NCBI RefSeq assembly: GCF_014639535.1
Contig: NZ_BMGA01000010.1
Span: 53,652-117,651 of the forward strand
Length of the DNA: 64,000 bases
Origin: Flavobacterium palustre
Lineage (GTDB): Bacteria; Bacteroidota; Bacteroidia; Flavobacteriales; Flavobacteriaceae
Direction of reading: 5' to 3'
The notes under the pieces are model-generated. The model ran no database searches. It had not been told where the DNA came from and saw only the letters and a program-made list of their open reading frames with translations. This document shows, piece after piece, positions 1 to 64,000 of the stretch (position 1 is the first letter of the stretch; each line of letters starts with the position of its first letter). A program made the translations under genes and the position numbers.

Positions 1-8
1 GATTTTCG

Positions 9-27
9 AATCCCTCTTTCTCCGCTG
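9..27 (+). repeat. attL: Attachment-site core, copy 1 (tRNA-Ser 3'-end-like), left end of island 1
   Basis: This 19-bp sequence recurs exactly at 32339-32357. Together with the preceding TTCG it reads like the T-loop, T-stem and acceptor 3' strand of a bacterial tRNA-Ser. The five bases before the T-loop cannot pair with the CCCTC stem, so an intact tRNA does not end here. A terminator and an integrase gene follow, which is the usual layout at the integrase-proximal end of an island inserted at a tRNA 3' end. The att role is inferred. Confidence 0.75.
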
Positions 28-47
28 ACTGATTAACAAAAGTCAAC

Positions 48-82
48 AAAACCCTTTAAATCTTATGGTTTAAAGGGTTTTT
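48..82 (+). terminator. Rho-independent terminator after att copy 1
   Basis: A stem of AAAACCCTTTAAA and its complement encloses a loop of about 8 nt and is followed by a T-rich run. It sits 21 nt after the att core, where the terminator of a tRNA gene restored by integration would be expected. Confidence 0.8.
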
Positions 83-120
83 CTTTTTATGCAATGTGCA
101 GAATATTCATTTATTCTCAA

Positions 121-151
121 TACTAAAGGAGCACAATTCGGGGTACATAAA
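121..151 (+). repeat. Putative integrase arm-type site, left (direct repeat of 32257-32287)
   Basis: About 26 of 31 bases match 32257-32287, including a shared GGGGTACATA block. Inside it, GGGGTAC at 140-146 is repeated in inverted form at 167-173. Repeats just inside both ends of an integrative element are typical of arm sites bound by the N-terminal domain of tyrosine integrases. The pairing is seen directly; the binding role is inferred. Confidence 0.6.
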
Positions 152-275
152 TGAGGTTCATTTCAAGTACCCCTATCTGAAGTAAATGAGTATCCGAGCA
201 CAGGTATAGAAGCTGAACATCTTGATTGGCTTCGGTAACAATTTTAACTTAATAATAATTTAAAAGGTTACCACC

Positions 276-1523
276 ATGAACAATCCAATTACAATTCTTT
301 TTTACCTAAAAAGAGCAAAAGCAAATTCAAATGGACTAGTTCCCATATTTCAAAGAATTACCATTAACGGAAAACGATTAGACAACAGTACCGGAAAATT
401 CATAGATCCGACAAACTGGAACGCTGATTTATCCAGATTAAAAGGTAATTCGGCAGAAGCTAGAACAATAAATAGTCATCTTGAAAATTTAAAAGGAAAG
501 ATTTATGAAGCTGAGAAAAAATTAATCTCCCGGGATGAAGAATTAAACATCGAAAATATCCGAAATATACTTTACAATAGTAAGAAACGGGAACATTTAC
601 TGATTCCTATTTTCAAAGAACACAATCGTAAAATAAAAGAATTAATCGGTTTGGAATACGCACCAGGAACACTGGAACGATATGAAACATCCCTAAAACA
701 CACTCAAAATTTCCTAAAATGGAAATATAGTATTTCCGATATCAGTATTGAAAAAATTGATCACGCCTTTATTACCGAATATGAATTCTATTTGCGCAGC
801 GAGCGAAAATGCGCCAATAACACAGCTGTAAAATACATCAAGAACTTTCATAAAATCATCAATCAATGTCTAGCCAATGGATGGCTAGATAAAGATCCTT
901 TTGTAAACTATAAAGCAAAAGTCAAAGAAGTAATTAGGGAGTTCCTAACTGAAAAAGAAATTGAAACAATAATGAATAAAGAGTTTGTTTCTGAGCGTCT
1001 CGAATTAGTCCGTGACATCTTTATTTTCAGCTGCTTTACCGGTTTGGCATATATCGATGTAAAACAACTTACATTGAATAATATTTCGTTAGGAATAGAT
1101 GGAGATAAGTGGATATATAAAAATCGACAAAAAACAGACACAACATCTAAAATACCATTACTCCCTACTGCACAACTTATTCTGGATAAATATGAAAACC
1201 ATCCCGTCTGTAAGAACGAAAAACGACTACTTCCTATCCTGTCCAATCAAAAAATGAATGCTTATTTAAAAGAAATAGCGGATGTATGTGGAATCAAAAA
1301 GGATCTTACCTTTCATATTGCCCGCCATACTTTTGCAACAACGGTAACACTTTCTAATGGTGTCCCTATCGAAACTGTTAGCAAGATGCTTGGTCATACT
1401 AATCTAAAAACTACTCAACATTATGCCAAGATATTAGACAAAAAAATTAGTGAGGACATGCAATTTCTTAAAGATAAATTTAACGTAAAAAGAGATAAAA
1501 TACAACAAAATAAAAATATTTAG
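276..1523 (+). CDS. int: Tyrosine-type site-specific recombinase (island 1 integrase)
   Basis: The 415-aa protein has an N-terminal arm-DNA-binding region (about 1-95), a SAM-like core-binding region (about 110-210) and a C-terminal catalytic domain. The catalytic signatures are FHIARHT (HxxR), LGHTN and the nucleophile-bearing HYAKI. Where classical integrases have TGLR it reads TGLAYIDV, so the first catalytic arginine is not at its usual place, as is common in Bacteroidota recombinases of the IntDOT type. It starts 249 nt after att copy 1, so it probably integrates and excises island 1. RteC-like and excisionase-like genes follow on the same strand. Confidence 0.93.
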   Translation: MNNPITILFYLKRAKANSNGLVPIFQRITINGKRLDNSTGKFIDPTNWNADLSRLKGNSAEARTINSHLENLKGKIYEAEKKLISRDEELNIENIRNILYNSKKREHLLIPIFKEHNRKIKELIGLEYAPGTLERYETSLKHTQNFLKWKYSISDISIEKIDHAFITEYEFYLRSERKCANNTAVKYIKNFHKIINQCLANGWLDKDPFVNYKAKVKEVIREFLTEKEIETIMNKEFVSERLELVRDIFIFSCFTGLAYIDVKQLTLNNISLGIDGDKWIYKNRQKTDTTSKIPLLPTAQLILDKYENHPVCKNEKRLLPILSNQKMNAYLKEIADVCGIKKDLTFHIARHTFATTVTLSNGVPIETVSKMLGHTNLKTTQHYAKILDKKISEDMQFLKDKFNVKRDKIQQNKNI

Positions 1524-1595
1524 TAAGAAATATACATTACAATATTGGGATTTAATACTTAATATTGCCGCATAAACCAATCCAAATAAAAGTTT

Positions 1596-2420
1596 ATGCT
1601 ACCAGACTATAAAACCTACTTTGATCAAATATATTTAGGCTTAAGAGCTTTAAAACAACAGGAAAACAATGGAAATTGCAAAAAGCTAATTCAATATTTA
1701 GAACACCATAAATTGGTGGTCAATAACTGGTTACGCAATTATAACTTTTCAACGGACGAAGAAGAAATAAAATTTTTCAAGAATTATAAGCCTCAATTAA
1801 CCTCTAAAATCATCTATTACAAAATCCGCCAGGATATCTACCTCAACTTACCTAAATCACAGAAAGCAATCTACAAATACTACGACAAACTGCTGGATAA
1901 AAACAATCATGTTCCAACTAAATTAAAACCGTTTTATCGTTATTTAGGAAAGGAATCGACTCACCGGGATACCGAATATTTCTTAAGACGAAATAATATC
2001 TCCGACATCAATGATCAATATCATTTTATTTTTTCAGATGAGCGAACCTGTACAAAAATGGATATTTCAATAGCCATATTAATAGCCCGCGAAAAAATCA
2101 TTAGTCATCTTGAAACCAGGTTGAATGAAATTGAACAACAAACCAAAAATTCTAAATGGATTTCCAATTTGAAATGGACGGGAACCAAAATTGAACTTAT
2201 CGAATTAATTTATTCACTCCAATTTGTAAAGGTTATAAATGCGGGTAATACCGATATCAAAGAAATTGCTGCCGGTATGGAACATTTATTTAACATCGAG
2301 TTAAAACCCCATTTGTACGGAACTTACCAAGATATTAAGAAACGAAAAACAGGACAAACTAAGTTCCTGGACAAAATGTCAATTACCTTACAAACTACCA
2401 TTTTCGACGAAGAAATCTAA
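1596..2420 (+). CDS. rteC: RteC domain protein
   Basis: The 274-aa protein resembles RteC family proteins of Bacteroidota conjugative elements: a helical N-terminal half, a central FKNYKPQL / YYKIRQDIYLN segment, and a C-terminal half with IELIYSL and the conserved tail motif DIKKRKTGQTKFLDKM. In CTnDOT, RteC activates excision genes; here a similar role in island 1 is inferred from its place between the integrase and an excisionase-like gene. A perfect terminator hairpin follows the stop. Confidence 0.85.
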   Translation: MLPDYKTYFDQIYLGLRALKQQENNGNCKKLIQYLEHHKLVVNNWLRNYNFSTDEEEIKFFKNYKPQLTSKIIYYKIRQDIYLNLPKSQKAIYKYYDKLLDKNNHVPTKLKPFYRYLGKESTHRDTEYFLRRNNISDINDQYHFIFSDERTCTKMDISIAILIAREKIISHLETRLNEIEQQTKNSKWISNLKWTGTKIELIELIYSLQFVKVINAGNTDIKEIAAGMEHLFNIELKPHLYGTYQDIKKRKTGQTKFLDKMSITLQTTIFDEEI

Positions 2421-2443
2421 ATCCTTGCCATGCAGGGATTTTT
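2419..2443 (+). terminator. Rho-independent terminator of the rteC gene
   Basis: A 10-bp stem with a 3-nt loop starts at the end of the stop codon and is followed by TTTTATTT. Confidence 0.85.
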
Positions 2444-2588
2444 TATTTCCCCATGTCAACCACATAGGGAAATTTATAATTTTTCAACACTTTGGGCTTT
2501 TAACAGCTTTCAAAATTATCCGTTTACAAACGAATAATCATAAATTACTTTTAAAAATCAACTAGTTACGTTTTTTTAATACAAAATC

Positions 2589-2605
2589 GTTCCCTACTAG
2601 GGAAC
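2589..2605. promoter_or_regulatory. Perfect palindrome, candidate operator upstream of the HTH gene
   Basis: GTTCCCTA-C-TAGGGAAC is a perfect 8+1+8 inverted repeat lying about 65 nt upstream of the excisionase-like gene. A TAGGGAA half-site lies at about 2465. Position and symmetry suggest a dimeric regulator site, possibly autoregulatory; the binding protein is unknown. Confidence 0.5.
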
Positions 2606-2670
2606 ACCTATGGAAATAAATTATTCCAAAAGCCCTTGTTTTGTCTTGTTCAACTTTAAACAAATTCAAA

Positions 2671-2973
2671 ATGAGCTTACATCCTAAAAAACTGTTCCCG
2701 GAAGTCGAAAATATCGAACTATTGAACCACCAGGTCGTTACCAAAAGAGACCTTCTAAATGCTTCTAACATTATTCTCTCTGAATTAAAAGAAATCCTAT
2801 CCATAAAGGAAAAGCCATCCGAATGGTTGCGTTCAACCGAAGTTCGTAAAATATTAAAAATATCCAGCGGAACGCTCCAAACACTTCGTATCAGTGGTGC
2901 TTTAAATTACACCAAAATTGGAGGCACCTTGTACTACAAATACGAAGACCTCGAGAAATTACTCAATCAATAA
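2671..2973 (+). CDS. Excisionase-like helix-turn-helix protein
   Basis: This is a 100-aa protein from this ATG; an in-frame ATG at 2641 would add 10 residues. The C-terminal half (WLRSTEVRKILKISSGTLQTL, then a YYKYEDLEKLL tail) is the MerR-like HTH_17 fold used by excisionases and small regulators of Bacteroidota mobile elements. The N-terminal half is a short helix with many charged residues. It is probably a recombination directionality factor or regulator of island 1. Confidence 0.75.
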   Translation: MSLHPKKLFPEVENIELLNHQVVTKRDLLNASNIILSELKEILSIKEKPSEWLRSTEVRKILKISSGTLQTLRISGALNYTKIGGTLYYKYEDLEKLLNQ

Positions 2974-3025
2974 AATAAGACGAAAAAGTCTTAACACTTA
3001 ATTCTGTCATCTTAATACTTGAGTT

Positions 3026-3946
3026 ATGAACTACATTAAACATCTCACTGGCTTTTTCATTAAATCCAATCAGGATCTAAGCATCACTCCAACTCACATC
3101 AGTTTGTATCTGGCATTATTTCAAAGATGGAATCTAAACCGCTTTAAAAATCCAATTCTAATCTCCAGAGAAGAAATGATGCTTACTGCTAAAATAAAAT
3201 CCAAAGCCACTTACCATAAATGTATTAAGGAGCTGCATGATAAAAAATATATTATTTACAAACCATCCTATAATCCTTATACCGGCAGCGAAGTAATCTT
3301 ACCCGATTTATCTTTAAATGCAATAGACAGCCATGGTGTTAACGATTCAATTACAGAGATTACCATACCAGATATTGAACCAAACCTGTTCAATTCAGAA
3401 CAAACAAGTACAAAAGATGAACCTATGAAGTTCAATAAATGTGTAACTAGTTCAAATAATGAGTTTAGCGAACCATTAAATGAACCAACACCCCCTAAAA
3501 AAGACACAAAAAAAGACTTAACCGTACTAAATTTTGACAGCACCATACCAAATTTTGACCGAACCGTACTAAAAAATGGTATCTATAATAAAACTAATAT
3601 AAACACTAATAAAACTATAAGTGCACCCACCCAAAAAAAGGAAAAAAATAAAACCAGTTCAATAAATGAAAAAGTACCTCCAAACTTAGATGCTGTTAAA
3701 AATTATTTCAAAGAAAAAAATATCCGCGAACTGGAAGCCGAAAAGTTTTTCAACTATTATAATTCCAATGGCTGGCTCATAGGTGGTAAAACGCCAATGA
3801 AAGATTGGAAAGCAGCAGTACGAAATTGGATCTTAAACCTGGAAAAGTTCAATAACAATCAAAACCTTCAAACAAATCCAAATCCAAACTTAAAACCTAA
3901 TAATCTCAACGTCTCTAACAACAAAGACTATGCCGAACCGCTATAA
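3026..3946 (+). CDS. Putative replication/regulatory protein of the mobile element
   Basis: The 306-aa protein has an N-terminal region (about 1-95) that looks like a winged helix: THISLYLALFQRWN, then a helix with SKATYHKCIKELHDKKYI. A low-complexity linker rich in Asn, Thr and Lys spans about 100-215. The C-terminal block contains YFKEKN, KFFNYYNSNGW and DWKAAVRNWI, as seen at the end of replication-initiator-like proteins of Flavobacteria and Bacteroides mobile elements. I place it by architecture and by the DnaC-like gene that follows; the exact role is unproven. Confidence 0.6.
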   Translation: MNYIKHLTGFFIKSNQDLSITPTHISLYLALFQRWNLNRFKNPILISREEMMLTAKIKSKATYHKCIKELHDKKYIIYKPSYNPYTGSEVILPDLSLNAIDSHGVNDSITEITIPDIEPNLFNSEQTSTKDEPMKFNKCVTSSNNEFSEPLNEPTPPKKDTKKDLTVLNFDSTIPNFDRTVLKNGIYNKTNINTNKTISAPTQKKEKNKTSSINEKVPPNLDAVKNYFKEKNIRELEAEKFFNYYNSNGWLIGGKTPMKDWKAAVRNWILNLEKFNNNQNLQTNPNPNLKPNNLNVSNNKDYAEPL

Positions 3947-3972
3947 TCTGAACTCATAGCCAAAACATGTCA

Positions 3973-4057
3973 TCTCGAGCGAAGTCGAGAGACCACAACC
4001 CACAACTTGTCACCCTGAGCTTATCGAAGGGCATAACCCATCCCGATAGCTATCGGG
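3973..4057. repeat. Cluster of short palindromic, REP-like elements
   Basis: Three hairpin-forming blocks lie side by side between two mobility genes: TCTCGA/TCGAGA (3973-3990), a GTCACCCTGAGC block (4009-4031) and a perfect 16-bp palindrome CCCGATAGCTATCGGG (4042-4057). GTCACCCTGAGC recurs at 28831-28842 in the same island. These resemble dispersed intergenic repeats common in Bacteroidota genomes. Confidence 0.6.
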
Positions 4058-4058
4058 A

Positions 4059-4128
4059 CTCATAACCCACAACCCACAACCCACAACCCACAACTCATAA
4101 CTCATAACTCATAACTCATAACTCATAA
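4059..4128. repeat. Heptanucleotide tandem repeat, 10 units
   Basis: Ten exact 7-bp units run in three blocks: one CTCATAA, four CCCACAA, five CTCATAA. The array ends 5 nt before the ATG of the ATPase gene, so unit number sets the spacing between any promoter and that start. Confidence 0.9.
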
Positions 4129-4133
4129 CTCAC

Positions 4134-4778
4134 ATGACCTACTACGACACCTACCATATCGCCAACAATACCAAAATTTTTGAACCACGAAAATGTTTTC
4201 AATTCCTGGAACAACAAGGAAAAGAAATGTTCAATTCCAATTTCAAAATCCATAGTTACGACTATCCAACTATTTACAAGCTACTGATTTATGCTATTAG
4301 AGACCAAAAGGTTGCTCTAGAGTTAGGAATTGACCTCAACAAAGGAATTATGCTTTCGGGACCAATTGGATGCGGAAAAACCTCATTAATGCACCTGATA
4401 AAACCTTTTATCCATCAAAAAAATGAATACAAAATCAAAACCACCAGACAAATTTCCTTCGAATTTGCTAAATCCGGTTACGAAATCCTTAGTCAGTACA
4501 CCTATAAAAACCCGAACCAAAACCGTTTGACCGGCTATTGTTTTGACGACCTTGGTGCCGAACAACAAATCAAACATTTCGGTAATGACTGTAACGTTAT
4601 GGCCGAAATCCTAATCACACGCTATGAAGAATTCATCGCCAATGGTTCGATTACTCACATAACAACCAATCTTTCTGCTTCTGAAATTGAAAAAGCTTAT
4701 GGAAATCGGGTTCGTTCAAGATTGAGACAAATGTTTAATTTGATAGCTTTTGACAAAGAAGCAAAAGATAAACGATAA
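4134..4778 (+). CDS. DnaC/IstB-like AAA+ ATPase
   Basis: In this 214-aa protein, Walker A is GPIGCGKTS, Walker B is CFDDLGAE, a sensor block reads THITTNLSA, and the tail YGNRVRSRLRQMF holds the likely arginine finger, all as in helicase-loader DnaC-type ATPases. It lacks the zinc-binding start of cellular DnaC. Beside the putative replication protein upstream, it probably supports element replication or mobilisation. The 7-bp repeats abut its start. Confidence 0.8.
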   Translation: MTYYDTYHIANNTKIFEPRKCFQFLEQQGKEMFNSNFKIHSYDYPTIYKLLIYAIRDQKVALELGIDLNKGIMLSGPIGCGKTSLMHLIKPFIHQKNEYKIKTTRQISFEFAKSGYEILSQYTYKNPNQNRLTGYCFDDLGAEQQIKHFGNDCNVMAEILITRYEEFIANGSITHITTNLSASEIEKAYGNRVRSRLRQMFNLIAFDKEAKDKR

Positions 4779-4911
4779 GGTTGAACATTTATGAACTCCG
4801 AAAAAAAACAATATAAAACAGTGAATAAATGTTCAATTTGAAACCTTCCATCTGATCACTGGAAAATGAGAATTTTAAAGCAGATGCCTTTTTATAAACA
4901 TAAAGAGGCTT

Positions 4912-5169
4912 TTGATAAACTGTACAATATTCTATATTCAAACCAACAACTCTAACACTGACTTTAAGTGGGTGAATAATTTATCCGAAAAACAAATTAT
5001 AATTATCAAAGCCATTCATGGTGACAGTAAAATAAAAAAATCTGTTTTAATGCAAATGACTGATTTCAGTGCAACTGCATTGGATAATAATTTGGAAATC
5101 CTTAAAAAAAAGAAGGGTTCTTGGAGCTTGAAGGAACTAAGGACAGTGTTTGGATTTTGCATTACATAA
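4912..5169 (+). pseudogene. Remnant of a winged-helix protein
   Basis: An 85-codon frame whose part from about 4978 (LSEKQIIIIKAI ... SVLMQMTDFSATALDNNLEILKKK) looks like the C-terminal winged helix of larger ATP-binding regulators. The N-terminal part is not convincing, and the gene expected after the DnaC-like gene in such elements (mobilisation proteins) is missing. I read it as the decayed end of a deleted gene. A free-standing small protein cannot be excluded. Confidence 0.4.
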
Positions 5170-5210
5170 ATCTAAAAGTGGGTAAATAATCCATTTTTTT
5201 AATTATCTGT

Positions 5211-5258
5211 CCCGTTCTAAAATAACAATCTTTTTAGCTATCATTATTTTAAAACGGG
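5211..5258. terminator. Long imperfect inverted repeat between mobility module and cargo
   Basis: CCCGTTCTAAAATAA pairs with TTATTTTAAAACGGG with one mismatch around an 18-nt loop; T-rich sequence follows on the plus strand. It probably ends transcription between the mobility module and the convergent minus-strand cargo. Confidence 0.6.
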
Positions 5259-5327
5259 ATATTTCTTTCTATACCAAAGGAACATTATAAAAATGCTTAT
5301 TCATAAAAAAATCTCTTAAAATATGAT

Positions 5328-7124
5328 TTAATTTTGTAGCGGCTTCTCTTTAGAATAAAACTCTTTCAGCACAAACCACGCTTTTTTCTTTTCTCCCTTA
5401 TCAGAGAGTAACCCCTTACGATTCCATCCTTTTTGGAAAGTGGGATGCAAGCGAAGTGGCGATTGAAAATCGGCTAAAATCCACGGACAGGTACCACGTA
5501 AAAATGGAATGCGTTTCAGCATCGTAATCTGATCTTTATAAAATTGTTCCATGTATTCTTCACTCCACGAACTGGCCACATCTGCAGCACCATGATTTTC
5601 ATACAAGGCTTCACAGCCAAATTCACTCATAATAACCGGTTTCTCGTATTTAGATACCCATTCAATTTCGGACGGTGATTTAAACCAAGGTTTGTACCAA
5701 CCTATGTATTCATTGATACCAATCACATCTAGTGAATTAATCAGATCATCTTCAATGACAACTTTGTTTCCAACATATTTTATATTATTGAAAGCTGCCG
5801 AAATAAGACGAGTATTATCTATACTTCGACAAAGCATAGCCATATTAGAAATCGCCTGAGTACGATTTTTAGATCCTTGTGGAGTTTCGTTCGCCATACT
5901 CCAGGTTATTATTCCACAACGGTTTTTATCGCGTCTTAAAATTTCTTTCAGTTGCAAATTCATCAGCTGTTGTGTAGGTTCTTTGTCAAAACTAATTGAC
6001 TGGAAAACGGGAACTTCTTCCCAAATCATAAAGCCCATACGTTCGGCCATGCGTACCATATTCTCGTTATGAGGATAATGAGAGGTTCGTATAAAGTTAC
6101 ACCCCAATTCTTTTGCCCAAGTGAGTAACATAAGTGCATCCTCCTCGGAATAAGCACGACCTTTACGTTGTGGCACTTCTTCGTGAATGTTTACCCCTTT
6201 TAAAAATACTGACTCTCCGTTTAGTAAAATGTCGGTTCCTTTAGTTTCAATGCTTCGAAATCCTATTGCTTCTGACACAGCATCACTTTCACAACTAATT
6301 TTTACCTGATACAATTTCGGATTTTTTGGATTCCAAAGCGATAATTTAGCGGGAAATTTTATTGCTGCATAGCCTTCAGCATTGGTTTTCAAAACCAAAT
6401 TGATTTTTGCTTCTGGGATTTGTACTTTAACTTGCTGGGCTGATGTTACTCCTGCTAACTTTATATATCCTGACACTATGTTTTTCGAACCTTTCTCCAG
6501 TTGAATAAAATAATCATCAATATAAACCGAAGGCGTTTCTACTAACCTTACATCACGTGTGATTCCACCATAATTCAACCAATCGTAACCTGTAGCTGGC
6601 ACACCATCTTTTTGTCGCTCATTGTTAACGCGTACAATAATCGAATTTTCACCGTCTTTTATCTTATCAGTAATTTCAAATTGAAAAGGAGTAAAACCTC
6701 CTTCATGACTACCAATTTTTTCCGAATTCAAAAAAACATCAGTGATATAGTTGGCAGCATCAAAATACAGGAACAAACGTTTACCAGCCTGTTTTTGAGC
6801 AACAAAAGTTTTCTTGTACCAAACTGTCGATTCGTAGTTTTTAAGTTCCGGCAATTGCGAATTGATATCTCCCGGCACATTAAAAACGGGTCCACCATCA
6901 AATGAATATTCATAAAAATCTGATTTTTCAACAGGCTTCTTGTCTTTATATAGAGCCTTCCATGATTTAATTCCAACGTCGTAAGGATCTATGATGACTT
7001 GCCATTTACCGTTAAGGCTTGTTTGCTTTCGAGCGGGAATATTAGTCATAAAATCCTGTGCAGAAAGAAACGTGCATTTAAATAAAATTAAAAGTAATAA
7101 AAGCCTACAGCTATATTTTTTCAT
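5328..7124 (-). CDS. GH2 beta-glucuronidase-like glycosidase
   Basis: This 598-aa protein has a signal peptide (about 1-22), an N-terminal sugar-binding sandwich (about 35-195, with DWLNYGGITRDV), an Ig-like domain (about 200-290) and a TIM barrel. The acid/base is E413 in SMANET and the nucleophile E501 in MSEFGCE. Near the end, GWNRKG holds N568-x-K570, matching the NxK motif of beta-glucuronidases that reads the uronate carboxylate. Cleavage of terminal beta-GlcA from arabinogalactan or pectin side chains in the periplasm is therefore likely. It is the last gene of the pectin cargo. Confidence 0.82.
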   Translation of the reverse strand: MKKYSCRLLLLLILFKCTFLSAQDFMTNIPARKQTSLNGKWQVIIDPYDVGIKSWKALYKDKKPVEKSDFYEYSFDGGPVFNVPGDINSQLPELKNYESTVWYKKTFVAQKQAGKRLFLYFDAANYITDVFLNSEKIGSHEGGFTPFQFEITDKIKDGENSIIVRVNNERQKDGVPATGYDWLNYGGITRDVRLVETPSVYIDDYFIQLEKGSKNIVSGYIKLAGVTSAQQVKVQIPEAKINLVLKTNAEGYAAIKFPAKLSLWNPKNPKLYQVKISCESDAVSEAIGFRSIETKGTDILLNGESVFLKGVNIHEEVPQRKGRAYSEEDALMLLTWAKELGCNFIRTSHYPHNENMVRMAERMGFMIWEEVPVFQSISFDKEPTQQLMNLQLKEILRRDKNRCGIITWSMANETPQGSKNRTQAISNMAMLCRSIDNTRLISAAFNNIKYVGNKVVIEDDLINSLDVIGINEYIGWYKPWFKSPSEIEWVSKYEKPVIMSEFGCEALYENHGAADVASSWSEEYMEQFYKDQITMLKRIPFLRGTCPWILADFQSPLRLHPTFQKGWNRKGLLSDKGEKKKAWFVLKEFYSKEKPLQN

Positions 7125-7388
7125 GGGAAAATAGATTTATTATATTATAGATTTTATATAAGAAAAGACAGCAGTATGTTATTTAACGACTCACTATTAA
7201 TTTATTTTTACTGTTGTCTCAGCTAACTTTAGAACAAATAAGAATCTTACAAATTAAGACTAATTTTCAAATAGATTTGATAGAACATATCACTATTTAG
7301 ATGGATTATATTACTATAATCTCCAACTTCATAACAGCCAATAAAGTCCTTATTTTACCCAAAGTAGAAACCTTTAACACTAAAACTA

Positions 7389-7432
7389 AAAGAATCTCAG
7401 TTAAAAGGCTACGCTTTTAATTGAGTTTCTTT
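7389..7432. terminator. Long inverted repeat between GH43 and GH2 genes
   Basis: Two 19-nt arms match at 17 positions around a 6-nt loop. The hairpin lies in the 347-nt gap after the GH43 stop. It could be a terminator, an mRNA-stabilising hairpin or a repeat element. Nothing else is recognised in 7125-7471. Confidence 0.55.
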
Positions 7433-7471
7433 ATCAAAACGAGTAACGTTTTTTTCAGAACCAGACAATCA

Positions 7472-8479
7472 TTAATCCTTCCTTAAAATGCTTGTCTCTC
7501 CGGTTTTTACATTAATTTTCCATGGTTTCGGCTCTGGCAACCAAAGCTTCCCCCCTCCAATTTCCAAAGGCATCCACAGGTAACGTGAATCCCATTGTGT
7601 GTCCGGTTTCCAAATATCACCCGTAAATAGTACTGTAGTTTTCTTGGAGCCAACCACTTTTATCAGCATAGACGATTGTGAGTCGTAGGTCTTTGTTTCT
7701 ACAGGAGCTATATCTTTAAATTCTGTCCAAGGTCCTTCAAGCGAAGTAGCAGTTGCATATTTATTTGGATTTGGTTTCCAACCAGTAAGACCTGAACCTA
7801 AGCAATAATACAAACCTTTGTAATTTACAATAGCTCCACCTTCTATTCGGGCTTTTATAAGTGACATGTTCTTTTCAACGTCCATATAATCATCTGAAAG
7901 TCGGGCTATACGAAAACCACCACTCGGACGATCTTCAAAAATGATATAGGCTGTGCCATCATCGTCAATAAATTGACCAATATCCCTGCTTTCAAATCCC
8001 AGTGGTCGAAAACGTCTCACATATTGAAACGGCCCGGTTGGTTTATCGCTTACCGCTATTCCCATATTTGCCAGTTTATAATTGACATCAATATGTAAGT
8101 ACATCACATATTTCTTCGTCTTTTTGTTAAAATAAACCTTTGGTCTTTCCAACACCCAATTGGAAGAAAGCGAATCGGGAGCAGCCATTTTCAAGACATT
8201 ACCTTTAAATTTCCAGTTAGTTAAGTCTTTAGATGAATAACAACTTACATAGCGATACTGAGGATCTAGATCTTTTGCCCTACTTTCACCATACCAATAA
8301 TAAGTGTTTTTAATTTTGGTAATTCCACCACCATGAGCTTGTATGTGATTCCCATCGGTATCTGGCCAAATTTCACCAGGATGAATACTCTTTTGTTTTT
8401 GTGCCATTACACTTGTACAAAAAGTGACTATAAAAAGCGCAAGAAAGAAATGTGTGTTTTTTAATAAAATATTCTTCAT
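7472..8479 (-). CDS. GH43 glycosidase, probably exo-beta-1,3-galactanase type
   Basis: The 335-aa protein has a signal peptide (about 1-26) and one five-bladed propeller. The start of the domain reads IQAHGGGI followed by YYWYGES, the pattern of the GH43_24/34-type subfamilies, in which the usual catalytic-base Asp near the N-terminus is absent. A glutamate in ARIEGGAIV is a good acid candidate. GH43_24 enzymes remove galactose from beta-1,3-galactan, so this gene points to type II arabinogalactan side chains. Subfamily assignment is by eye. Confidence 0.75.
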   Translation of the reverse strand: MKNILLKNTHFFLALFIVTFCTSVMAQKQKSIHPGEIWPDTDGNHIQAHGGGITKIKNTYYWYGESRAKDLDPQYRYVSCYSSKDLTNWKFKGNVLKMAAPDSLSSNWVLERPKVYFNKKTKKYVMYLHIDVNYKLANMGIAVSDKPTGPFQYVRRFRPLGFESRDIGQFIDDDGTAYIIFEDRPSGGFRIARLSDDYMDVEKNMSLIKARIEGGAIVNYKGLYYCLGSGLTGWKPNPNKYATATSLEGPWTEFKDIAPVETKTYDSQSSMLIKVVGSKKTTVLFTGDIWKPDTQWDSRYLWMPLEIGGGKLWLPEPKPWKINVKTGETSILRKD

Positions 8480-8556
8480 GTTTTATTTTTTGTATAATTG
8501 CAAAATAATTTTTATTACTACTATTTTTATTTAGCTCGATATTAAAAAGATACTCA

Positions 8557-8841
8557 TCAAAGAACGGATATATTATCCGACACATAATACCCTTTTCCCA
8601 AAACGGGAAAAATTAAATTTCGTTCTCGTAAAATTTTATAAGCTTTTCCAACAGTATCTTTAGATATAGAACAAGAGCTACTAAGTTCTGTAATGGAAGG
8701 TATTCGTTGCCCTTCTTTTATTTTTCCATTTATAATATCATTCGAAATACTTTGTTCAATCTGATTATATTTGGGAACACTAGAATCATTGTTAATATTA
8801 ACAATAATATTTGTGACTCTTTTTGTCATTTTTTTTTTCAT
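8557..8841 (-). pseudogene. Truncated GntR-family regulator (HTH domain only)
   Basis: These 94 codons contain a complete GntR winged helix (KYNQIEQSI, IKEGQRIPSITELS, SKDTVGKAYKILRERNLI, LGKGYYV) and then stop. Sugar-responsive GntR proteins of Bacteroidota are usually about 330 aa with a LacI-like sensor domain starting just after this point. Directly after the stop another frame reads FFDEYLF, like the expected LLFDE start of that domain, before it also dies. This suggests a frameshift and deletion. A functional HTH-only protein remains possible. Confidence 0.6.
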
Positions 8842-8916
8842 TATCTTTTTATTATTATTTACAAGACTATATTTATTACTTCTAAAAAATCAAATATCGC
8901 TGATAAAACAAAACGT

Positions 8917-11900
8917 CTACTTTATTCGCTGAACAATCAATACCTTATCCATGATTCCAGAAGGGACTAAACGATCTTTGGGCGAAGCAATTTCAGGATA
9001 AGCATAGGTAAATCGTTCCAATTGTAGTAGTGATGCGTCACCTATCATTCGGTTGGTCAATGAATTTGCCACCTGAATTTCAAGAGTGTTTTCGCCATTT
9101 TTTATGTAAGGCGTTATATCAGATTCCCACGGACTACACCATACAGTCGATACCTCTTTTCCGTTAATCAAAACCCGTGCAATGGAACCCAATTGTGGAA
9201 AACGAAGTAATAATTGTTTATCCAAAAGAGATTTATCCAATTGAATAGTCTTGCGATACACTGCTGTTCCGGAATAATACTTAATTCGCTTATCTTCATT
9301 TTCAGTCCAATCTTTTAAATTAGTAAAAGTAACTTCGCCTGGACCTCCCCTTTTTGGGTCAAAAAACACTTTCCAATCTCCATCAATCGATGTTACTTTT
9401 TCTTCGATGTTCATCGATTTTGTTGGGAGATTTGATGAATTTTGATTAGATGTAACAATAAATCCTGATTCATTAGGCTGTAAAACAACATCTAATAAAA
9501 GACCATCTTTACCCGAAGCTGTAACAGGAAGAACATATTGTTTTCCAGTTGTCGGATCCCAATATTCGGCGTTTGTTGCCGTGGTGCGTAAACGAATACT
9601 ATCTTTAAAAACGTTTTTGCTGTGGTTGTTTAGAAAATAAACATCCGTGTCTCCTAAACTACGATGTGCAAAATAAACCTTGTCAGTAACGGTATTGCCG
9701 CTTTTAAAGGCAGCATCGGGTTTGATATTTTGCTTTGCCAATACTTCGTCAAGGGTCATCCCCCAATACACTTTTCCTTTACCAAATACTTTAGTTCCTG
9801 ATGGTTTTGTATCCCACAATTGGTTAACCAAATCCTGATATTCTTTTGCGAAAGCAGCTTCTTTTAAAGAGCCTAAACTCGTTGGACGTGAGCCATAAAT
9901 TGGCACTCCTTCTTTTACTAATTGTACAATTTGGCGCAATGCTTCCAGCGAAATATCTCCATTGTTTGGAAGTAATAATATTTGGTAACTAACACCGTCA
10001 GGAAGTACAATGCGTCCTTCTTTGGCAGACATTCTACTCACCAAAGCATCTTTGGTACAAACATCAAAATCATATCCTTCCGGAATTACTGGCAAGCGAT
10101 TTGCTAATAGTTTTACAGGAGCATTTTCGCCCAAATAAATACATAAATCAGCCACCGATTTTCCATTACGCATCAATCCCGCACATCTTGCCTGATAATC
10201 CCAAAATGGACGACTGTAGTTCCAAAAAGTATTGTTTCTGTTCAATACATATTGCCTTCCTCCACCTGTACTTCCTGGTATTTTGTCTAACCAGGGTTGG
10301 TATGCCGAGGCACAAACCACAAATTCCTGCGCACCAAAAGCATAAGCATAATCGGCAACATTTTTGGCTTCCGCCAAGGATTGACTAAATTTTAAATCGG
10401 TAAAGGCTTCAGCTGAAGCAATTAGTTTTCCATAAACATGTGCAGCAGAAGAAGTTTCTTTCACATCGTAACTTCCATGAGTTTGGTACGCCCAAAATTC
10501 ACCTTGAGGTTTTTCGACACGACCTTTGGCTTTAAAATTATCGGCTACCATAGTAAGTCCGTTACCTACTGCCTGTCCAGTAAAAACTACTCCTGCTTGT
10601 CGGCACAAACTGTCTAGCGTACCAAAATATTCGTCAGAAACGAGGTCGGAAAGCGTCAAGCGCATATCATAAAGAAATCCATCCGTTTCTTCTTTTGAAC
10701 CCACAATATAACCTGCCAAAGCTGGGAGATATTTATGGATATCGTAGCCACGTAATTGTTTGAATTTATTCTCATATCCTGCTGTCCAGTTTTGGGAACC
10801 GGCTTCGTGGCTGTCCATGTGCAAACCCGTTAACGGAATCCCCATTTTTTTCAAGGAATCTGACATCACTTTAAAATAACTGTTCCATTGCAATTTGGTG
10901 GCTTCAGCCGAAAGCTTGTCACTCTCTAATCCCATCAAATTAGGACGTCCGTGTTTTGTTTTCACTCCAATAGGCACTCGCACAAAACGCATAATTACCC
11001 ATTTGCCAGCAGGTACATTCCACACCAACTTGCCATTTTTGTCCATTTGAGTCGTTAAATCCACCATCTTTTTAGGGTCTATACAAGCAGATTTGGAATA
11101 ATTAGGTGTTAAATCTTTTTCTATATATTCTGAATTTAACGCAGCTTTTTCTTCCCATTGATCCATTTTGGCTTGTGCTGAAAGTACCACATTGCCAAAA
11201 GGCATATCCTGTCCTGCATCTTTTGGATTGTTCCAGTCGTGCAAATTAAGACGGAAATATTTTCCTTTAACCGCTGGGAAAGAAATTGTTCTTTGGTTCC
11301 AAGTTGGCGATTCATACATTGGTTTTAAATCGCAAACTTTAGTATACGTTATCCCATCATTTGAAACTTCCAACTGCCCTAAATCTGGTTGTTTTACATA
11401 ACCATAACCATAGAAATCTTCAGAAGAAGGACCAGGCATATTCATGGCGCCTGTTCTTGATTTACCTCTTGCACGAACACGGTACGTAATGCTGCGTGCC
11501 GTAAAAGAGTTGTTGAATTCCAAATTAATAAATACTGAAGCTCCTGGTTTTTGAGAAGGAATATTTATGAGTTTATTATCTTTTGGAAAAAGGATTAGAC
11601 TAGCATTCAATTCGTTTATATTGCTAGATACTTTAGGCAATTGATTCAGACTTGTTTGCCAATTTCCTTCGGGAACCGGAAATGCTACAACAGCTACATC
11701 ACGCACAATTCCCGATTTATTTTTTAGGATAGGAACAGGAAGTTTGGCATTAAAACGCTTCCCTCCATTTACCACTGTATCAGTGGCATCAAGGCGCTGC
11801 ATACTCAACTCTTCCGTAATCCATGGGCCACCGGAAACATATCCATTAGACAAATGCGTTTCAAATGTTAGCCCCAGTCGTTTAGCTTCAGAAGCGGCAA

Positions 11901-12210
11901 AGCGAAACATATCCCACCAAGTAGGAGAAAAAGCAGCTAAAGCATTTTCTCCTTTTCCATGTTGTTGGTCGTAATAAACTACACCTCCAACTCCTTCGCG
12001 TTTGAATGCCTCTAAATCGGCAGTAATTCCTTCTTTAGTTGTTTCTGTTTCTCCGTGAAACCACCAGAGTTTTGTTCTAGCAGCATCCGAACCAATAGAA
12101 AATTCACTCCTGATTTTTTCCAGCGAAGTTTTGCTTGTTTGGGCAAAACTAGGTAAAGTATAAAAAGCAGTAATACAGCTTAACCCAATAGTATAAAATT
12201 GTTTTTTCAT
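8917..12210 (-). CDS. GH106 alpha-L-rhamnosidase
   Basis: The 1097-aa protein has a signal peptide (about 1-23). The N-terminal block (KLWWFHGE, then DLEAFKREGVGGVVYYDQ, and THLSNGYVSGGPWIT) is characteristic of GH106 enzymes, which invert alpha-L-rhamnosides. Central conserved blocks include HMDSHEAGSQNWT and FTGQAVGNG. The C-terminal ~150 residues form a GH2-N-like beta sandwich (INGKEVSTVWCSPW). Length fits the family. It lies 55 nt after GH28, so the two are probably co-transcribed, and would remove Rha from RG-I fragments or from Rha-GlcA caps. Confidence 0.88.
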   Translation of the reverse strand: MKKQFYTIGLSCITAFYTLPSFAQTSKTSLEKIRSEFSIGSDAARTKLWWFHGETETTKEGITADLEAFKREGVGGVVYYDQQHGKGENALAAFSPTWWDMFRFAASEAKRLGLTFETHLSNGYVSGGPWITEELSMQRLDATDTVVNGGKRFNAKLPVPILKNKSGIVRDVAVVAFPVPEGNWQTSLNQLPKVSSNINELNASLILFPKDNKLINIPSQKPGASVFINLEFNNSFTARSITYRVRARGKSRTGAMNMPGPSSEDFYGYGYVKQPDLGQLEVSNDGITYTKVCDLKPMYESPTWNQRTISFPAVKGKYFRLNLHDWNNPKDAGQDMPFGNVVLSAQAKMDQWEEKAALNSEYIEKDLTPNYSKSACIDPKKMVDLTTQMDKNGKLVWNVPAGKWVIMRFVRVPIGVKTKHGRPNLMGLESDKLSAEATKLQWNSYFKVMSDSLKKMGIPLTGLHMDSHEAGSQNWTAGYENKFKQLRGYDIHKYLPALAGYIVGSKEETDGFLYDMRLTLSDLVSDEYFGTLDSLCRQAGVVFTGQAVGNGLTMVADNFKAKGRVEKPQGEFWAYQTHGSYDVKETSSAAHVYGKLIASAEAFTDLKFSQSLAEAKNVADYAYAFGAQEFVVCASAYQPWLDKIPGSTGGGRQYVLNRNNTFWNYSRPFWDYQARCAGLMRNGKSVADLCIYLGENAPVKLLANRLPVIPEGYDFDVCTKDALVSRMSAKEGRIVLPDGVSYQILLLPNNGDISLEALRQIVQLVKEGVPIYGSRPTSLGSLKEAAFAKEYQDLVNQLWDTKPSGTKVFGKGKVYWGMTLDEVLAKQNIKPDAAFKSGNTVTDKVYFAHRSLGDTDVYFLNNHSKNVFKDSIRLRTTATNAEYWDPTTGKQYVLPVTASGKDGLLLDVVLQPNESGFIVTSNQNSSNLPTKSMNIEEKVTSIDGDWKVFFDPKRGGPGEVTFTNLKDWTENEDKRIKYYSGTAVYRKTIQLDKSLLDKQLLLRFPQLGSIARVLINGKEVSTVWCSPWESDITPYIKNGENTLEIQVANSLTNRMIGDASLLQLERFTYAYPEIASPKDRLVPSGIMDKVLIVQRIK

Positions 12211-12265
12211 TTGTTTATTTTTTTAGGATCTGTGGGTCTATGTTGTAATTGCACCAAAACCTAAA

Positions 12266-13558
12266 TTAATTTTCTTTAATACCTTTTCGAATTATAGTCT
12301 CGCCAGTAACATCCGTAATGATTAAGCCCGAAAGATCTACATTATTGGCATACCGAATATTGAATCCTTTTTTGGCTTTGATATTACAATTTTTAAATTG
12401 CACTCCCTGAATAGGACTGGCTTCCAATCCACTCATATTACCCACAACATCAGCTGTCCCCGAAACATTAATGATTTTAACATTACGAACTATGGGCAAA
12501 GCCCTAGTAGCCGGCTTGGAATCAATCATGCGCCAGGCCATATCAAATTCAAACGCTTTACGTGTATTATCCAATTTGATATTTCGGTAGGTGATATTTT
12601 CGACCACACCTCCACGGCTGGGTTGCGTTTTAAATCTGATGGGAGCCCAGTTTTGGGAGTCAACCAAACAGTCCCTGATTTCCACATTGCGAATGCCTCC
12701 CGACATTTCGCTACCGATGGCAACTCCACCATGACCATAAGCAAAATGACATTTTTCAATTAAAATATCTTCTGCTGGGCGGTTAACACGCCAACCATCC
12801 TCATCCCTGCCAGATTTGATAGAAATACAATCATCGTTTACATCTATAAATGTACCCATAACATGAATCTTGTTACTGGAGTCTATATCAATACCATCTG
12901 AACTTGGAATACCATGGTCTGCTGTAATCTTTAAATTGGCTATATCCACATCGGTACTGTACAATACAAAAAGCCCCCAAGAAGCTTGGTTGTTTAGACT
13001 TAAACCTTCAATTTTTATATCCTTGCAATTTTGAATACTCATTAAACGGGGTCTTGGTAAAAGTGCCGTTGGACTTATTCGATGTCCTCCTGTGGGTTGT
13101 TGCTTAACCAATTCCAGACCACGCTGTGTCCACACCATACCTGAACCATCAATAGTTCCCTCGCCGCTGATTTCAATATTTTGTAAATCAATAGCATTCA
13201 CTAAGGCTGCTATCCATGTCCGTTCTACTCCTTCCCAACGTGTGGCAATATGGGGATAGTCGGCTGATATAGTAGATCCTTTTAACTTTCCATTCTTTTC
13301 AACAAGCAGGCTTACTCCTTTTTTCAAGAAAATAGCACCGCTACTAAATACACCTTCAGGAATTACGACAGTACCTCCACCATTGGCACTACATTGATCA
13401 ATACAAGCCTGTATAGCCTTTGTATTTAGGCTAATGCTATCGCCTTTAGCTCCAAAATCGGTAATCAAATATTGTTTTCCATAAACTGGATTTTGGGCTG
13501 TTGCGGTTAAAGTGATAGCTATTACAGCTACTGACAATAGGGTCAGGATTTTTTTCAT
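12266..13558 (-). CDS. GH28 polygalacturonase/rhamnogalacturonan hydrolase-like
   Basis: The 430-aa protein has a signal peptide (about 1-21) and a right-handed beta helix. All GH28 catalytic blocks are present: D221-G-I-D224, N241-D-D243, G275-H-G277 and R308-F-K310. The DGWRVNRP stretch between the last Asp block and GHG is typical of exo-acting Bacteroidota GH28. It would hydrolyse GalA linkages in homogalacturonan or RG-I oligosaccharides in the periplasm. First gene of a likely GH28-GH106 operon. Confidence 0.88.
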   Translation of the reverse strand: MKKILTLLSVAVIAITLTATAQNPVYGKQYLITDFGAKGDSISLNTKAIQACIDQCSANGGGTVVIPEGVFSSGAIFLKKGVSLLVEKNGKLKGSTISADYPHIATRWEGVERTWIAALVNAIDLQNIEISGEGTIDGSGMVWTQRGLELVKQQPTGGHRISPTALLPRPRLMSIQNCKDIKIEGLSLNNQASWGLFVLYSTDVDIANLKITADHGIPSSDGIDIDSSNKIHVMGTFIDVNDDCISIKSGRDEDGWRVNRPAEDILIEKCHFAYGHGGVAIGSEMSGGIRNVEIRDCLVDSQNWAPIRFKTQPSRGGVVENITYRNIKLDNTRKAFEFDMAWRMIDSKPATRALPIVRNVKIINVSGTADVVGNMSGLEASPIQGVQFKNCNIKAKKGFNIRYANNVDLSGLIITDVTGETIIRKGIKEN

Positions 13559-13733
13559 AGCAATTATAATCGGTGTTTTGTGTTTATAATCAATTCTAAA
13601 TTTATGTTATTTTCTGTTCCTCATTCTAAAATTGTGTATTATTTATTGGTCAATAAATTAAGTTTAAAAGAATACGCTTTAGAACATTTCATTTTAGCTT
13701 CTAAAATTTGAACATGCAGACTTTAAGTTTAAC

Positions 13734-13770
13734 AACCAAATCTATCGACTTTCAGTCCATAGATTTGGTT
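13734..13770 (-). terminator. Strong hairpin terminator after the FAS1 gene
   Basis: AACCAAATCTAT and its complement enclose a second GACT/AGTC stem, giving a long hairpin 32 nt after the stop at 13802. The minus-strand run after the stem is T-poor, so it may act as terminator or 3' stabiliser. Confidence 0.65.
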
Positions 13771-13801
13771 ATTCATTCTAAATTATATATAAAATACTGA
13801 T

Positions 13802-15520
13802 TTAATTATCTTTTGGAGCATCTTCTCTATTTACTAATCCTCCTGCTCCAGCTAAACCTGCTTTAAATTTAGGCCATATCTGATCCATGTCTACAGGACG
13901 GAATTCAACGATATCAAACCAAGCTTCACCGCCATCAAGATCTGAATGTAAAGTAAATTTATGCCTTCCTGTAGTTTCTACTTCAACTATACCCAGCAAT
14001 CTAGAATTTATCGCTGTACTCGCAAAAGGATACATCGGGCGTTTATATCCTTGAGATTCTAATACTCTGTCTGGAACATAAGAAGTACCGCTAATAGGAT
14101 TTGCAGCTTCTCTAAGATTGATTAATCGGGATAATTGAACCCCATTAAAAAATGCTTTTACTTGAGTCGAGGCACTTCCATTGGTACGATAAGAAACCCA
14201 AATTTTATAACGCCCCTTAATAATTACTGGAGTAGTAAAGGTAACATTTTGTAATCCACCTGATCCCGGACGAAGACGGAAAATAGACAATTGATCTCCA
14301 TTCCAGCCTAAGGGTTGAGGCTGCCAGGACACATTATATGTTTGATTACCTGTCCATGTTATTTCACTAAAACCTGCTGCTCCATATCCGAATGCTACAC
14401 CACCAGCTTTTCTATAATTACTTGTATTAGCAGCAAACTCTGGCTGATTACACAAATCCCAATATACTGGTAAAGGAACACGTTTTTTTATTGCAAAGTG
14501 ACCATCTACATAATGTAATACTCCATTAGAGCAAGTTATATCACTAGCATCTCTCACTATGGAGACTCCTTCTTCAAGAACTCCTGCAAACACATCACGA
14601 TTTAAATAAATCATTTGCCCAATTAATTTAGAACTAATAACTTCGAGAGGTGCTTGGGTTTCAAACACTGGTGTTGTTACTAAATCGGCTAAATAATTTA
14701 AATTAGGTAATACATGATATTGTACAAATAAATTTAATCCATTAGTTGGTTCCATAGGATCGCCTGATAAACTATATTTTGCTTTTAAATCATCTAATGT
14801 GGTAAAACCAGCTTGAGCAAATACTTCATTAGATTGTGCTAATACTGTTAAATAACTTCCTATATTATTTTCATCAAAAGTTATAGGTTGATTTAATTTT
14901 TCATACCATCCAGTAGCTTTCATAACTTCAGTGAATAAAGAAAGGTTGGGATCTGCTTCAATTGTTTGTGCCAAGGTTTTATCGGCAACACGCAAGACTT
15001 TATCAATAACATGAATAATACCATTTCCTACTTCTACATTAGAAGCCAGAATACTTGATGATTTATTAATTGTATTATAAGTAACACCATTGATATTAGC
15101 TGCTCCAGTTATCAAATATTGTCCCTGCATACTTGGTGTTACTATCTTACCATCAGTGAAATCGGTAGTATTTATTTTTTTATCTAAAATATGCAGTTTA
15201 GCTATATTTTGTAAATCTACTAACGGTACTTGACTTAATGAAGTAGCCCCTACATCTTTTAAATATTGTTTCACAGCTTCATTAGTTGGAAGAAACATGG
15301 TATACGTACCGTATGTATTCATGAATGAAGCATATTTAGTGATATTCAGAATTTCTAAAAACATAGAATAATCTGGATTTGCTCTTATATAATCGGTCAT
15401 ATTAAGCGTTTCATCAGTAGTTTGTTTAATATTTTCTTGGGCGCAATTTTGAAACACTAGAGCTGTTAAAACAGCTAAAGTAAGTCTCAAAAACTGAGGG
15501 AGTTTAAATAATTTCTTCAT
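13802..15520 (-). CDS. FAS1 (fasciclin) domain surface lipoprotein
   Basis: This 572-aa protein has a lipoprotein signal with Cys at about 26 (VFQNCAQ). Two FAS1 domains follow: about 40-175 (YTMFLPTNEA, LHILDKKI, NGIIHVIDKVL) and about 180-345 (NGVLHYVDGHF). The C-terminal region (about 350-572) looks like a carbohydrate-binding beta sandwich (IKGRYKIWVSYR, GRHKFTLHSDLD). Such proteins often accompany SusC/SusD pairs and probably bind glycan at the surface; here no SusC/D is adjacent. It may share a transcript with the GH2 gene upstream. Confidence 0.75.
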   Translation of the reverse strand: MKKLFKLPQFLRLTLAVLTALVFQNCAQENIKQTTDETLNMTDYIRANPDYSMFLEILNITKYASFMNTYGTYTMFLPTNEAVKQYLKDVGATSLSQVPLVDLQNIAKLHILDKKINTTDFTDGKIVTPSMQGQYLITGAANINGVTYNTINKSSSILASNVEVGNGIIHVIDKVLRVADKTLAQTIEADPNLSLFTEVMKATGWYEKLNQPITFDENNIGSYLTVLAQSNEVFAQAGFTTLDDLKAKYSLSGDPMEPTNGLNLFVQYHVLPNLNYLADLVTTPVFETQAPLEVISSKLIGQMIYLNRDVFAGVLEEGVSIVRDASDITCSNGVLHYVDGHFAIKKRVPLPVYWDLCNQPEFAANTSNYRKAGGVAFGYGAAGFSEITWTGNQTYNVSWQPQPLGWNGDQLSIFRLRPGSGGLQNVTFTTPVIIKGRYKIWVSYRTNGSASTQVKAFFNGVQLSRLINLREAANPISGTSYVPDRVLESQGYKRPMYPFASTAINSRLLGIVEVETTGRHKFTLHSDLDGGEAWFDIVEFRPVDMDQIWPKFKAGLAGAGGLVNREDAPKDN

Positions 15521-15643
15521 TGGTTAGTTAGTTTAATTTATATTGTTTTTTGTAGAAATAGTTAATTATTGTAAGCGAAGTAGCTTATTAATTCAGATTG
15601 CAGTGGTTTGAGATAGTCAATTTATTTCAATTAACTTTTTAAA

Positions 15644-15682
15644 CTACAACTAGTGTTATCATTAACAGCAACACTGTTGTAG
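15644..15682 (-). terminator. Imperfect hairpin between GH2 and FAS1 genes
   Basis: CTACAA-AGTGTT pairs with AACACT-TTGTAG around a 12-nt loop, 33 nt after the GH2 stop. A third GTTGTAG copy just upstream could form an alternative stem. Confidence 0.45.
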
Positions 15683-15714
15683 CCGCTAAAGCCGTTGTAG
15701 TTACTTTGTAATTT

Positions 15715-18123
15715 TTATTTTACTATGAATGTCTTACTAAGACCTTTCAGTCCTGTAGCTGAAACTTTCAGCTTTACAGTTCCTACTTTTTGTGCTGAAC
15801 GCAAAATAGCCATTGCAAAACCGTTGTGAAATATCTTTTTATTGCCAGCAAACAAATCATCACTAGAATGATTTCCATTATCTACCGCGATTATAGTTGC
15901 AGGGCCGCTAACATCAAAAGTTACTTCTCCTGCAACAGTTGGCACTTTATTTCCATTACTATCCACGGCATATACTTTAACATATTGAAGATCCATACCA
16001 TCTGCTTTCCAATTTGGATTTTCTGTTTCTAATTTTATAGCAACTGCTTTTCCAGTTGTTTGCATTTCGTGACGAGCAACTTCTTTTCCTCCTTTTCGGG
16101 CAATTGCAGTAATTTTACCTGCTGAATAAGGAACATCTTTCCAGTAAATAGTATTGCGTTTTGTTACCTCAGTACTATTTTTTTGTACACCAATAGATTT
16201 TCCATTCACTAATAATTCTACCTCATCGGCATTGGTATAGGTGTACAAATTGTATTTATTCCCTTCTACACGATTCCAATGCGCCGAAATCACTTTTTGT
16301 CCCACAACTTGATCGTTCCACATTTTCGATTCTCCTTCATTATCTACCACTCCGATATAAACTAGAGGTTCATCCGTAAAAATACTTTTGGTTAACCAAG
16401 CTTGTGGAAAAGGTTCCATTGAATGATTGAAAAACGAATAGTTCCAACCTTTTCTAGGCCAACCTTGGGATTCACCCCAATATTCGATTCCGCCCCAATA
16501 AGCCAGTCCTACCATTTTTTCTCTATCCATTCCAAAGTAAGGTGCCGCCAACTCATTGGTTACCGCCTCACTCTGATAAACAATCATATTGGGTGCATGT
16601 TTTAGATATTCCTGATAATCTTCCCAAGTGTAATTAAAGCTTGCGATATCTGTTACTGTTGACAATTCAGGTGGAACAATATTTTCTTTGATACGGAAAT
16701 CCGGGTTGGCTCTAATAATCCCTCCAGCACGAGCGGGATACATGGCAACAGTAGTTTTACGGGTTGGATCGTAGCGTTTAGCCACTACATCCATAATTTT
16801 ATAGGTAGTTACACCCCAATCGGTTGTTGGCCAATTCCAACGCTCTTCCTGAAACTGTAATTCATTTCCAAAACTCCACATGACAACCGAAGGATGATTG
16901 CGGTCACGTTTAATCCATTCCTTGATATTATCGTACCAGATGTCATTCCATTTCTCACTTCCAGCCCAAGCCTGAATACTTCCCCATTTATCGTATAATT
17001 CATCAACCACTAAAATTCCTTTTTCATCAGCAAGTCTAAAAAAGGACTCTGAATATGGGTTATGAGAAGTTCGAATGTGATTAAAACCAAAAGCTTTTAA
17101 TTGATCCATCATTCTGGCAATGGCTGTTTCATGAGCAGCTGCACCTACTGCACCCAAATCATGATGATTAGCAACCCCTTTAAGAAAGACCTTTTTACCA
17201 TTTAGTTTTAATCCAAATTCTTTCGAAAACTCAATGGTGCGGATTCCAAACTTTTCAGTCAGCTTATCAAGCACTTTACCATCTAATACCAATGATACTT
17301 CTGCTGAATACAAATTAGGTGTTTCGCAAGACCAAAGCTGTGGATTTGCGATGTTAACCTTTGGCAAAGCAACTTCTACTTCAACAAGATTTGATTTTTT
17401 AGGAGCGAAAGCTTTTGTTTCGGCTACTTGTTTTCCTTCTGGAGAGAATATTTTTGTAATAATTTCCAGTTGGTAATCTTTATTTTTAATTCCTGCTACT
17501 TCTACCTGTACGCTCACTTCGGCATTCTGATTAGTGATTTTTGGAGTAGTGATAAAAATACCATGACGAGCAATAGATACAGGATCTTTTACAACCAAAT
17601 GCACATCGCGAAACAGTCCGCCACCGGTGTACCAACGGGATCCGCCCTCTGTAGAAGAACGAACAGCGACTACATTGTCAGCATCATATTTAATTAAATC
17701 AGACACATTAGATTCGAAACCAAGATAACCGTAACCAGTTCCCCCAATTTTCGTTCCGTTTAGCCAAACTTCACCATGCAGCATAATGCCTTCAAAATCA
17801 AGAAACACTTGTCTCCCAACCCAACTCGCATCGGCTTTGAATGTTTTTCGGTACCAACCTACACCCAAATCTTTAAATCCACGTCCACGGTTTGCTTCTT
17901 TGTTCCAAGGTTGTTCAAACTGAAAATCATGTGGTAAATCCAGCTTGCGCCAGTCACTATCATCGAAAATCAAATTTTGACCATTCGTGATTTCTCCAGT
18001 TTTGAATTTCCAACCAAAATTAAAAAGTTGGTTTATTCTAACATTCTCATTACTGTTCTGAGCAAAAAGAAATGTTGTGCAACAAAAGGCGATAATAATT
18101 GATAAAATTCTCCCGTTCTTCAT
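15715..18123 (-). CDS. GH2 beta-galactosidase-like enzyme
   Basis: The 802-aa protein has a signal peptide (about 1-21), an N-terminal sandwich domain with FQFEQPWN and GGGLFRDV, an Ig-like domain, and a TIM barrel with acid/base E421 (SFGNEL) and nucleophile E519 (YQSEAVT). The C-terminus adds a DUF4982-type domain (about 600-680) and a bacterial Ig-like domain (about 700-802, KVPTVAGEVTFDV). No NxK motif of glucuronidases is apparent. Beta-galactosidase activity on galactan side chains is the simplest reading. Its upstream region carries the duplicated operator. Confidence 0.8.
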   Translation of the reverse strand: MKNGRILSIIIAFCCTTFLFAQNSNENVRINQLFNFGWKFKTGEITNGQNLIFDDSDWRKLDLPHDFQFEQPWNKEANRGRGFKDLGVGWYRKTFKADASWVGRQVFLDFEGIMLHGEVWLNGTKIGGTGYGYLGFESNVSDLIKYDADNVVAVRSSTEGGSRWYTGGGLFRDVHLVVKDPVSIARHGIFITTPKITNQNAEVSVQVEVAGIKNKDYQLEIITKIFSPEGKQVAETKAFAPKKSNLVEVEVALPKVNIANPQLWSCETPNLYSAEVSLVLDGKVLDKLTEKFGIRTIEFSKEFGLKLNGKKVFLKGVANHHDLGAVGAAAHETAIARMMDQLKAFGFNHIRTSHNPYSESFFRLADEKGILVVDELYDKWGSIQAWAGSEKWNDIWYDNIKEWIKRDRNHPSVVMWSFGNELQFQEERWNWPTTDWGVTTYKIMDVVAKRYDPTRKTTVAMYPARAGGIIRANPDFRIKENIVPPELSTVTDIASFNYTWEDYQEYLKHAPNMIVYQSEAVTNELAAPYFGMDREKMVGLAYWGGIEYWGESQGWPRKGWNYSFFNHSMEPFPQAWLTKSIFTDEPLVYIGVVDNEGESKMWNDQVVGQKVISAHWNRVEGNKYNLYTYTNADEVELLVNGKSIGVQKNSTEVTKRNTIYWKDVPYSAGKITAIARKGGKEVARHEMQTTGKAVAIKLETENPNWKADGMDLQYVKVYAVDSNGNKVPTVAGEVTFDVSGPATIIAVDNGNHSSDDLFAGNKKIFHNGFAMAILRSAQKVGTVKLKVSATGLKGLSKTFIVK

Positions 18124-18212
18124 GTTATAGTATTAAATAATTTAATAGAAAAAATTATTGATTATTCGATTCAATAATTCATTTACAAATCTATTTCCAT
18201 GGGCTGTAAAAG

Positions 18213-18251
18213 GACTATTCAAAACAATTCAAAACAATTCATTTTGAAGCA
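18213..18251 (-). promoter_or_regulatory. Candidate HTCS operator upstream of the GH2 gene
   Basis: This 39-bp block matches 24505-24543 at 37 positions; both sit upstream of a cargo operon and are followed by a similar terminator hairpin. On the minus strand it contains repeated TTTTGAAT units (half-site repeats), as expected for a dimeric AraC-type HTCS output domain. Regulation is inferred. Confidence 0.65.
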
Positions 18252-18297
18252 TAATACCAGTAATAATCACTGTTTCCCTACTCTAAGTCAAAAAATA

Positions 18298-18326
18298 GTT
18301 GCTGTCTGGGTTTCTCTAATAGCAAC
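18298..18326 (-). terminator. Terminator after the FN3 lipoprotein gene
   Basis: GTTGCT/AGCAAC stem; on the minus strand it is followed by a TATTTTTTGA run. It resembles the terminator at 24592-24620. Confidence 0.75.
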
Positions 18327-18360
18327 TTCTTCATAATGCTTCTAGAACTTTAGCTATAGT

Positions 18361-19056
18361 TTACAAATTGGTTTTAAAACTCCAAATCTGTCCGATAGTC
18401 TCACCTCCTTTATTGTCTTTTACAACAACTTTCCAATAGTAAGTTGTAGCGGGTAGTAAAGCACTTGTGTTTAGAGAAGTAGCCGTTATGTTGTTTCCAA
18501 CTTTAGTTGTTGGCGAATTCACAGTCCCTAAAAAAACATCATAAGTAAGGGCATCATTAGTATCAACATCAGATGCTGTCCAACTCAAAGCCGCTGTCGT
18601 ACCGCTAATGGTAGCATCGAATTCAGGCAAAACCAATTGTGGCATAAAAGGCAAATGATTAGTCACCGCTACAGCTTCAGTATAGAAGCTGTAGGTTGAT
18701 GAATAATTGCTTGAAGCATTGTTACTATCAGTTGCTTTTACCCTCCAATAGTAGGCAATTCCTTTACTTAAGCTTGCTGTTTGGATAGGTAGCGAACTTT
18801 CGTCCGTTTTTACAATTTGTGTAAATTGATTGTCGGTAGCTATTTGTAACTGATAAGTTATTGGGTCTTTTTGAGCATCTGTTGAAGCATTCCATTCCAA
18901 ACTAACCGTATTGTCAATACAAAGTTTGTTATTTATTGGAGCTACCAATGTGGGAACAGTTGGTGCTGTATTTTTAACTGTTTTTAAAGTATCATCACTT
19001 CCGCTACAAGAAAGCAACAAGAAACTTATAAAACCCGAGTATATATATTTTCTCAT
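18361..19056 (-). CDS. Two-FN3-domain surface lipoprotein
   Basis: The 231-aa protein has a lipoprotein signal ending at LLSCSG (Cys about 17). Two fibronectin type III repeats follow (about 33-128 and 132-231), each ending with a YYWRVKATD- or YYWKVVVKD-like strand. Its start lies 4 nt after the PL4 stop, so it is co-transcribed with the lyase. It is probably a surface glycan-binding or spacer protein, comparable in position to SGBPs, but no binding residue can be named. Confidence 0.72.
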   Translation of the reverse strand: MRKYIYSGFISFLLLSCSGSDDTLKTVKNTAPTVPTLVAPINNKLCIDNTVSLEWNASTDAQKDPITYQLQIATDNQFTQIVKTDESSLPIQTASLSKGIAYYWRVKATDSNNASSNYSSTYSFYTEAVAVTNHLPFMPQLVLPEFDATISGTTAALSWTASDVDTNDALTYDVFLGTVNSPTTKVGNNITATSLNTSALLPATTYYWKVVVKDNKGGETIGQIWSFKTNL

Positions 19057-19060
19057 GTTT

Positions 19061-22000
19061 TTAATATTTTATAATCTTTACGCTTACAGGCGTTTCTAAA
19101 TATACTTTTGCTAAATAGGCTCCTCTGGCTACTTTGTCTAAATTGAGTTGCACTTTCTGGTTGACAATAGTAAAATTGCCACTTGAAATTAATTGTCCTG
19201 CTACAGTATATAATTCAATGATTGCCTCTTTTTTAGTAGTTGGTACAGTAATTTCAACCCATCCATGAGTTGGATTTGGATAAACAGAAACATTTCCTCC
19301 CATACCTACAATGTTTTTTGCATAAATCCCTTCGCAGGCTTTGGCTGTTTTTACTTGCAATAAATCACCTTGTTTGACATCTACCGTAAATGAAGAAGCA
19401 GCTGTTTCGAATTGGGACACACCATTAACTAAAACTTCAAACGGTGCAGTTCCTTCGGTAATTTCTACAGCAACCTTATCAGAAGAAATAGTAGATTTTG
19501 CTGAAATAGTTCCTCCTTGAGCAATGACTGCTGTATAACATTGTTCAAAAGATTTGCCTGTAATAGTGATGCAAACTGAATACGTACCAGGTGTTAAATT
19601 TGAAACTGTAAGGCTGTTATTAACCAAAGGATAATTTGTACCATTTATTTTAGCTACGTAATTATAACTATTTAGTGCATTGATGATTATTTGTCCATTA
19701 TTTTTATTAGCACAAGTTTCTGATTTAGATTCAATCGTGAAATTATTGTTGGCTAAAGTAAACTGTGCAATTGCAATATTAACAGTGACTACATTACTAT
19801 TAGAAGTACCATCATTAGCTTTATAACTAAAACTGTCTGAGGTAGTATTAGAACCATTATGAACATAACTGAAAGTACCATTACTGTTTAAAGTTAAAGA
19901 ACCATTAGTTACATTAGATACAAGAATAGCAGTAAGTACATTGTTTTCGGCATCGGTATCATTAGCCAAAACAGATGTACCATTACCAACAAGAGCTGCA
20001 GCGGTTCCTCCATTAGCTACCGAGACAGCATCAGCCAAGGCTATTGGTGCGTCATTAACAGGAGTAACTGTAATACTTACTGTAACTACATTACTATTAG
20101 AACTACCATCATTAGCTTTGTAAGTAAAACTGTCTGAAGTGGTTTCTGAACCATTATGAATATAACTGAAAGTACCGTTGCTGTTTAAGGTCAAAATACC
20201 ATTAGTTACATTTGAAACAAGAGTAGCAGTAAGAGTATTGTTTTCGGCATCGCTATCATTAGCCAAAACAGTAGTACCATTTGCTGTCCCTCCTTCAGTC
20301 ACTGTAATTGCATCTGCTACGGCTACTGGCGTATCGTTAACTGGAGTAACAGCAATACTTACAGTAACAATGTTACTATCCAAAGTACCGTCATTGACTT
20401 TATAGCTAAAACTGTCTGTAGTAGTTTCTGAACCATTATGAACATAACTAAAAGTTCCGTTTCCGTTAAAGGTCAGAGTACCATTGGTTACATTCGACAC
20501 CAAAGTAGCGGTAAGTACATTGTTTTCTGCATCAGTATCGTTGGTAAGAACGCTTGTAGCTCCTCCAACTAAAGCACTTGAAGTGGCTCCCTCAGATAAA
20601 GAAATTTGATCTAAAACAGCTGTTGGTGCTGTGTTCATTGTAATAATTACCTGCTGTGTAGCTGTTTGAGAATTACCCGATTCATCGGTTACTGTCCAGA
20701 TAACTGCAGTTGTTCCTTGAGAAAATGAAGAAGGAGCGTCATTACTTACCGTTAAATTATTAGTAGCACTACAATTGTCATCAACTGTTGGTGTACCCAG
20801 CTGAACTCCGGTAACAGGATCACTATTAGTTGTGCTAATTTGTATATTTTGTGGTGCAATTATAGTCGGCTTTGTAGAATCTGAAATGATAATATCAAAA
20901 CTATGAATTGCATTCTCACAAGAATTAGTTGCTGTAATGGCTACCTGAGTTGTTCCTTTATTAAATTTACTACCAGAACCCGTCCCAGTTCCTGAGCCCG
21001 TTGTTGCTCCTGTAAAAATATAAGAATATGTTGGATTTTCAGAAGCTACTGCATTATAATTAACTACAGCATCACAGCTATTAGCAGCTGTAGTCCCGTT
21101 TGTGTTTGTTGGACTAGAAGTAAATGTTGGTTTCAAACAAACTGGTATATCAGCTTCAAGTCTTATATAATCATACATTACTTCTCCGCTAGTTGCACTA
21201 CCTGTAACTCTTAGGGTAAAAGTAATTTGGTTGGCACCAGCTTTAAGATAACTGGCAGGAAAAGTAAAACGAGTGTCCGCAAAAGCACCATGAATCCCTT
21301 TACGAATCATGGCATTGCTATTATTACTTGGTGCAAAACCAGTTGCAGGCACGGTTACATTTGTACCATTTACGGTAAGAATTAATGCCGAACTAAAATT
21401 GGCAGCCAAGGCTACATATACTGATGCACTAGATCCTGTAACTGGTGCACTATCTAAATTGAAATTAACATTCCATTTAGGCGATTCGCTATGAATAGTT
21501 TTATTATAAGGATGTACAAAGTTCCAGTCGGTGGCAATATTGCTTTGTCCAATGGTAAAGTTCACTCCATTTGGAAATTCATCCGGGTAATTCATAAAGA
21601 TTCCCCAACGTGCATCAGGATAGGTATTACTGGTCCACCAATCGTTACCATGTTTGAATTCCATGGCATTTCTATCAGATTTACCAATTTCCCAAACTGT
21701 TTTTGCTACTCGTGTAGGAGTCCAATTTACGTTCCCTAAAGCTGTTGTGCTACCAGCAGTTACAGTTGCATAATTAGACAACGAAAGCTGTCCATTGGCA
21801 CCAGGACCAAAAGCAAACAAACTGTAAGTACCCGGTAAAACATCTGGAATACTAAAGTTACCATTCGCATCGGTTTTTACCCAGAACTGATAATTTTTAC
21901 TCCAATCTTCAAAATCAGTTGAACTACTGCTTCCTGTAGGTGGAATTCCAAGTCCTACCCAGGTATCAGCAGCTGAAGCTGAAGCATTGCCTGAGTCATT

Positions 22001-24307
22001 TATCACTAACTTACCCGTTACTGTACCACGACCACTTTGTTTCACATAAGAAGGATTGTTGTGCCAGCTGTACGGCCATGCTGCCTGTTCGGTCTTGGCT
22101 TGTGTTTTAGCATTTTCCCATAAGGCTATTGGTGCATTAGCTGTACCAGCATCAACTTTGTTACAATAAATCAAGAATGGACCATAGTTTTTTTGCCATT
22201 CTTCACCAGCAGCAACGGAAGTTTCACTACCTTGTTCATAATGAGTTCCTCCAAGCATATTAAGTAAAACAGGATTAACATGTCCTGTAAGTTCACGCTT
22301 CATAGGTCCTCCTGGATAGTATTCTTTACTTGGTGCAGTAATCCACAAACCTACTTTATCGGTGGTACTACTCCACCCCCAGGTATCAATAGCTCCAAAA
22401 TCGGCACTATAATCATATTTACATTCGTATTTATCTTTGTAAATACCTGTAGTTAAGCGGGTAATTTCTGGTGGTGCACCTGTTACCGCCGCAGCATTTA
22501 AAAGATCAGAACTACTTGGCATCAATCGGTTTCTCAAAGCATCTACACTCAACCAATCTAACCTTGGATTTGGATAACTGGCCATTCGCCATTCACCTCC
22601 AGGGAGAGCGGGATAAGTTGCCGGATGTGAAAGTGTTGCAGCGGCATACAATCCGGAAACATTTCTTTGAAGCGAATAATAAATATCTACATCCATCGCA
22701 GCTGAATTAGCCGTACCGTCCCAGGTCATGTGCATTTTGATTTCAGCTGAATCAAAATTGTTGGCACTTGGATCTGTAATTAAGGAATAGGTACAACCGG
22801 ATGGATTTTGATAATTAGGCATGTTCCAACTCCAATAGATAGAGCCTCCACCATATCCCCCTTGAACCATTTCAAGTCCGTTGTAAATAAGACTCGTAAC
22901 CGTTCCGCTGGTTTTGCTGATAGTAACTTTCACAATTCCGTTGTCCATAACAACAGTACTAGTATTATCTATAACTTTAACATCAGTTGGATCACCCGGA
23001 TCAAAAAGACGAACTACAGGTGTAACTACGCCACTTCCATTTGTTTTGGCATAAACAATATATGGTTTAGAAGCATCACTTCCCAAAGCAATTGTAGCGT
23101 TTACAATTGATTTAGTTGCAGCTGTTGTAACATTTGGTCCTGCCGCATCAATACCAACTCCTGATTCCGAAGTTATTGGGTAATTTTGCACTTCAGTAAA
23201 AGTGGAAGTACCGCTTGCTTTTTTAAACACACGAACCGTAGCCGATGTTCCACTACCTATTAAGGCATCTTGGAATATAGTATATAAATTTCCTGCACTA
23301 TCATTAATCAGCATATTACGGTTTGCATCTCTTGTGCTGATGTCTCCCAGCCAAGTCCATGTTTTAGCAACTTTATCAGTAAGACGGATGGCTGTACCTT
23401 TTGCACTTGTTGTATTAAAATAAGTTACAACAGGGCTATTAGTATCATCTATCGCAATACTGGTGTGACGAACAGAAGTCGTTGCACCTGTTGTAGTAGT
23501 TCCTGGAGCAACTGGGCTAACTGGCGAAATATCTTCCCAAATGTTATTTGTTAAACGAAAAACTTTAATCGCACCCGTACCTGAATTCGATGCTGATTGT
23601 TGGATATAAACTGCATAAGGGATATTGTTGGAATCAAAAGCAATGCCGTTTCCAGCAGCAAAAGTATCGGCAGAAACAGCAGCTCCTCCAACTGTTTCCC
23701 ATGCTCCGTTGACAAAACGTTTTACATACGCATTACCTGAAGTGGTACCAACACGTTCTGAATACGCAATATAAGGCACATTATTATTGTCAAATGCTAA
23801 ATCACCTCTCGCATCAGACGCAGCAAATGTAGCTGTACCTGCCGCAGTTGAAACAAAGTCATTTCCTATACTTAATGGTACCCATGCCCCTGATACAAGT
23901 TTTTTAACAGCTAATTTATAACTGTTATTTCTGTCTATGTAAGTAACATAGAGGTCCCCTATTTTGTCTTTATATAGTCTAGGAAAACCTGTAAGAGCAG
24001 ATAAAGTTGTTCCCACTTGTTCCCATACACCAGTAGAAGGATTTTTCATTTTTACTTTACCCGGACCTGTAGCACCAGCACTATATGTGGCCTCAACATA
24101 GGCAACATAAGGTACGTTTCCTAACACAGCAATTGAGGTATAGCAAGAGTTTACCGAAGATATGTCGTTATCTTGGGCTATAACATTCCATTTCTGAGCA
24201 AAAGAAGTTTGTACAGTCAAAAAAGTAAGAACTGTAAAAGCAGTCATTCTGAAAGTCAACTTTCGAAAAAGAAACTGCACAAATTCAAAAAGTAGTTGTT
24301 TTTTCAT
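19061..24307 (-). CDS. PL4 rhamnogalacturonan lyase, multidomain, T9SS-secreted
   Basis: In this 1748-aa protein, after a signal peptide (about 1-37; a later ATG gives a shorter one) comes a propeller-like region (about 40-440). The PL4 catalytic domain spans about 445-780 (VMDNGIVKVTISK, GGGSIYWSW, GGEWRMASYP). The FN3-like domain II is about 790-880 (TDANGNFSIPDVLPG) and the CBM-like domain III about 890-1100. HYR-type repeats (about 1110-1290) and three cadherin-like repeats follow. The C-terminus (VYPNPTHGWVEI to KIIKY) is a type A T9SS sorting domain. It would cleave the RG-I backbone outside the cell by beta-elimination. Confidence 0.87.
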   Translation of the reverse strand: MKKQLLFEFVQFLFRKLTFRMTAFTVLTFLTVQTSFAQKWNVIAQDNDISSVNSCYTSIAVLGNVPYVAYVEATYSAGATGPGKVKMKNPSTGVWEQVGTTLSALTGFPRLYKDKIGDLYVTYIDRNNSYKLAVKKLVSGAWVPLSIGNDFVSTAAGTATFAASDARGDLAFDNNNVPYIAYSERVGTTSGNAYVKRFVNGAWETVGGAAVSADTFAAGNGIAFDSNNIPYAVYIQQSASNSGTGAIKVFRLTNNIWEDISPVSPVAPGTTTTGATTSVRHTSIAIDDTNSPVVTYFNTTSAKGTAIRLTDKVAKTWTWLGDISTRDANRNMLINDSAGNLYTIFQDALIGSGTSATVRVFKKASGTSTFTEVQNYPITSESGVGIDAAGPNVTTAATKSIVNATIALGSDASKPYIVYAKTNGSGVVTPVVRLFDPGDPTDVKVIDNTSTVVMDNGIVKVTISKTSGTVTSLIYNGLEMVQGGYGGGSIYWSWNMPNYQNPSGCTYSLITDPSANNFDSAEIKMHMTWDGTANSAAMDVDIYYSLQRNVSGLYAAATLSHPATYPALPGGEWRMASYPNPRLDWLSVDALRNRLMPSSSDLLNAAAVTGAPPEITRLTTGIYKDKYECKYDYSADFGAIDTWGWSSTTDKVGLWITAPSKEYYPGGPMKRELTGHVNPVLLNMLGGTHYEQGSETSVAAGEEWQKNYGPFLIYCNKVDAGTANAPIALWENAKTQAKTEQAAWPYSWHNNPSYVKQSGRGTVTGKLVINDSGNASASAADTWVGLGIPPTGSSSSTDFEDWSKNYQFWVKTDANGNFSIPDVLPGTYSLFAFGPGANGQLSLSNYATVTAGSTTALGNVNWTPTRVAKTVWEIGKSDRNAMEFKHGNDWWTSNTYPDARWGIFMNYPDEFPNGVNFTIGQSNIATDWNFVHPYNKTIHSESPKWNVNFNLDSAPVTGSSASVYVALAANFSSALILTVNGTNVTVPATGFAPSNNSNAMIRKGIHGAFADTRFTFPASYLKAGANQITFTLRVTGSATSGEVMYDYIRLEADIPVCLKPTFTSSPTNTNGTTAANSCDAVVNYNAVASENPTYSYIFTGATTGSGTGTGSGSKFNKGTTQVAITATNSCENAIHSFDIIISDSTKPTIIAPQNIQISTTNSDPVTGVQLGTPTVDDNCSATNNLTVSNDAPSSFSQGTTAVIWTVTDESGNSQTATQQVIITMNTAPTAVLDQISLSEGATSSALVGGATSVLTNDTDAENNVLTATLVSNVTNGTLTFNGNGTFSYVHNGSETTTDSFSYKVNDGTLDSNIVTVSIAVTPVNDTPVAVADAITVTEGGTANGTTVLANDSDAENNTLTATLVSNVTNGILTLNSNGTFSYIHNGSETTSDSFTYKANDGSSNSNVVTVSITVTPVNDAPIALADAVSVANGGTAAALVGNGTSVLANDTDAENNVLTAILVSNVTNGSLTLNSNGTFSYVHNGSNTTSDSFSYKANDGTSNSNVVTVNIAIAQFTLANNNFTIESKSETCANKNNGQIIINALNSYNYVAKINGTNYPLVNNSLTVSNLTPGTYSVCITITGKSFEQCYTAVIAQGGTISAKSTISSDKVAVEITEGTAPFEVLVNGVSQFETAASSFTVDVKQGDLLQVKTAKACEGIYAKNIVGMGGNVSVYPNPTHGWVEITVPTTKKEAIIELYTVAGQLISSGNFTIVNQKVQLNLDKVARGAYLAKVYLETPVSVKIIKY
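19745..20640 (-). repeat. Three tandem ~300-bp repeats encoding cadherin-like domains
   Basis: Three copies of about 100 codons each in the PL4 gene, sharing VLANDTDAENN, LVSNVTNG and FSYVHNGS. Similarity at DNA level is high enough to suggest recent duplication or gene conversion. Confidence 0.85.
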
Positions 24308-24504
24308 GTAATAATTGGTTGGTTAGTGGTTAAATAATAATTCCAAATTTTATTATTTTGATAGTGTCAAAAATTATAATGGTTAGTCATATTTTTAATT
24401 CTTATCATGGTTTTAAACAATTAGAAAGAACGTAATGGTAAAATAAATTGGATTTCAAAATAATTTAGACCAGAGAACAAATTTAAATTTGAAGACAGTA
24501 AAAA

Positions 24505-24543
24505 GACTATTCAAAACAAATCAAAACCATTCATTTTGAAGCA
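24505..24543 (-). promoter_or_regulatory. Candidate HTCS operator upstream of the PL4 operon
   Basis: Near-identical (37/39) to 18213-18251. It lies about 200 nt upstream of the PL4 start and just downstream of the HTCS terminator. The rest of 24308-24654 holds the promoter region and no gene. Confidence 0.65.
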
Positions 24544-24591
24544 CAAAGTCATATATCACAGCTATTTCCCAAACTTTTAATCAAAAAAAAA

Positions 24592-24620
24592 GTTGCTACC
24601 CGAATTTCTCGAATAGCAAC
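24592..24620 (-). terminator. Terminator of the HTCS gene
   Basis: GTTGCTA/TAGCAAC stem with an inner CGA/TCG pair, followed on the minus strand by nine T residues, 35 nt after the HTCS stop. Confidence 0.85.
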
Positions 24621-24654
24621 TTTTTTCATGTTGCAACAAACTATGTTGAATCTT

Positions 24655-27600
24655 TTATTTCTTAATTGACTCTAAATATTTGGATGGACTTACTCCAAAA
24701 TGGCGGGTGAAAGTTCTGGTAAAATTACTGGACATACTATAGCCAACCTTATAGGCTGTTTCTGAAATATTATATTCACCACTTAACAAATACTCCAATG
24801 CTTTGTTCATACGAATTGTTGTAACAAAATCCAACAATGATTGATTAGTAAGTGCTTTTATCTTGCGATAGAACTGCGAACGACTCATATTAAGTAGTTC
24901 GGAAAGTGTATTAATATTAAATTCTTCGTCTTCCAAATTCTCATGTATATGTTGGACTACTTTATTAAGAAAAGCTTCGTCGGTAACGTTTATTGCAATT
25001 TTCTTAATTTCGATAGCAGAACCTTTCGAAAATAGTTCACGTAAACGTTGACGTTGCTCAAGAAGATTTCTTATTTGAACCTTAAGAACATTGGAATTGA
25101 AAGGTTTAGTAACATAAGCATCGGCACCAGTTTCGTAGCCTTCTAATTTCGACTCGTCTGACTGGCGTGCAGTAAGTAAAATTACCGGAATATGACTGGT
25201 ACGTTCATCGGATTTCAATTTTCGACACAATTCTAATCCATTCATATCAGGCATCATCACATCACTTACCACAATATCCGGGATTGTCTCTATGGCTTGT
25301 AGTAAACCTTCCGAGCCATTGGTAGCTAAAATAATGCGATACTCGTTACTAAAGTTCAGGGCTATATAATTACGAATATCTGCATTATCATCGACAATTA
25401 AAAGTAATGGCAACTCATCAGAGGAATCCGTTGTTTGTACAGTATTGGCTAATAAACTTTCTTCTCCAATAATAAATTCTTGCTGAGAAAATTCCATTTT
25501 CGATTCTTCTTCTTCCTCTGAAATGGGAAGAAAAACCGAAAAAGTAGCACCTTGACCTAATTTACTTTCCAATACAATTTTCCCACCATGCAACTCTACC
25601 AATTCTTTAGTTAATGCTAATCCCACTCCGGAACCTTCTTGTTGTATATTCGAATTATCCGATTGATAAAAAATATCAAAAACTTTTTCCTGCTCTTCTT
25701 CTGATATCCCCTCCCCTGTATTGTGTACTTTTATCACAAGCATTCTATTTTCTTCATCTGGAACAGCAATATTTACAGAAACCTCACCTCCTTTAGGTGT
25801 AAATTTAAAAGCGTTGGATAACAAATTATTCAAGACCATATTCATTTTAGCAGCATCAAAATAGGTATTCAAATTGCTTACTGATGATTTTATTGAAAAA
25901 TGTATTCCCTTGTCTTTTGCTCTTGATTCGAATGCAGCTGCTGCCGTTTTTACAAAAACAACAATATCCGACTGCTGCTTGTTTAAGGTCAAATGTCCAG
26001 ATTCCAGTTTTCGAAAATCCAGTAATTGATTAATCAGTAAAAGTAACTGTTTAGCATTGCGGTACATCAAGCTATGATACTTGTTTACGGTTTCTTTATC
26101 CAGTTTTTCTGAAAGTATTTTTTCCAACGGATCAATAATCAGCGTAAGGGGCGTGCGGAATTCATGTGAAATCCCTGTGAAGAATTGAAGTTTAGATTGA
26201 TGAATTTCTTCATTTTTGCTGATTTCAATTCGAGACATAATATATTTATGAATAAACACAATAATAGTACCTCCGATAATGGTATATATTACAAGTGCCC
26301 ACCAGGAAAGCCACCATGGAGGGAGTATTTTTATTCTAAGAGAAGCCGGCGCATCACTCCAGATACCGTCACTATTGGATCCATAAACTTTGAATGTATA
26401 AGTTCCTGATGGAAGCTGTGAATAGGAAGCAGTTCGCATAGAAGCATCGGTAAAAGTCCATTCGTTATCTACACCTTCCAGTTTGTATTTGTATTTATTT
26501 CCTTCTGGGTTAGCATAATGTAAAGCAGCAAATTCTATACTGAATGTTTTATCCCACCATGTCAGTATAATTTCTTTAGTACAAAGAAGTGATTTTTCCA
26601 GTATAACTCGATCATTAACTTTTATTCCTGGCTGCACCACCTGATTCATCACATTTAACCGTGTGAAAACAACTTGGGGTTTGTATTTATTAATTTTTAT
26701 ATTTTCAGGAAAAAAAGAATTCAAACCATTTTGCCCACCAAAAAACATTTCACCTGATGTATTATCTCTAAAACAAGCATTTTGATTGAATTCATTACTT
26801 TGTAACCCATCGTTTACATTAAAGTTTTGGAGTTCAAATGTTTTGGTATTCATTCGGGTCAATCCTTTTTTATGACTTATCCAAATAGACTCTTTACCAT
26901 CAAATAAAAGTCCCATTATGATTTCATCTGGCAGACCGTCTTTAATAAAAAAATTCTTAACCGTATTATCTTTTGGATTTAAGCGACTTAAGCCTAGATT
27001 TGTTGCAATCCATATCATCCCAGCATTATCTTCAGCTAGTGAATACAGTCTGTTAGAAATAAGAGAATCGTCCTTTCCCTCGATATGTACATATCTAATT
27101 GATTTAAAACTACCTAATTTATCAGATCTTCGAATTAACTTCGTCAACCCCTTATCTTCCGTAGCAATCCAAAGATTTTTTTTACGATCTTCCATGATAA
27201 CTCGGATTTGTACACCTCCTGTAATCGATGGAGACAAATACACGAATTTATCATTTATCCTGTCGTATCTTGCTAATCCACTATAAGTACCAACCCAAAG
27301 CGTACCTTGACTGTCTTCCATGACCGAAAAAATAATCGGATTCGTGATACTTCCGGGTTTCTTTTTATCGGCTGCGTAATGTTTGAAAGTTTTGGTTCGA
27401 GGATCATATTTATCAAGACCTCCTTTAGTTCCTATCCAGACAAATCCGTACCTATCGCAATAAAGAGAGCGAACTCTTCTATTATCAATAAAATTTCTGT
27501 TATTAAAATAGGAGTATTTATTACCCTGAGGACTGGTTTCTATAATTGTTCCCCCCATTTCTTCTGTCCCTACCCAAAGTCTACCACTTTTATCTTTACA

Positions 27601-28314
27601 AATAGCTCTTACTTCATTACTAATTAGTCCTTTTCCCGGACTATCAGCATAATAATAATTAAAAGCTTTAATGTTTAGACTGGCATGATTTACCCCACCT
27701 CTTCGGGTACCTATCCACAAATTTTCAAAATTATCTATATAAGTGGTATAAATTGATGCGTCGTTAATTGAAAATGGATCATTATAATTTACTTTATAAG
27801 ACTTTTCTTTTCCGGTAATTTTATTTAATTGCAGTAAACCAGATTCACTAGAAGTAAATTTATATTTATCGTTTTCCGCTACTTTAGGTTGAGCAATACG
27901 TTTTAGAATGTAAGGCGCTACATTTTTGGTAGGAAAGCGTTTAAAATTCTCATACTCGTAACTGTATTTATATAAATAATCTGGTTCTCCTGTTTTTATC
28001 CAGATGTTTTGTAATGAATCGTTAACTATAGCTTCTATCATATTATCTCCAAAAGCAGTAGAATCGTTATCATTCGCTCTAAAAACTTTAAATGAATATC
28101 CGTCGTATCGGCATGCACCACACCATGTTCCAAACCACATAAAACCATACTTATCTCTAGCTATAGTATGTATTGAGTTTTGAGGTAATCCATCATTTAC
28201 TGTTAGATGATTAAATTTTAAAATATTAACCTGAGCTTCCAGTTGAAATACCGAAACTTGAAGTAATAAAAGGAATGCTGTTATAGTTTTGATTTTTTTA
28301 TTTAAGATAGGCAT
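24655..28314 (-). CDS. Hybrid two-component system regulator (pectin/RG-I locus)
   Basis: The 1219-aa protein has a signal peptide (about 1-27). The periplasmic sensor has two-component propeller repeats (blades such as FMWFGTWCG, LWVGTYSGLARYD) and a Y_Y_Y domain. One membrane span lies at about 660-685. Then come HisKA with His about 717 (ISHEFRTP), the ATPase domain (GSGVGLALTKEL), a receiver with Asp about 1019 (SDVMMPDMNG; KPF lysine motif) and an AraC-type HTH. It probably senses an oligosaccharide from the same locus and activates the minus-strand operons; the duplicated operator supports this. Confidence 0.93.
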   Translation of the reverse strand: MPILNKKIKTITAFLLLLQVSVFQLEAQVNILKFNHLTVNDGLPQNSIHTIARDKYGFMWFGTWCGACRYDGYSFKVFRANDNDSTAFGDNMIEAIVNDSLQNIWIKTGEPDYLYKYSYEYENFKRFPTKNVAPYILKRIAQPKVAENDKYKFTSSESGLLQLNKITGKEKSYKVNYNDPFSINDASIYTTYIDNFENLWIGTRRGGVNHASLNIKAFNYYYADSPGKGLISNEVRAICKDKSGRLWVGTEEMGGTIIETSPQGNKYSYFNNRNFIDNRRVRSLYCDRYGFVWIGTKGGLDKYDPRTKTFKHYAADKKKPGSITNPIIFSVMEDSQGTLWVGTYSGLARYDRINDKFVYLSPSITGGVQIRVIMEDRKKNLWIATEDKGLTKLIRRSDKLGSFKSIRYVHIEGKDDSLISNRLYSLAEDNAGMIWIATNLGLSRLNPKDNTVKNFFIKDGLPDEIIMGLLFDGKESIWISHKKGLTRMNTKTFELQNFNVNDGLQSNEFNQNACFRDNTSGEMFFGGQNGLNSFFPENIKINKYKPQVVFTRLNVMNQVVQPGIKVNDRVILEKSLLCTKEIILTWWDKTFSIEFAALHYANPEGNKYKYKLEGVDNEWTFTDASMRTASYSQLPSGTYTFKVYGSNSDGIWSDAPASLRIKILPPWWLSWWALVIYTIIGGTIIVFIHKYIMSRIEISKNEEIHQSKLQFFTGISHEFRTPLTLIIDPLEKILSEKLDKETVNKYHSLMYRNAKQLLLLINQLLDFRKLESGHLTLNKQQSDIVVFVKTAAAAFESRAKDKGIHFSIKSSVSNLNTYFDAAKMNMVLNNLLSNAFKFTPKGGEVSVNIAVPDEENRMLVIKVHNTGEGISEEEQEKVFDIFYQSDNSNIQQEGSGVGLALTKELVELHGGKIVLESKLGQGATFSVFLPISEEEEESKMEFSQQEFIIGEESLLANTVQTTDSSDELPLLLIVDDNADIRNYIALNFSNEYRIILATNGSEGLLQAIETIPDIVVSDVMMPDMNGLELCRKLKSDERTSHIPVILLTARQSDESKLEGYETGADAYVTKPFNSNVLKVQIRNLLEQRQRLRELFSKGSAIEIKKIAINVTDEAFLNKVVQHIHENLEDEEFNINTLSELLNMSRSQFYRKIKALTNQSLLDFVTTIRMNKALEYLLSGEYNISETAYKVGYSMSSNFTRTFTRHFGVSPSKYLESIKK

Positions 28315-28595
28315 TGGTTAGATGTTAATTCTTAATTCGATGGTTGGTAAATGCTAACACACAACAATATAATTGTATGAACAATAACAATTAATAAATT
28401 ATCAATTTTTTATTATTGCAAACAAAGATACTAAACAAGGTTTAAAATTTTATTTTAAAAATTTGTCCGCTCTCTTTTAGTTTTTACTTAAAAAATGCTC
28501 CCTTACCATATTCATAATTCAATAAATATATCAATTCAAAATCACGGGCAATCAAGCGGTCTCTCTCCGGTCGTTCGCTTTGTTCCGTTCGGCTG

Positions 28596-28623
28596 TTCCA
28601 GTCGGTCGTACCTCCCTCCGTTC
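28596..28623. repeat. 28-bp direct repeat, copy A
   Basis: Identical to 29289-29316. It contains CAGTCGGTCGTACCTCC. Confidence 0.9.
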
Positions 28624-29121
28624 CACAGTACGGTCGTCAGCAACCATAAAGGCAGCTTGAAAATAAGCCGCCTTTATTTTTGCTTCCTCCCCCTCATCTT
28701 CACACGCTCTCTCCCTGCGTTCGTCGGGGCTACTGCAGCCACAATACAGCCTCATTTCGTTTCGCTTCCCTTGTCTGCGCAAGAAATATCTTTTCCATTT
28801 GAACTTCATTTTCATTAGTGCATAAAACCCGTCACCCTGAGCGCAGCCGAAGGATGCTCCACTACATTCCGGCAGTATTTGTGTCTGCCGCCCCTTGTTA
28901 ATTGGGCGGTTGCTCTTTCGCCCAGCCATCGGGCTTGGCTCCGTTCGGTAAAAACCTCACTTTGCCCTAAATCAAGGTAACCGCCAAAAGGCGGTGTGCT
29001 TATTGTTAGCCCGCCGTTACACGCTGCTATCCCTACATTCCACTCCACTATCGTTACGTTTCATTCCCGGTCTAGCGTGGCTGCTCGATTGCCGCAACAC
29101 CGCCACGGCGCTCCTCGTCCG

Positions 29122-29168
29122 CAAAAAAAAGTTCCTTGCCCCGAAAAAGGGGCACCACTTTTTTTGCT
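29122..29168. terminator. Bidirectional terminator-like hairpin
   Basis: GCCCC (29138-29142) pairs with GGGGC (29149-29153); A-rich sequence precedes and T-rich sequence follows, so it could terminate transcription in either direction. Confidence 0.65.
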
Positions 29169-29288
29169 TCCTGCGGTGCTTGGGGGTGTTTAATTCACGT
29201 ACCTTAAAAACACCGTTCACAAGTACGTACTGCATTTTCTCAAAAAGAAAAGAGAAAAAAGGCAGCAAGTTTAGCATCCATTCCTCAC

Positions 29289-29316
29289 TTCCAGTCGGTC
29301 GTACCTCCCTCCGTTC
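29289..29316. repeat. 28-bp direct repeat, copy B
   Basis: Identical to 28596-28623, 693 bp away in the same GC-rich block. Confidence 0.9.
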
Positions 29317-29406
29317 TCGTTCGTCATTCCTGCTGTTTTCAGGGCTTTCTTTTTTTCCTTTTTCTTTTTGAAAAAATATTGTCGGATTTTTTAGTACTAA
29401 TGAGCC

Positions 29407-29829
29407 ATGCCAAACTTCATCATCAAAACCCACCAAAAACACACTGCCTACAGTGGAAACCGAATATTTATCCTCAACAAAGGAATGAATAGCGGAAAGC
29501 CATCCAAAGAACCATTTACCAACAGTTTTGTAATCATATTTGACTCTAACGAAGATTGTGAAAATATGTATTGGATAGCATACAGCTTGTGGAAATCGAA
29601 ATTTTGGCATCAACATTTAGTAGGGTCTGTTATTTCGTTTTTACGCCTTCCTGATTTCAAAAAAGAGTTTTTCTCGAAATCAAAATTATTAATGCAAGAA
29701 CACGAGGAACATCTAAAGTACGTGGCTGCTTTAAAACTCCTGGAATTAAAAGAAAAGCAATTTCACGAAAATATGGATCTCATAAACGATATGCGTAGAG
29801 TGATTTCACATCGCTACTGCAATAGATAA
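29407..29829 (+). CDS. Conserved hypothetical protein (possibly DUF6943)
   Basis: The 140-aa protein has no signal peptide. Visible features are FILNKGMNSGKPSKEPFTNSF, a FDSNEDCENMYWIAYSLWKSK block, and a charged helical C-terminus. It resembles small proteins found on Flavobacteria mobile elements that I associate with DUF6943; this family name is from memory and unverified. A 59-codon gene follows 29 nt later on the same strand. Function unknown. Confidence 0.65.
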   Translation: MPNFIIKTHQKHTAYSGNRIFILNKGMNSGKPSKEPFTNSFVIIFDSNEDCENMYWIAYSLWKSKFWHQHLVGSVISFLRLPDFKKEFFSKSKLLMQEHEEHLKYVAALKLLELKEKQFHENMDLINDMRRVISHRYCNR

Positions 29830-29858
29830 TTTATTTACTAACCTTTAAAATTACTCCT

Positions 29859-30038
29859 ATGAGCATTTTTTTATTATTCCAAACAGATAATTGGAAATCA
29901 AGAGCATCAAGAGTTTTTTTTGGTGCTTTTGACAGCAGAAACAAAGCAATTGATTTTGCTAAATACAACGATTTATACTGCCATAATTCCGAAGTAGTGG
30001 TCGTTGAGGTTTTACTCAATCAATTTGGTGAAATCTAA
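29859..30038 (+). CDS. Small hypothetical protein, 59 aa
   Basis: The frame runs from ATG to TAA and encodes a protein starting MSIFLLFQTDNWKSRASRVF and ending VVVVEVLLNQFGEI. It reads like a compact alpha/beta protein with amphipathic strands rather than random translation. It follows the 140-aa gene closely on the same strand. Function unknown; a real gene is likely but not proven. Confidence 0.55.
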   Translation: MSIFLLFQTDNWKSRASRVFFGAFDSRNKAIDFAKYNDLYCHNSEVVVVEVLLNQFGEI

Positions 30039-30045
30039 AAGCAAA

Positions 30046-30069
30046 AAGCCTGATCTCACGACCAGGCTT
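30046..30069 (-). terminator. Terminator of the minus-strand small-gene cassette
   Basis: AAGCCTG/CAGGCTT stem; read on the minus strand it ends in CAGGCTTTTTGC, suited to stopping transcription of the genes at 30121-31679. Confidence 0.75.
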
Positions 30070-30120
30070 CCATATGTTTAACCCAAACCCCGAAGCTTCG
30101 GGGCACAACTAGGGCTAAAC

Positions 30121-30297
30121 TTATTTTTTGTGCTTCTTATTTAGGCTTTTAAGTAGTAACGAAATCGTAAAACTGACAATTGCTCCAACAGTAGCTAAGA
30201 CCGCTGTTTTTAGAATGTCCTCAGATTGAATGTTAGGTATCATACTTAAAAATGTGCCTCCGGCAGTTCCCATTAAAGTGTGGTTATTGGCTGTCAT
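30121..30297 (-). CDS. Small membrane protein, holin-like (58 aa)
   Basis: The start is set at MTANNHTLMG, which overlaps the preceding gene by 14 nt; a longer frame from 30333 is possible. It has one clear membrane segment (TAVLATVGAIVSFTISLLL) and a basic tail (KSLNKKHKK), like class II/III holins. Last gene of the cassette. The holin idea rests on size, topology and neighbours only. Confidence 0.55.
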   Translation of the reverse strand: MTANNHTLMGTAGGTFLSMIPNIQSEDILKTAVLATVGAIVSFTISLLLKSLNKKHKK

Positions 30298-30499
30298 CAG
30301 TAGTACTAAGCTGACTTGAAGCAGACAAAACACCTCCGGCTACTGCAACATAACCTCCAATAGTCGTTACTATTACAGGTAGTGTAATCGGAGCAGCTAA
30401 AATTGTTCCGCCTATTGCAGCTAATGCCAGACCAACATTTCGAAGCACTTTAAAAAATTTTGGTGTGGGAGCTGATGCTCTTTTTATAATTTTTTTCAT
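30284..30499 (-). CDS. Small membrane protein (71 aa)
   Basis: A basic N-terminus (MKKIIKRASAPTPKFFK) is followed by two hydrophobic segments: VGLALAAIGGTILAAPI and ITLPVIVTTIGGYVAVAGGVL. The C-terminus is polar. It sits 10 nt after the DUF5675-like gene and overlaps the next small membrane protein, so the genes are translated from one message. Holin- or antiholin-like by topology only. Confidence 0.6.
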   Translation of the reverse strand: MKKIIKRASAPTPKFFKVLRNVGLALAAIGGTILAAPITLPVIVTTIGGYVAVAGGVLSASSQLSTTDDSQ

Positions 30500-30509
30500 A
30501 AATCTATTA

Positions 30510-30905
30510 TTAAGATTGAATCAATATTTCAACACTTTCTTTATTATCCAAAGCTTTATAAACAATGTCTTTTAACTTTGTAAAAGCTTTTCGGGACATC
30601 AAACCTAAACCAGATCCAGAAAGTTTAGTTACCGGAGCAATACAGCCTTGCAATTCCTTTTGAGCATTATTAGCTGGATGAAAAAGAATATATTTTCTAT
30701 TGGGTACATCTACCAATTCCAAATGCCATTTGTATTTGGCACTGTATCGCTTTCTAATAAAATATTTCCCTTCCGGAACACAGGAAACCTTCGTTTCGTT
30801 CCTCTTCCACGGCAATTCAATGGTATTACAAATCAGTTTACCTTCGCATTCGAGTTTACCATTGGTTCCTTCAGGGAAATAAGTTCTAGTTAAAAACAAA
30901 ACCAT
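30510..30905 (-). CDS. DUF5675-like protein
   Basis: The 131-aa protein has no signal peptide. Conserved blocks are CNTIELPWKRNE, VPEGKYFIRKRYS, ELVDVPNRKYILFHPAN and LQGCIAPV. The His in FHPAN followed by Cys in GCI is reminiscent of the H...GC arrangement of YkuD L,D-transpeptidases, which would fit a cell-wall-acting enzyme beside two holin-like proteins. DUF5675 is my family assignment by recall; catalysis is inferred. Confidence 0.7.
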   Translation of the reverse strand: MVLFLTRTYFPEGTNGKLECEGKLICNTIELPWKRNETKVSCVPEGKYFIRKRYSAKYKWHLELVDVPNRKYILFHPANNAQKELQGCIAPVTKLSGSGLGLMSRKAFTKLKDIVYKALDNKESVEILIQS

Positions 30906-30920
30906 ACTTCTAACTTCAGA

Positions 30921-31679
30921 TTACACACCTCCGTCAACTTGGATAAGCGCTAAAGGGTTGTAAGCACCGTTTTTCAAGGAATACATACTTCCGTTTACCT
31001 CTTGGTAAAACTCCAGTCCTAAAGCCAAAAACAACGGTTTAGTACTGTTTGCAGTAACAGTATTTACTTGGTTGATTGCAGCTGTTGCCGTAACATCCCA
31101 TGGCAAAATCGCTGTTTCTGCATGTTGTTCCACAAAAGTTTCATTTTCAAAATCAATTTCAACCCCGGCTGAAATAATTTTGAAATGAGTAGTTCCCCCA
31201 GGAGCCGCAATCATATTCGATGGAATAAACGATGGAATATCCACTGTGATTTCGCCACTCACCCTGTTAATACCTCCTGTATACGGAGCAAACAAACTAG
31301 TACCTAGCTTTCCTCGAATATTAAATTCGAATCCGGCTAACAATTCCGCTTCACCATCAATTACGTTTCTTAATCCACGTTCGTTAGTAGAATCAGCCTG
31401 AATCACCTTAACCATAGATTGCGTCAAACGACTCACCATTCGGCTATCTGCCGAGTTTAACAACAGTACACGCAGTGCAGTTCTTAAAACCTTACCCGCC
31501 TTCCCTGCTCTACCAAACTCAGAACCATTTTCACGGGTTCTTTGAAACGCAGGATCAGTCGCGATTCTGTTAGCGTCAATTCCGCCTTTTTCTCTCGCTA
31601 AATGCCCATCCTGCGTTTTATAAAAAGTAATATCCCCGATAGTACCTTTTAATTTAATTATGCCTTTTTGCCTTGCCAT
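30921..31679 (-). CDS. Conserved hypothetical protein, first gene of the small cassette
   Basis: The 252-aa protein has no signal peptide. A basic N-terminus (MARQKGIIKLKGTIGDITFY) precedes a helical region (FGRAGKAGKVLRTALRVLLL) and a C-terminal beta-rich half with GGTTHFKII and LALGLEFYQEVNG. I have no named family for it, but it looks like a protein often found beside DUF5675 genes in Flavobacteria. Phage virion or tail-associated origin is possible. The stop is 15 nt before the DUF5675-like start. Confidence 0.65.
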   Translation of the reverse strand: MARQKGIIKLKGTIGDITFYKTQDGHLAREKGGIDANRIATDPAFQRTRENGSEFGRAGKAGKVLRTALRVLLLNSADSRMVSRLTQSMVKVIQADSTNERGLRNVIDGEAELLAGFEFNIRGKLGTSLFAPYTGGINRVSGEITVDIPSFIPSNMIAAPGGTTHFKIISAGVEIDFENETFVEQHAETAILPWDVTATAAINQVNTVTANSTKPLFLALGLEFYQEVNGSMYSLKNGAYNPLALIQVDGGV

Positions 31680-31929
31680 TTCATTTGATTTTTAAAAATT
31701 TAACTTTAATTATTTTAATCGTTGCTGCAACATTTAGATTGATTATGCAGCAAATTAAAACCATGAATTGAAGTGAAATTTTCTTCTGTATCCGATATGG
31801 CACAAACAAAACCAAATGGCAGCTTTTTATACTTTTGTCACCAAATTTTCAATTGAATATTTTAATAATTTTATAATTCTAATAGCTATCAATTACTAAC
31901 TAAAGTCCTATCAAAGCCATATATAAAGT

Positions 31930-32133
31930 ATGAAGAATCAAACCAAAAGGTTGTGTATCTATCCAAAGGACATACAACGCATTACAGGAAAGAGTTACCG
32001 TCAAAGCATAAGATTACATCACAAAATTAGAACAGCCCTATTCAAGCAAGAAAACGAGCTGCTGTCAATTACTGAATTCTGTGAATATACCAGTTTAGAT
32101 TTCGAACAAGTTTTAGAACTAATTGTAGATTAA
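31930..32133 (+). CDS. Small DNA-binding-like protein (67 aa)
   Basis: The 67-aa protein reads RLCIYPKDIQRITGKSYRQS, then LLSITEFCEYTSLDFEQVL. The first block resembles the beginning of HTH_17-type domains, and the second a regulator helix. It diverges from the minus-strand cassette across a 250-nt gap (31680-31929, no other feature seen), so it may control it. It is the last gene before the right end of island 1. Confidence 0.6.
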   Translation: MKNQTKRLCIYPKDIQRITGKSYRQSIRLHHKIRTALFKQENELLSITEFCEYTSLDFEQVLELIVD

Positions 32134-32256
32134 TTTTAAACTTAATATAGTTCAAATATTATACTGGTTATGAGTGAAATAAAGAAACAAAATGGGGATA
32201 TTACGACTATTATTTTGTAATTTTGCTAAACCGAAATTAATCACAAAATCATATAA

Positions 32257-32287
32257 TTCTAAAGGGGTAGAATTAGGGGTACATAGA
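32257..32287 (+). repeat. Putative integrase arm-type site, right
   Basis: Direct imperfect copy of 121-151 (about 26/31), with GGGGTAG at 32264 and GGGGTACA at 32276. It lies 52 nt inside att copy 2, mirroring the left end of island 1. Confidence 0.6.
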
Positions 32288-32338
32288 AAAACAACTATTG
32301 TAATTCATTGTAAAACAAACGAATAACAAAGCAAAACA

Positions 32339-32357
32339 AATCCCTCTTTCTCCGCTG
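32339..32357 (+). repeat. att: Attachment-site core, copy 2: junction of islands 1 and 2
   Basis: Exact 19-bp copy of 9-27. It is followed at once by a terminator and, 595 nt on, by a second integrase gene, so it serves as the right end of island 1 and the left end of island 2. Confidence 0.75.
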
Positions 32358-32362
32358 GAAAC

Positions 32363-32390
32363 GAAACCCCCTGTGTTTACAAGGGGTTTC
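32363..32390 (+). terminator. Terminator after att copy 2
   Basis: GAAACCCC pairs with GGGGTTTC around a 12-nt loop, followed by a T-containing tail. The remaining stretch to 32951 holds no convincing gene; GTGCACC and GTACACCC near 32531-32551 resemble arm-type repeats but are weaker than those of island 1. Confidence 0.75.
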
Positions 32391-32951
32391 AGCGTTTTTA
32401 GCACTTACTAAAAAGTATTTGAACCTATATTTTACCAAACAGATATTCTTTCCTAACCCCTATAAAACCTGAGATTATAAAATTTCACTTTTTTTAGATT
32501 TTCAATAGTAAGTACATTTAGTCAAAGTTTTGTGCACCTATTAGTACACCCATTTACTCGCCTTTTTCTACTCCTTAAGCAATCTTATCTTTTAATAAAA
32601 ACAACCACAAAACACTAATTACCATCACTTTATAAATATGGAAATTCACAAATAAACTAGCAATTTAAAGCGCATAAAACAATCAAGAATAACTCAAGGG
32701 TTAACTATATCTCAATTTATAAAATAGTATTCAATTCTGCCGTTAAATCCGGTTTGATTGATAAAACCCCTTTTAATTTTTACAATAGAAGTCTGCGCAG
32801 AAAAAAGGCCTCTATTCAAACCTAAAAATATCAGAAGGCATTTTGTTCTTGTATTAGGAAATATTTCCTGCTGACCTCTACTACATCTGTAAAAATCTTC
32901 TTTTTTATCCCTGACCGTTCCTTTTTACGTATATAATAAAAAGGATAGGTC

Positions 32952-34172
32952 ATGCTTAAAGTCTATTTTTATTTAAAATCCAGAAAAGATCAAGAAGAAA
33001 AAGAATCACTTATCTGCGCTCGTTTAAGTTATCAGCAGCAGACTACAGCACTATCGACCGGAAAATATATTTCAAAGGAAAGATGGAATTTTACTAATAA
33101 ACTCAGAAATGTACTTAAACTGGAAAAAGAAAAAATAATCCGCCAAAGTTTAGACCTGCTTCATCTAAGCATTGACAAAAAATTTAATAAGATAATCTTA
33201 AGCGGTAATCCTGTCTCATTAAAAAATCTGAAAAAGGATTTAAAAGGTATAAAAACACCAACGGCAATTTCAATTATTGACATCATGGAAACTTATATAA
33301 ACTACTTCAAAAAAAAAGTCTCTATTTCAGAAAGATCAAAACCATCACTTCAAAAGTATTCACGTTCTAGAGATTTGATAAGAGTGTTTATACAAAACGA
33401 ATACAATAAGACCGATATTGCTTCCAGCAAAATTTCAAGCTCATTTATTTACAAATTAGAATCTTTCTTAAAATTTGAAAGCAGTTTTAAAAACAGAACA
33501 GGAATTAAAAACAATTCTGTAGTAAAATATATAAGGATGTACAAAACAGCCTGCAATTTCGCACTTAAAATGGATTTAATAAATAAAAATCCTTTCAATG
33601 TTTATGATGGAAAAATAATTGAGAAAGATGCAGTCTATCTTTCCCAGAGAGAATTAAACGCGATACAGTTAAAAAAAATCAAATTGAAACGGCTTCAAAA
33701 AATTAGAGACATCTTTATTTTCTGCTGCTATACAGGATATGCTCCTATCGATGCTTTATCTCTAACTGCTGACAATCTTATTACTGACAACAACAATTTT
33801 TCATGGATTATGACTACCAGAGCCAAGACATCAACCAGTTCAAATGTTCCCATCCTTCCTCCAGTACAGGAGATAATTGACAGATATAAAGGCATGCAGA
33901 CTGGTCTGATACCAAGTATATCAAATCAAAAAATGAATCAATACCTTAAGGAACTTGCTCTAATGTGTAAAATCAATAAAAAACTAACCTGGTATACGGC
34001 CAGACATACATTTGCTACAACTGTTACATTAGGAAATGGAGTAAGAATAGAAAATGTATCTTCCATGATGGGACACAGTAACATTTTACAAACCCAGCAT
34101 TATGCAAAAATATTAGATCGCAATGTAAAAAAAGACATGCTTAAATTGATAAAGAAATACAGAGATTTCTAA
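32952..34172 (+). CDS. int: Tyrosine-type site-specific recombinase (island 2 integrase)
   Basis: This 406-aa protein has the same architecture as the island 1 integrase: arm-binding N-terminus, SAM-like domain (KTACNFALKMDLINKNPF), catalytic domain. Signatures are CYTGYAPIDAL, WYTARHTFATTV, MMGHSN and the nucleophile-bearing HYAKI. In the HxxR box the His is replaced by Tyr (YTAR), which may reduce activity. The two integrases are clearly diverged, so the islands are not recent duplicates. No other mobility gene remains in island 2. Confidence 0.92.
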   Translation: MLKVYFYLKSRKDQEEKESLICARLSYQQQTTALSTGKYISKERWNFTNKLRNVLKLEKEKIIRQSLDLLHLSIDKKFNKIILSGNPVSLKNLKKDLKGIKTPTAISIIDIMETYINYFKKKVSISERSKPSLQKYSRSRDLIRVFIQNEYNKTDIASSKISSSFIYKLESFLKFESSFKNRTGIKNNSVVKYIRMYKTACNFALKMDLINKNPFNVYDGKIIEKDAVYLSQRELNAIQLKKIKLKRLQKIRDIFIFCCYTGYAPIDALSLTADNLITDNNNFSWIMTTRAKTSTSSNVPILPPVQEIIDRYKGMQTGLIPSISNQKMNQYLKELALMCKINKKLTWYTARHTFATTVTLGNGVRIENVSSMMGHSNILQTQHYAKILDRNVKKDMLKLIKKYRDF

Positions 34173-34454
34173 ATTTCTTACTTTACATTTCTTTGCTTTT
34201 AATTATGCAAACTTTGTAATCAAATTTAACATTCCAAAGATTTGAACTTGATATTATTTCTGCCATAAAAAGTTCATGCAAATTTAAAAAACCAACAACT
34301 ACTCTAAAATGAGATTTAATAAAAATCAATCACTTTTTAAGAATAGTTAACCAATTTCGAAATAATTCTGATAGAAATTGAAAGCCTGTTTTCCTAATCA
34401 CATCTAACTTCGCTTTATCAAAATATTGAAAATAAACAAACTATAAACGTAAAG

Positions 34455-35681
34455 ATGAAGATTATGAAAAAAACCTTTAGCTTATTTTTAGCTATCTCGG
34501 CCATTACTTTTAGCTCGTTTGCTCAACCCAATCAAAATGATGAATCATTTAAATGGTTTAAAAAAGCGTCTGAAGTAATTAATTACCAATTAAACCAAGC
34601 CACAAAGACATACCTTCCCGGTAAAAACCCGCGTTCAATAAATCCTGATGGAACGGTAAGACTAGCTGGACTGACGGATTGGACTACCGGATTTTTCCCC
34701 GGAAGTTTATGGTATGGGTACGAACTTACCGGTGATAAAAAATTAGCTCAGGAAGCTAAAAAATTTACACTTGCGCTGGACTCTATCCGAAATATAAAAA
34801 CCACACATGACCTTGGTTTTATGCTCTTTTGCTCTTATGGTAATGCGTACAGAATTACAAATGACTCCATCTACCTTCCTGCATTGCGTGATGGAGCTCA
34901 AAATTTAGCCAATAGATTTAATTCAAAAATTGGTGTAATCAAATCCTGGGATTTCTCGTGGTGGCATTATCCTGTTATTATTGACAACATGATGAATCTG
35001 GAGTATCTGTATTGGGCAGCAAAGGAATTTAACCAGCCAGATTATGCCAATGCAGCCAATACACACGCATTAACTACAATGAAAAACCACTTTAGAAAAG
35101 ATTACAGTTCCTATCATGTGGTTGATTATGATCCTTTAACCGGTAAGGTGTTACGAAAAGCTACTCATCAGGGATTAACTGATGAATCCTCCTGGGCTCG
35201 CGGACAAGGATGGGGTTTATATGGATATACCTTATGTTATAAAAACAGTAAAAATCCAAAATTCTTAAAGCAAGCCGAAAATATTGCTTCTTTTATAATG
35301 AATCATCCCCGAATGCCAAAAGACAAAGTTCCTGTTTGGGATTTTGATGTACACAATGCAATGGATACCGCTGAACGTGCGCCAAGAGATGCTTCGGCTG
35401 CCGCCGTTATAGCATCTGCCTTATTGGATTTGAGTACTCAAGTAAAAGATGGGAAAAAGTATGTTGACTATGCCGAAGACATCTTACAATCATTGTCTTC
35501 AGACGCTTATTTGGCTAAGCCTGATGAAAATAGTTATTTCCTGCTTAAACATAGTGTAGGTGCCTTTCTTTACAATTCTGAAATTGATACTCCATTGGAT
35601 TATGCAGATTATTATTATCTGGAAGCATTAAATAGATATGCCGATATCAAAAAGATTGATTCATCAATAACCATCCGATAA
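34455..35681 (+). CDS. GH88 unsaturated glucuronyl hydrolase
   Basis: This is a 408-aa protein; an ATG at 34464 gives a better signal peptide (MKKTFSLFLAIS to FAQ). The alpha/alpha barrel carries both catalytic aspartates, D119 in THDLGFM and D177 in IIDNMMNLE, plus WARGQGWGLYGYTL and a terminal HSVGAF block. GH88 hydrates the 4,5-double bond left by lyases and releases the uronate from heparin/heparan disaccharides. Its company with PL12 and sulfatase genes supports this substrate. The gap 34173-34454 holds only promoter-like sequence. Confidence 0.9.
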   Translation: MKIMKKTFSLFLAISAITFSSFAQPNQNDESFKWFKKASEVINYQLNQATKTYLPGKNPRSINPDGTVRLAGLTDWTTGFFPGSLWYGYELTGDKKLAQEAKKFTLALDSIRNIKTTHDLGFMLFCSYGNAYRITNDSIYLPALRDGAQNLANRFNSKIGVIKSWDFSWWHYPVIIDNMMNLEYLYWAAKEFNQPDYANAANTHALTTMKNHFRKDYSSYHVVDYDPLTGKVLRKATHQGLTDESSWARGQGWGLYGYTLCYKNSKNPKFLKQAENIASFIMNHPRMPKDKVPVWDFDVHNAMDTAERAPRDASAAAVIASALLDLSTQVKDGKKYVDYAEDILQSLSSDAYLAKPDENSYFLLKHSVGAFLYNSEIDTPLDYADYYYLEALNRYADIKKIDSSITIR

Positions 35682-35899
35682 CAATCATTTACAGTTACCG
35701 AATGAAAATGTACTCCGGAATTACAATCTAAAAATTGTAACCATGCTGATTTTTATATGGTAAACCAAGATTTAAAGCAAACCACCATTAGTAAATACGG
35801 ATACATTTCAAAATAATAATTGGCTAATCTAAGAGACAGACTTAAAAAACCCAACTCTAAAAATTAGCCTTATTTGATTAACCCTAAAACCAAACTATT

Positions 35900-38800
35900 A
35901 TGAAAAAAAGTTTACTTGTCTTGATTTGTGTATTTGCCCTGTTAGGAGCAAAAGCACAAAACTCTGCCTGGCTGTATGACTTTGGTACTGCCGCAGCAGC
36001 TCCTTACACATCCACAACCTATAGTAGCAGTTATTTACCCACACCACTGGAAGGAGGCGGTAATGCTGCTGTAAGAGCTTCATCAACTACTGAAGGATCA
36101 ATAGAATTAACTTCCTCCAATTGGGCAGGTGGTAACGGAGCCGAGCTAAAAATAACCGGAGGAACAACTGCTTCAGGAGCCAAATTTGGTTTAGCTCCAT
36201 TTAGCGGTACAACAGTTGCTGCTTTTCAATGTAAAATAAATATCCAATCAGGAAGCAATGGACGGTTTTTGCTGTATTTTGGCAATGGAAGTAATTTTAC
36301 CTCCGGAAGCAGCATCAGCGTAGCACAAACCTTCGCTTCATTGCGTTTCACTCTCAATGCAACAGCTGTCAATCTGGATTGGCTTTCATCATCTACCAGC
36401 CCTAACTATAATACAACAGGACTTTCTCAAACAACAATCAACAAAAATCAGTCCTACACTTTGAAGTTTTATATGAACAACAGTAATACCTCAGCATCAT
36501 ATATTACTGAAAATGGAAGTACTCCAACCACACACAATCTGGCTGCCGGAACTTTTGATATCTGGATTGATAATACGAAAGTACTAATCAATGCTGATCC
36601 CGGAACTGGTTTACTGCCACAGGGAACTACAATTAATGGAGTTAATTTATTAAATGTGGGTGCAGGTTCATCGGCTCCTGTAATGTATATTGATGATATC
36701 AGTTATTCCAATTTTTTAATACCTACACCTCCTGTACCACCAGCAACGGTTACCAATAGCCTTGTTAGTGTTGATTACGAAAGTGGAACCGAAAACTCTG
36801 GAATTTCAGATTTAAATACTACCAATGCCACTGCTGCTGATGCCGAATACATAGTGAGTCCTGGTCGTACCGGAAATTATGCTATAGCACATCGTGTAAC
36901 CATTGGAGACTCTGGTTATTTTTCCGATAATCATTGGCGCAGTGAAGCTGCTACTGCTCAAATGTTTGATACCGGGAAGTATTATCCCGGAGATGAACGT
37001 CGTTTTGAAACGAGTCTTTTACTGAAAGACTGGGAGCCTTATACACCGGGTATGGCTCAAAATGGTGATATTATTTTTCAAGGTAAACAAAGCGGCGGTG
37101 AAAACCCTGCCTGGTATCTGAGTGCCAAGCGCAATAGTATTACTTTTCGTATTCCAAATGATAATATCGAGCCAACAATTATAGAGGATTTTCGTCCGTA
37201 CATCAATCAATGGATTGATTTCAGAGTGGATGCTAAAATGACAACGGATGCCACTGGGTATTACAAGGTTTATTATAGATTACCGGGGCAAACTAAATAT
37301 GCTTTGGCTTATGAGATTAGTAATCATAGAACTTTCAATCAGGATATTCCTGAAGAAAATCCTTCAGGATATCTAAAATGGGGATTGTACCGCCCAGGAC
37401 AATCAATCACTACCGATCCACCCAACGTTGCAACGCGTATTATTTACCATGATGACATACGAATTTTTGAACTTAATAATAACAGTGCTCCGGTACAAAT
37501 ATGGGGAAATACACTCAACGGTACTATTGACTTTAGTTCCCCTGTTATCATAGGAAATATTTCTAATTCCAATATTGTAAATGACGGAAGCACAACTCCT
37601 AGTTTCTTTTATGCCACAGAAAGCGGGCTTAACACCGCCGGCGTATTTAGCAACAGAGTTTTACTAAATGGATGGACTAATAAAGTATTGGCATCAGACC
37701 CCGCTACTCCATTTAATCCTAGTCATTATTTTGAATTCAAATTGCAACCGGCAAATGGTTACAAAATCGATTTTTCTAATCTTAAATTCACAGCGAGAAA
37801 AGGAAACACCACTGACCCTAGTATGTTTGTAATGCGATCCAGTCTGGATGGTTTTACTAATGATATTACAACTCCTCAAAACTTTGCCGGAACAACTGCT
37901 ACGGCACTTACCTACAACCTGTCTTCATTGTCTAACGTTCAAACACCTATCACTTTTCGTCTGTATTGGTATAGTTCTAACAGAACAGGCGGAACTCCTC
38001 TGGTAGGTATCGACGATTTTTCATTCAATGGTCGGGTTAAACCTGTTTTTAATATTCCTGAAAAATCGGATATAACTAAAAGCACAGACCCCGGTTATAG
38101 CACCTATACTGTAAAAGCTAATGAATTTGACGTAATTGCAGTAAACAACTGCAGTAAAACCACTTACAACTATACACTTAGCGGAGCTACTACAGGTAGC
38201 GGTAACGGCTCACTGGCTGATCAAATTTTTAACAAAGGAGAAACCCTCGTTAAGTGGGTAGCCACCGATGAATGCAGCAACAGTTCTTCTGTTTCATTTA
38301 TAATAAAAATTAATGATACTGAAAAGCCTATTTTCACCGCACCTTCTGCAATAATCGTAAACAATGATGAAAATCAATGTAATGCAAGCATAATATTAGT
38401 TCAGTCTACTGTTACCGATAACTGTGCCGTGGCTACTATTACTAACGATGCGCCAGCCTTATTTCCTATTGGTATCACAACAATAACCTGGAAAGCAACC
38501 GACACCAGTGGTAACACAGCAACAACAACGCAAACAGTAACCGTAACTGATACACAGGCTCCGAAAATAAACGTCACTCCTATAATTAACCTTTGTTATG
38601 AAGCAAGCGGTAATTATACAATTCCCACAGCAGTATCTACCGATAATTGTACTGTAAACACTGTGACGTATCAAATTAACGGTGCTACTGTAAGAAATGG
38701 AAATGGCTTAGATGCCAGTGGGAATTTCAATGTAGGCATTTCAACAATAACATGGATTGTTACTGACAATGCCGGCAATAGCAGTACAGCTACAACTACC

Positions 38801-39502
38801 GTTACAATTAACAGCAAATTAACGGCAGACATTGCTGATATTTATGCAGTTAGTCCAGGAGGTCAGGCTAATACAATTTACTTGGGTTATGGTCCTTCTT
38901 CGCTAACCTTATCTGCAACACCTACTAATGGTACAGCACCTTATAGCTATTCGTGGAGTAATGGTGCTACAACTGAAAGTATTACAGTAAGTCCTTCAAC
39001 GCCGGGAGTACACAGTTATACAGCTACAATTACAGATGCACTAGGTTGTTCTTTTGCTGTAACCAAAGAAATAACCGTAATCGATATTCTTTGTGCAGAC
39101 GGTAAAGTAAAACTATGCCACAGCTGCAATCCTAACCATGATAAAAGTCTTTGCATCTCAACAATTGGTGTTGCTGATCATTTGGCGCACGGCTGTTACT
39201 TGGGAAATTGCAATACGCTGAGTAGTAAAAAAAATATTGAACTTGCAAAAGAAGTAACAAACGAGTTTTCTGTAATGGTTGCTCCTAATCCTACAGATAC
39301 AGAATTTCACATTACTATTAGCAGTAATTCTGCAGAAACTGTTGCTATAAATGTGTTTGATATTTCAGGAAGAAGAATCAACTTATTAAAAGTAAATCCT
39401 AATCAATTCATAAGCTTTGGAAACAATTTAAAATCAGGAATATACCTGACCGAGATAACTCAAGGTAAGAATAAAAAAACAGTTAAGTTAATCAAACAAT
39501 AA
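35900..39502 (+). CDS. Heparin-lyase-I-like (PL13/PF14099-type) multidomain T9SS protein
   Basis: The 1200-aa protein has a signal peptide (1-19). A beta-sandwich module (about 20-275) precedes a lyase-like domain (about 285-515) with HWRSEA, RRFETSLLL, QWIDFRVDAKM and YLKWGLYRPG; the last resembles the YFKFGIYRVG end of heparinase I. A second sandwich module (about 520-715), HYR domains, a PKD-like domain, a Cys/His motif (VKLCHSC...VADHLAHGCYLGNC) and a T9SS tail (VAPNPTDTEFHI) follow. It is probably a cell-surface endolyase starting heparin breakdown; the family call is by motif only. Confidence 0.65.
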   Translation: MKKSLLVLICVFALLGAKAQNSAWLYDFGTAAAAPYTSTTYSSSYLPTPLEGGGNAAVRASSTTEGSIELTSSNWAGGNGAELKITGGTTASGAKFGLAPFSGTTVAAFQCKINIQSGSNGRFLLYFGNGSNFTSGSSISVAQTFASLRFTLNATAVNLDWLSSSTSPNYNTTGLSQTTINKNQSYTLKFYMNNSNTSASYITENGSTPTTHNLAAGTFDIWIDNTKVLINADPGTGLLPQGTTINGVNLLNVGAGSSAPVMYIDDISYSNFLIPTPPVPPATVTNSLVSVDYESGTENSGISDLNTTNATAADAEYIVSPGRTGNYAIAHRVTIGDSGYFSDNHWRSEAATAQMFDTGKYYPGDERRFETSLLLKDWEPYTPGMAQNGDIIFQGKQSGGENPAWYLSAKRNSITFRIPNDNIEPTIIEDFRPYINQWIDFRVDAKMTTDATGYYKVYYRLPGQTKYALAYEISNHRTFNQDIPEENPSGYLKWGLYRPGQSITTDPPNVATRIIYHDDIRIFELNNNSAPVQIWGNTLNGTIDFSSPVIIGNISNSNIVNDGSTTPSFFYATESGLNTAGVFSNRVLLNGWTNKVLASDPATPFNPSHYFEFKLQPANGYKIDFSNLKFTARKGNTTDPSMFVMRSSLDGFTNDITTPQNFAGTTATALTYNLSSLSNVQTPITFRLYWYSSNRTGGTPLVGIDDFSFNGRVKPVFNIPEKSDITKSTDPGYSTYTVKANEFDVIAVNNCSKTTYNYTLSGATTGSGNGSLADQIFNKGETLVKWVATDECSNSSSVSFIIKINDTEKPIFTAPSAIIVNNDENQCNASIILVQSTVTDNCAVATITNDAPALFPIGITTITWKATDTSGNTATTTQTVTVTDTQAPKINVTPIINLCYEASGNYTIPTAVSTDNCTVNTVTYQINGATVRNGNGLDASGNFNVGISTITWIVTDNAGNSSTATTTVTINSKLTADIADIYAVSPGGQANTIYLGYGPSSLTLSATPTNGTAPYSYSWSNGATTESITVSPSTPGVHSYTATITDALGCSFAVTKEITVIDILCADGKVKLCHSCNPNHDKSLCISTIGVADHLAHGCYLGNCNTLSSKKNIELAKEVTNEFSVMVAPNPTDTEFHITISSNSAETVAINVFDISGRRINLLKVNPNQFISFGNNLKSGIYLTEITQGKNKKTVKLIKQ

Positions 39503-39637
39503 TTTGTTTTTTTACTTAACTTAATAAGTAAATAAAATTATAAAAGGCTATTATTTTTTGATCAAAAACAACCAATTTATAGTAGCTTCTTATTGATTTT
39601 AAAAGAATTTAATTGACAATAATCAATTTACAACACG

Positions 39638-41614
39638 ATGATAAATTTTAAAAAAACAATAGCCCTTAGCTTTTTATTTATAGCAATATCTTTTGTCAAA
39701 GCTCAGGAATTGCCAATATCTAAGGATAGTTTCGATAATATCAATCTGGCTTATCACGGCTTAGAAAAAGTGAACGCACTTTATACAGCAGCTAAATATG
39801 ATGAAGCTGCCAAAGAACTTCTTTCCTATTATCGCAACCGAAAAAACATCAAACATCCCGATTTTAATATTGGCGATGAAACTCGATTTAGAGGAAAAGA
39901 CATTGGTAAAGCCAATCAGTTAAAAGCAGATAATGCCTTGGTACACCAATTTCAACCTCAAAAAGGCTATGGCTATTATGATTATGGTAAAGATATTAAC
40001 TGGGAATACTGGCCGGTTAAAGACAACGAAGTGCGCTGGCAATTACACCGTGTTACCTGGTGGCAACCTATGGGAATGGCATATCGCAGTAGTGGAGATG
40101 AAAAATATGCCAAAGAATGGATTTTTCAATTCAGAGATTGGGCTAAAAAAAATGCTTTAGGTTTATCTCCGGAAAACGATCGTTATGCCTGGCGACCTTT
40201 GGAAGTGTCGGATCGTACACAAAGTTTGCCCGGAACTTTTAATTTATTTATAAACTCCCCTCATTTCACAGCTAATTTTTTATTAAAGTTTTTAAACCTG
40301 TTTCACCAACAAGCCAATTATATTACTAAACATTATAGCGCAGAAGGCAATCATTTACTATTTGAAGCCCAAAGAGTTTTAGGAGCAGGCAGTATCTTCC
40401 CGGAACTTAAAGATGCCGAAGCTTGGCGCAAAAGCGGTATTGAGATATTAAACCGTGAAATAAAATTACAGGTTTTAAATGATGGAATGCAATGGGAACT
40501 TTCGCCAACGTATCATGTAGCCAGTATTGAAATTTTCCTGAAAGCCTATAACTCGGCTAAAATGGCCGGTGTGGCACAGGAATTTCCAGAAAGCTATGTA
40601 AAAACAATCGAAAATATGGCCGTGGCAACAGCAAAAATTTCCTTTCCTGATTATAACAATCCTATGTTTGGAGATTCTTGGCTTACTACTAAAGATGTCC
40701 GAATGAAACAATTTCAATCTTGGTCAAAACTATTTCCCAAAAATAATTTGCTACAATACTTTGCTACCGACGGCAAAGAAGGTACTATCGATTTTCTATC
40801 ATCAGCATTAGAAAATTCCGGATTTTATACCTTCAGAAACGGTTGGAATAACAAATCGACAGTAATGATTGTAAAGGCTGGTCCTGAAGGAAAATTTCAT
40901 GCACAACCTGACAATGGAACTTTCGAACTTTGGGTAAAAGGGCGCAATTTCACACCTGATGCAGGTTGTTATATCTACAGCGGAGATGCTGAAATCACAA
41001 AAATGAGAAACTGGTATCGTCAAACAAGAGTACACTCGACCCTTACACTCGACAACCAAAACATGGTAATTACAAAGGCGGAACAAAACAAATGGGAAAC
41101 GAGTAAAAAGCTGGACATCTTAACCTACACCAACCCTAGTTACACCGATTTGAATCATCAACGCAGTATCCTTTTTATAGACCAAAAGTATTTTTTAATT
41201 ATTGATAAAGCCATTGGTAATGCTACTGGAAATTTAGGAGTTCATTTCCAATTAAAAGAAGATAGTAATCCTGTTTTTGATAAAATAAAAAATAACGTTA
41301 CTACTACTTATTCTGATGGAAATAACCTTTTAATTCAATCATTAAATCTGGATAAAGTTACGCTTAACGAAGAAGAAGGAAAAGTTTCGTATGCCTATGC
41401 AAAAGAAATTACAAGACCTGCTTTTGCTTTCGAAAAAACTAAAAATGATGATAAAACAGCATATTTTATAACTATAGTTTATCCCTACGACGGTACTAAA
41501 ACTCCTGAAATTGAAATTAAGGAAAATAAAGGAAATGATTTTGAAAAAGGAAACATTAATCTTTCTTTAAATATCAATGGAAAGAAAACCAATTTAAACG
41601 CTAAGATTCACTAG
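39638..41614 (+). CDS. hepC: PL12 heparinase III (heparan sulfate lyase)
   Basis: The 658-aa protein has a signal peptide (1-22). It aligns along its full length, from memory, with Pedobacter heparinus heparinase III (659 aa). Catalytic residues fall in the expected boxes: N238 (EGNHLLFEAQR), Y292 (LSPTYHVAS) and H421 (KFHAQPDNGTFEL). The N-terminal half is an alpha/alpha toroid, the C-terminal half a beta sandwich. It cleaves low-sulfated heparan sulfate by beta-elimination, in the periplasm. The identification is close enough to fix the substrate of island 2. Confidence 0.95.
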   Translation: MINFKKTIALSFLFIAISFVKAQELPISKDSFDNINLAYHGLEKVNALYTAAKYDEAAKELLSYYRNRKNIKHPDFNIGDETRFRGKDIGKANQLKADNALVHQFQPQKGYGYYDYGKDINWEYWPVKDNEVRWQLHRVTWWQPMGMAYRSSGDEKYAKEWIFQFRDWAKKNALGLSPENDRYAWRPLEVSDRTQSLPGTFNLFINSPHFTANFLLKFLNLFHQQANYITKHYSAEGNHLLFEAQRVLGAGSIFPELKDAEAWRKSGIEILNREIKLQVLNDGMQWELSPTYHVASIEIFLKAYNSAKMAGVAQEFPESYVKTIENMAVATAKISFPDYNNPMFGDSWLTTKDVRMKQFQSWSKLFPKNNLLQYFATDGKEGTIDFLSSALENSGFYTFRNGWNNKSTVMIVKAGPEGKFHAQPDNGTFELWVKGRNFTPDAGCYIYSGDAEITKMRNWYRQTRVHSTLTLDNQNMVITKAEQNKWETSKKLDILTYTNPSYTDLNHQRSILFIDQKYFLIIDKAIGNATGNLGVHFQLKEDSNPVFDKIKNNVTTTYSDGNNLLIQSLNLDKVTLNEEEGKVSYAYAKEITRPAFAFEKTKNDDKTAYFITIVYPYDGTKTPEIEIKENKGNDFEKGNINLSLNINGKKTNLNAKIH

Positions 41615-41765
41615 CAAAAAAATACCATCACTATTTTCCAAACAGTACTAATCTAATTTTAGAAAAATTATTTTAAAATGCTTTTGCAAACTAATTAAAT
41701 TCAGCAAATACAGGTTTTTAATGAGTTTTTTACTGAGTTTTAAGGATTTAAAAGTAGTATTCATC

Positions 41766-41798
41766 AAATTCAATAGTATTTTGGACATTTTCAAAACT
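41766..41798 (+). promoter_or_regulatory. Candidate HTCS operator upstream of susC
   Basis: This 33-bp block closely matches 47681-47713: both read AAATTyAATAGyATTTTG and end in TCAAAAC. It lies about 300 nt upstream of susC. Co-regulation by the HTCS at 52011 is inferred. Confidence 0.6.
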
Positions 41799-41922
41799 AA
41801 ACTGAACAACTGATTTATAACTTTACAAATGTTAATTAACTGTAACAAATTAAAAATCAATACATAATTGATTAATCCATTTTAAAAACATCATAACTAA
41901 ACAAATCCTAAAACCAAACTTT

Positions 41923-41952
41923 ATGAAAAAATCAATTTGGGAGTATCCTTGA
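41923..41952 (+). other. Nine-codon leader frame upstream of susC
   Basis: ATG followed by KKSIWEYP and TGA. The preceding CCTAAAACCAAACT resembles the sequence before the start at 35900. It is either a vestige of an older gene start or a short leader peptide. The rest of 41615-42095 holds the operator and no gene. Confidence 0.35.
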
Positions 41953-42095
41953 TACGATACAAAAAGTAAACTGATATTTAAAGAAAAGAAAATCTCGAGA
42001 AAATAAATTAACAAATATCAAAACTATAATTTTAACTAACTCATTACCAATTTTAGAAAAGGTTTTATCCCTTATTCTATATTAATAACAAAATT

Positions 42096-45000
42096 ATGAA
42101 AAGGACTCTATTTTTATTTTTGTTGCTTACAAATTGCATCCTCGTATTTGGGCAAGATAATGTTACCGTAAATGGTATGGTAAGCGACGGGCAAAATATG
42201 CCAATGCCAGGGGCTACTGTTATAGAAAAAGGAACAAAAAACAGTACTGTAACCTCAATAGATGGTTTCTATCAAATCAAAGTAAAAGCAAATGCTACAT
42301 TAGTATTCTCTTTTATAGGGACAAAAACAGTTGAAGAAAAACTTAACGGTCGAACAACCATAAACACAAAATTAGCCGATGAAACAAACAGTCTTAATGA
42401 GGTTGTAGTTGTAGGTTACGGAACCAAATCAAGAAAAGATCTTACCGGAGCTATTTCTTCTGTTAAAGGAGAAGAGCTAGCTAAAGTACCGGTACAAAAC
42501 GTAGCTCAGGCATTGCAAGGACGCATTGCTGGTATGGAAGTTACTATGAGTGACGGAACACCAGGATCTGATCCTTCTATTAAAATACGCGGCGGAATGT
42601 CCATTACTCAAAGTAATGAACCTTTGTATGTAATTGATGGTGTGCCTCAAACTGGAGGATTAGGTTTTTTAGACCCTATGGATATTGAATCAATAGATAT
42701 ACTAAAAGATGCTTCATCAACTTCAATTTATGGAGCACAAGGTGGAAACGGAGTAATTTTAGTAACCACCAAACAAACAAAATCCGGAAAAATAACAGTT
42801 AATTACGATACCTACGCAGGTATAAAACAGGTAACTTCTGAAATTCCTGTAATGAACCCATATCAATTTGCTCTATTAACTTATGAAAGAGTAGTAACTG
42901 ACCCTATAAAACTGACCGCATTTACAAATAATTATGGTGCTTTTGATCAACTGGAATCACTTTATGCAAACAGAGCTGGTAAAAACTGGCAAAAAGAAAT
43001 CTTTGGAAGCCCGGTAATGAGTCAATATCATAAATTGAGCATCAGCGGCGGACAAAACGAAACTAAATTCAATATTTTCTATTCTCTAAATGATGATGAA
43101 GGTGTAATGAGAGAAAGTGCTTCGAGAAAAAATATTGCTAAAATATCGATAAATCATAATGTAAGTAAAAAGTTTTCGATTAATGGTATTGTGAATTATT
43201 CCAATCAAAAAATTACTGGATTAGGTACCGGCGAAGGTGGAAATCCAAGATTAAGTATGTTGCAAAATGTATTGCGGTACCGTCCTGTAAATGGACTATT
43301 AGGCACAGATGATGAACTTGAAGATTTATTGTTAGATCCATTAGATACCAGTCTTGCATTACAAAGCCCACTGGTTTCCATAGCCAGCCAACAAAGAGAA
43401 TCAGTTAAGAAAGGATTAAATGCAAGTGTACAATTACAATACAACCTTACTCCTAACTTAGTTTACAGAGGATTAGCGAGTTTAACTGATAACAATACTA
43501 CAAGCAAGTATTTCAATGACAGTTCAGGTATTCTGGCTATCAGAAGTGGTGGTGCCTTTGGTGGAATTTCCGAATTTCATTCAAGCCGTTTTAATTATAA
43601 TAACACCCTTACATACAGTAAAACATTTGCTAAGAGTCATAAGTTTGATATTACTGCCGGTCAGGAATATATTTATAATTATTCTGAAGCCTTTTCTGTA
43701 AGTGCTTCTGCCTTTCCGGAAGTAAATTCAGGCTGGGATAGATTAGATCTGGGAACTGTTCCCGGAATTCCAACATCACTTACTGAAGATGATAAAATAA
43801 TGTCTTTTTTCGCCAGATCAAATTACTCATACAAAAACAGATACTTATTATCGGCAAGTTTACGAACTGATGGTTCTTCTAAATTTGGAGCAAACAACCG
43901 ATGGGGATATTTTCCAGCAGTCTCTGCCGCATGGAGAGTTATTAACGAAGATTTCATGAAAAACGCAACTGCTATTTCTGATTTAAAACTTCGCGCAAGT
44001 TACGGTCAGGCTGGAAATAACAGAATAGCTAATTATGCAGCATTGGGAATTTTTGATTCAGGATCTTATCCTTTAAACAACACAACCGTTACTACTGCAT
44101 TCCAGAAAAATCTTCCGAACCCAAATTTGAAATGGGAATCAACTCAATCTACTAACTTGGGGTTAGATTTAGGTTTTTTCAACCAAAGAATCACTCTTAC
44201 AACTGAATTGTACGATAATCGCTCTAAAGATTTACTGTATAACACTCGTATTCCTGCCAATGCTGGTTTTACAAATCAGTTTCAAAATATTGGATCTACC
44301 TCTAGCCGTGGTCTTGAGTTTACTTTAAATACAGCAAATATTAAAAAGACTGATTTCTCTTGGAATACCAGTTTTAACATCGCTTTCAACAAAACCAAAG
44401 TACTTAGTTTGAGTGAAGGTGAAACCTCATTGTTAACCAGTAGTTATTTTCCTAATGTAAACGACTACATATTAGAAGTAGGAAAGCCGGTAGGTATCAT
44501 GTACGGTTATGTTAGAGATGGTTTGTACCAAGTAGGTGATTTTGATTACAATACAACAAATGGAACTTATGCTTTAAAATCAGACGTAGTCAAGGACAAT
44601 GGTGCAGCAGCACAACCGGGATTCATTAAATTTAAGGATGTCAATGGAGATGGAGTAATAAACGATTTGGACCGAACTGCAATAGGAAATGCTAACCCTA
44701 AATTTTCTGGAGGTTTGAATAATACCTTTAGTTATAAAGGAATCGATTTGAGTATATTTTTAAACTTTACTGTAGGTAATGATATTTTTAATGCCAATGT
44801 ATTAAACAACGCAAGTCTTAATACAGAGAACTTAAATTCATTAGCAGTATTTGCAGACAGATGGACAACTATTAATGCCGTCGGACAACGAGTAACTGAT
44901 CCTACCGAGTTAGCAGCTTTAAATGCAGGAAAAACAAATCCTGTTTACAACGGAAATGCTACAGGTCGTTTGTATAGCGATATTATCGAAGATGGTTCTT

Positions 45001-45236
45001 TCTTGCGTATCAACAACATCAGCTTAGGATATACTTTACCTAAAAAATGGTTGAATTCAATGAGAATTTCAAGTATGAGATTTTATGTAACTGCTTATAA
45101 TTTGTATGTATTTACCAAATATTCAGGTTATGATCCTGAAGTTAGTGTAATTAATAATGCCTTAACTCCTGGTGTTGATTTTAGTGCTTATCCAAAATCA
45201 AAATCTTTTATTACAGGTTTAAATATTTCACTATAA
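42096..45236 (+). CDS. susC: SusC-family TonB-dependent outer-membrane transporter
   Basis: The 1046-aa protein has a signal peptide (1-19), a carboxypeptidase-D-like domain (about 22-110, GATVIEKGTKNSTVTSIDGFY), a TonB-box region (LNEVVVVGYGT), a plug (about 115-225, IRGGMSITQSNEPLYVIDGVP) and a 22-strand barrel ending FITGLNISL. Slightly longer than 1000 aa is normal for the family. It imports heparin/heparan sulfate oligosaccharides with the SusD lid encoded 17 nt downstream. It is the only SusC in the window. Confidence 0.95.
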   Translation: MKRTLFLFLLLTNCILVFGQDNVTVNGMVSDGQNMPMPGATVIEKGTKNSTVTSIDGFYQIKVKANATLVFSFIGTKTVEEKLNGRTTINTKLADETNSLNEVVVVGYGTKSRKDLTGAISSVKGEELAKVPVQNVAQALQGRIAGMEVTMSDGTPGSDPSIKIRGGMSITQSNEPLYVIDGVPQTGGLGFLDPMDIESIDILKDASSTSIYGAQGGNGVILVTTKQTKSGKITVNYDTYAGIKQVTSEIPVMNPYQFALLTYERVVTDPIKLTAFTNNYGAFDQLESLYANRAGKNWQKEIFGSPVMSQYHKLSISGGQNETKFNIFYSLNDDEGVMRESASRKNIAKISINHNVSKKFSINGIVNYSNQKITGLGTGEGGNPRLSMLQNVLRYRPVNGLLGTDDELEDLLLDPLDTSLALQSPLVSIASQQRESVKKGLNASVQLQYNLTPNLVYRGLASLTDNNTTSKYFNDSSGILAIRSGGAFGGISEFHSSRFNYNNTLTYSKTFAKSHKFDITAGQEYIYNYSEAFSVSASAFPEVNSGWDRLDLGTVPGIPTSLTEDDKIMSFFARSNYSYKNRYLLSASLRTDGSSKFGANNRWGYFPAVSAAWRVINEDFMKNATAISDLKLRASYGQAGNNRIANYAALGIFDSGSYPLNNTTVTTAFQKNLPNPNLKWESTQSTNLGLDLGFFNQRITLTTELYDNRSKDLLYNTRIPANAGFTNQFQNIGSTSSRGLEFTLNTANIKKTDFSWNTSFNIAFNKTKVLSLSEGETSLLTSSYFPNVNDYILEVGKPVGIMYGYVRDGLYQVGDFDYNTTNGTYALKSDVVKDNGAAAQPGFIKFKDVNGDGVINDLDRTAIGNANPKFSGGLNNTFSYKGIDLSIFLNFTVGNDIFNANVLNNASLNTENLNSLAVFADRWTTINAVGQRVTDPTELAALNAGKTNPVYNGNATGRLYSDIIEDGSFLRINNISLGYTLPKKWLNSMRISSMRFYVTAYNLYVFTKYSGYDPEVSVINNALTPGVDFSAYPKSKSFITGLNISL

Positions 45237-45253
45237 TTTAAAATTTAAAGAAA

Positions 45254-47155
45254 ATGAAAAATAAAATATTTTCCCTAAAAACAATTTTAGTAGCTGGTGC
45301 AGCTTCTTTATTACTGCCCCTTACTTCTTGTGATAATCAGATAGAAACCACTCCATACTCTTATTTCACATCTGATAATTTTTTCTCCAATGAAAACGAA
45401 GCCTATATGGCAACATTAGGAGTATATGAAATCATGTCATCTCAAGAGACCTACGGTTGGAATATTCCTCAAGTTTTTGATACGGATACTGATCTTATCC
45501 AAATTAGTGGAGACACCGATGTTGACTGGAGAACAATACCACACTACAAAGGCATTTCAAAAACAGTAACTTTTTATACTGTATGGAGTAAATTGTACAA
45601 TGGTATAGACCGAGCAAACGTGGTAATTGAAAAAATACCCGAAATGGATTTATATAAAAACGGTACTGAAAGTCAAAAAACGCAATTGAACCGCATGTTA
45701 GGTGAAGCTAAATTTTTACGTGGTTTTTATTATTCTGAGTTAGTACGCCTTTGGGGAGATGTTCCTTTTAAAACCAAAAGCTCGCAAACAGGAGATAACT
45801 TTAGAGCAGGTCTTGTGGATCGTTATGAAATCTATACGCAAATTATAAAAGACATGCAGGAAGCTGCTGCCGTATTGCCTGAAGCAACACCTACAGATGA
45901 ACGTATTAATAAATGGGGAGCCAAAGCTATGCTTGCCAGAGTGGCATTATTTGCCGGAGGATATTCATTAAGAGCAGATGGAACTATCAAACGTCCAGAC
46001 AATTATAAGGATTATTACCGATTGGCACAACAAGAAATTAATGATATTATGGCTAACAATCCCTATAAGTTAAATCCATCTTATTCTAAAGTATTTAAAA
46101 ACCAGTGCCAACATGTTTTAGAACCTACTGAAAACATTTTTCAGGTTGCTTTTTACAATCCTGCAATAGGAACTATATTAGCCAATACTTCTTGGTCAGG
46201 TTATTTCAATGCTCCAGCTGCACCTACTGCTACTAACAGTTTTTATGGCGGTACAGCAGCCAGATGTTTAGTACCTAAACCATTCTATACTAGTTTTGCA
46301 GCAGGAGATCAACGCAGAGATTTTTCAATTGCTACTTATATCTTTGATGCTCTTGGAAACAAGCTCGCTCGTATAACTACTAACCAAGATCAATCATGGA
46401 CAACAGCCAAATGGAGCAGAGAATATCAAACTAACGCTCCTCAGGAAAGAATTAGTACTTATATCAACTGGGTAATTATGCGTTATTCTGATTTGTTATT
46501 AATGCGTGCTGAAGTTGAAAATGAATTAAATGAAGGCCCTAATGCAATTGCGTATGAAGCCATCAATGAAGTGAGAAGAAGAGGTTTTGGTTTGGATGTG
46601 CCAGGAAGCAGAATTAGTGTTGCTTTAGGAAGCCAAGGTACAGGATACACATCAGCAGCTACTGTAGTAATTAATATCACAGGAGGAGGCGGTACTGATG
46701 CAGCCGCAGCCGCAGTAACAATGGCCAGTGGAGGTCGTATTGCTACAATTACAACACTACGTTCTGGTGACGGTTATACTTCTGCTCCAACAGTAACAAT
46801 TACTAGTACTGATGGAAAAGGTACCGGAGCAACTGCCACAGCTACACTTTTAACAAAACCAACAGCTGCACAAATTAATCTTGCTGGCTTAGACAAAGCT
46901 AATTTTCTTAAAGCAATACAACAAGAAAGAGCCTGGGAACTTTCTGGTGAAGGAATGCGTAGAGCCGATTTAATCCGTTGGGGAATTTTAGCTGAAAAAA
47001 TAGCCGAAACAAAAACAGCTGTTCAGGCAATCAGAGCTACTTATCCATACCCAGCATTTGACAACTTTACAAAATTCAAACACGAATTGTATCCTTTTCC
47101 AACTAATGAAACGGATGTAAACAAAAGTATTACTCGCCAAAATCCTAATTATTAA
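45254..47155 (+). CDS. susD: SusD-family surface glycan-binding lipoprotein with an inserted repeat module
   Basis: The 633-aa protein has a lipoprotein signal with Cys about 26 (LTSCDNQ). The family core is clear: YTVWSKLYNGIDRANVV, LGEAKFLRGFYYSELVRLWGDVP, KWGAKAMLARVALFAGGY and the tail WELSGEGMRRADLIRWG. About 75-85 residues (nt ~46606-46860) are inserted between EVRRRGFGLDV and the tail: two glycine-rich repeats of the type GYTSAPTVTI...GTGATATATL, absent from typical SusD proteins. The insertion is in frame and flanked by intact family blocks. Confidence 0.93.
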   Translation: MKNKIFSLKTILVAGAASLLLPLTSCDNQIETTPYSYFTSDNFFSNENEAYMATLGVYEIMSSQETYGWNIPQVFDTDTDLIQISGDTDVDWRTIPHYKGISKTVTFYTVWSKLYNGIDRANVVIEKIPEMDLYKNGTESQKTQLNRMLGEAKFLRGFYYSELVRLWGDVPFKTKSSQTGDNFRAGLVDRYEIYTQIIKDMQEAAAVLPEATPTDERINKWGAKAMLARVALFAGGYSLRADGTIKRPDNYKDYYRLAQQEINDIMANNPYKLNPSYSKVFKNQCQHVLEPTENIFQVAFYNPAIGTILANTSWSGYFNAPAAPTATNSFYGGTAARCLVPKPFYTSFAAGDQRRDFSIATYIFDALGNKLARITTNQDQSWTTAKWSREYQTNAPQERISTYINWVIMRYSDLLLMRAEVENELNEGPNAIAYEAINEVRRRGFGLDVPGSRISVALGSQGTGYTSAATVVINITGGGGTDAAAAAVTMASGGRIATITTLRSGDGYTSAPTVTITSTDGKGTGATATATLLTKPTAAQINLAGLDKANFLKAIQQERAWELSGEGMRRADLIRWGILAEKIAETKTAVQAIRATYPYPAFDNFTKFKHELYPFPTNETDVNKSITRQNPNY

Positions 47156-47174
47156 TATCATATAAACTGCAATC

Positions 47175-47504
47175 ATGAAGAAGATAATTCTATTATTCAG
47201 TTTAATATTAATGAGCAGCTTATCTTTTGGACAAAACAAACCAAAAAGCATGAAAGATCGAAGAGACTCTTTTTTTACAGTAATGAAATTAAGCGATACC
47301 AATAGATTAAAAATGCACGATTTAATTGCAGAAAACGGCAAAACCCAAAAAGCGATTAAAGAAGATCCAACACTTAGTGAAGCTCAAAAAAAAGAAAAAT
47401 TGCAAGCCTGGAAACAAGAGGTTTCTATGAAACAGAAATCAATTCTCAGTCCTGAAGAATTTCAAATTTGGAGGGATTTTGGAAAATCCTCAAAACAAAA
47501 ATAA
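47175..47504 (+). CDS. Small secreted protein of the heparin locus, unknown function
   Basis: The 109-aa protein has a signal peptide (1-19, SLSFGQ). The mature part is highly charged and helical, with an IKEDPTLSEAQKKEKLQAWKQEV block and LSPEEFQIWRDF. It shows no named domain; the pattern recalls small periplasmic Spy/CpxP-like helical proteins. It starts 19 nt after susD and ends at a strong terminator, so it is the third gene of the susCD operon. Confidence 0.75.
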   Translation: MKKIILLFSLILMSSLSFGQNKPKSMKDRRDSFFTVMKLSDTNRLKMHDLIAENGKTQKAIKEDPTLSEAQKKEKLQAWKQEVSMKQKSILSPEEFQIWRDFGKSSKQK

Positions 47505-47519
47505 TAAACATTAATCCAA

Positions 47520-47542
47520 TGCAGAGCCTCAAAAGCTCTGCA
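47520..47542 (+). terminator. Terminator of the susCD operon
   Basis: TGCAGAGC/GCTCTGCA stem with a 7-nt loop, followed by TTTCTTTTTT. Confidence 0.9.
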
Positions 47543-47680
47543 TTTCTTTTTTAAATAAATACCACTCCTGAATATTTTGCCATTTAATACCAACTTATAA
47601 TTAATTAAGAAATGTCCCCATATAGTATAAAATCATAAGTAATTACAACTATAATTACACATAAAATACAGGCTTTAACT

Positions 47681-47713
47681 AAATTTAATAGCATTTTGAA
47701 CAAAATCAAAACC
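47681..47713 (+). promoter_or_regulatory. Candidate HTCS operator upstream of the sulfatase gene
   Basis: Partner of 41766-41798; 69 nt upstream of the sulfatase start. Weaker partial matches lie at about 57565-57587 (before kduD) and 39545-39570 (before heparinase III). Confidence 0.6.
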
Positions 47714-47781
47714 GCTTTCAGATGCAGATAGCTAAATTCGTAATATCATTTAAAAGTTATTCAATAAAATTAGCATAGATT

Positions 47782-49164
47782 ATGAAAATCAAAAAACACC
47801 TATTGTTTCTATGTCTGCTAGGCTTAAATATGCCTTGGGTTAGTGTTGCTCAAACAAGCAATCGTCCCAATATTCTCATCATTATGACTGACCAACAAAA
47901 AGCCGATGCGATGAGTATAGCCGGAAACAAAAATTTACATACTCCGGCAATGGATAAACTGGCTCAAAACGGAGTTCGTTTTACTAAAGCTTATTGCGCT
48001 CAACCTTTATGCAGTCCGTCCCGTGCGGCAATAATGAGTGGAAAAATGCCTTTTGAAAATGGTTTTATAGGGAATGCCCCTGAAAAAGATGGACAATGGC
48101 CTGAAGATTTATTAATGATGGGTAAAATTTTTCAAAATGGAAATTACAAAACGGGCTATGTAGGGAAATGGCATTTACCTGTACCAACCACTAAAAAAAA
48201 CCAACATGGTTTTGAATACATTGAGAACACAAACTTTTTAGATTATAATGATGCGGCAACACCTTCTTTTTGTGCTCGTTTTATCAAAGAAAATAAGAAC
48301 AATCCTTTCTTACTCGTGGCTTCTTTTTTGAACCCTCATGATATTTGTGAATGGGCAAGAGATGAAGATTTAAAAATGGATGTTTTAGAAGATGCTCCTC
48401 CGGCTGATCAGTGTCCGCCATTACCGGCAAACTGGCAAATACCTGCTCACGAACCCAAAATTGTTCGTGATCAACAAAAAATAGTCGGTTTACGCACCTA
48501 CCCTTCTGTCAATTATACACCCGAAAAATGGCGTCAATACCGATGGGCTTACAACCGATTAGTCGAAAAAGTTGATAATTATATCGAAATGGTATTAGCA
48601 TCGTTAAAAAAATATGGTGTCGAAAAAAATACCATTATCATTTTCACCGCCGATCATGGCGATGGCAATGCAGGACACAGTTGGAACCAAAAACAAATTT
48701 TATATGAAGAAGCGGCTAAAATTCCTTTTATCATCTCCAAAATGGATGGTTCGATAACTCCCCGAACGGATGATATGTTAGTTTGCAACGGTATCGATAT
48801 TATCCCAACAATATGTGGTTTCACAGGAGTGCCGAAACCAACTTACTTAAAAGGAATAGACTTAAGCAAAAAAATAGCCAATCCCGAACTACAACTACGC
48901 GATACACTGGTTATTGAAACTGATTTTGCCGATAATGAAGATTTATTAGGCATTAGTGGCCGAGCTGTGATTACTAAAGATTTTAAATACATTGTTTACA
49001 ACAAAGGAGAAATTAAAGAACAATTATTTGATTTAACCAACGATCCCGGAGAAATCAACAATTTAGCGGTAAATAAAACATACAAAAAACAGCTTATTGC
49101 CATGCGAAACTATTTAAAGCAATGGTGCAAAAAAAACGGAGACACATTTGATTCAGGATTATAA
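47782..49164 (+). CDS. Sulfatase, probably GlcN/GlcNAc-6-O-sulfatase (S1_11 type)
   Basis: The 460-aa protein has a signal peptide (1-24). The active-site Cys for formylglycine conversion is C77 in LCSPSR. Metal-binding blocks are IIMTDQQ near the start and FTADHGDGNAGH. It resembles, from memory, the heparin 6-O-sulfatase of the Bacteroides thetaiotaomicron locus along its length, e.g. ASFLNPHDICEWAR and YNRLVEKVDNYI. It would desulfate the 6-position of glucosamine in the periplasm. A maturation enzyme is needed and not present here. Confidence 0.88.
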   Translation: MKIKKHLLFLCLLGLNMPWVSVAQTSNRPNILIIMTDQQKADAMSIAGNKNLHTPAMDKLAQNGVRFTKAYCAQPLCSPSRAAIMSGKMPFENGFIGNAPEKDGQWPEDLLMMGKIFQNGNYKTGYVGKWHLPVPTTKKNQHGFEYIENTNFLDYNDAATPSFCARFIKENKNNPFLLVASFLNPHDICEWARDEDLKMDVLEDAPPADQCPPLPANWQIPAHEPKIVRDQQKIVGLRTYPSVNYTPEKWRQYRWAYNRLVEKVDNYIEMVLASLKKYGVEKNTIIIFTADHGDGNAGHSWNQKQILYEEAAKIPFIISKMDGSITPRTDDMLVCNGIDIIPTICGFTGVPKPTYLKGIDLSKKIANPELQLRDTLVIETDFADNEDLLGISGRAVITKDFKYIVYNKGEIKEQLFDLTNDPGEINNLAVNKTYKKQLIAMRNYLKQWCKKNGDTFDSGL

Positions 49165-49186
49165 ATCCGATTAAAAAAATAAAGAT

Positions 49187-51871
49187 ATGATACCTAAAAA
49201 AATAGCTGTAGTAGCACTATCAATATTTGCAATCCATGTTTTCGGTCAACAAAAGTCCGCATTCATTAAACTAACAGCAGAAAAATTGCATTCCAGAGTT
49301 CGCGAATGGCCTTATCCGGTCAATGGGATAACGGTGCCAACCAATGCACCTGCTCTGCTGTGGCCTGGAACAAATGGAAAAGAAATGGTCAAACCCATGG
49401 AAAGCGGCAGTACTGTTACTGAAGATCCAAACATTGGGAATGTGCGTTACAAAGTAATGTTAGCCAGCGATAAAAATTTCAACAACGATTTACTTAGCAG
49501 TTCTGAGCAACGTTGGGCGGTTTATCCGCTACATCAGGCTTTAAAACCGGGAAAATGGTACTGGAAATACGGTTATGCTTTAAAAGGCAGCAATCAATGG
49601 GCCTGGTCTGCTGTTTATGATTTTGTGGTGGATGCCAAATATGCTAATGAAAAAGTATCTCCTCCAATTAGTGAAGTATTGAAAAGAAATGAAGGCTCCC
49701 ACCCTCTTTTATGGGGTATGAACCGCATTGGAGAAGATTTTTATCGCAATAATCTGGACAATCCAGAAGCTAAAAAATTCATTGTATTTGCAGAAAAACT
49801 AATGTTGGCTCCGCTTCCTACTGAGAAACCACAAAGAATCATAGATACTACTGGAAAAACTCCATTGGAGAAAAAAATTATTATCGAAAGAATGTATCAC
49901 GGTTTTGGTGATGCCGTGGGAAATCCGGTTCGTAATTTGTGTATTGCTTATCAACTGACAAAAGACAAACGCTTTATTCTGGATGCCAAACGCAGAGCAT
50001 TAAATATTGCCAATATGAATCCTGATGGCCTGGCTACAGGAGATGATTTTACCAGTGGTGCTGTTTTAGAAGCCTTAGGTTGGTTCTATGATGCCGGATA
50101 TGATTTTTTAACTCTTCAAGAAAAAGAACAATTCAAAAATAGTATTACAATTAGAGCAAAAAGAATTTATAATCATTTGCCTAATCGTTTTGAGTTGCAT
50201 GTAAGCGACAATCACGTTTGGCAAATTACCCTGCGCAACCTAGCTATTGCAACAGTAGCGGTAATCAATGATGTTCCGGAAGCCAAAGAATGGCTTACTT
50301 ACATGTATGAAGTCTGGTCGGCACGTTTTCCTGTGTTAGGTACAACCGATGGAGGCTGGCATGAAGGCAATGGTTATTTCAGGGTAAATTTTAAATCTAT
50401 CATTTATTTATCACAAATGTTTGGTGACTTTAGCGGAGTCGATTATTTTAAATTGCCATGGATGCAAAACCTGCCTTATTATATGTTGTACACCCATCCT
50501 AACGGTGCTGCTACTACCGCTATAGGCGATATGTGGGAAAACGTTCCCTACATTGTAAAAGGTGAAGCCTGGTTTGCAGATGCGCTAACTTACCGAATGA
50601 ATAATCCTTACTTAAATGACTATGTCAATGGAATAAAAAGAGATCACCCTGATTATTTTCATGGTACAGATGATTACCTTTTCTTTCGATTATTGAATTA
50701 TAAACCTAAAAGAGAACTACCCGTTTCCTCGCCTAATCAATTGCCTAAAACCAGAAAATTTGCAGATGTGGGTGTGGTAGCTATACACGAAAATTTGGCG
50801 GAAGCCAATAAAAGTATAAGCAGTTATCTGTTCAGTAGTCCGTTTGGATCTTCGGGGCACGGTCACGCTTCACAAAACGCTTTTACAATTAATTTTAAAG
50901 GCGAAGTTCTCTTTGGTGGAACGGGTTATTACAGTAATTTTAGTGATAAACATAACCTCTTATATTACCGAACTTCTAAGGCTTACAACACCATTTTAGC
51001 CGATAGTCTTAACCAAAAAATTGGAGAAGAAGGTTACGGTTGGATTCCAAGAGCTATTTCAGGACAACGTATTCAATATGCTTTGGGCGATGCCAGCAAT
51101 GCTTACGGCGAAATTAAAAGCGACTTTTGGTTAAACCGATTCCAACAAATCAATCTAACACCTAATAAAGCGAATGGTTACGGCGAATCGGGTGTTACTT
51201 TATACCGCAGACATCTATTGCAGCTGGATGGTGGTTATATTATTCTTTATGATGAATTAGAAGCCAATAAGCCTGTAAAATGGACCACACAATTTCATTG
51301 TCCGTATTATACCATCGAAGGAACAAACGCTGCAAACGCCAACCAACAAAATTTTACGGTAAAAACTGATTTAGGGAATGTGAAAGCAAGTGTTTTTGCG
51401 AATACTTCTTTGAAAATGAATATTCACAACAAATTTTTTGAACCAGCAGTCAATTGGAATAAAGTGACCAATGACGAAGGTCAGATTAAAGATTTTAAAG
51501 ATCAATGGCATGCAGGCATTACTTCGGAAGCCAAACAAAAATTCCGATATTTAACCATTATCCAAGTCAAAAATGGAAAAACCGAAGTGATTAAAACGCT
51601 ATCAAATAAAAAAGGGTTAACTCATATACAAGTTGGCGATTGGGATATTCAGGCACAATTAGATGGTGAAAAAACGGCTGCATTACAGGTTTTGGGTAAA
51701 GAGGCAAAATCCCTGTTTAACTATGGAAATCTGCCTATTCTATTTCAAGGCAAAGCCTATAAATCTAAAATTGCAGGAAGTTCTCTATTATTAGAAATGG
51801 AAGGAAGTAAATTGAACAAACAAGAAGCCATAGATGAATTACCGGATGTTGCCAAATATGACCAAAATTAA
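49187..51871 (+). CDS. PL15-type heparinase II/III family lyase
   Basis: The 894-aa protein has a signal peptide (1-20). It has an N-terminal FN3-like DUF4962 domain (about 25-150, GKWYWKYGYALKGS), an alpha/alpha toroid (about 155-490, with SDNHVWQ and HEGNGYF) and a heparinase II/III beta sandwich (about 495-890, with SSGHGHASQNAF and FGGTGYYS). This layout matches PL15, whose Bacteroides member acts exolytically on heparin/heparan; alginate oligosaccharides are the other known substrate. Position 22 nt after the sulfatase supports the heparin reading. Confidence 0.82.
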   Translation: MIPKKIAVVALSIFAIHVFGQQKSAFIKLTAEKLHSRVREWPYPVNGITVPTNAPALLWPGTNGKEMVKPMESGSTVTEDPNIGNVRYKVMLASDKNFNNDLLSSSEQRWAVYPLHQALKPGKWYWKYGYALKGSNQWAWSAVYDFVVDAKYANEKVSPPISEVLKRNEGSHPLLWGMNRIGEDFYRNNLDNPEAKKFIVFAEKLMLAPLPTEKPQRIIDTTGKTPLEKKIIIERMYHGFGDAVGNPVRNLCIAYQLTKDKRFILDAKRRALNIANMNPDGLATGDDFTSGAVLEALGWFYDAGYDFLTLQEKEQFKNSITIRAKRIYNHLPNRFELHVSDNHVWQITLRNLAIATVAVINDVPEAKEWLTYMYEVWSARFPVLGTTDGGWHEGNGYFRVNFKSIIYLSQMFGDFSGVDYFKLPWMQNLPYYMLYTHPNGAATTAIGDMWENVPYIVKGEAWFADALTYRMNNPYLNDYVNGIKRDHPDYFHGTDDYLFFRLLNYKPKRELPVSSPNQLPKTRKFADVGVVAIHENLAEANKSISSYLFSSPFGSSGHGHASQNAFTINFKGEVLFGGTGYYSNFSDKHNLLYYRTSKAYNTILADSLNQKIGEEGYGWIPRAISGQRIQYALGDASNAYGEIKSDFWLNRFQQINLTPNKANGYGESGVTLYRRHLLQLDGGYIILYDELEANKPVKWTTQFHCPYYTIEGTNAANANQQNFTVKTDLGNVKASVFANTSLKMNIHNKFFEPAVNWNKVTNDEGQIKDFKDQWHAGITSEAKQKFRYLTIIQVKNGKTEVIKTLSNKKGLTHIQVGDWDIQAQLDGEKTAALQVLGKEAKSLFNYGNLPILFQGKAYKSKIAGSSLLLEMEGSKLNKQEAIDELPDVAKYDQN

Positions 51872-52010
51872 AATAGCCCTATTCTTTTAAATTATAACAA
51901 CATTACTTTTTTGCCCCAAATTGCCTAACTTGTTGTTCTCTTTTAACGAGAAAAATAAATATTATTTAAAAGAAAATAAGCGTAGAAAAACAACTATAAT
52001 CCACACTGTC

Positions 52011-55000
52011 ATGAGAAAAAAGATTGCTTGTATCGCACTGTTTTGCATTACTCTTTTAGCCACTAAGAGTCATGCTCAAATGCAGGATCGCTATTTTCGT
52101 AATATTTCGGTCGATAAAGGCTTGTCGCAAAGTACTGTTTTTGCCATTAGACAAGACGCTCTGGGTTTTATCTGGATTGGTACACAGGATGGCTTAAACC
52201 GTTATGACAGTAAGGGATTTAAAGTATATCGACCAATAAAAAACGTTAAAAACAGCTTACAGTCGTACTATATTCGAAGCTTATTTACGGATCACAAAGG
52301 ACAATTATGGATTGGAGGGAATAAAGGAATCAGTGTTTATAACTATGACACCGACAGTTTTACAAACTATCAGCTGCCTCGTAGTCTGGGCGAATGGTAT
52401 ATTTCTTCAATTACAGAAGACAATGCCCATCAAATTTGGGCAACCTCCATTGCTGGTGATGTTTTTGTGCTTTCACCAAAAGCCGATCATTTTATCCCAG
52501 TTAAATTCAATGCTTCATCCCATGAGATTAAAAAAATCGCTTATATCGGACTTTGGCAAAAACAAATAATTTTAGGTACAGATGTTGGTCTTTTCAAATT
52601 AAATCCTAAGAGTTCTCAATTGAAAAAAATTAATATTGGTGTTAAAAAAACTTATATCAATGATGTCTATATCGAAAATAAAAACATATGGGTAGCAACC
52701 GAAGGTAACGGAATTATTAATTACGACACAAAAAATAATAAGCTTACTGTATTACTGCATAAAACAACCACAAACAGTATTGCTGATAACAACATCCGAT
52801 GTGTAGGAAAAGATACTGAAGGAAATCTTTGGATTGGCACATTCAAAGGCCTTTCCATCTTTAATCCAAAAGAAAATTCGTTTACTAACTATTACCATCA
52901 AATAGCACAACCTTATACTATCAGTCAAAATTCAGTGCGTTGCTTTTTTAAAGACAAACAGAACGGAATTTGGTTAGGCACTTATTATGGAGGTATTAAT
53001 TATTACCATAAAAATGATATTAAGTTCAATTTATTGAGCCAAAACTCAGGTAAACCTTCGTTAAATGACGAAGTTATTGGTGTAATAAAACAAGATGCAA
53101 AAGGTAATTTTTGGATAGGAAGTAATGATAAGGGTTTAAATTATTGGAACAAAAACGCCAATACCATTAGCTATTATTCGAATAGCGAAAATAATCCAAA
53201 CAGTATAAGTTCTAACAACATCAAAGCCATTGAATTTGATAACAATGCTAATATCCTGATTGGAACTCACAACGGAGGACTTAATTTACTAAATCCTAAC
53301 AATGGCGTAGTACAGCGGTTTCTTCATGATGATAATAATCCAAGTTCCATAGCCGGAAACCTGGTTTATAGTATCTTAAAAGATTCCAAAAACCGTATTT
53401 GGGTGGGCACAAGATCCGGTTTAGATCAGTTTCATCCGGAAACCAAATCGTTCACTCATGTGCATTTAGACAAGGCCGGAAAACGTCCTTCTTCTGATGA
53501 TATTACCTATCTTTTTGAGGATAGCAAACATCGTATCTGGATTGGGACAACTAACGGTGTAACCTTATTTTATCCTGATAATCTTTTGTTTGGAGACATC
53601 GGACACGGAAAACGAAGCGATGATATTGTAAATTGTATTACCGAAGATCAAAAACATCGCATTTGGATTGGAACCCGAGAAGGACTACGCCTGTATGATG
53701 AAACTCAGGAAACATTTATTAGTTTTAAAGAAACCATCGATTTTGTCAAAGAAACGATTTATGGTATCATCCCTGACGAAGATGGAAACCTATGGATTTC
53801 AACCAACAGAGGTTTGATAAAATTCAATCCGGATAAAGGTTCGGTTCAAACATTTGACGAAAGCGACGGTTTGCAAAACAATCAATTTAACGAATACTCA
53901 TTTTATAAAGCTAAAGATGGAATGTTGCTTTTTGGAGGAATCAAAGGACTCTCCTATTTCTATCCGTCTATGATAAAACAGCAGGCACTTCCGTTAAAAT
54001 TAAATTTTACAGCACTCGAAGCATTAAACAAAACCGTTGCTGTTAATGACGAAACCAACATTCTGGAACAGCATATTGACCAGACAGAAAGCATCGAAAT
54101 TGGACCTGAATACAAACAGTTTAGTATCTTTTTTAATACCTTCAATTATATATCCTCTAATCGTACCCACTATTATTACAAACTGGACGGAATTGACAAA
54201 GATTGGCAACTTACAGATGAACTAAAGATTAGTTACAGCAATTTACCGGTTGGAAAATACAATTTGCAGATTAAAGCAATGGGACCAAATGGTGAAATGA
54301 GTGCCATTAGAAATTTAGAAATTAAAATCCTGCCGCCTTGGTACAAAACTAGCTGGTTTATTCTACTGTTACTCATAGTAATCGGTACGGCTACCTATAT
54401 TGGTTTCCGAATGATTACCGAACGAATTAAAGCCTTACAACAGCTCAAACAAGAACGCATCGATAAAGAAAGAGTACGCGATATCAATCAGGTAAAAATG
54501 GATTTCTTTACCAATGTTTCGCACGAACTTCGAACTCCGTTGACGTTAATTTTAGCTCCTCTAGAAGAATTATTGAAATTACCTTTTACAGATAGAGCAA
54601 CCAAAAAGAAACATGAGCTGATGTTTCTTAATGCTAAAAGACTGTATAACCTGGTGGATCAATTATTTGAATTCAGAAAAACCGAAATGGGAACACAACA
54701 GCTCAAAGTGAGTAAAAATGATATTGTGCGTTTTGTTCAGGAAGTTTACGAATCTTTCAAACCACTTTCAGATAAAAAACAAATCCATTTTACAAACCAT
54801 TCGTCAGAAACAGCGCTTTCGTTTTATTTTGATAAGGATGCTATGGAAAAAATACTATTCAACCTGCTTTCCAATGCCTTTAAATACACCGAAGCAGGAC
54901 ATAATATCAGTATTGAATTATTGAAAAAAGAAAATGAAATCGTTATAAAAGTTAGCGATACGGGTGTTGGAATCAGCGAAGAAGATTTAGCCAAAGTTTT

Positions 55001-56075
55001 TGATCGTTTTTATCAGGTAAGCAATAAAGAAATGAATTTAGGTTCAGGTGTCGGACTGGCATTTACCAAGCGTTTGGTCGAATTGCATCATGGAACTATT
55101 ACTGCCGAAAGTACTAAAGAAGAAGGCAGTACTTTTACGGTGACCCTTCCTATTTCAGACGAAATTTATAAAAATGATTTACACCTTGAAAATACCATTC
55201 AGGAAGTTGCTATAGTAACTGAAAAAGAAATTGATGAAGAAAATTATTTGCAATTAGATCAAAATGAAGCGATAATCAATGAAATTACCGAAGGTGTACA
55301 AGCTATGAAATTGCTTATTGTTGATGATAACAAAGAAATTTTAGCTTATCTACAGGATTATTTCTCTAAAATGTATGAAGTAACGGTGGCCTATGATGGT
55401 CAAATGGCTTTGGATTTATTAGAAGTACAGCCTTTTGATATTATTATCAGCGATGTAATGATGCCTGAACTCGACGGTTTGCATTTTTGCAAACGGGTAA
55501 AACAAAACATCAATACTTCCCACATTCCTTTTATGCTGTTAACTGCCAAAACAGAAACAAGCCAACAAATAAAAGGACTGGAAATGGGAGCTGACGATTA
55601 TATTACCAAGCCTTTTTCTACTCAATTGTTAGCACTTAAAATTTCAAACCTGTTGCGCTCCCGTAAACGCCTTAAAGAATATTATTCTGCATCACAAGAA
55701 CTAATACCCGAAAATATTGCTTTTAATACTCTTGATGAAGAATTTTTAAAAGAGGCTATTAACATTGTTGAAGAACACTTGGCTGATTCTGAATTTACAG
55801 TAGATGTTTTCAGTAAAAAAATCGGGATGAGTCGTTCCAATCTTTATTTGAAATTAAAAGCAATTACTGGCGAATCAGCAATGGATTTTATAAAAAGAAT
55901 CCGATTTAAAAAAGCCGTTGAACTGATGCAAAGCAAACGCTACACGATTGCACAAATCACCTATATGTGTGGATTTAATTCGCCTTCTTATTTTTCAACG
56001 GCATTTAAACAACATTATGGTTGTATGCCAAGCGAATATTTAGATAAAACCGACAACTCTAAAGAAGAATCATAA
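52011..56075 (+). CDS. Hybrid two-component system regulator (heparin locus)
   Basis: The start is placed at MRKKIACIALFCI because it gives a signal peptide ending at SHAQ; the frame is open back to 51921 without one. The 1354-aa protein has propeller repeats, a Y_Y_Y domain, a membrane segment (FILLLLIVIGTATYIGF), HisKA with H838 (VSHELRTP), an ATPase domain (GSGVGLAFTKRL), a receiver with D1148 (SDVMMPELDG) and an AraC HTH (MSRSNLYLKLKAIT). It probably binds a heparin-derived oligosaccharide in the periplasm and activates the locus. Confidence 0.93.
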   Translation: MRKKIACIALFCITLLATKSHAQMQDRYFRNISVDKGLSQSTVFAIRQDALGFIWIGTQDGLNRYDSKGFKVYRPIKNVKNSLQSYYIRSLFTDHKGQLWIGGNKGISVYNYDTDSFTNYQLPRSLGEWYISSITEDNAHQIWATSIAGDVFVLSPKADHFIPVKFNASSHEIKKIAYIGLWQKQIILGTDVGLFKLNPKSSQLKKINIGVKKTYINDVYIENKNIWVATEGNGIINYDTKNNKLTVLLHKTTTNSIADNNIRCVGKDTEGNLWIGTFKGLSIFNPKENSFTNYYHQIAQPYTISQNSVRCFFKDKQNGIWLGTYYGGINYYHKNDIKFNLLSQNSGKPSLNDEVIGVIKQDAKGNFWIGSNDKGLNYWNKNANTISYYSNSENNPNSISSNNIKAIEFDNNANILIGTHNGGLNLLNPNNGVVQRFLHDDNNPSSIAGNLVYSILKDSKNRIWVGTRSGLDQFHPETKSFTHVHLDKAGKRPSSDDITYLFEDSKHRIWIGTTNGVTLFYPDNLLFGDIGHGKRSDDIVNCITEDQKHRIWIGTREGLRLYDETQETFISFKETIDFVKETIYGIIPDEDGNLWISTNRGLIKFNPDKGSVQTFDESDGLQNNQFNEYSFYKAKDGMLLFGGIKGLSYFYPSMIKQQALPLKLNFTALEALNKTVAVNDETNILEQHIDQTESIEIGPEYKQFSIFFNTFNYISSNRTHYYYKLDGIDKDWQLTDELKISYSNLPVGKYNLQIKAMGPNGEMSAIRNLEIKILPPWYKTSWFILLLLIVIGTATYIGFRMITERIKALQQLKQERIDKERVRDINQVKMDFFTNVSHELRTPLTLILAPLEELLKLPFTDRATKKKHELMFLNAKRLYNLVDQLFEFRKTEMGTQQLKVSKNDIVRFVQEVYESFKPLSDKKQIHFTNHSSETALSFYFDKDAMEKILFNLLSNAFKYTEAGHNISIELLKKENEIVIKVSDTGVGISEEDLAKVFDRFYQVSNKEMNLGSGVGLAFTKRLVELHHGTITAESTKEEGSTFTVTLPISDEIYKNDLHLENTIQEVAIVTEKEIDEENYLQLDQNEAIINEITEGVQAMKLLIVDDNKEILAYLQDYFSKMYEVTVAYDGQMALDLLEVQPFDIIISDVMMPELDGLHFCKRVKQNINTSHIPFMLLTAKTETSQQIKGLEMGADDYITKPFSTQLLALKISNLLRSRKRLKEYYSASQELIPENIAFNTLDEEFLKEAINIVEEHLADSEFTVDVFSKKIGMSRSNLYLKLKAITGESAMDFIKRIRFKKAVELMQSKRYTIAQITYMCGFNSPSYFSTAFKQHYGCMPSEYLDKTDNSKEES

Positions 56076-56109
56076 TCTTAATTTTAAAAGACTAAAAAAA
56101 AACTCACTC

Positions 56110-57240
56110 ATGAAATTTATGAAATTATTTTCGGGAATTGCTTTTATATTGCCTTTGGCTCTTTTAGCACAAACAAAAGCGATTGTAAGCATCCAAAACA
56201 ATTCAGCTTTAAATTACAAAGACGCTGTGGTAGCCATAAAATGGGACGCCGTTTTACTACAATATCCCCAAATTGACACTGCTAACTTTGTAGTTCTTAA
56301 TTCGGTTACTAAAAAGCAAATTCCCTATCAATTAGAACACAAAGGACACTCGGCTATTCAAAATGTATTGGTACAAACGGATGTCAAACCCAAATCGTCG
56401 CTTACTCTTTTGATACAAAAAGGAAAACCGGAAATTTTTATTGCCAAAACTTATGCTCGTTATGTACCGGAACGCAAAGATGATTTTGCCTGGGAAAACG
56501 ACCAAATAGCTTTTCGCACCTACGGTAAAGCACTGGAAAAAGAAAAAGACAATGCCTATGGTTTTGATGTTTGGGTAAAACGCACTAACCGAATGATTCT
56601 TAACGAACGCTATAAAAGGGCTGATTATCATACTGACCATGGCGATGGTTTAGACTATTACCATGTAGGCTTTACATTAGGCGCCGGTAATATGGCTCCC
56701 TTTGTAAATGACACCATCCGTTATTCAGGAAATTATCAGCAATGGAAAATTCTGGACAACGGTCCTTTACGCACTACATTTCAACTCATTTATGATAGTT
56801 GGAATGCTGGCGGAATAAAAGTGAGTGCTACAAAAACCATTTCTATCGATGCGGGTTCCCAACTCAATCGCATCGAAAACGTCTATACTTTTAACAGTGA
56901 TAGTACCTTGCCAGTTGTAGTGGGAATCATTCGAAGACCCGAAGCCGGATACATTTCACTGAACGAACAACAAGGAATTATGGGATATTGGGAACCTACC
57001 ATGAATGAAAATGGTACAACCGGAGTAGGTTCGATAATTACAACTCCTATTACAAAAATGTGGGTCAATAACGAACAATTATTAGCTAAAACTACCGTTA
57101 AAAACAACGAAACTTTTATTTACTACACAGGAGCCGCCTGGGATAAAGCAGAAAAAATTACCGATGCTAAAAAATGGTTAGACTACCTGAATGATTTTAA
57201 TCAAAAACTAAAAAAACCTTTAGTTGTGAGTATCAAATAA
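56110..57240 (+). CDS. DUF4861 family secreted protein
   Basis: The 376-aa protein has a signal peptide (about 1-20) and is all-beta. Recognisable blocks are ERKDDFAWENDQIAFRTYG, HTDHGDGLDYYHVGFTLGAGN and MGYWEPTMNENG, which I associate with DUF4861. Such genes recur in loci for uronate-containing glycans. The His/Asp-rich HTDHGDG block is a candidate active or metal site. It lies 34 nt after the HTCS, so it is co-transcribed. Lyase or hydrolase activity is possible but not shown. Confidence 0.75.
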   Translation: MKFMKLFSGIAFILPLALLAQTKAIVSIQNNSALNYKDAVVAIKWDAVLLQYPQIDTANFVVLNSVTKKQIPYQLEHKGHSAIQNVLVQTDVKPKSSLTLLIQKGKPEIFIAKTYARYVPERKDDFAWENDQIAFRTYGKALEKEKDNAYGFDVWVKRTNRMILNERYKRADYHTDHGDGLDYYHVGFTLGAGNMAPFVNDTIRYSGNYQQWKILDNGPLRTTFQLIYDSWNAGGIKVSATKTISIDAGSQLNRIENVYTFNSDSTLPVVVGIIRRPEAGYISLNEQQGIMGYWEPTMNENGTTGVGSIITTPITKMWVNNEQLLAKTTVKNNETFIYYTGAAWDKAEKITDAKKWLDYLNDFNQKLKKPLVVSIK

Positions 57241-57258
57241 CTCTTATCCCATTTCATT

Positions 57259-57294
57259 AAAAGGCGATTAAATCAAAAGATTTAGTCGCCTTTT
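57259..57294 (+). terminator. Terminator after the DUF4861 gene
   Basis: AAAAGGCGA-TAAATC pairs with GATTTA-TCGCCTTTT around an AAAA loop, ending in a T run. The remaining 57295-57716 holds the kduD promoter region and no gene. Confidence 0.85.
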
Positions 57295-57716
57295 TCAATT
57301 TAATTTTACTGCTATTTGTTTGAAACATAAAAGTTTTTAAACCATTAAGTTCATGAAGAAAATTAAGATTTACAGTATTCTTAAACCTCATAATTTTCTT
57401 CATAGTTTTCAAAAAAGAATCTTCACAACATTTCCAACTGAACCTTTAATTATAATCAGCTAAAAAAACAACCAACTAGAACTTACTCAGAAACCTGTTA
57501 TTCATGGATTTACAGCTATAAAACAAGCTGTTTACACAAATTCGAAAGTTAATTGGTAAATATTGAAATAGCCTTTTTGATTTCAAATATAACTTCGCAA
57601 TATGAAATGGATAAAAGCCAAACTCAATTTTTAGTTTCAGCATCCAAATTTCAGGATAAACTTAAAAAGTAGCAATTTCTAAAACAAAATAAATACTAAC
57701 TAAAACAATTAAAACA

Positions 57717-58505
57717 ATGTCAATTAACTTATTTGATTTAACAGGGAAAACAGCTTTAATAACTGGAGGAGTTCATGGTTTAGGAATGGCTATGGCTAAG
57801 GGATTAGGACATGCGGGAGCAAAAATTGTAATAAACGATCTTTCGCAGGAAGCAATTGACAAAGCTGTTGCCGAATACCAGTCGGTAGGAATTGAAGCTT
57901 ATGGCTATGTATTTAATGTAACCGACGAGAAAGCGGTAATTGCAGCGATAAATAAAATAGAAACAGAAGTTGCACCAATTGATATTCTAATAAACAATGC
58001 AGGAATTATCAAAAGAACTCCAATTATTGAAATGGAAGTCGAAGATTTTACGGCAGTAATAAATGTAGATTTAATTAGTCCGTTTATTGTTTCTAAAAAT
58101 GTAGTCAAAGGTATGATTGCACGTGGTGGTGGAAAAATCATCAATATCTGCTCTATGATGAGCGAATTAGGAAGAGATTCTGTAAGTGCTTATGCTGCTG
58201 CAAAAGGAGGGTTGAAAATGCTGACTAAAAACATGGCGACGGAATGGGCAAAATTCAATATTCAAACAAACGGAATTGGTCCGGGTTATTTTGCAACAAG
58301 TCAAACGGCTCCAATTAGAGTAAACGGACATCCTTTTAATGAATTTATCATCAGCAGAACACCGGCAAATCGTTGGGGAGATCCGGAAGATTTACAAGGA
58401 GCAGCCATCTTTTTAAGTTCTAAGGCAAGTGATTTTGTAAACGGACATATTGTTTATGTTGACGGAGGAATATTAGCTACTATAGGAAAACCATCTAATG
58501 AATAG
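57717..58505 (+). CDS. kduD: 2-dehydro-3-deoxy-D-gluconate 5-dehydrogenase-like SDR
   Basis: The 262-aa protein has no signal peptide and is a short-chain dehydrogenase: nucleotide motif TGGVHGLG, NNAG, and catalytic S...YAAAK. It matches the KduD/gluconate 5-dehydrogenase group. KduD reduces 3-deoxy-D-glycero-2,5-hexodiulosonate to KDG after KduI isomerises the unsaturated uronate released by GH88. KduI is not in the window. First gene of a kduD-transporter-nagB unit with short gaps. Confidence 0.85.
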   Translation: MSINLFDLTGKTALITGGVHGLGMAMAKGLGHAGAKIVINDLSQEAIDKAVAEYQSVGIEAYGYVFNVTDEKAVIAAINKIETEVAPIDILINNAGIIKRTPIIEMEVEDFTAVINVDLISPFIVSKNVVKGMIARGGGKIINICSMMSELGRDSVSAYAAAKGGLKMLTKNMATEWAKFNIQTNGIGPGYFATSQTAPIRVNGHPFNEFIISRTPANRWGDPEDLQGAAIFLSSKASDFVNGHIVYVDGGILATIGKPSNE

Positions 58506-58546
58506 TACTGCTACTCTCCTATTACAAACCATTTTATTTAAAAACT

Positions 58547-59929
58547 ATGTCAAAAATTGAAGATACAATAACTTTGAATCAAGGGAGTACTGTAATCCCA
58601 ATGGTTATTTTAACCAGCTTATTTTTCATATTAGGATTCGTAACCTGGTTGAACGGACCGCTAATTCCATTCTTTGAATTGGCTTGTGAATTAACATCCT
58701 CACAGGCTTATTTTGTGACATTTGCTTTTTACATCGCCTATTTTGTTATGGCTATTCCCTCATCACGGATAATTGAAAATATAGGTTATAAAAATGGAAT
58801 TTCATTTGGCTTGATTACTATTGCCTTTGGTGCTTTCATGTTTTATCCAGCTGCAGAGAGCCGTACCTTCTACTTATTCTTAATAGCACTTTTTATCATG
58901 GGAACAGGTTTGGCCATTTTACAAACTGCAGCAAATCCTTATGTGGTAGTTATTGGACCACGAGAAAGTGCCGCTGCCAGAATCAGCGTACTAGGAATTG
59001 CAAATAAATTAGCAGGCTTTATAGCTCCTCTTGTATTAACTGCTTTAGTATTATCAAATATGCAGGATTACACTGCCGAAAAAATTGCAGCTCTTGACAG
59101 TGTAGCGAAATCAGCAGCTTTGGATACACTCGCACTACAATTACAAACTCCTTATATTTATATGGGAGTTATCATCCTTATTCTGGCTGTACTTGTAAAA
59201 TTCTCTCCTCTACCTGAAATTGATTTGGACAAAGATGGAAATGTGGCACACATGAGTATTTTCAAACAAATCCTAAATACGTTCCAATTTCCTCAATTGG
59301 TTTTAGGAGTAATCACTTTAATGTTATACCTATCTGCCGAAGTTTTGGCGGGAGATTCCATTGGTGGATTTGGTAAACAATTAGGCGTTTACGGTGAAGA
59401 TGGCAATTTTTATTTAAAACTGACTTCATTTACCATGACCGCAATGGTAGTAGGATACATTCTGGGCATTACTCTTATTCCAAAATACATTTCTCAGGTT
59501 CAGGCATTAAAAGCTTCCGGTATTTTAGGTTTGATTCTGGTGCTGCTAATTGTAATAATTTCTCCAAGTATAATAATTCAATTGCCTGGAATTCCTACTT
59601 TACCACTGGTGATTATTTTAGTGGCTCTTATGGGACTTTCTAATGCGCTATGTTGGCCAGCCATTTGGCCTATGGCTTTACAGGATTTAGGCGGATATAC
59701 TAAAATTGCCAGTGCTATATTGATTATGGGAATCATTGGAGGAGCTATTTTTCCATTAGTTTATGGTTCTTTAGTAGAAACAATCAATACAGCTAACGAA
59801 GCAAATGGTGTTGCAACAACAGCTAAGAGTGGTAATCAAATTGCCTATTTAATGTTGTTACCCACCTACCTGATGATTATTTTTTATGCCTTTAAAGGAC
59901 ATAAATACAGAAGCTGGTCAAGAAAATAA
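58547..59929 (+). CDS. FucP/NagP-type sugar MFS transporter
   Basis: The 460-aa protein has about 12 membrane segments (e.g. MVILTSLFFILGFVTWLNGP, LFIMGTGLAILQTAANPYVV). The blocks GFVTWLNG, QTAANPYV and WPAIWPMAL are those of the FucP family of sugar:H+ symporters. A soluble insertion lies at about 180-235. By position it should carry glucosamine/GlcNAc or the unsaturated uronate across the inner membrane; the exact sugar is inferred. Confidence 0.85.
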   Translation: MSKIEDTITLNQGSTVIPMVILTSLFFILGFVTWLNGPLIPFFELACELTSSQAYFVTFAFYIAYFVMAIPSSRIIENIGYKNGISFGLITIAFGAFMFYPAAESRTFYLFLIALFIMGTGLAILQTAANPYVVVIGPRESAAARISVLGIANKLAGFIAPLVLTALVLSNMQDYTAEKIAALDSVAKSAALDTLALQLQTPYIYMGVIILILAVLVKFSPLPEIDLDKDGNVAHMSIFKQILNTFQFPQLVLGVITLMLYLSAEVLAGDSIGGFGKQLGVYGEDGNFYLKLTSFTMTAMVVGYILGITLIPKYISQVQALKASGILGLILVLLIVIISPSIIIQLPGIPTLPLVIILVALMGLSNALCWPAIWPMALQDLGGYTKIASAILIMGIIGGAIFPLVYGSLVETINTANEANGVATTAKSGNQIAYLMLLPTYLMIIFYAFKGHKYRSWSRK

Positions 59930-59965
59930 TTCAAATTAAGAGTAAAGATTATAAAATAAAAAACA

Positions 59966-61891
59966 ATGAAAAGTACAATAGACAAAGCGACAGGATTTGA
60001 AAAACGATTTGAAAATATCAATACGGTTGTTTTCCAAAATTCAACTGAGGCATCTAAAGCTGTGGCTCAAGAAATTGCAGCACTTATCAAATCAAAACAA
60101 GAAAATAACCAATCCTGTATATTAGGTTTAGCAACAGGTTCTTCTCCAAAAGGATTATATGCTGAATTAGTACGTCTTCACAAAGAAGAAGGATTGAGCT
60201 TTAAAAATGTAATCACTTTCAATTTAGATGAATATTATCCAATGGAACCGGATTCTATCAATAGCTATGTGCGATTTATGAAGGAATTGCTATTGGATCA
60301 GGTAGATATTTTACCTGAAAATTATCATATTCCTGATGGAACTTTGTCTAAAGAAGAAATTGCATATTATTGTGCGGATTATGAAGCCAAAATCGAAGCT
60401 TTAGGTGGAATTGATTTGCAAATTCTTGGAATTGGAGGAAACGGTCACATCGGATTTAATGAATCCGGTTCTTTGCAAAATTCAAAAACAAGATTAGTGG
60501 CGCTAGACCACATTACCAGAGTGGCCGCAAGTGGCGATTTCTCTGGATTGAGCAATACCCCAAGAACGGCTATTACCTTAGGAGTAAAAAAAATAATGGA
60601 AGCCAAACAAGTTATCCTGATGGCTTGGGGTGAAGGAAAATCAAACATCATTCAAAAATCGGTTGAAGGCGAAGTGACCAATCAAATTCCAGCTTCCTTT
60701 TTGCAAGAGCATAACAATGCTGTTTTTGTTTTAGACAAAGAAGCTTCTTCTAAACTAACCAGAATCAACAAACCATGGTTAGTTGAAAAAATTGTTTGGA
60801 CGGATAAATTAATTAGAAAAGCCGTTTTAGGCTTAGCATTGGATTTAAAAAAACCAATTTTAATGCTTACCGATGCAGATTATATTGAAAATGGGATGAG
60901 TGATTTATTGGCTGATTCAGGCCCTGCTTATGACATCAATATTAAAATTTTTAATAAACTGCAAAACACCATCACAGGTTGGCCGGGCGGAAAACCTAAT
61001 TCAGATGATGAAAACCGACCTGAAAGAGCCGAACCGGCTAGAAAAAGAGTGTTGCTTTTTAGTCCGCATCCTGATGATGACATTATTAGTATGGGAGGTA
61101 CTTTCATGCGTTTGCAGGAACAAGGTCATGAAGTACACGTAGCCTATCAAACTTCAGGAAATATTGCCGTTGCTGATGATGAAGCTTTACGTTTTGCCAG
61201 TTTTGTAGTGGATTACAATGAAAAATTTGGAATAAAAAATAGTGAAGCCGAAGACATTTACAAAAAGGCTTCTGTCTTTTTAAAGAACAAAAAAGCCAGT
61301 GAAATTGATATTCCGGAAGTTCGTTACATCAAAGGATTGATTAGAAAAGGAGAAGCGCGTGCAACAAGCCATTTTGTTGGATTGCCGGACAGTCAAATTC
61401 ATTTTATGGAACTTCCTTTCTATGAAACAGGAACTATTGAGAAGAAACCTATTGGAAAAGAAGATATCCAAATTACGATGGATTTGATTGAAAAAGTACA
61501 GCCACACCAAATCTATGCTGCCGGTGATTTAGCCGATCCACACGGAACACACAAAGTATGTCTGGATGCTATTTTTGAAGCAGTAAAAAATCTCAAGTCA
61601 AAAGATTTCATGAAAAATTGTTGGGTTTGGTTATACCGAGGAGCCTGGCAAGAATGGGGAATTGACGAAATCGAAATGGCCGTACCAATGAGCCCGGATC
61701 AGGTTTTAACCAAAAGACACGGAATTTTCAAACACCAATCTCAAAAAGACGGTGTGGTATTTCAGGGCACTGATTCCAGAGAATTTTGGCAAAGAGCAGA
61801 AGACAGAAATGCCGAAACGGCACAATTATACAATCAATTAGGTTTAGCTCATTATGCTGCTATGGAAGCATTTGTGAGATGGGAGTTTTAG
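59966..61891 (+). CDS. nagB: NagB-like glucosamine-6-phosphate deaminase fused to a PIG-L deacetylase domain
   Basis: The 641-aa protein has an N-terminal NagB domain (about 20-285) with NLDEYYPM and GIGGNGHIGFNESGS. The C-terminal PIG-L/LmbE domain (about 350-640) has the zinc motif SPHPDDD and the second His in DPHGTH. Classic NagB is about 270 aa; the long form is known in Bacteroidota. One chain could deacetylate an amino-sugar substrate and then deaminate GlcN-6-P to fructose-6-P, but coupling is inferred. It completes the amino-sugar branch of the locus. Confidence 0.85.
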   Translation: MKSTIDKATGFEKRFENINTVVFQNSTEASKAVAQEIAALIKSKQENNQSCILGLATGSSPKGLYAELVRLHKEEGLSFKNVITFNLDEYYPMEPDSINSYVRFMKELLLDQVDILPENYHIPDGTLSKEEIAYYCADYEAKIEALGGIDLQILGIGGNGHIGFNESGSLQNSKTRLVALDHITRVAASGDFSGLSNTPRTAITLGVKKIMEAKQVILMAWGEGKSNIIQKSVEGEVTNQIPASFLQEHNNAVFVLDKEASSKLTRINKPWLVEKIVWTDKLIRKAVLGLALDLKKPILMLTDADYIENGMSDLLADSGPAYDINIKIFNKLQNTITGWPGGKPNSDDENRPERAEPARKRVLLFSPHPDDDIISMGGTFMRLQEQGHEVHVAYQTSGNIAVADDEALRFASFVVDYNEKFGIKNSEAEDIYKKASVFLKNKKASEIDIPEVRYIKGLIRKGEARATSHFVGLPDSQIHFMELPFYETGTIEKKPIGKEDIQITMDLIEKVQPHQIYAAGDLADPHGTHKVCLDAIFEAVKNLKSKDFMKNCWVWLYRGAWQEWGIDEIEMAVPMSPDQVLTKRHGIFKHQSQKDGVVFQGTDSREFWQRAEDRNAETAQLYNQLGLAHYAAMEAFVRWEF

Positions 61892-61913
61892 ATATTTTTA
61901 ATTTGTTGTAGTG

Positions 61914-61941
61914 AAAAATGGGGTTAATCAACCCCATTTTT
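61914..61941 (+). terminator. Terminator of the kduD-transporter-nagB unit
   Basis: AAAAATGGGGTT/AACCCCATTTTT stem with a 4-nt loop and a T run. Confidence 0.9.
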
Positions 61942-62061
61942 TTATTTATAGAAACGAAAAAAGTGTTTTACTTAAACCTTAATTTTATGAAGATAATAAA
62001 TCTGTATATCTTTTTTTGATGATATATTTTATTGCTAATCCAAAATAACAACCAAAAAAGC

Positions 62062-62276
62062 GTTCGACCGTCGAACACTTTAAGCTATTATTAAAGTTAT
62101 ATTCTCCATTTTTAAATACCCCTTTTTTGTGAAAATTCTAAAAAAAGCAAACTTATTAACATTAAAAACAATTTAAAAATAAAATCATGTACAATAATAC
62201 TTACAAAAAAAAGGAATTACGCTATATTTTCCTAAGTTATCCAAGAACATTAATATTAGGTATTAAAGTGTTCGAC
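62062..62276. repeat. Palindrome and 14-bp inverted repeat inside the right end of island 2
   Basis: GTTCGAC-C-GTCGAAC is a perfect palindrome (62062-62076). Its right half, extended to GTCGAACACTTTAA (62070-62083), is repeated in inverted orientation at 62263-62276. Position near the island end suggests recombination or regulatory protein sites. No copy was found near the left end of island 2. No gene is visible in 61942-62624. Confidence 0.6.
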
Positions 62277-62454
62277 TGTAATCCCCTCGACTCCAATAAA
62301 TCAAAACGGAACCAATTATTATCTACTAATTTTCAATAATAAATTAATATCTTTACAAAGTAAATAATAAAAGCTTTGAAAATTCAGTTACCCTATTCTT
62401 CGAAAACAGATGTAAACCCCTTATTTTACTGGGATTATTATAAAGGCTACGGAG

Positions 62455-62466
62455 CCTCTTTCTCCG
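62455..62466 (+). repeat. attR: Degenerate attachment-site copy 3, right end of island 2
   Basis: CCTCTTTCTCCG matches 12 consecutive bases of the att core. It sits in a CGGAG/CTCCG hairpin, and a terminator follows 24 nt later, as after copy 1. The match is short, so this end is less certain. Confidence 0.5.
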
Positions 62467-62489
62467 AGAGCTGAAAAGCAAATGATTAC

Positions 62490-62524
62490 AAAACCCACTA
62501 AATTCAAGGATTTTAGTGAGTTTT
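62490..62524 (+). terminator. Terminator after att copy 3
   Basis: AAACCCACTAAA pairs with TTTAGTGAGTTT around a short loop with one mismatch, then a T run. It may be the original terminator of the tRNA-Ser gene targeted by the islands. Confidence 0.75.
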
Positions 62525-62624
62525 TTCTTTTTATCATATATCAAATTACATTCGTAAACCTAAAGCCAAAAGTTCCTGAACAAACCATAATTAAAACTAT
62601 TAAAAATATTTCAATTGAAGCAAA

Positions 62625-63544
62625 ATGACTTGTGTAACCGGAGTTTCAGGTAACGAAAAATCGACTTTGATTAATGAAACACTCTATCCTATTCTGAATG
62701 CTCATTATTTTAACGATATCAAAAAAACACAGCCTTATAAAAAAATTGAAAGATTAGAACATATTGATAAAGTTATTGATATAGACCAAAGTCCTATTGG
62801 AAGAACTCCGCGTTCGAATCCTGCAACTTACACCGAAGTTTTTACCGAAATTCGAGCTTTGTTTACTAAAACTCCGGAAAGTATGATTCGTGGTTACAAA
62901 GCAGGACGATTTAGTTTTAACGTAGCCGGAGGTCGTTGTGAAACCTGTCAGGGATCTGGAGTTCGCACCATCGAAATGAACTTTTTTACCTGATGTATAT
63001 GTAGAATGCGAAAGCTGTCAGGGGAAGCGTTTCAACAGAGAAACTTTAGAAATTCGCTATAAAGGAAAATCCATTTCAGATGTACTGAATATTACAGTCG
63101 ACGAAGACGTCCCTTTCTTTGAAAATATTCCAAAAATATACCGAAAAATCAAAACGATTCAAGATGTAGAATTAGGATATATCACCTTAGGGCAACAAAG
63201 CTCTCCCCTTTCCGGTAGTGAAGCCCAACGCATCAAACTGGCGAGAATTGTCTAAAAAAGACACCAGAAATACCTTTTATATCCTGGACAAACCTACTAC
63301 AGAATTGCATTTTGAAAACATTCGCTTATTGATGGAAGTAATCAATCAATTAGTCGACAAAGGCAACACCATCCTAATTATTGAACATAATCTGAACGTT
63401 ATCAAACTTGCTGACTACATCATTGACATTGGTCTTAAAGGAGGAAAAGCTAACGGAACCGTTGTCGCCAAAGGAACTCCAGAAGAAGTTGCAAACAACA
63501 AAAAAAGTTACACGGCGAAATTTTTAAAAAAAGATTTGGAATAA
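62625..63544 (+). pseudogene. uvrA: uvrA C-terminal fragment, frameshifted
   Basis: It corresponds to the last third of the excinuclease ATPase UvrA. A T insertion near 62985 and a 2-nt loss near 63250 break the frame. Key motifs are damaged: Walker A reads GVSGNEKST instead of GVSGSGKST, the signature LSGSEAQR instead of LSGGEAQR, and Walker B has LDKPTTELH instead of LDEPTTGLH. The zinc-finger cysteines ([17 protein letters not shown]) remain. It is dead and lies just outside island 2. Confidence 0.88.
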
Positions 63545-63860
63545 CAGAATTTCGCTTTAGTAATGATTATATTTAAAATTAAATTGAAAAAAAATTGATT
63601 CTACTGATGGATGACTAATCAGTAATAAATTATATAAATACAAAAAATGAGAAGCAATACTATCCGTAAAGTATAAACAGCCTTCTTTATAAGTCTATTT
63701 AGAGGTGACAGAAATATAGAATTCTTCCTATTTAGACCAACTATCTTTATTCGTAAATTTTACATCCCACAGGTTTTGGGATTGATCCCTTTTGAACCTG
63801 ATCCCTCATCCCTTCCATTTCCATCCCTAACACAGTCATAATGAAATAAGAGATTAAAAA

Positions 63861-63895
63861 AAAACTCCAATTAGGATACAACTAATTGGAGTTTT
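63861..63895 (-). terminator. Terminator of the tRNA-Leu gene
   Basis: AAAACTCCAATTAG/CTAATTGGAGTTTT perfect 14-bp stem, T run on the minus strand, starting 3 nt after the tRNA. No gene is seen between 63545 and this hairpin. Confidence 0.9.
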
Positions 63896-63897
63896 AG

Positions 63898-63983
63898 TAC
63901 TCAGAGCGGGACTTGAACCCGCACGAACATTGCTGTTCACTGGATTTTAAGTCCAGCGTGTCTACCAATTTCACCATCCGAGC
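63898..63983 (-). tRNA. tRNA-Leu (anticodon UAA)
   Basis: The 86-nt cloverleaf on the minus strand has acceptor GCTCGGA pairing with TCTGAGT (G-T wobbles included), anticodon arm CTGGA-CTTAAAA-TCCAG with anticodon TAA, a long class II variable arm (TGAACAGCAATGTTCG) and T-loop GTTCAAGTC. The discriminator is A and CCA is not encoded. Confidence 0.95.
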
Positions 63984-64000
63984 ATTCTATTCTTGTGGTA

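Follow-up and report, generated by a model that had tools for sequence, protein, structure and literature searches.

How did a stretch of the Flavobacterium palustre genome come to hold two large glycan-degradation clusters, each next to a tyrosine integrase gene, between repeated copies of the end of a serine tRNA gene? The window analyzed here (the whole 64,000-nucleotide stretch, 53652-117651 of contig C10, which stops at the window end) had been read in a preliminary description as two PUL-carrying islands stacked at one tRNA-Ser-like attachment site, with an intact tRNA-Ser to be sought upstream. A tRNA scan located this gene outside the window, 28 kb upstream (tRNA-Ser(TGA), C10:25648-25733), with ribBA upstream of it and a third integrase behind it. 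Because the intact tRNA and this integrase lie upstream, window 9-27 falls inside the array rather than at its edge, and there are three islands. The order is tRNA, island 1 (27.9 kb), att2, island 2 (32.3 kb), att3, island 3 (30.1 kb), att4 and a remnant, so that stacking at tRNA-Ser stands while the number of islands rises to three plus a fragment. The tRNA 3' end is present in four copies that bound the islands, all in register, and a single tRNA is intact. Two of these copies are inner att sites with a tRNA-Ser 3'-end core, att2 (9..27, forward strand; right end of island 1 and left end of island 2) and att3 (32339..32357, forward; right end of island 2 and left end of island 3); their 19 bp show no difference, as first described, and the terminators and the two integrases reported behind them were also confirmed. 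The last, att4 (62427..62466, forward), combines an int3-type right-end signature with a 12-bp core, CCTCTTTCTCCG, at 62455-62466. Across the 3.97-Mb assembly there are five copies of this 12-mer: four lie on the same strand of C10 at the proposed boundaries (25721, 53664, 85994 and 116106), and the fifth belongs to a second tRNA-Ser on contig C11; the reversed pattern occurred once. A terminator-like hairpin was recognized by eye 3' of each core, the three int1/2-type left ends (including that at att4) were aligned, and an integrase occupies the tRNA-side end of every island (3/3).

Direct repeats of a tRNA 3' end that bracket the DNA, an intact tRNA at one end, an integrase and variable presence among relatives are the features by which genomic islands are recognized, and the sequence gives good support for three separate integrations behind this single tRNA-Ser, with a fragment of a fourth element. 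We put the probability that the locus is a tandem array of integrative elements, built up at the tRNA-Ser(TGA) 3' end behind ribBA, at nearly nine in ten. The integrases of islands 1 and 2 (int1 and int2) share 67% identity, and that of island 3 (int3) shares 35–37% with both; separate arrivals had already been proposed from the divergence of the two integrases in the window. It is highly unlikely that the array came, or moves, as one composite bracketed by its outermost cores with no separate insertions. All cores have one orientation and any pair could recombine, and composite transfer of tandem elements is described in a passage of PMC5704250; however, the end motifs of islands 1 and 2 differ from each other and match within each island, pectin and heparin genes are found independently in other genomes, and three full-length integrase genes have been kept.

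The end motifs follow a common plan. At left ends, the core and terminator hairpin are followed by an inverted motif repeat about 115–175 bp behind the core, and at right ends the motif appears again, roughly 55–80 bp before the core. In island 2, an arm-site-like left-end motif (140..173) consists of GGGGTACATA (140-149) and an inverted GTACCCC (167-173), and GGGGTACATA recurs at the right end (32276..32285); the island 1 motif is AAAATCGAGACCCTA. Based on 15 int1/2-type intervals (our own two and those of nine other genomes, at the tRNA-Ser or behind it), the longest string shared by paired left and right ends averaged 11.87 bp versus 6.48 bp for re-paired ends, and none of 100000 permutations reached 11.87. 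In a set of 23 intervals, mismatched partners were as good as the true one in 1 of 22 cases for island 1 and 2 of 22 for island 2. At the ends of island 3, motif sharing (7 bp) does not exceed chance, as 8 of 22 mismatched pairs did equally well; the unity of this island would rest on the class of its integrase, its right-end signature and its cargo block. Among frame elements, G119 element 2 behaves likewise (7 bp; 11/22), and its two ends fall into different motif classes, which suggests two fused elements. The motifs are probably integrase arm sites.

Behind att2, island 2 opens with int2 (276..1523, forward), a tyrosine integrase with Arm-DNA-bind_5, SAM_5 and catalytic domains. It is followed on the same strand by RteC (1596..2420; PF09357, E 9.5e-54), an excisionase-like HTH_17 protein (2641..2973), a replication-protein-like (Rep-like) gene (3026..3946) and a DnaC-like helicase loader (4134..4778; phrog_50). 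The Rep-like gene has no Pfam match and matches two PHROGs of unknown function, and we assign its probable role because it stands before the DnaC gene. At the right end lie DUF6943 (29407..29829, forward; named by 76% homology to the island 1 copy), DUF5675 (30510..30905, reverse; 90% to the island 1 copy) and a 252-aa protein of unknown function (30921..31679, reverse; 95%). A 28-bp direct repeat is present nearby (window 28596-28623 and 29289-29316). Island 1 has the same frame at lower identity in its left half (HTH17 47%, Rep-like 41–42%, DnaC-like 55%), and a 497-aa gene occupies the place held by RteC in island 2; its Rep-like protein (L009:9798-10694) contains CHPERSRGA, which we take to be typical of REP-like repeats.

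The full frame therefore reads integrase, RteC or the 497-aa substitute, HTH17, Rep-like, DnaC-like loader, cargo, DUF6943, DUF5675, 252-aa protein and att. In 13 of the 15 int1/2-type intervals, HTH17, Rep-like, DnaC, DUF6943, DUF5675 and the 252-aa gene are all present and keep a constant order and orientation, with RteC in 11 of these 13 and the 497-aa gene in two; the exceptions are G013 element 2 (tail missing) and G119 element 3 (integrase alone). Relatives of int2 are found in 149 of 399 genomes, our own included, at E 1e-100, a cut-off that also admits int3-like integrases. When int2 and its best-scoring relative in each of 29 genomes were compared, a tRNA-like 3' end or a copy of the core preceded the start of all 30 loci by 251–303 bp. 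In 16 cases this was the intact T arm of our tRNA-Ser, in nine an inner copy of its core, in four an apparently different tRNA 3' end (as read from the sequence) and in one an inner copy of the latter. Three more distant integrases of our own assembly (C3, C5 and C8) gave 5–6 mismatches in the core test. A fourth integrase of the family in our assembly (C2:312203), 62% identical to int1, lies about 290 bp behind tRNA-Val(TAC), so the frame integrase family also uses other tRNA genes. Among named genomes, int2 had two relatives in Mucilaginibacter, at 57% and 44%, and a weak match in one MAG (26%), in a comparison from which records near the window were possibly excluded. The 252-aa protein matched no PDB entry and no phage protein, and its AlphaFold model has a mean pLDDT of 51. 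Titles and abstract openings of the open-access literature searched apparently hold no description of this family. On C11 (26428-27944), 139 bp at the second tRNA-Ser(TGA) are 99% identical, and a relative of the 252-aa frame gene (82%) lies just behind; no PF00589 integrase was found on that contig, and the locus is possibly an inverted or decayed element.

Island 3 differs from this family. Its integrase, int3 (32952..34172, forward), is a tyrosine integrase of a different class (no Arm-DNA-bind_5 match), and int3-type integrases were found at the same tRNA in other genomes. The cargo is a heparin/heparan-sulfate-type PUL (34455..61891, forward), syntenic with blocks in three other genomes, that encodes GH88, a polysaccharide lyase, heparinase II/III, SusC, SusD, a sulfatase, a DUF4962/Hepar_II_III_C protein, a hybrid two-component regulator, DUF4861, SDR, MFS and NagB/PIG-L; it thus combines the SusC/SusD pair, degradative enzymes and regulator that define a PUL. 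The pectin-type cargo of island 2 (5328..28314, reverse) encodes GH2, GH43, GH106, GH28, fasciclin, a further GH2, a Rha78-like N domain, a PL4-type rhamnogalacturonate lyase and a hybrid two-component regulator. No SusC or SusD was found among the island 2 ORFs scanned, and a SusD search gave no place in this island, so the complete glycan cargo first ascribed to both intervals holds for the heparin island and not for the pectin cluster. Both substrates are those predicted from the enzyme families.

The 12-bp core at att4, described earlier as a relic, is present, although decay is not needed to account for it. The 28 nt before it match eight right ends of other genomes at 11–21 of 28 positions (these ends were picked by their like core neighborhood, and their int3 type was observed in G173 and G005 and is presumed in the others), compared with 6–11 of 28 for 14 int1/2-type right ends. 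Because this stretch resembles apparent int3-type right ends, the short core need not reflect decay. Core length (21, 17 and 12 bp) was also considered as an age clock and dropped, because short cores with a like left neighborhood recur at other right ends. Past att4, a stretch of about 95 bp (62467..62565, forward) with no integrase behind it appears to be what is left of a fourth element, of int1/2 type; it matches the left ends of G013 and G139 elements (counting the core, 84% across 95 nt and 79% across 113 nt). A broken, partial uvrA copy follows (62622..63540, forward; named from its product, no Pfam match); it is 87% identical at the nucleotide level to the copy on C2, and uvrA is conserved across the order.

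The two clusters could instead be old chromosomal neighbors of the tRNA, with the integrases merely inserted alongside, and several relatives bear on this reading. In G173, at the same ribBA-tRNA-Ser, relatives of the GH43, GH106, GH2 and regulator genes (80–83% nucleotide identity, order and orientation kept) lie 2.5 kb past an inner core, behind an int3-type element and without the int2 frame. G366 has related pectin genes in another order beside SusC-like pieces, where they follow a similar core but on a contig that lacks the tRNA, and their identity (71–80%) is about that of the flank (75%). Likewise, the heparin block of G005 (79–86%, with one 127-bp piece at 91%) is no closer than its flank (84%). 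Against this, the genes are rare at the cut-offs used (GH106 in 7/399 genomes at E 1e-200 and heparinase in 25/399, our own included in both), and the heparin block (window 34321-61919) lies on a contig other than that of ribBA in each of G415, G005 and G366 (73–84% in the last, where the MFS gene is missing). In G415 the block is collinear at 89–94% compared with 83% for the ribBA flank, and this closer match argues for transfer. We therefore consider old neighborhood quite unlikely. Three pectin genes of G266 are 85–86% identical versus 74% for the flank. The G173 arrangement implies that island 2 may have captured a resident pectin cluster, a possible origin of its cargo. The G415 block ends 1 kb short of an att4-like right-end signature (20/28), yet it is 2 kb from tRNA-Arg. 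In G005, the region 16–21 kb past the heparin block (G005:C11:164889-170586) encodes a PF03432 relaxase and a distant integrase with 25% identity to int2, and the block may thus sit beside a mobilizable element.

Occupancy of the tRNA-Ser site varies between species, and like islands stack there in several related species. Among 20 relatives, an int1–3 relative (the only integrase kinds counted) lies directly behind the tRNA in nine, one of them broken, and not in 11; in G012 the tRNA-Ser is elsewhere in the fetched stretch, and in the stretch fetched for G016 none was found. In the closest relative examined, G051 (flank nucleotide identity 91% as far as the tRNA), two cores enclose another insert, of 47 kb, with a different PUL that shares some island 3 gene relatives in opposite orientation. 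The comparison with relatives that had been proposed as a check thus revealed variable occupancy and no conserved backbone, but a precise empty site for islands 1–3 was not found in any near-identical strain among the relatives examined. A conserved right flank was also sought as proof of an empty site and not found: the nine integrase-free relatives compared share none, the nearest being weak matches beyond the last core of G139, where a few G011 genes (35–64% amino acid identity) and one G004 gene (88%) recur.

The view that whole PULs are gained at a hotspot is not supported in that form, because PULs are one of several cargo types. Island 1 carries a type ISP/IIG restriction-modification enzyme, a SIR2 protein with a short HerA-like neighbor, HipA, chromate transport with a ChrB-type regulator, superoxide dismutase and an IS1595-type transposase. 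Five other frame elements (121 ORFs; based on the best 25 of 231 PADLOC and 98 Pfam families, with ten proteins in full) include cyclases, DRT2, AbiEii, STAND, GmrSD, OLD-like, E2/ThiF/JAB and RND or ABC efflux. Defense genes recur, alongside efflux and metal resistance. PUL enrichment was considered and rejected: four SusD genes were found in 19 att-to-att intervals of 11 genomes versus 2.18 expected from genome density (some genome sizes rounded), which is no clear enrichment.

Under the tandem-array reading, each integrase, with an HTH_17 excisionase-like partner where present, would recombine its own arm-like motifs with the tRNA core, and excised circles would be joined at TCCCTCTTTCTCCGC, or at CCTCTTTCTCCG for island 3. 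Each insertion would rebuild the tRNA and push older islands downstream; because newcomers would insert at the tRNA, island 3 is probably the oldest and island 1 the youngest. The Rep-like/DnaC pair may copy the excised circle, the cargo between the DnaC gene and DUF6943 would be exchangeable, and cell-to-cell transfer would need a helper.

The end motifs differ by lineage (GAGACCC, GGGGTAC, GGTTACC, GTGTCAC/GAGTCAC, and GGTGCAC or GGGGCAC), and their distribution may constrain stacking. We placed 109 junctions (10 of the 60 stretches requested had no placeable core), of which 100 were distinct, 60 at the tRNA and 40 inner; 23 inner junctions could be classified on both sides and 17 could not. 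The same motif class stood on both sides in 1 of 23, compared with 4.48 expected (P 0.04), and in 0 of 21 versus 3.96 (P 0.011) when two junctions with an int3-like upstream right end were removed, a cut chosen after the data had been seen; these statistics are post hoc and ignore kinship between elements. They replace a first test with hand-entered classes and a sixth class added (0 same in 14 tandem pairs, P about 0.04; 12 pairs in an earlier form). Neighbor exclusion between same-motif elements is suggestive only. Tentatively, and with less than even odds, frame elements may form arm-site compatibility groups in which adjoining at one tRNA requires differing motifs, making the array an ordered stack of non-cross-reacting cargo modules. 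Such groups would be like incompatibility groups, for integrated DNA, and a cluster such as a PUL trapped between two elements could turn mobile.

No relaxase and no type IV secretion or Tra genes, which together mark an ICE, were found by Pfam among the main ORFs (at least 100 aa) of islands 1–3. The PF03432 relaxase has no match in our assembly and, in a search of 14 genomes, none within their int1/2-type intervals. One was seen in the same tRNA-Ser array of another genome, behind a second tRNA copy (G015:C9:1105036), a possible helper or IME. This absence from the frame intervals would fit phage satellites (PICI-like) rather than conjugation-dependent elements, as would the integrase, HTH_17, replication-like protein and DnaC-like loader, which make up a satellite-like set, and the phage records with relatives of DUF5675 (194) and DnaC (11). 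A satellite origin nevertheless appears rather doubtful: no capsid, terminase or packaging family was found among the island 1–3 ORFs scanned, the 252-aa gene lacks a phage match, the elements span 28–66 kb, which is large for a phage satellite, and the nearest integrases among plasmid records lie in ICE-like elements.

As an array of integrative elements, the locus indicates that large catabolic clusters can join one neutral site without gene breakage, and it corrects the idea of the site as a PUL hotspot. It also provides a defined element family whose ends are constant and which occurs in many genomes of the genus, making excision, neighbor exclusion and helper dependence testable. Among known systems, the integrase of a Parabacteroides distasonis ICE with CTnDOT-type Tra genes (NZ_OY725747) is 47% identical to int2 and lies directly behind a tRNA-Ser(TGA) with the 3' end CCTGTCTCTCCGC; ArdA and TraM/N/O stand behind it, whereas none was recognized in islands 1–3. 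An NBU2-like element of Phocaeicola massiliensis (OY726019) and a second integrase meet at a single tRNA-Ser-type core: the two integrase genes flank an inner CCTGTCTCTCCGC copy and are both directed outward, and in this 20.9-kb stretch the integrases alone matched frame proteins. The element bears lnu(AN2), which we take as a link to NBU2, and NBU2 targets tRNA-Ser. According to passages of PMC5704250, linAN2 is carried on NBU2, and NBU1 and NBU2 encode a MobP relaxase. The iOriT-type IMEs, or hitcher elements, outlined in PMC11389934 are integrative, have no relaxase and require a helper; like them, the frame elements are integrative with no PF03432 relaxase found. A working tRNA-Arg island is reported from Riemerella (PMC6764341). 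Tandem accretion of IMEs and CIMEs is established, with newcomers entering the att site of residents and members often decayed (PMC5704250); the frame and paired end motifs go unmentioned in the relevant passages of that source, and site-specific insertion is what this array shares with such accretion.
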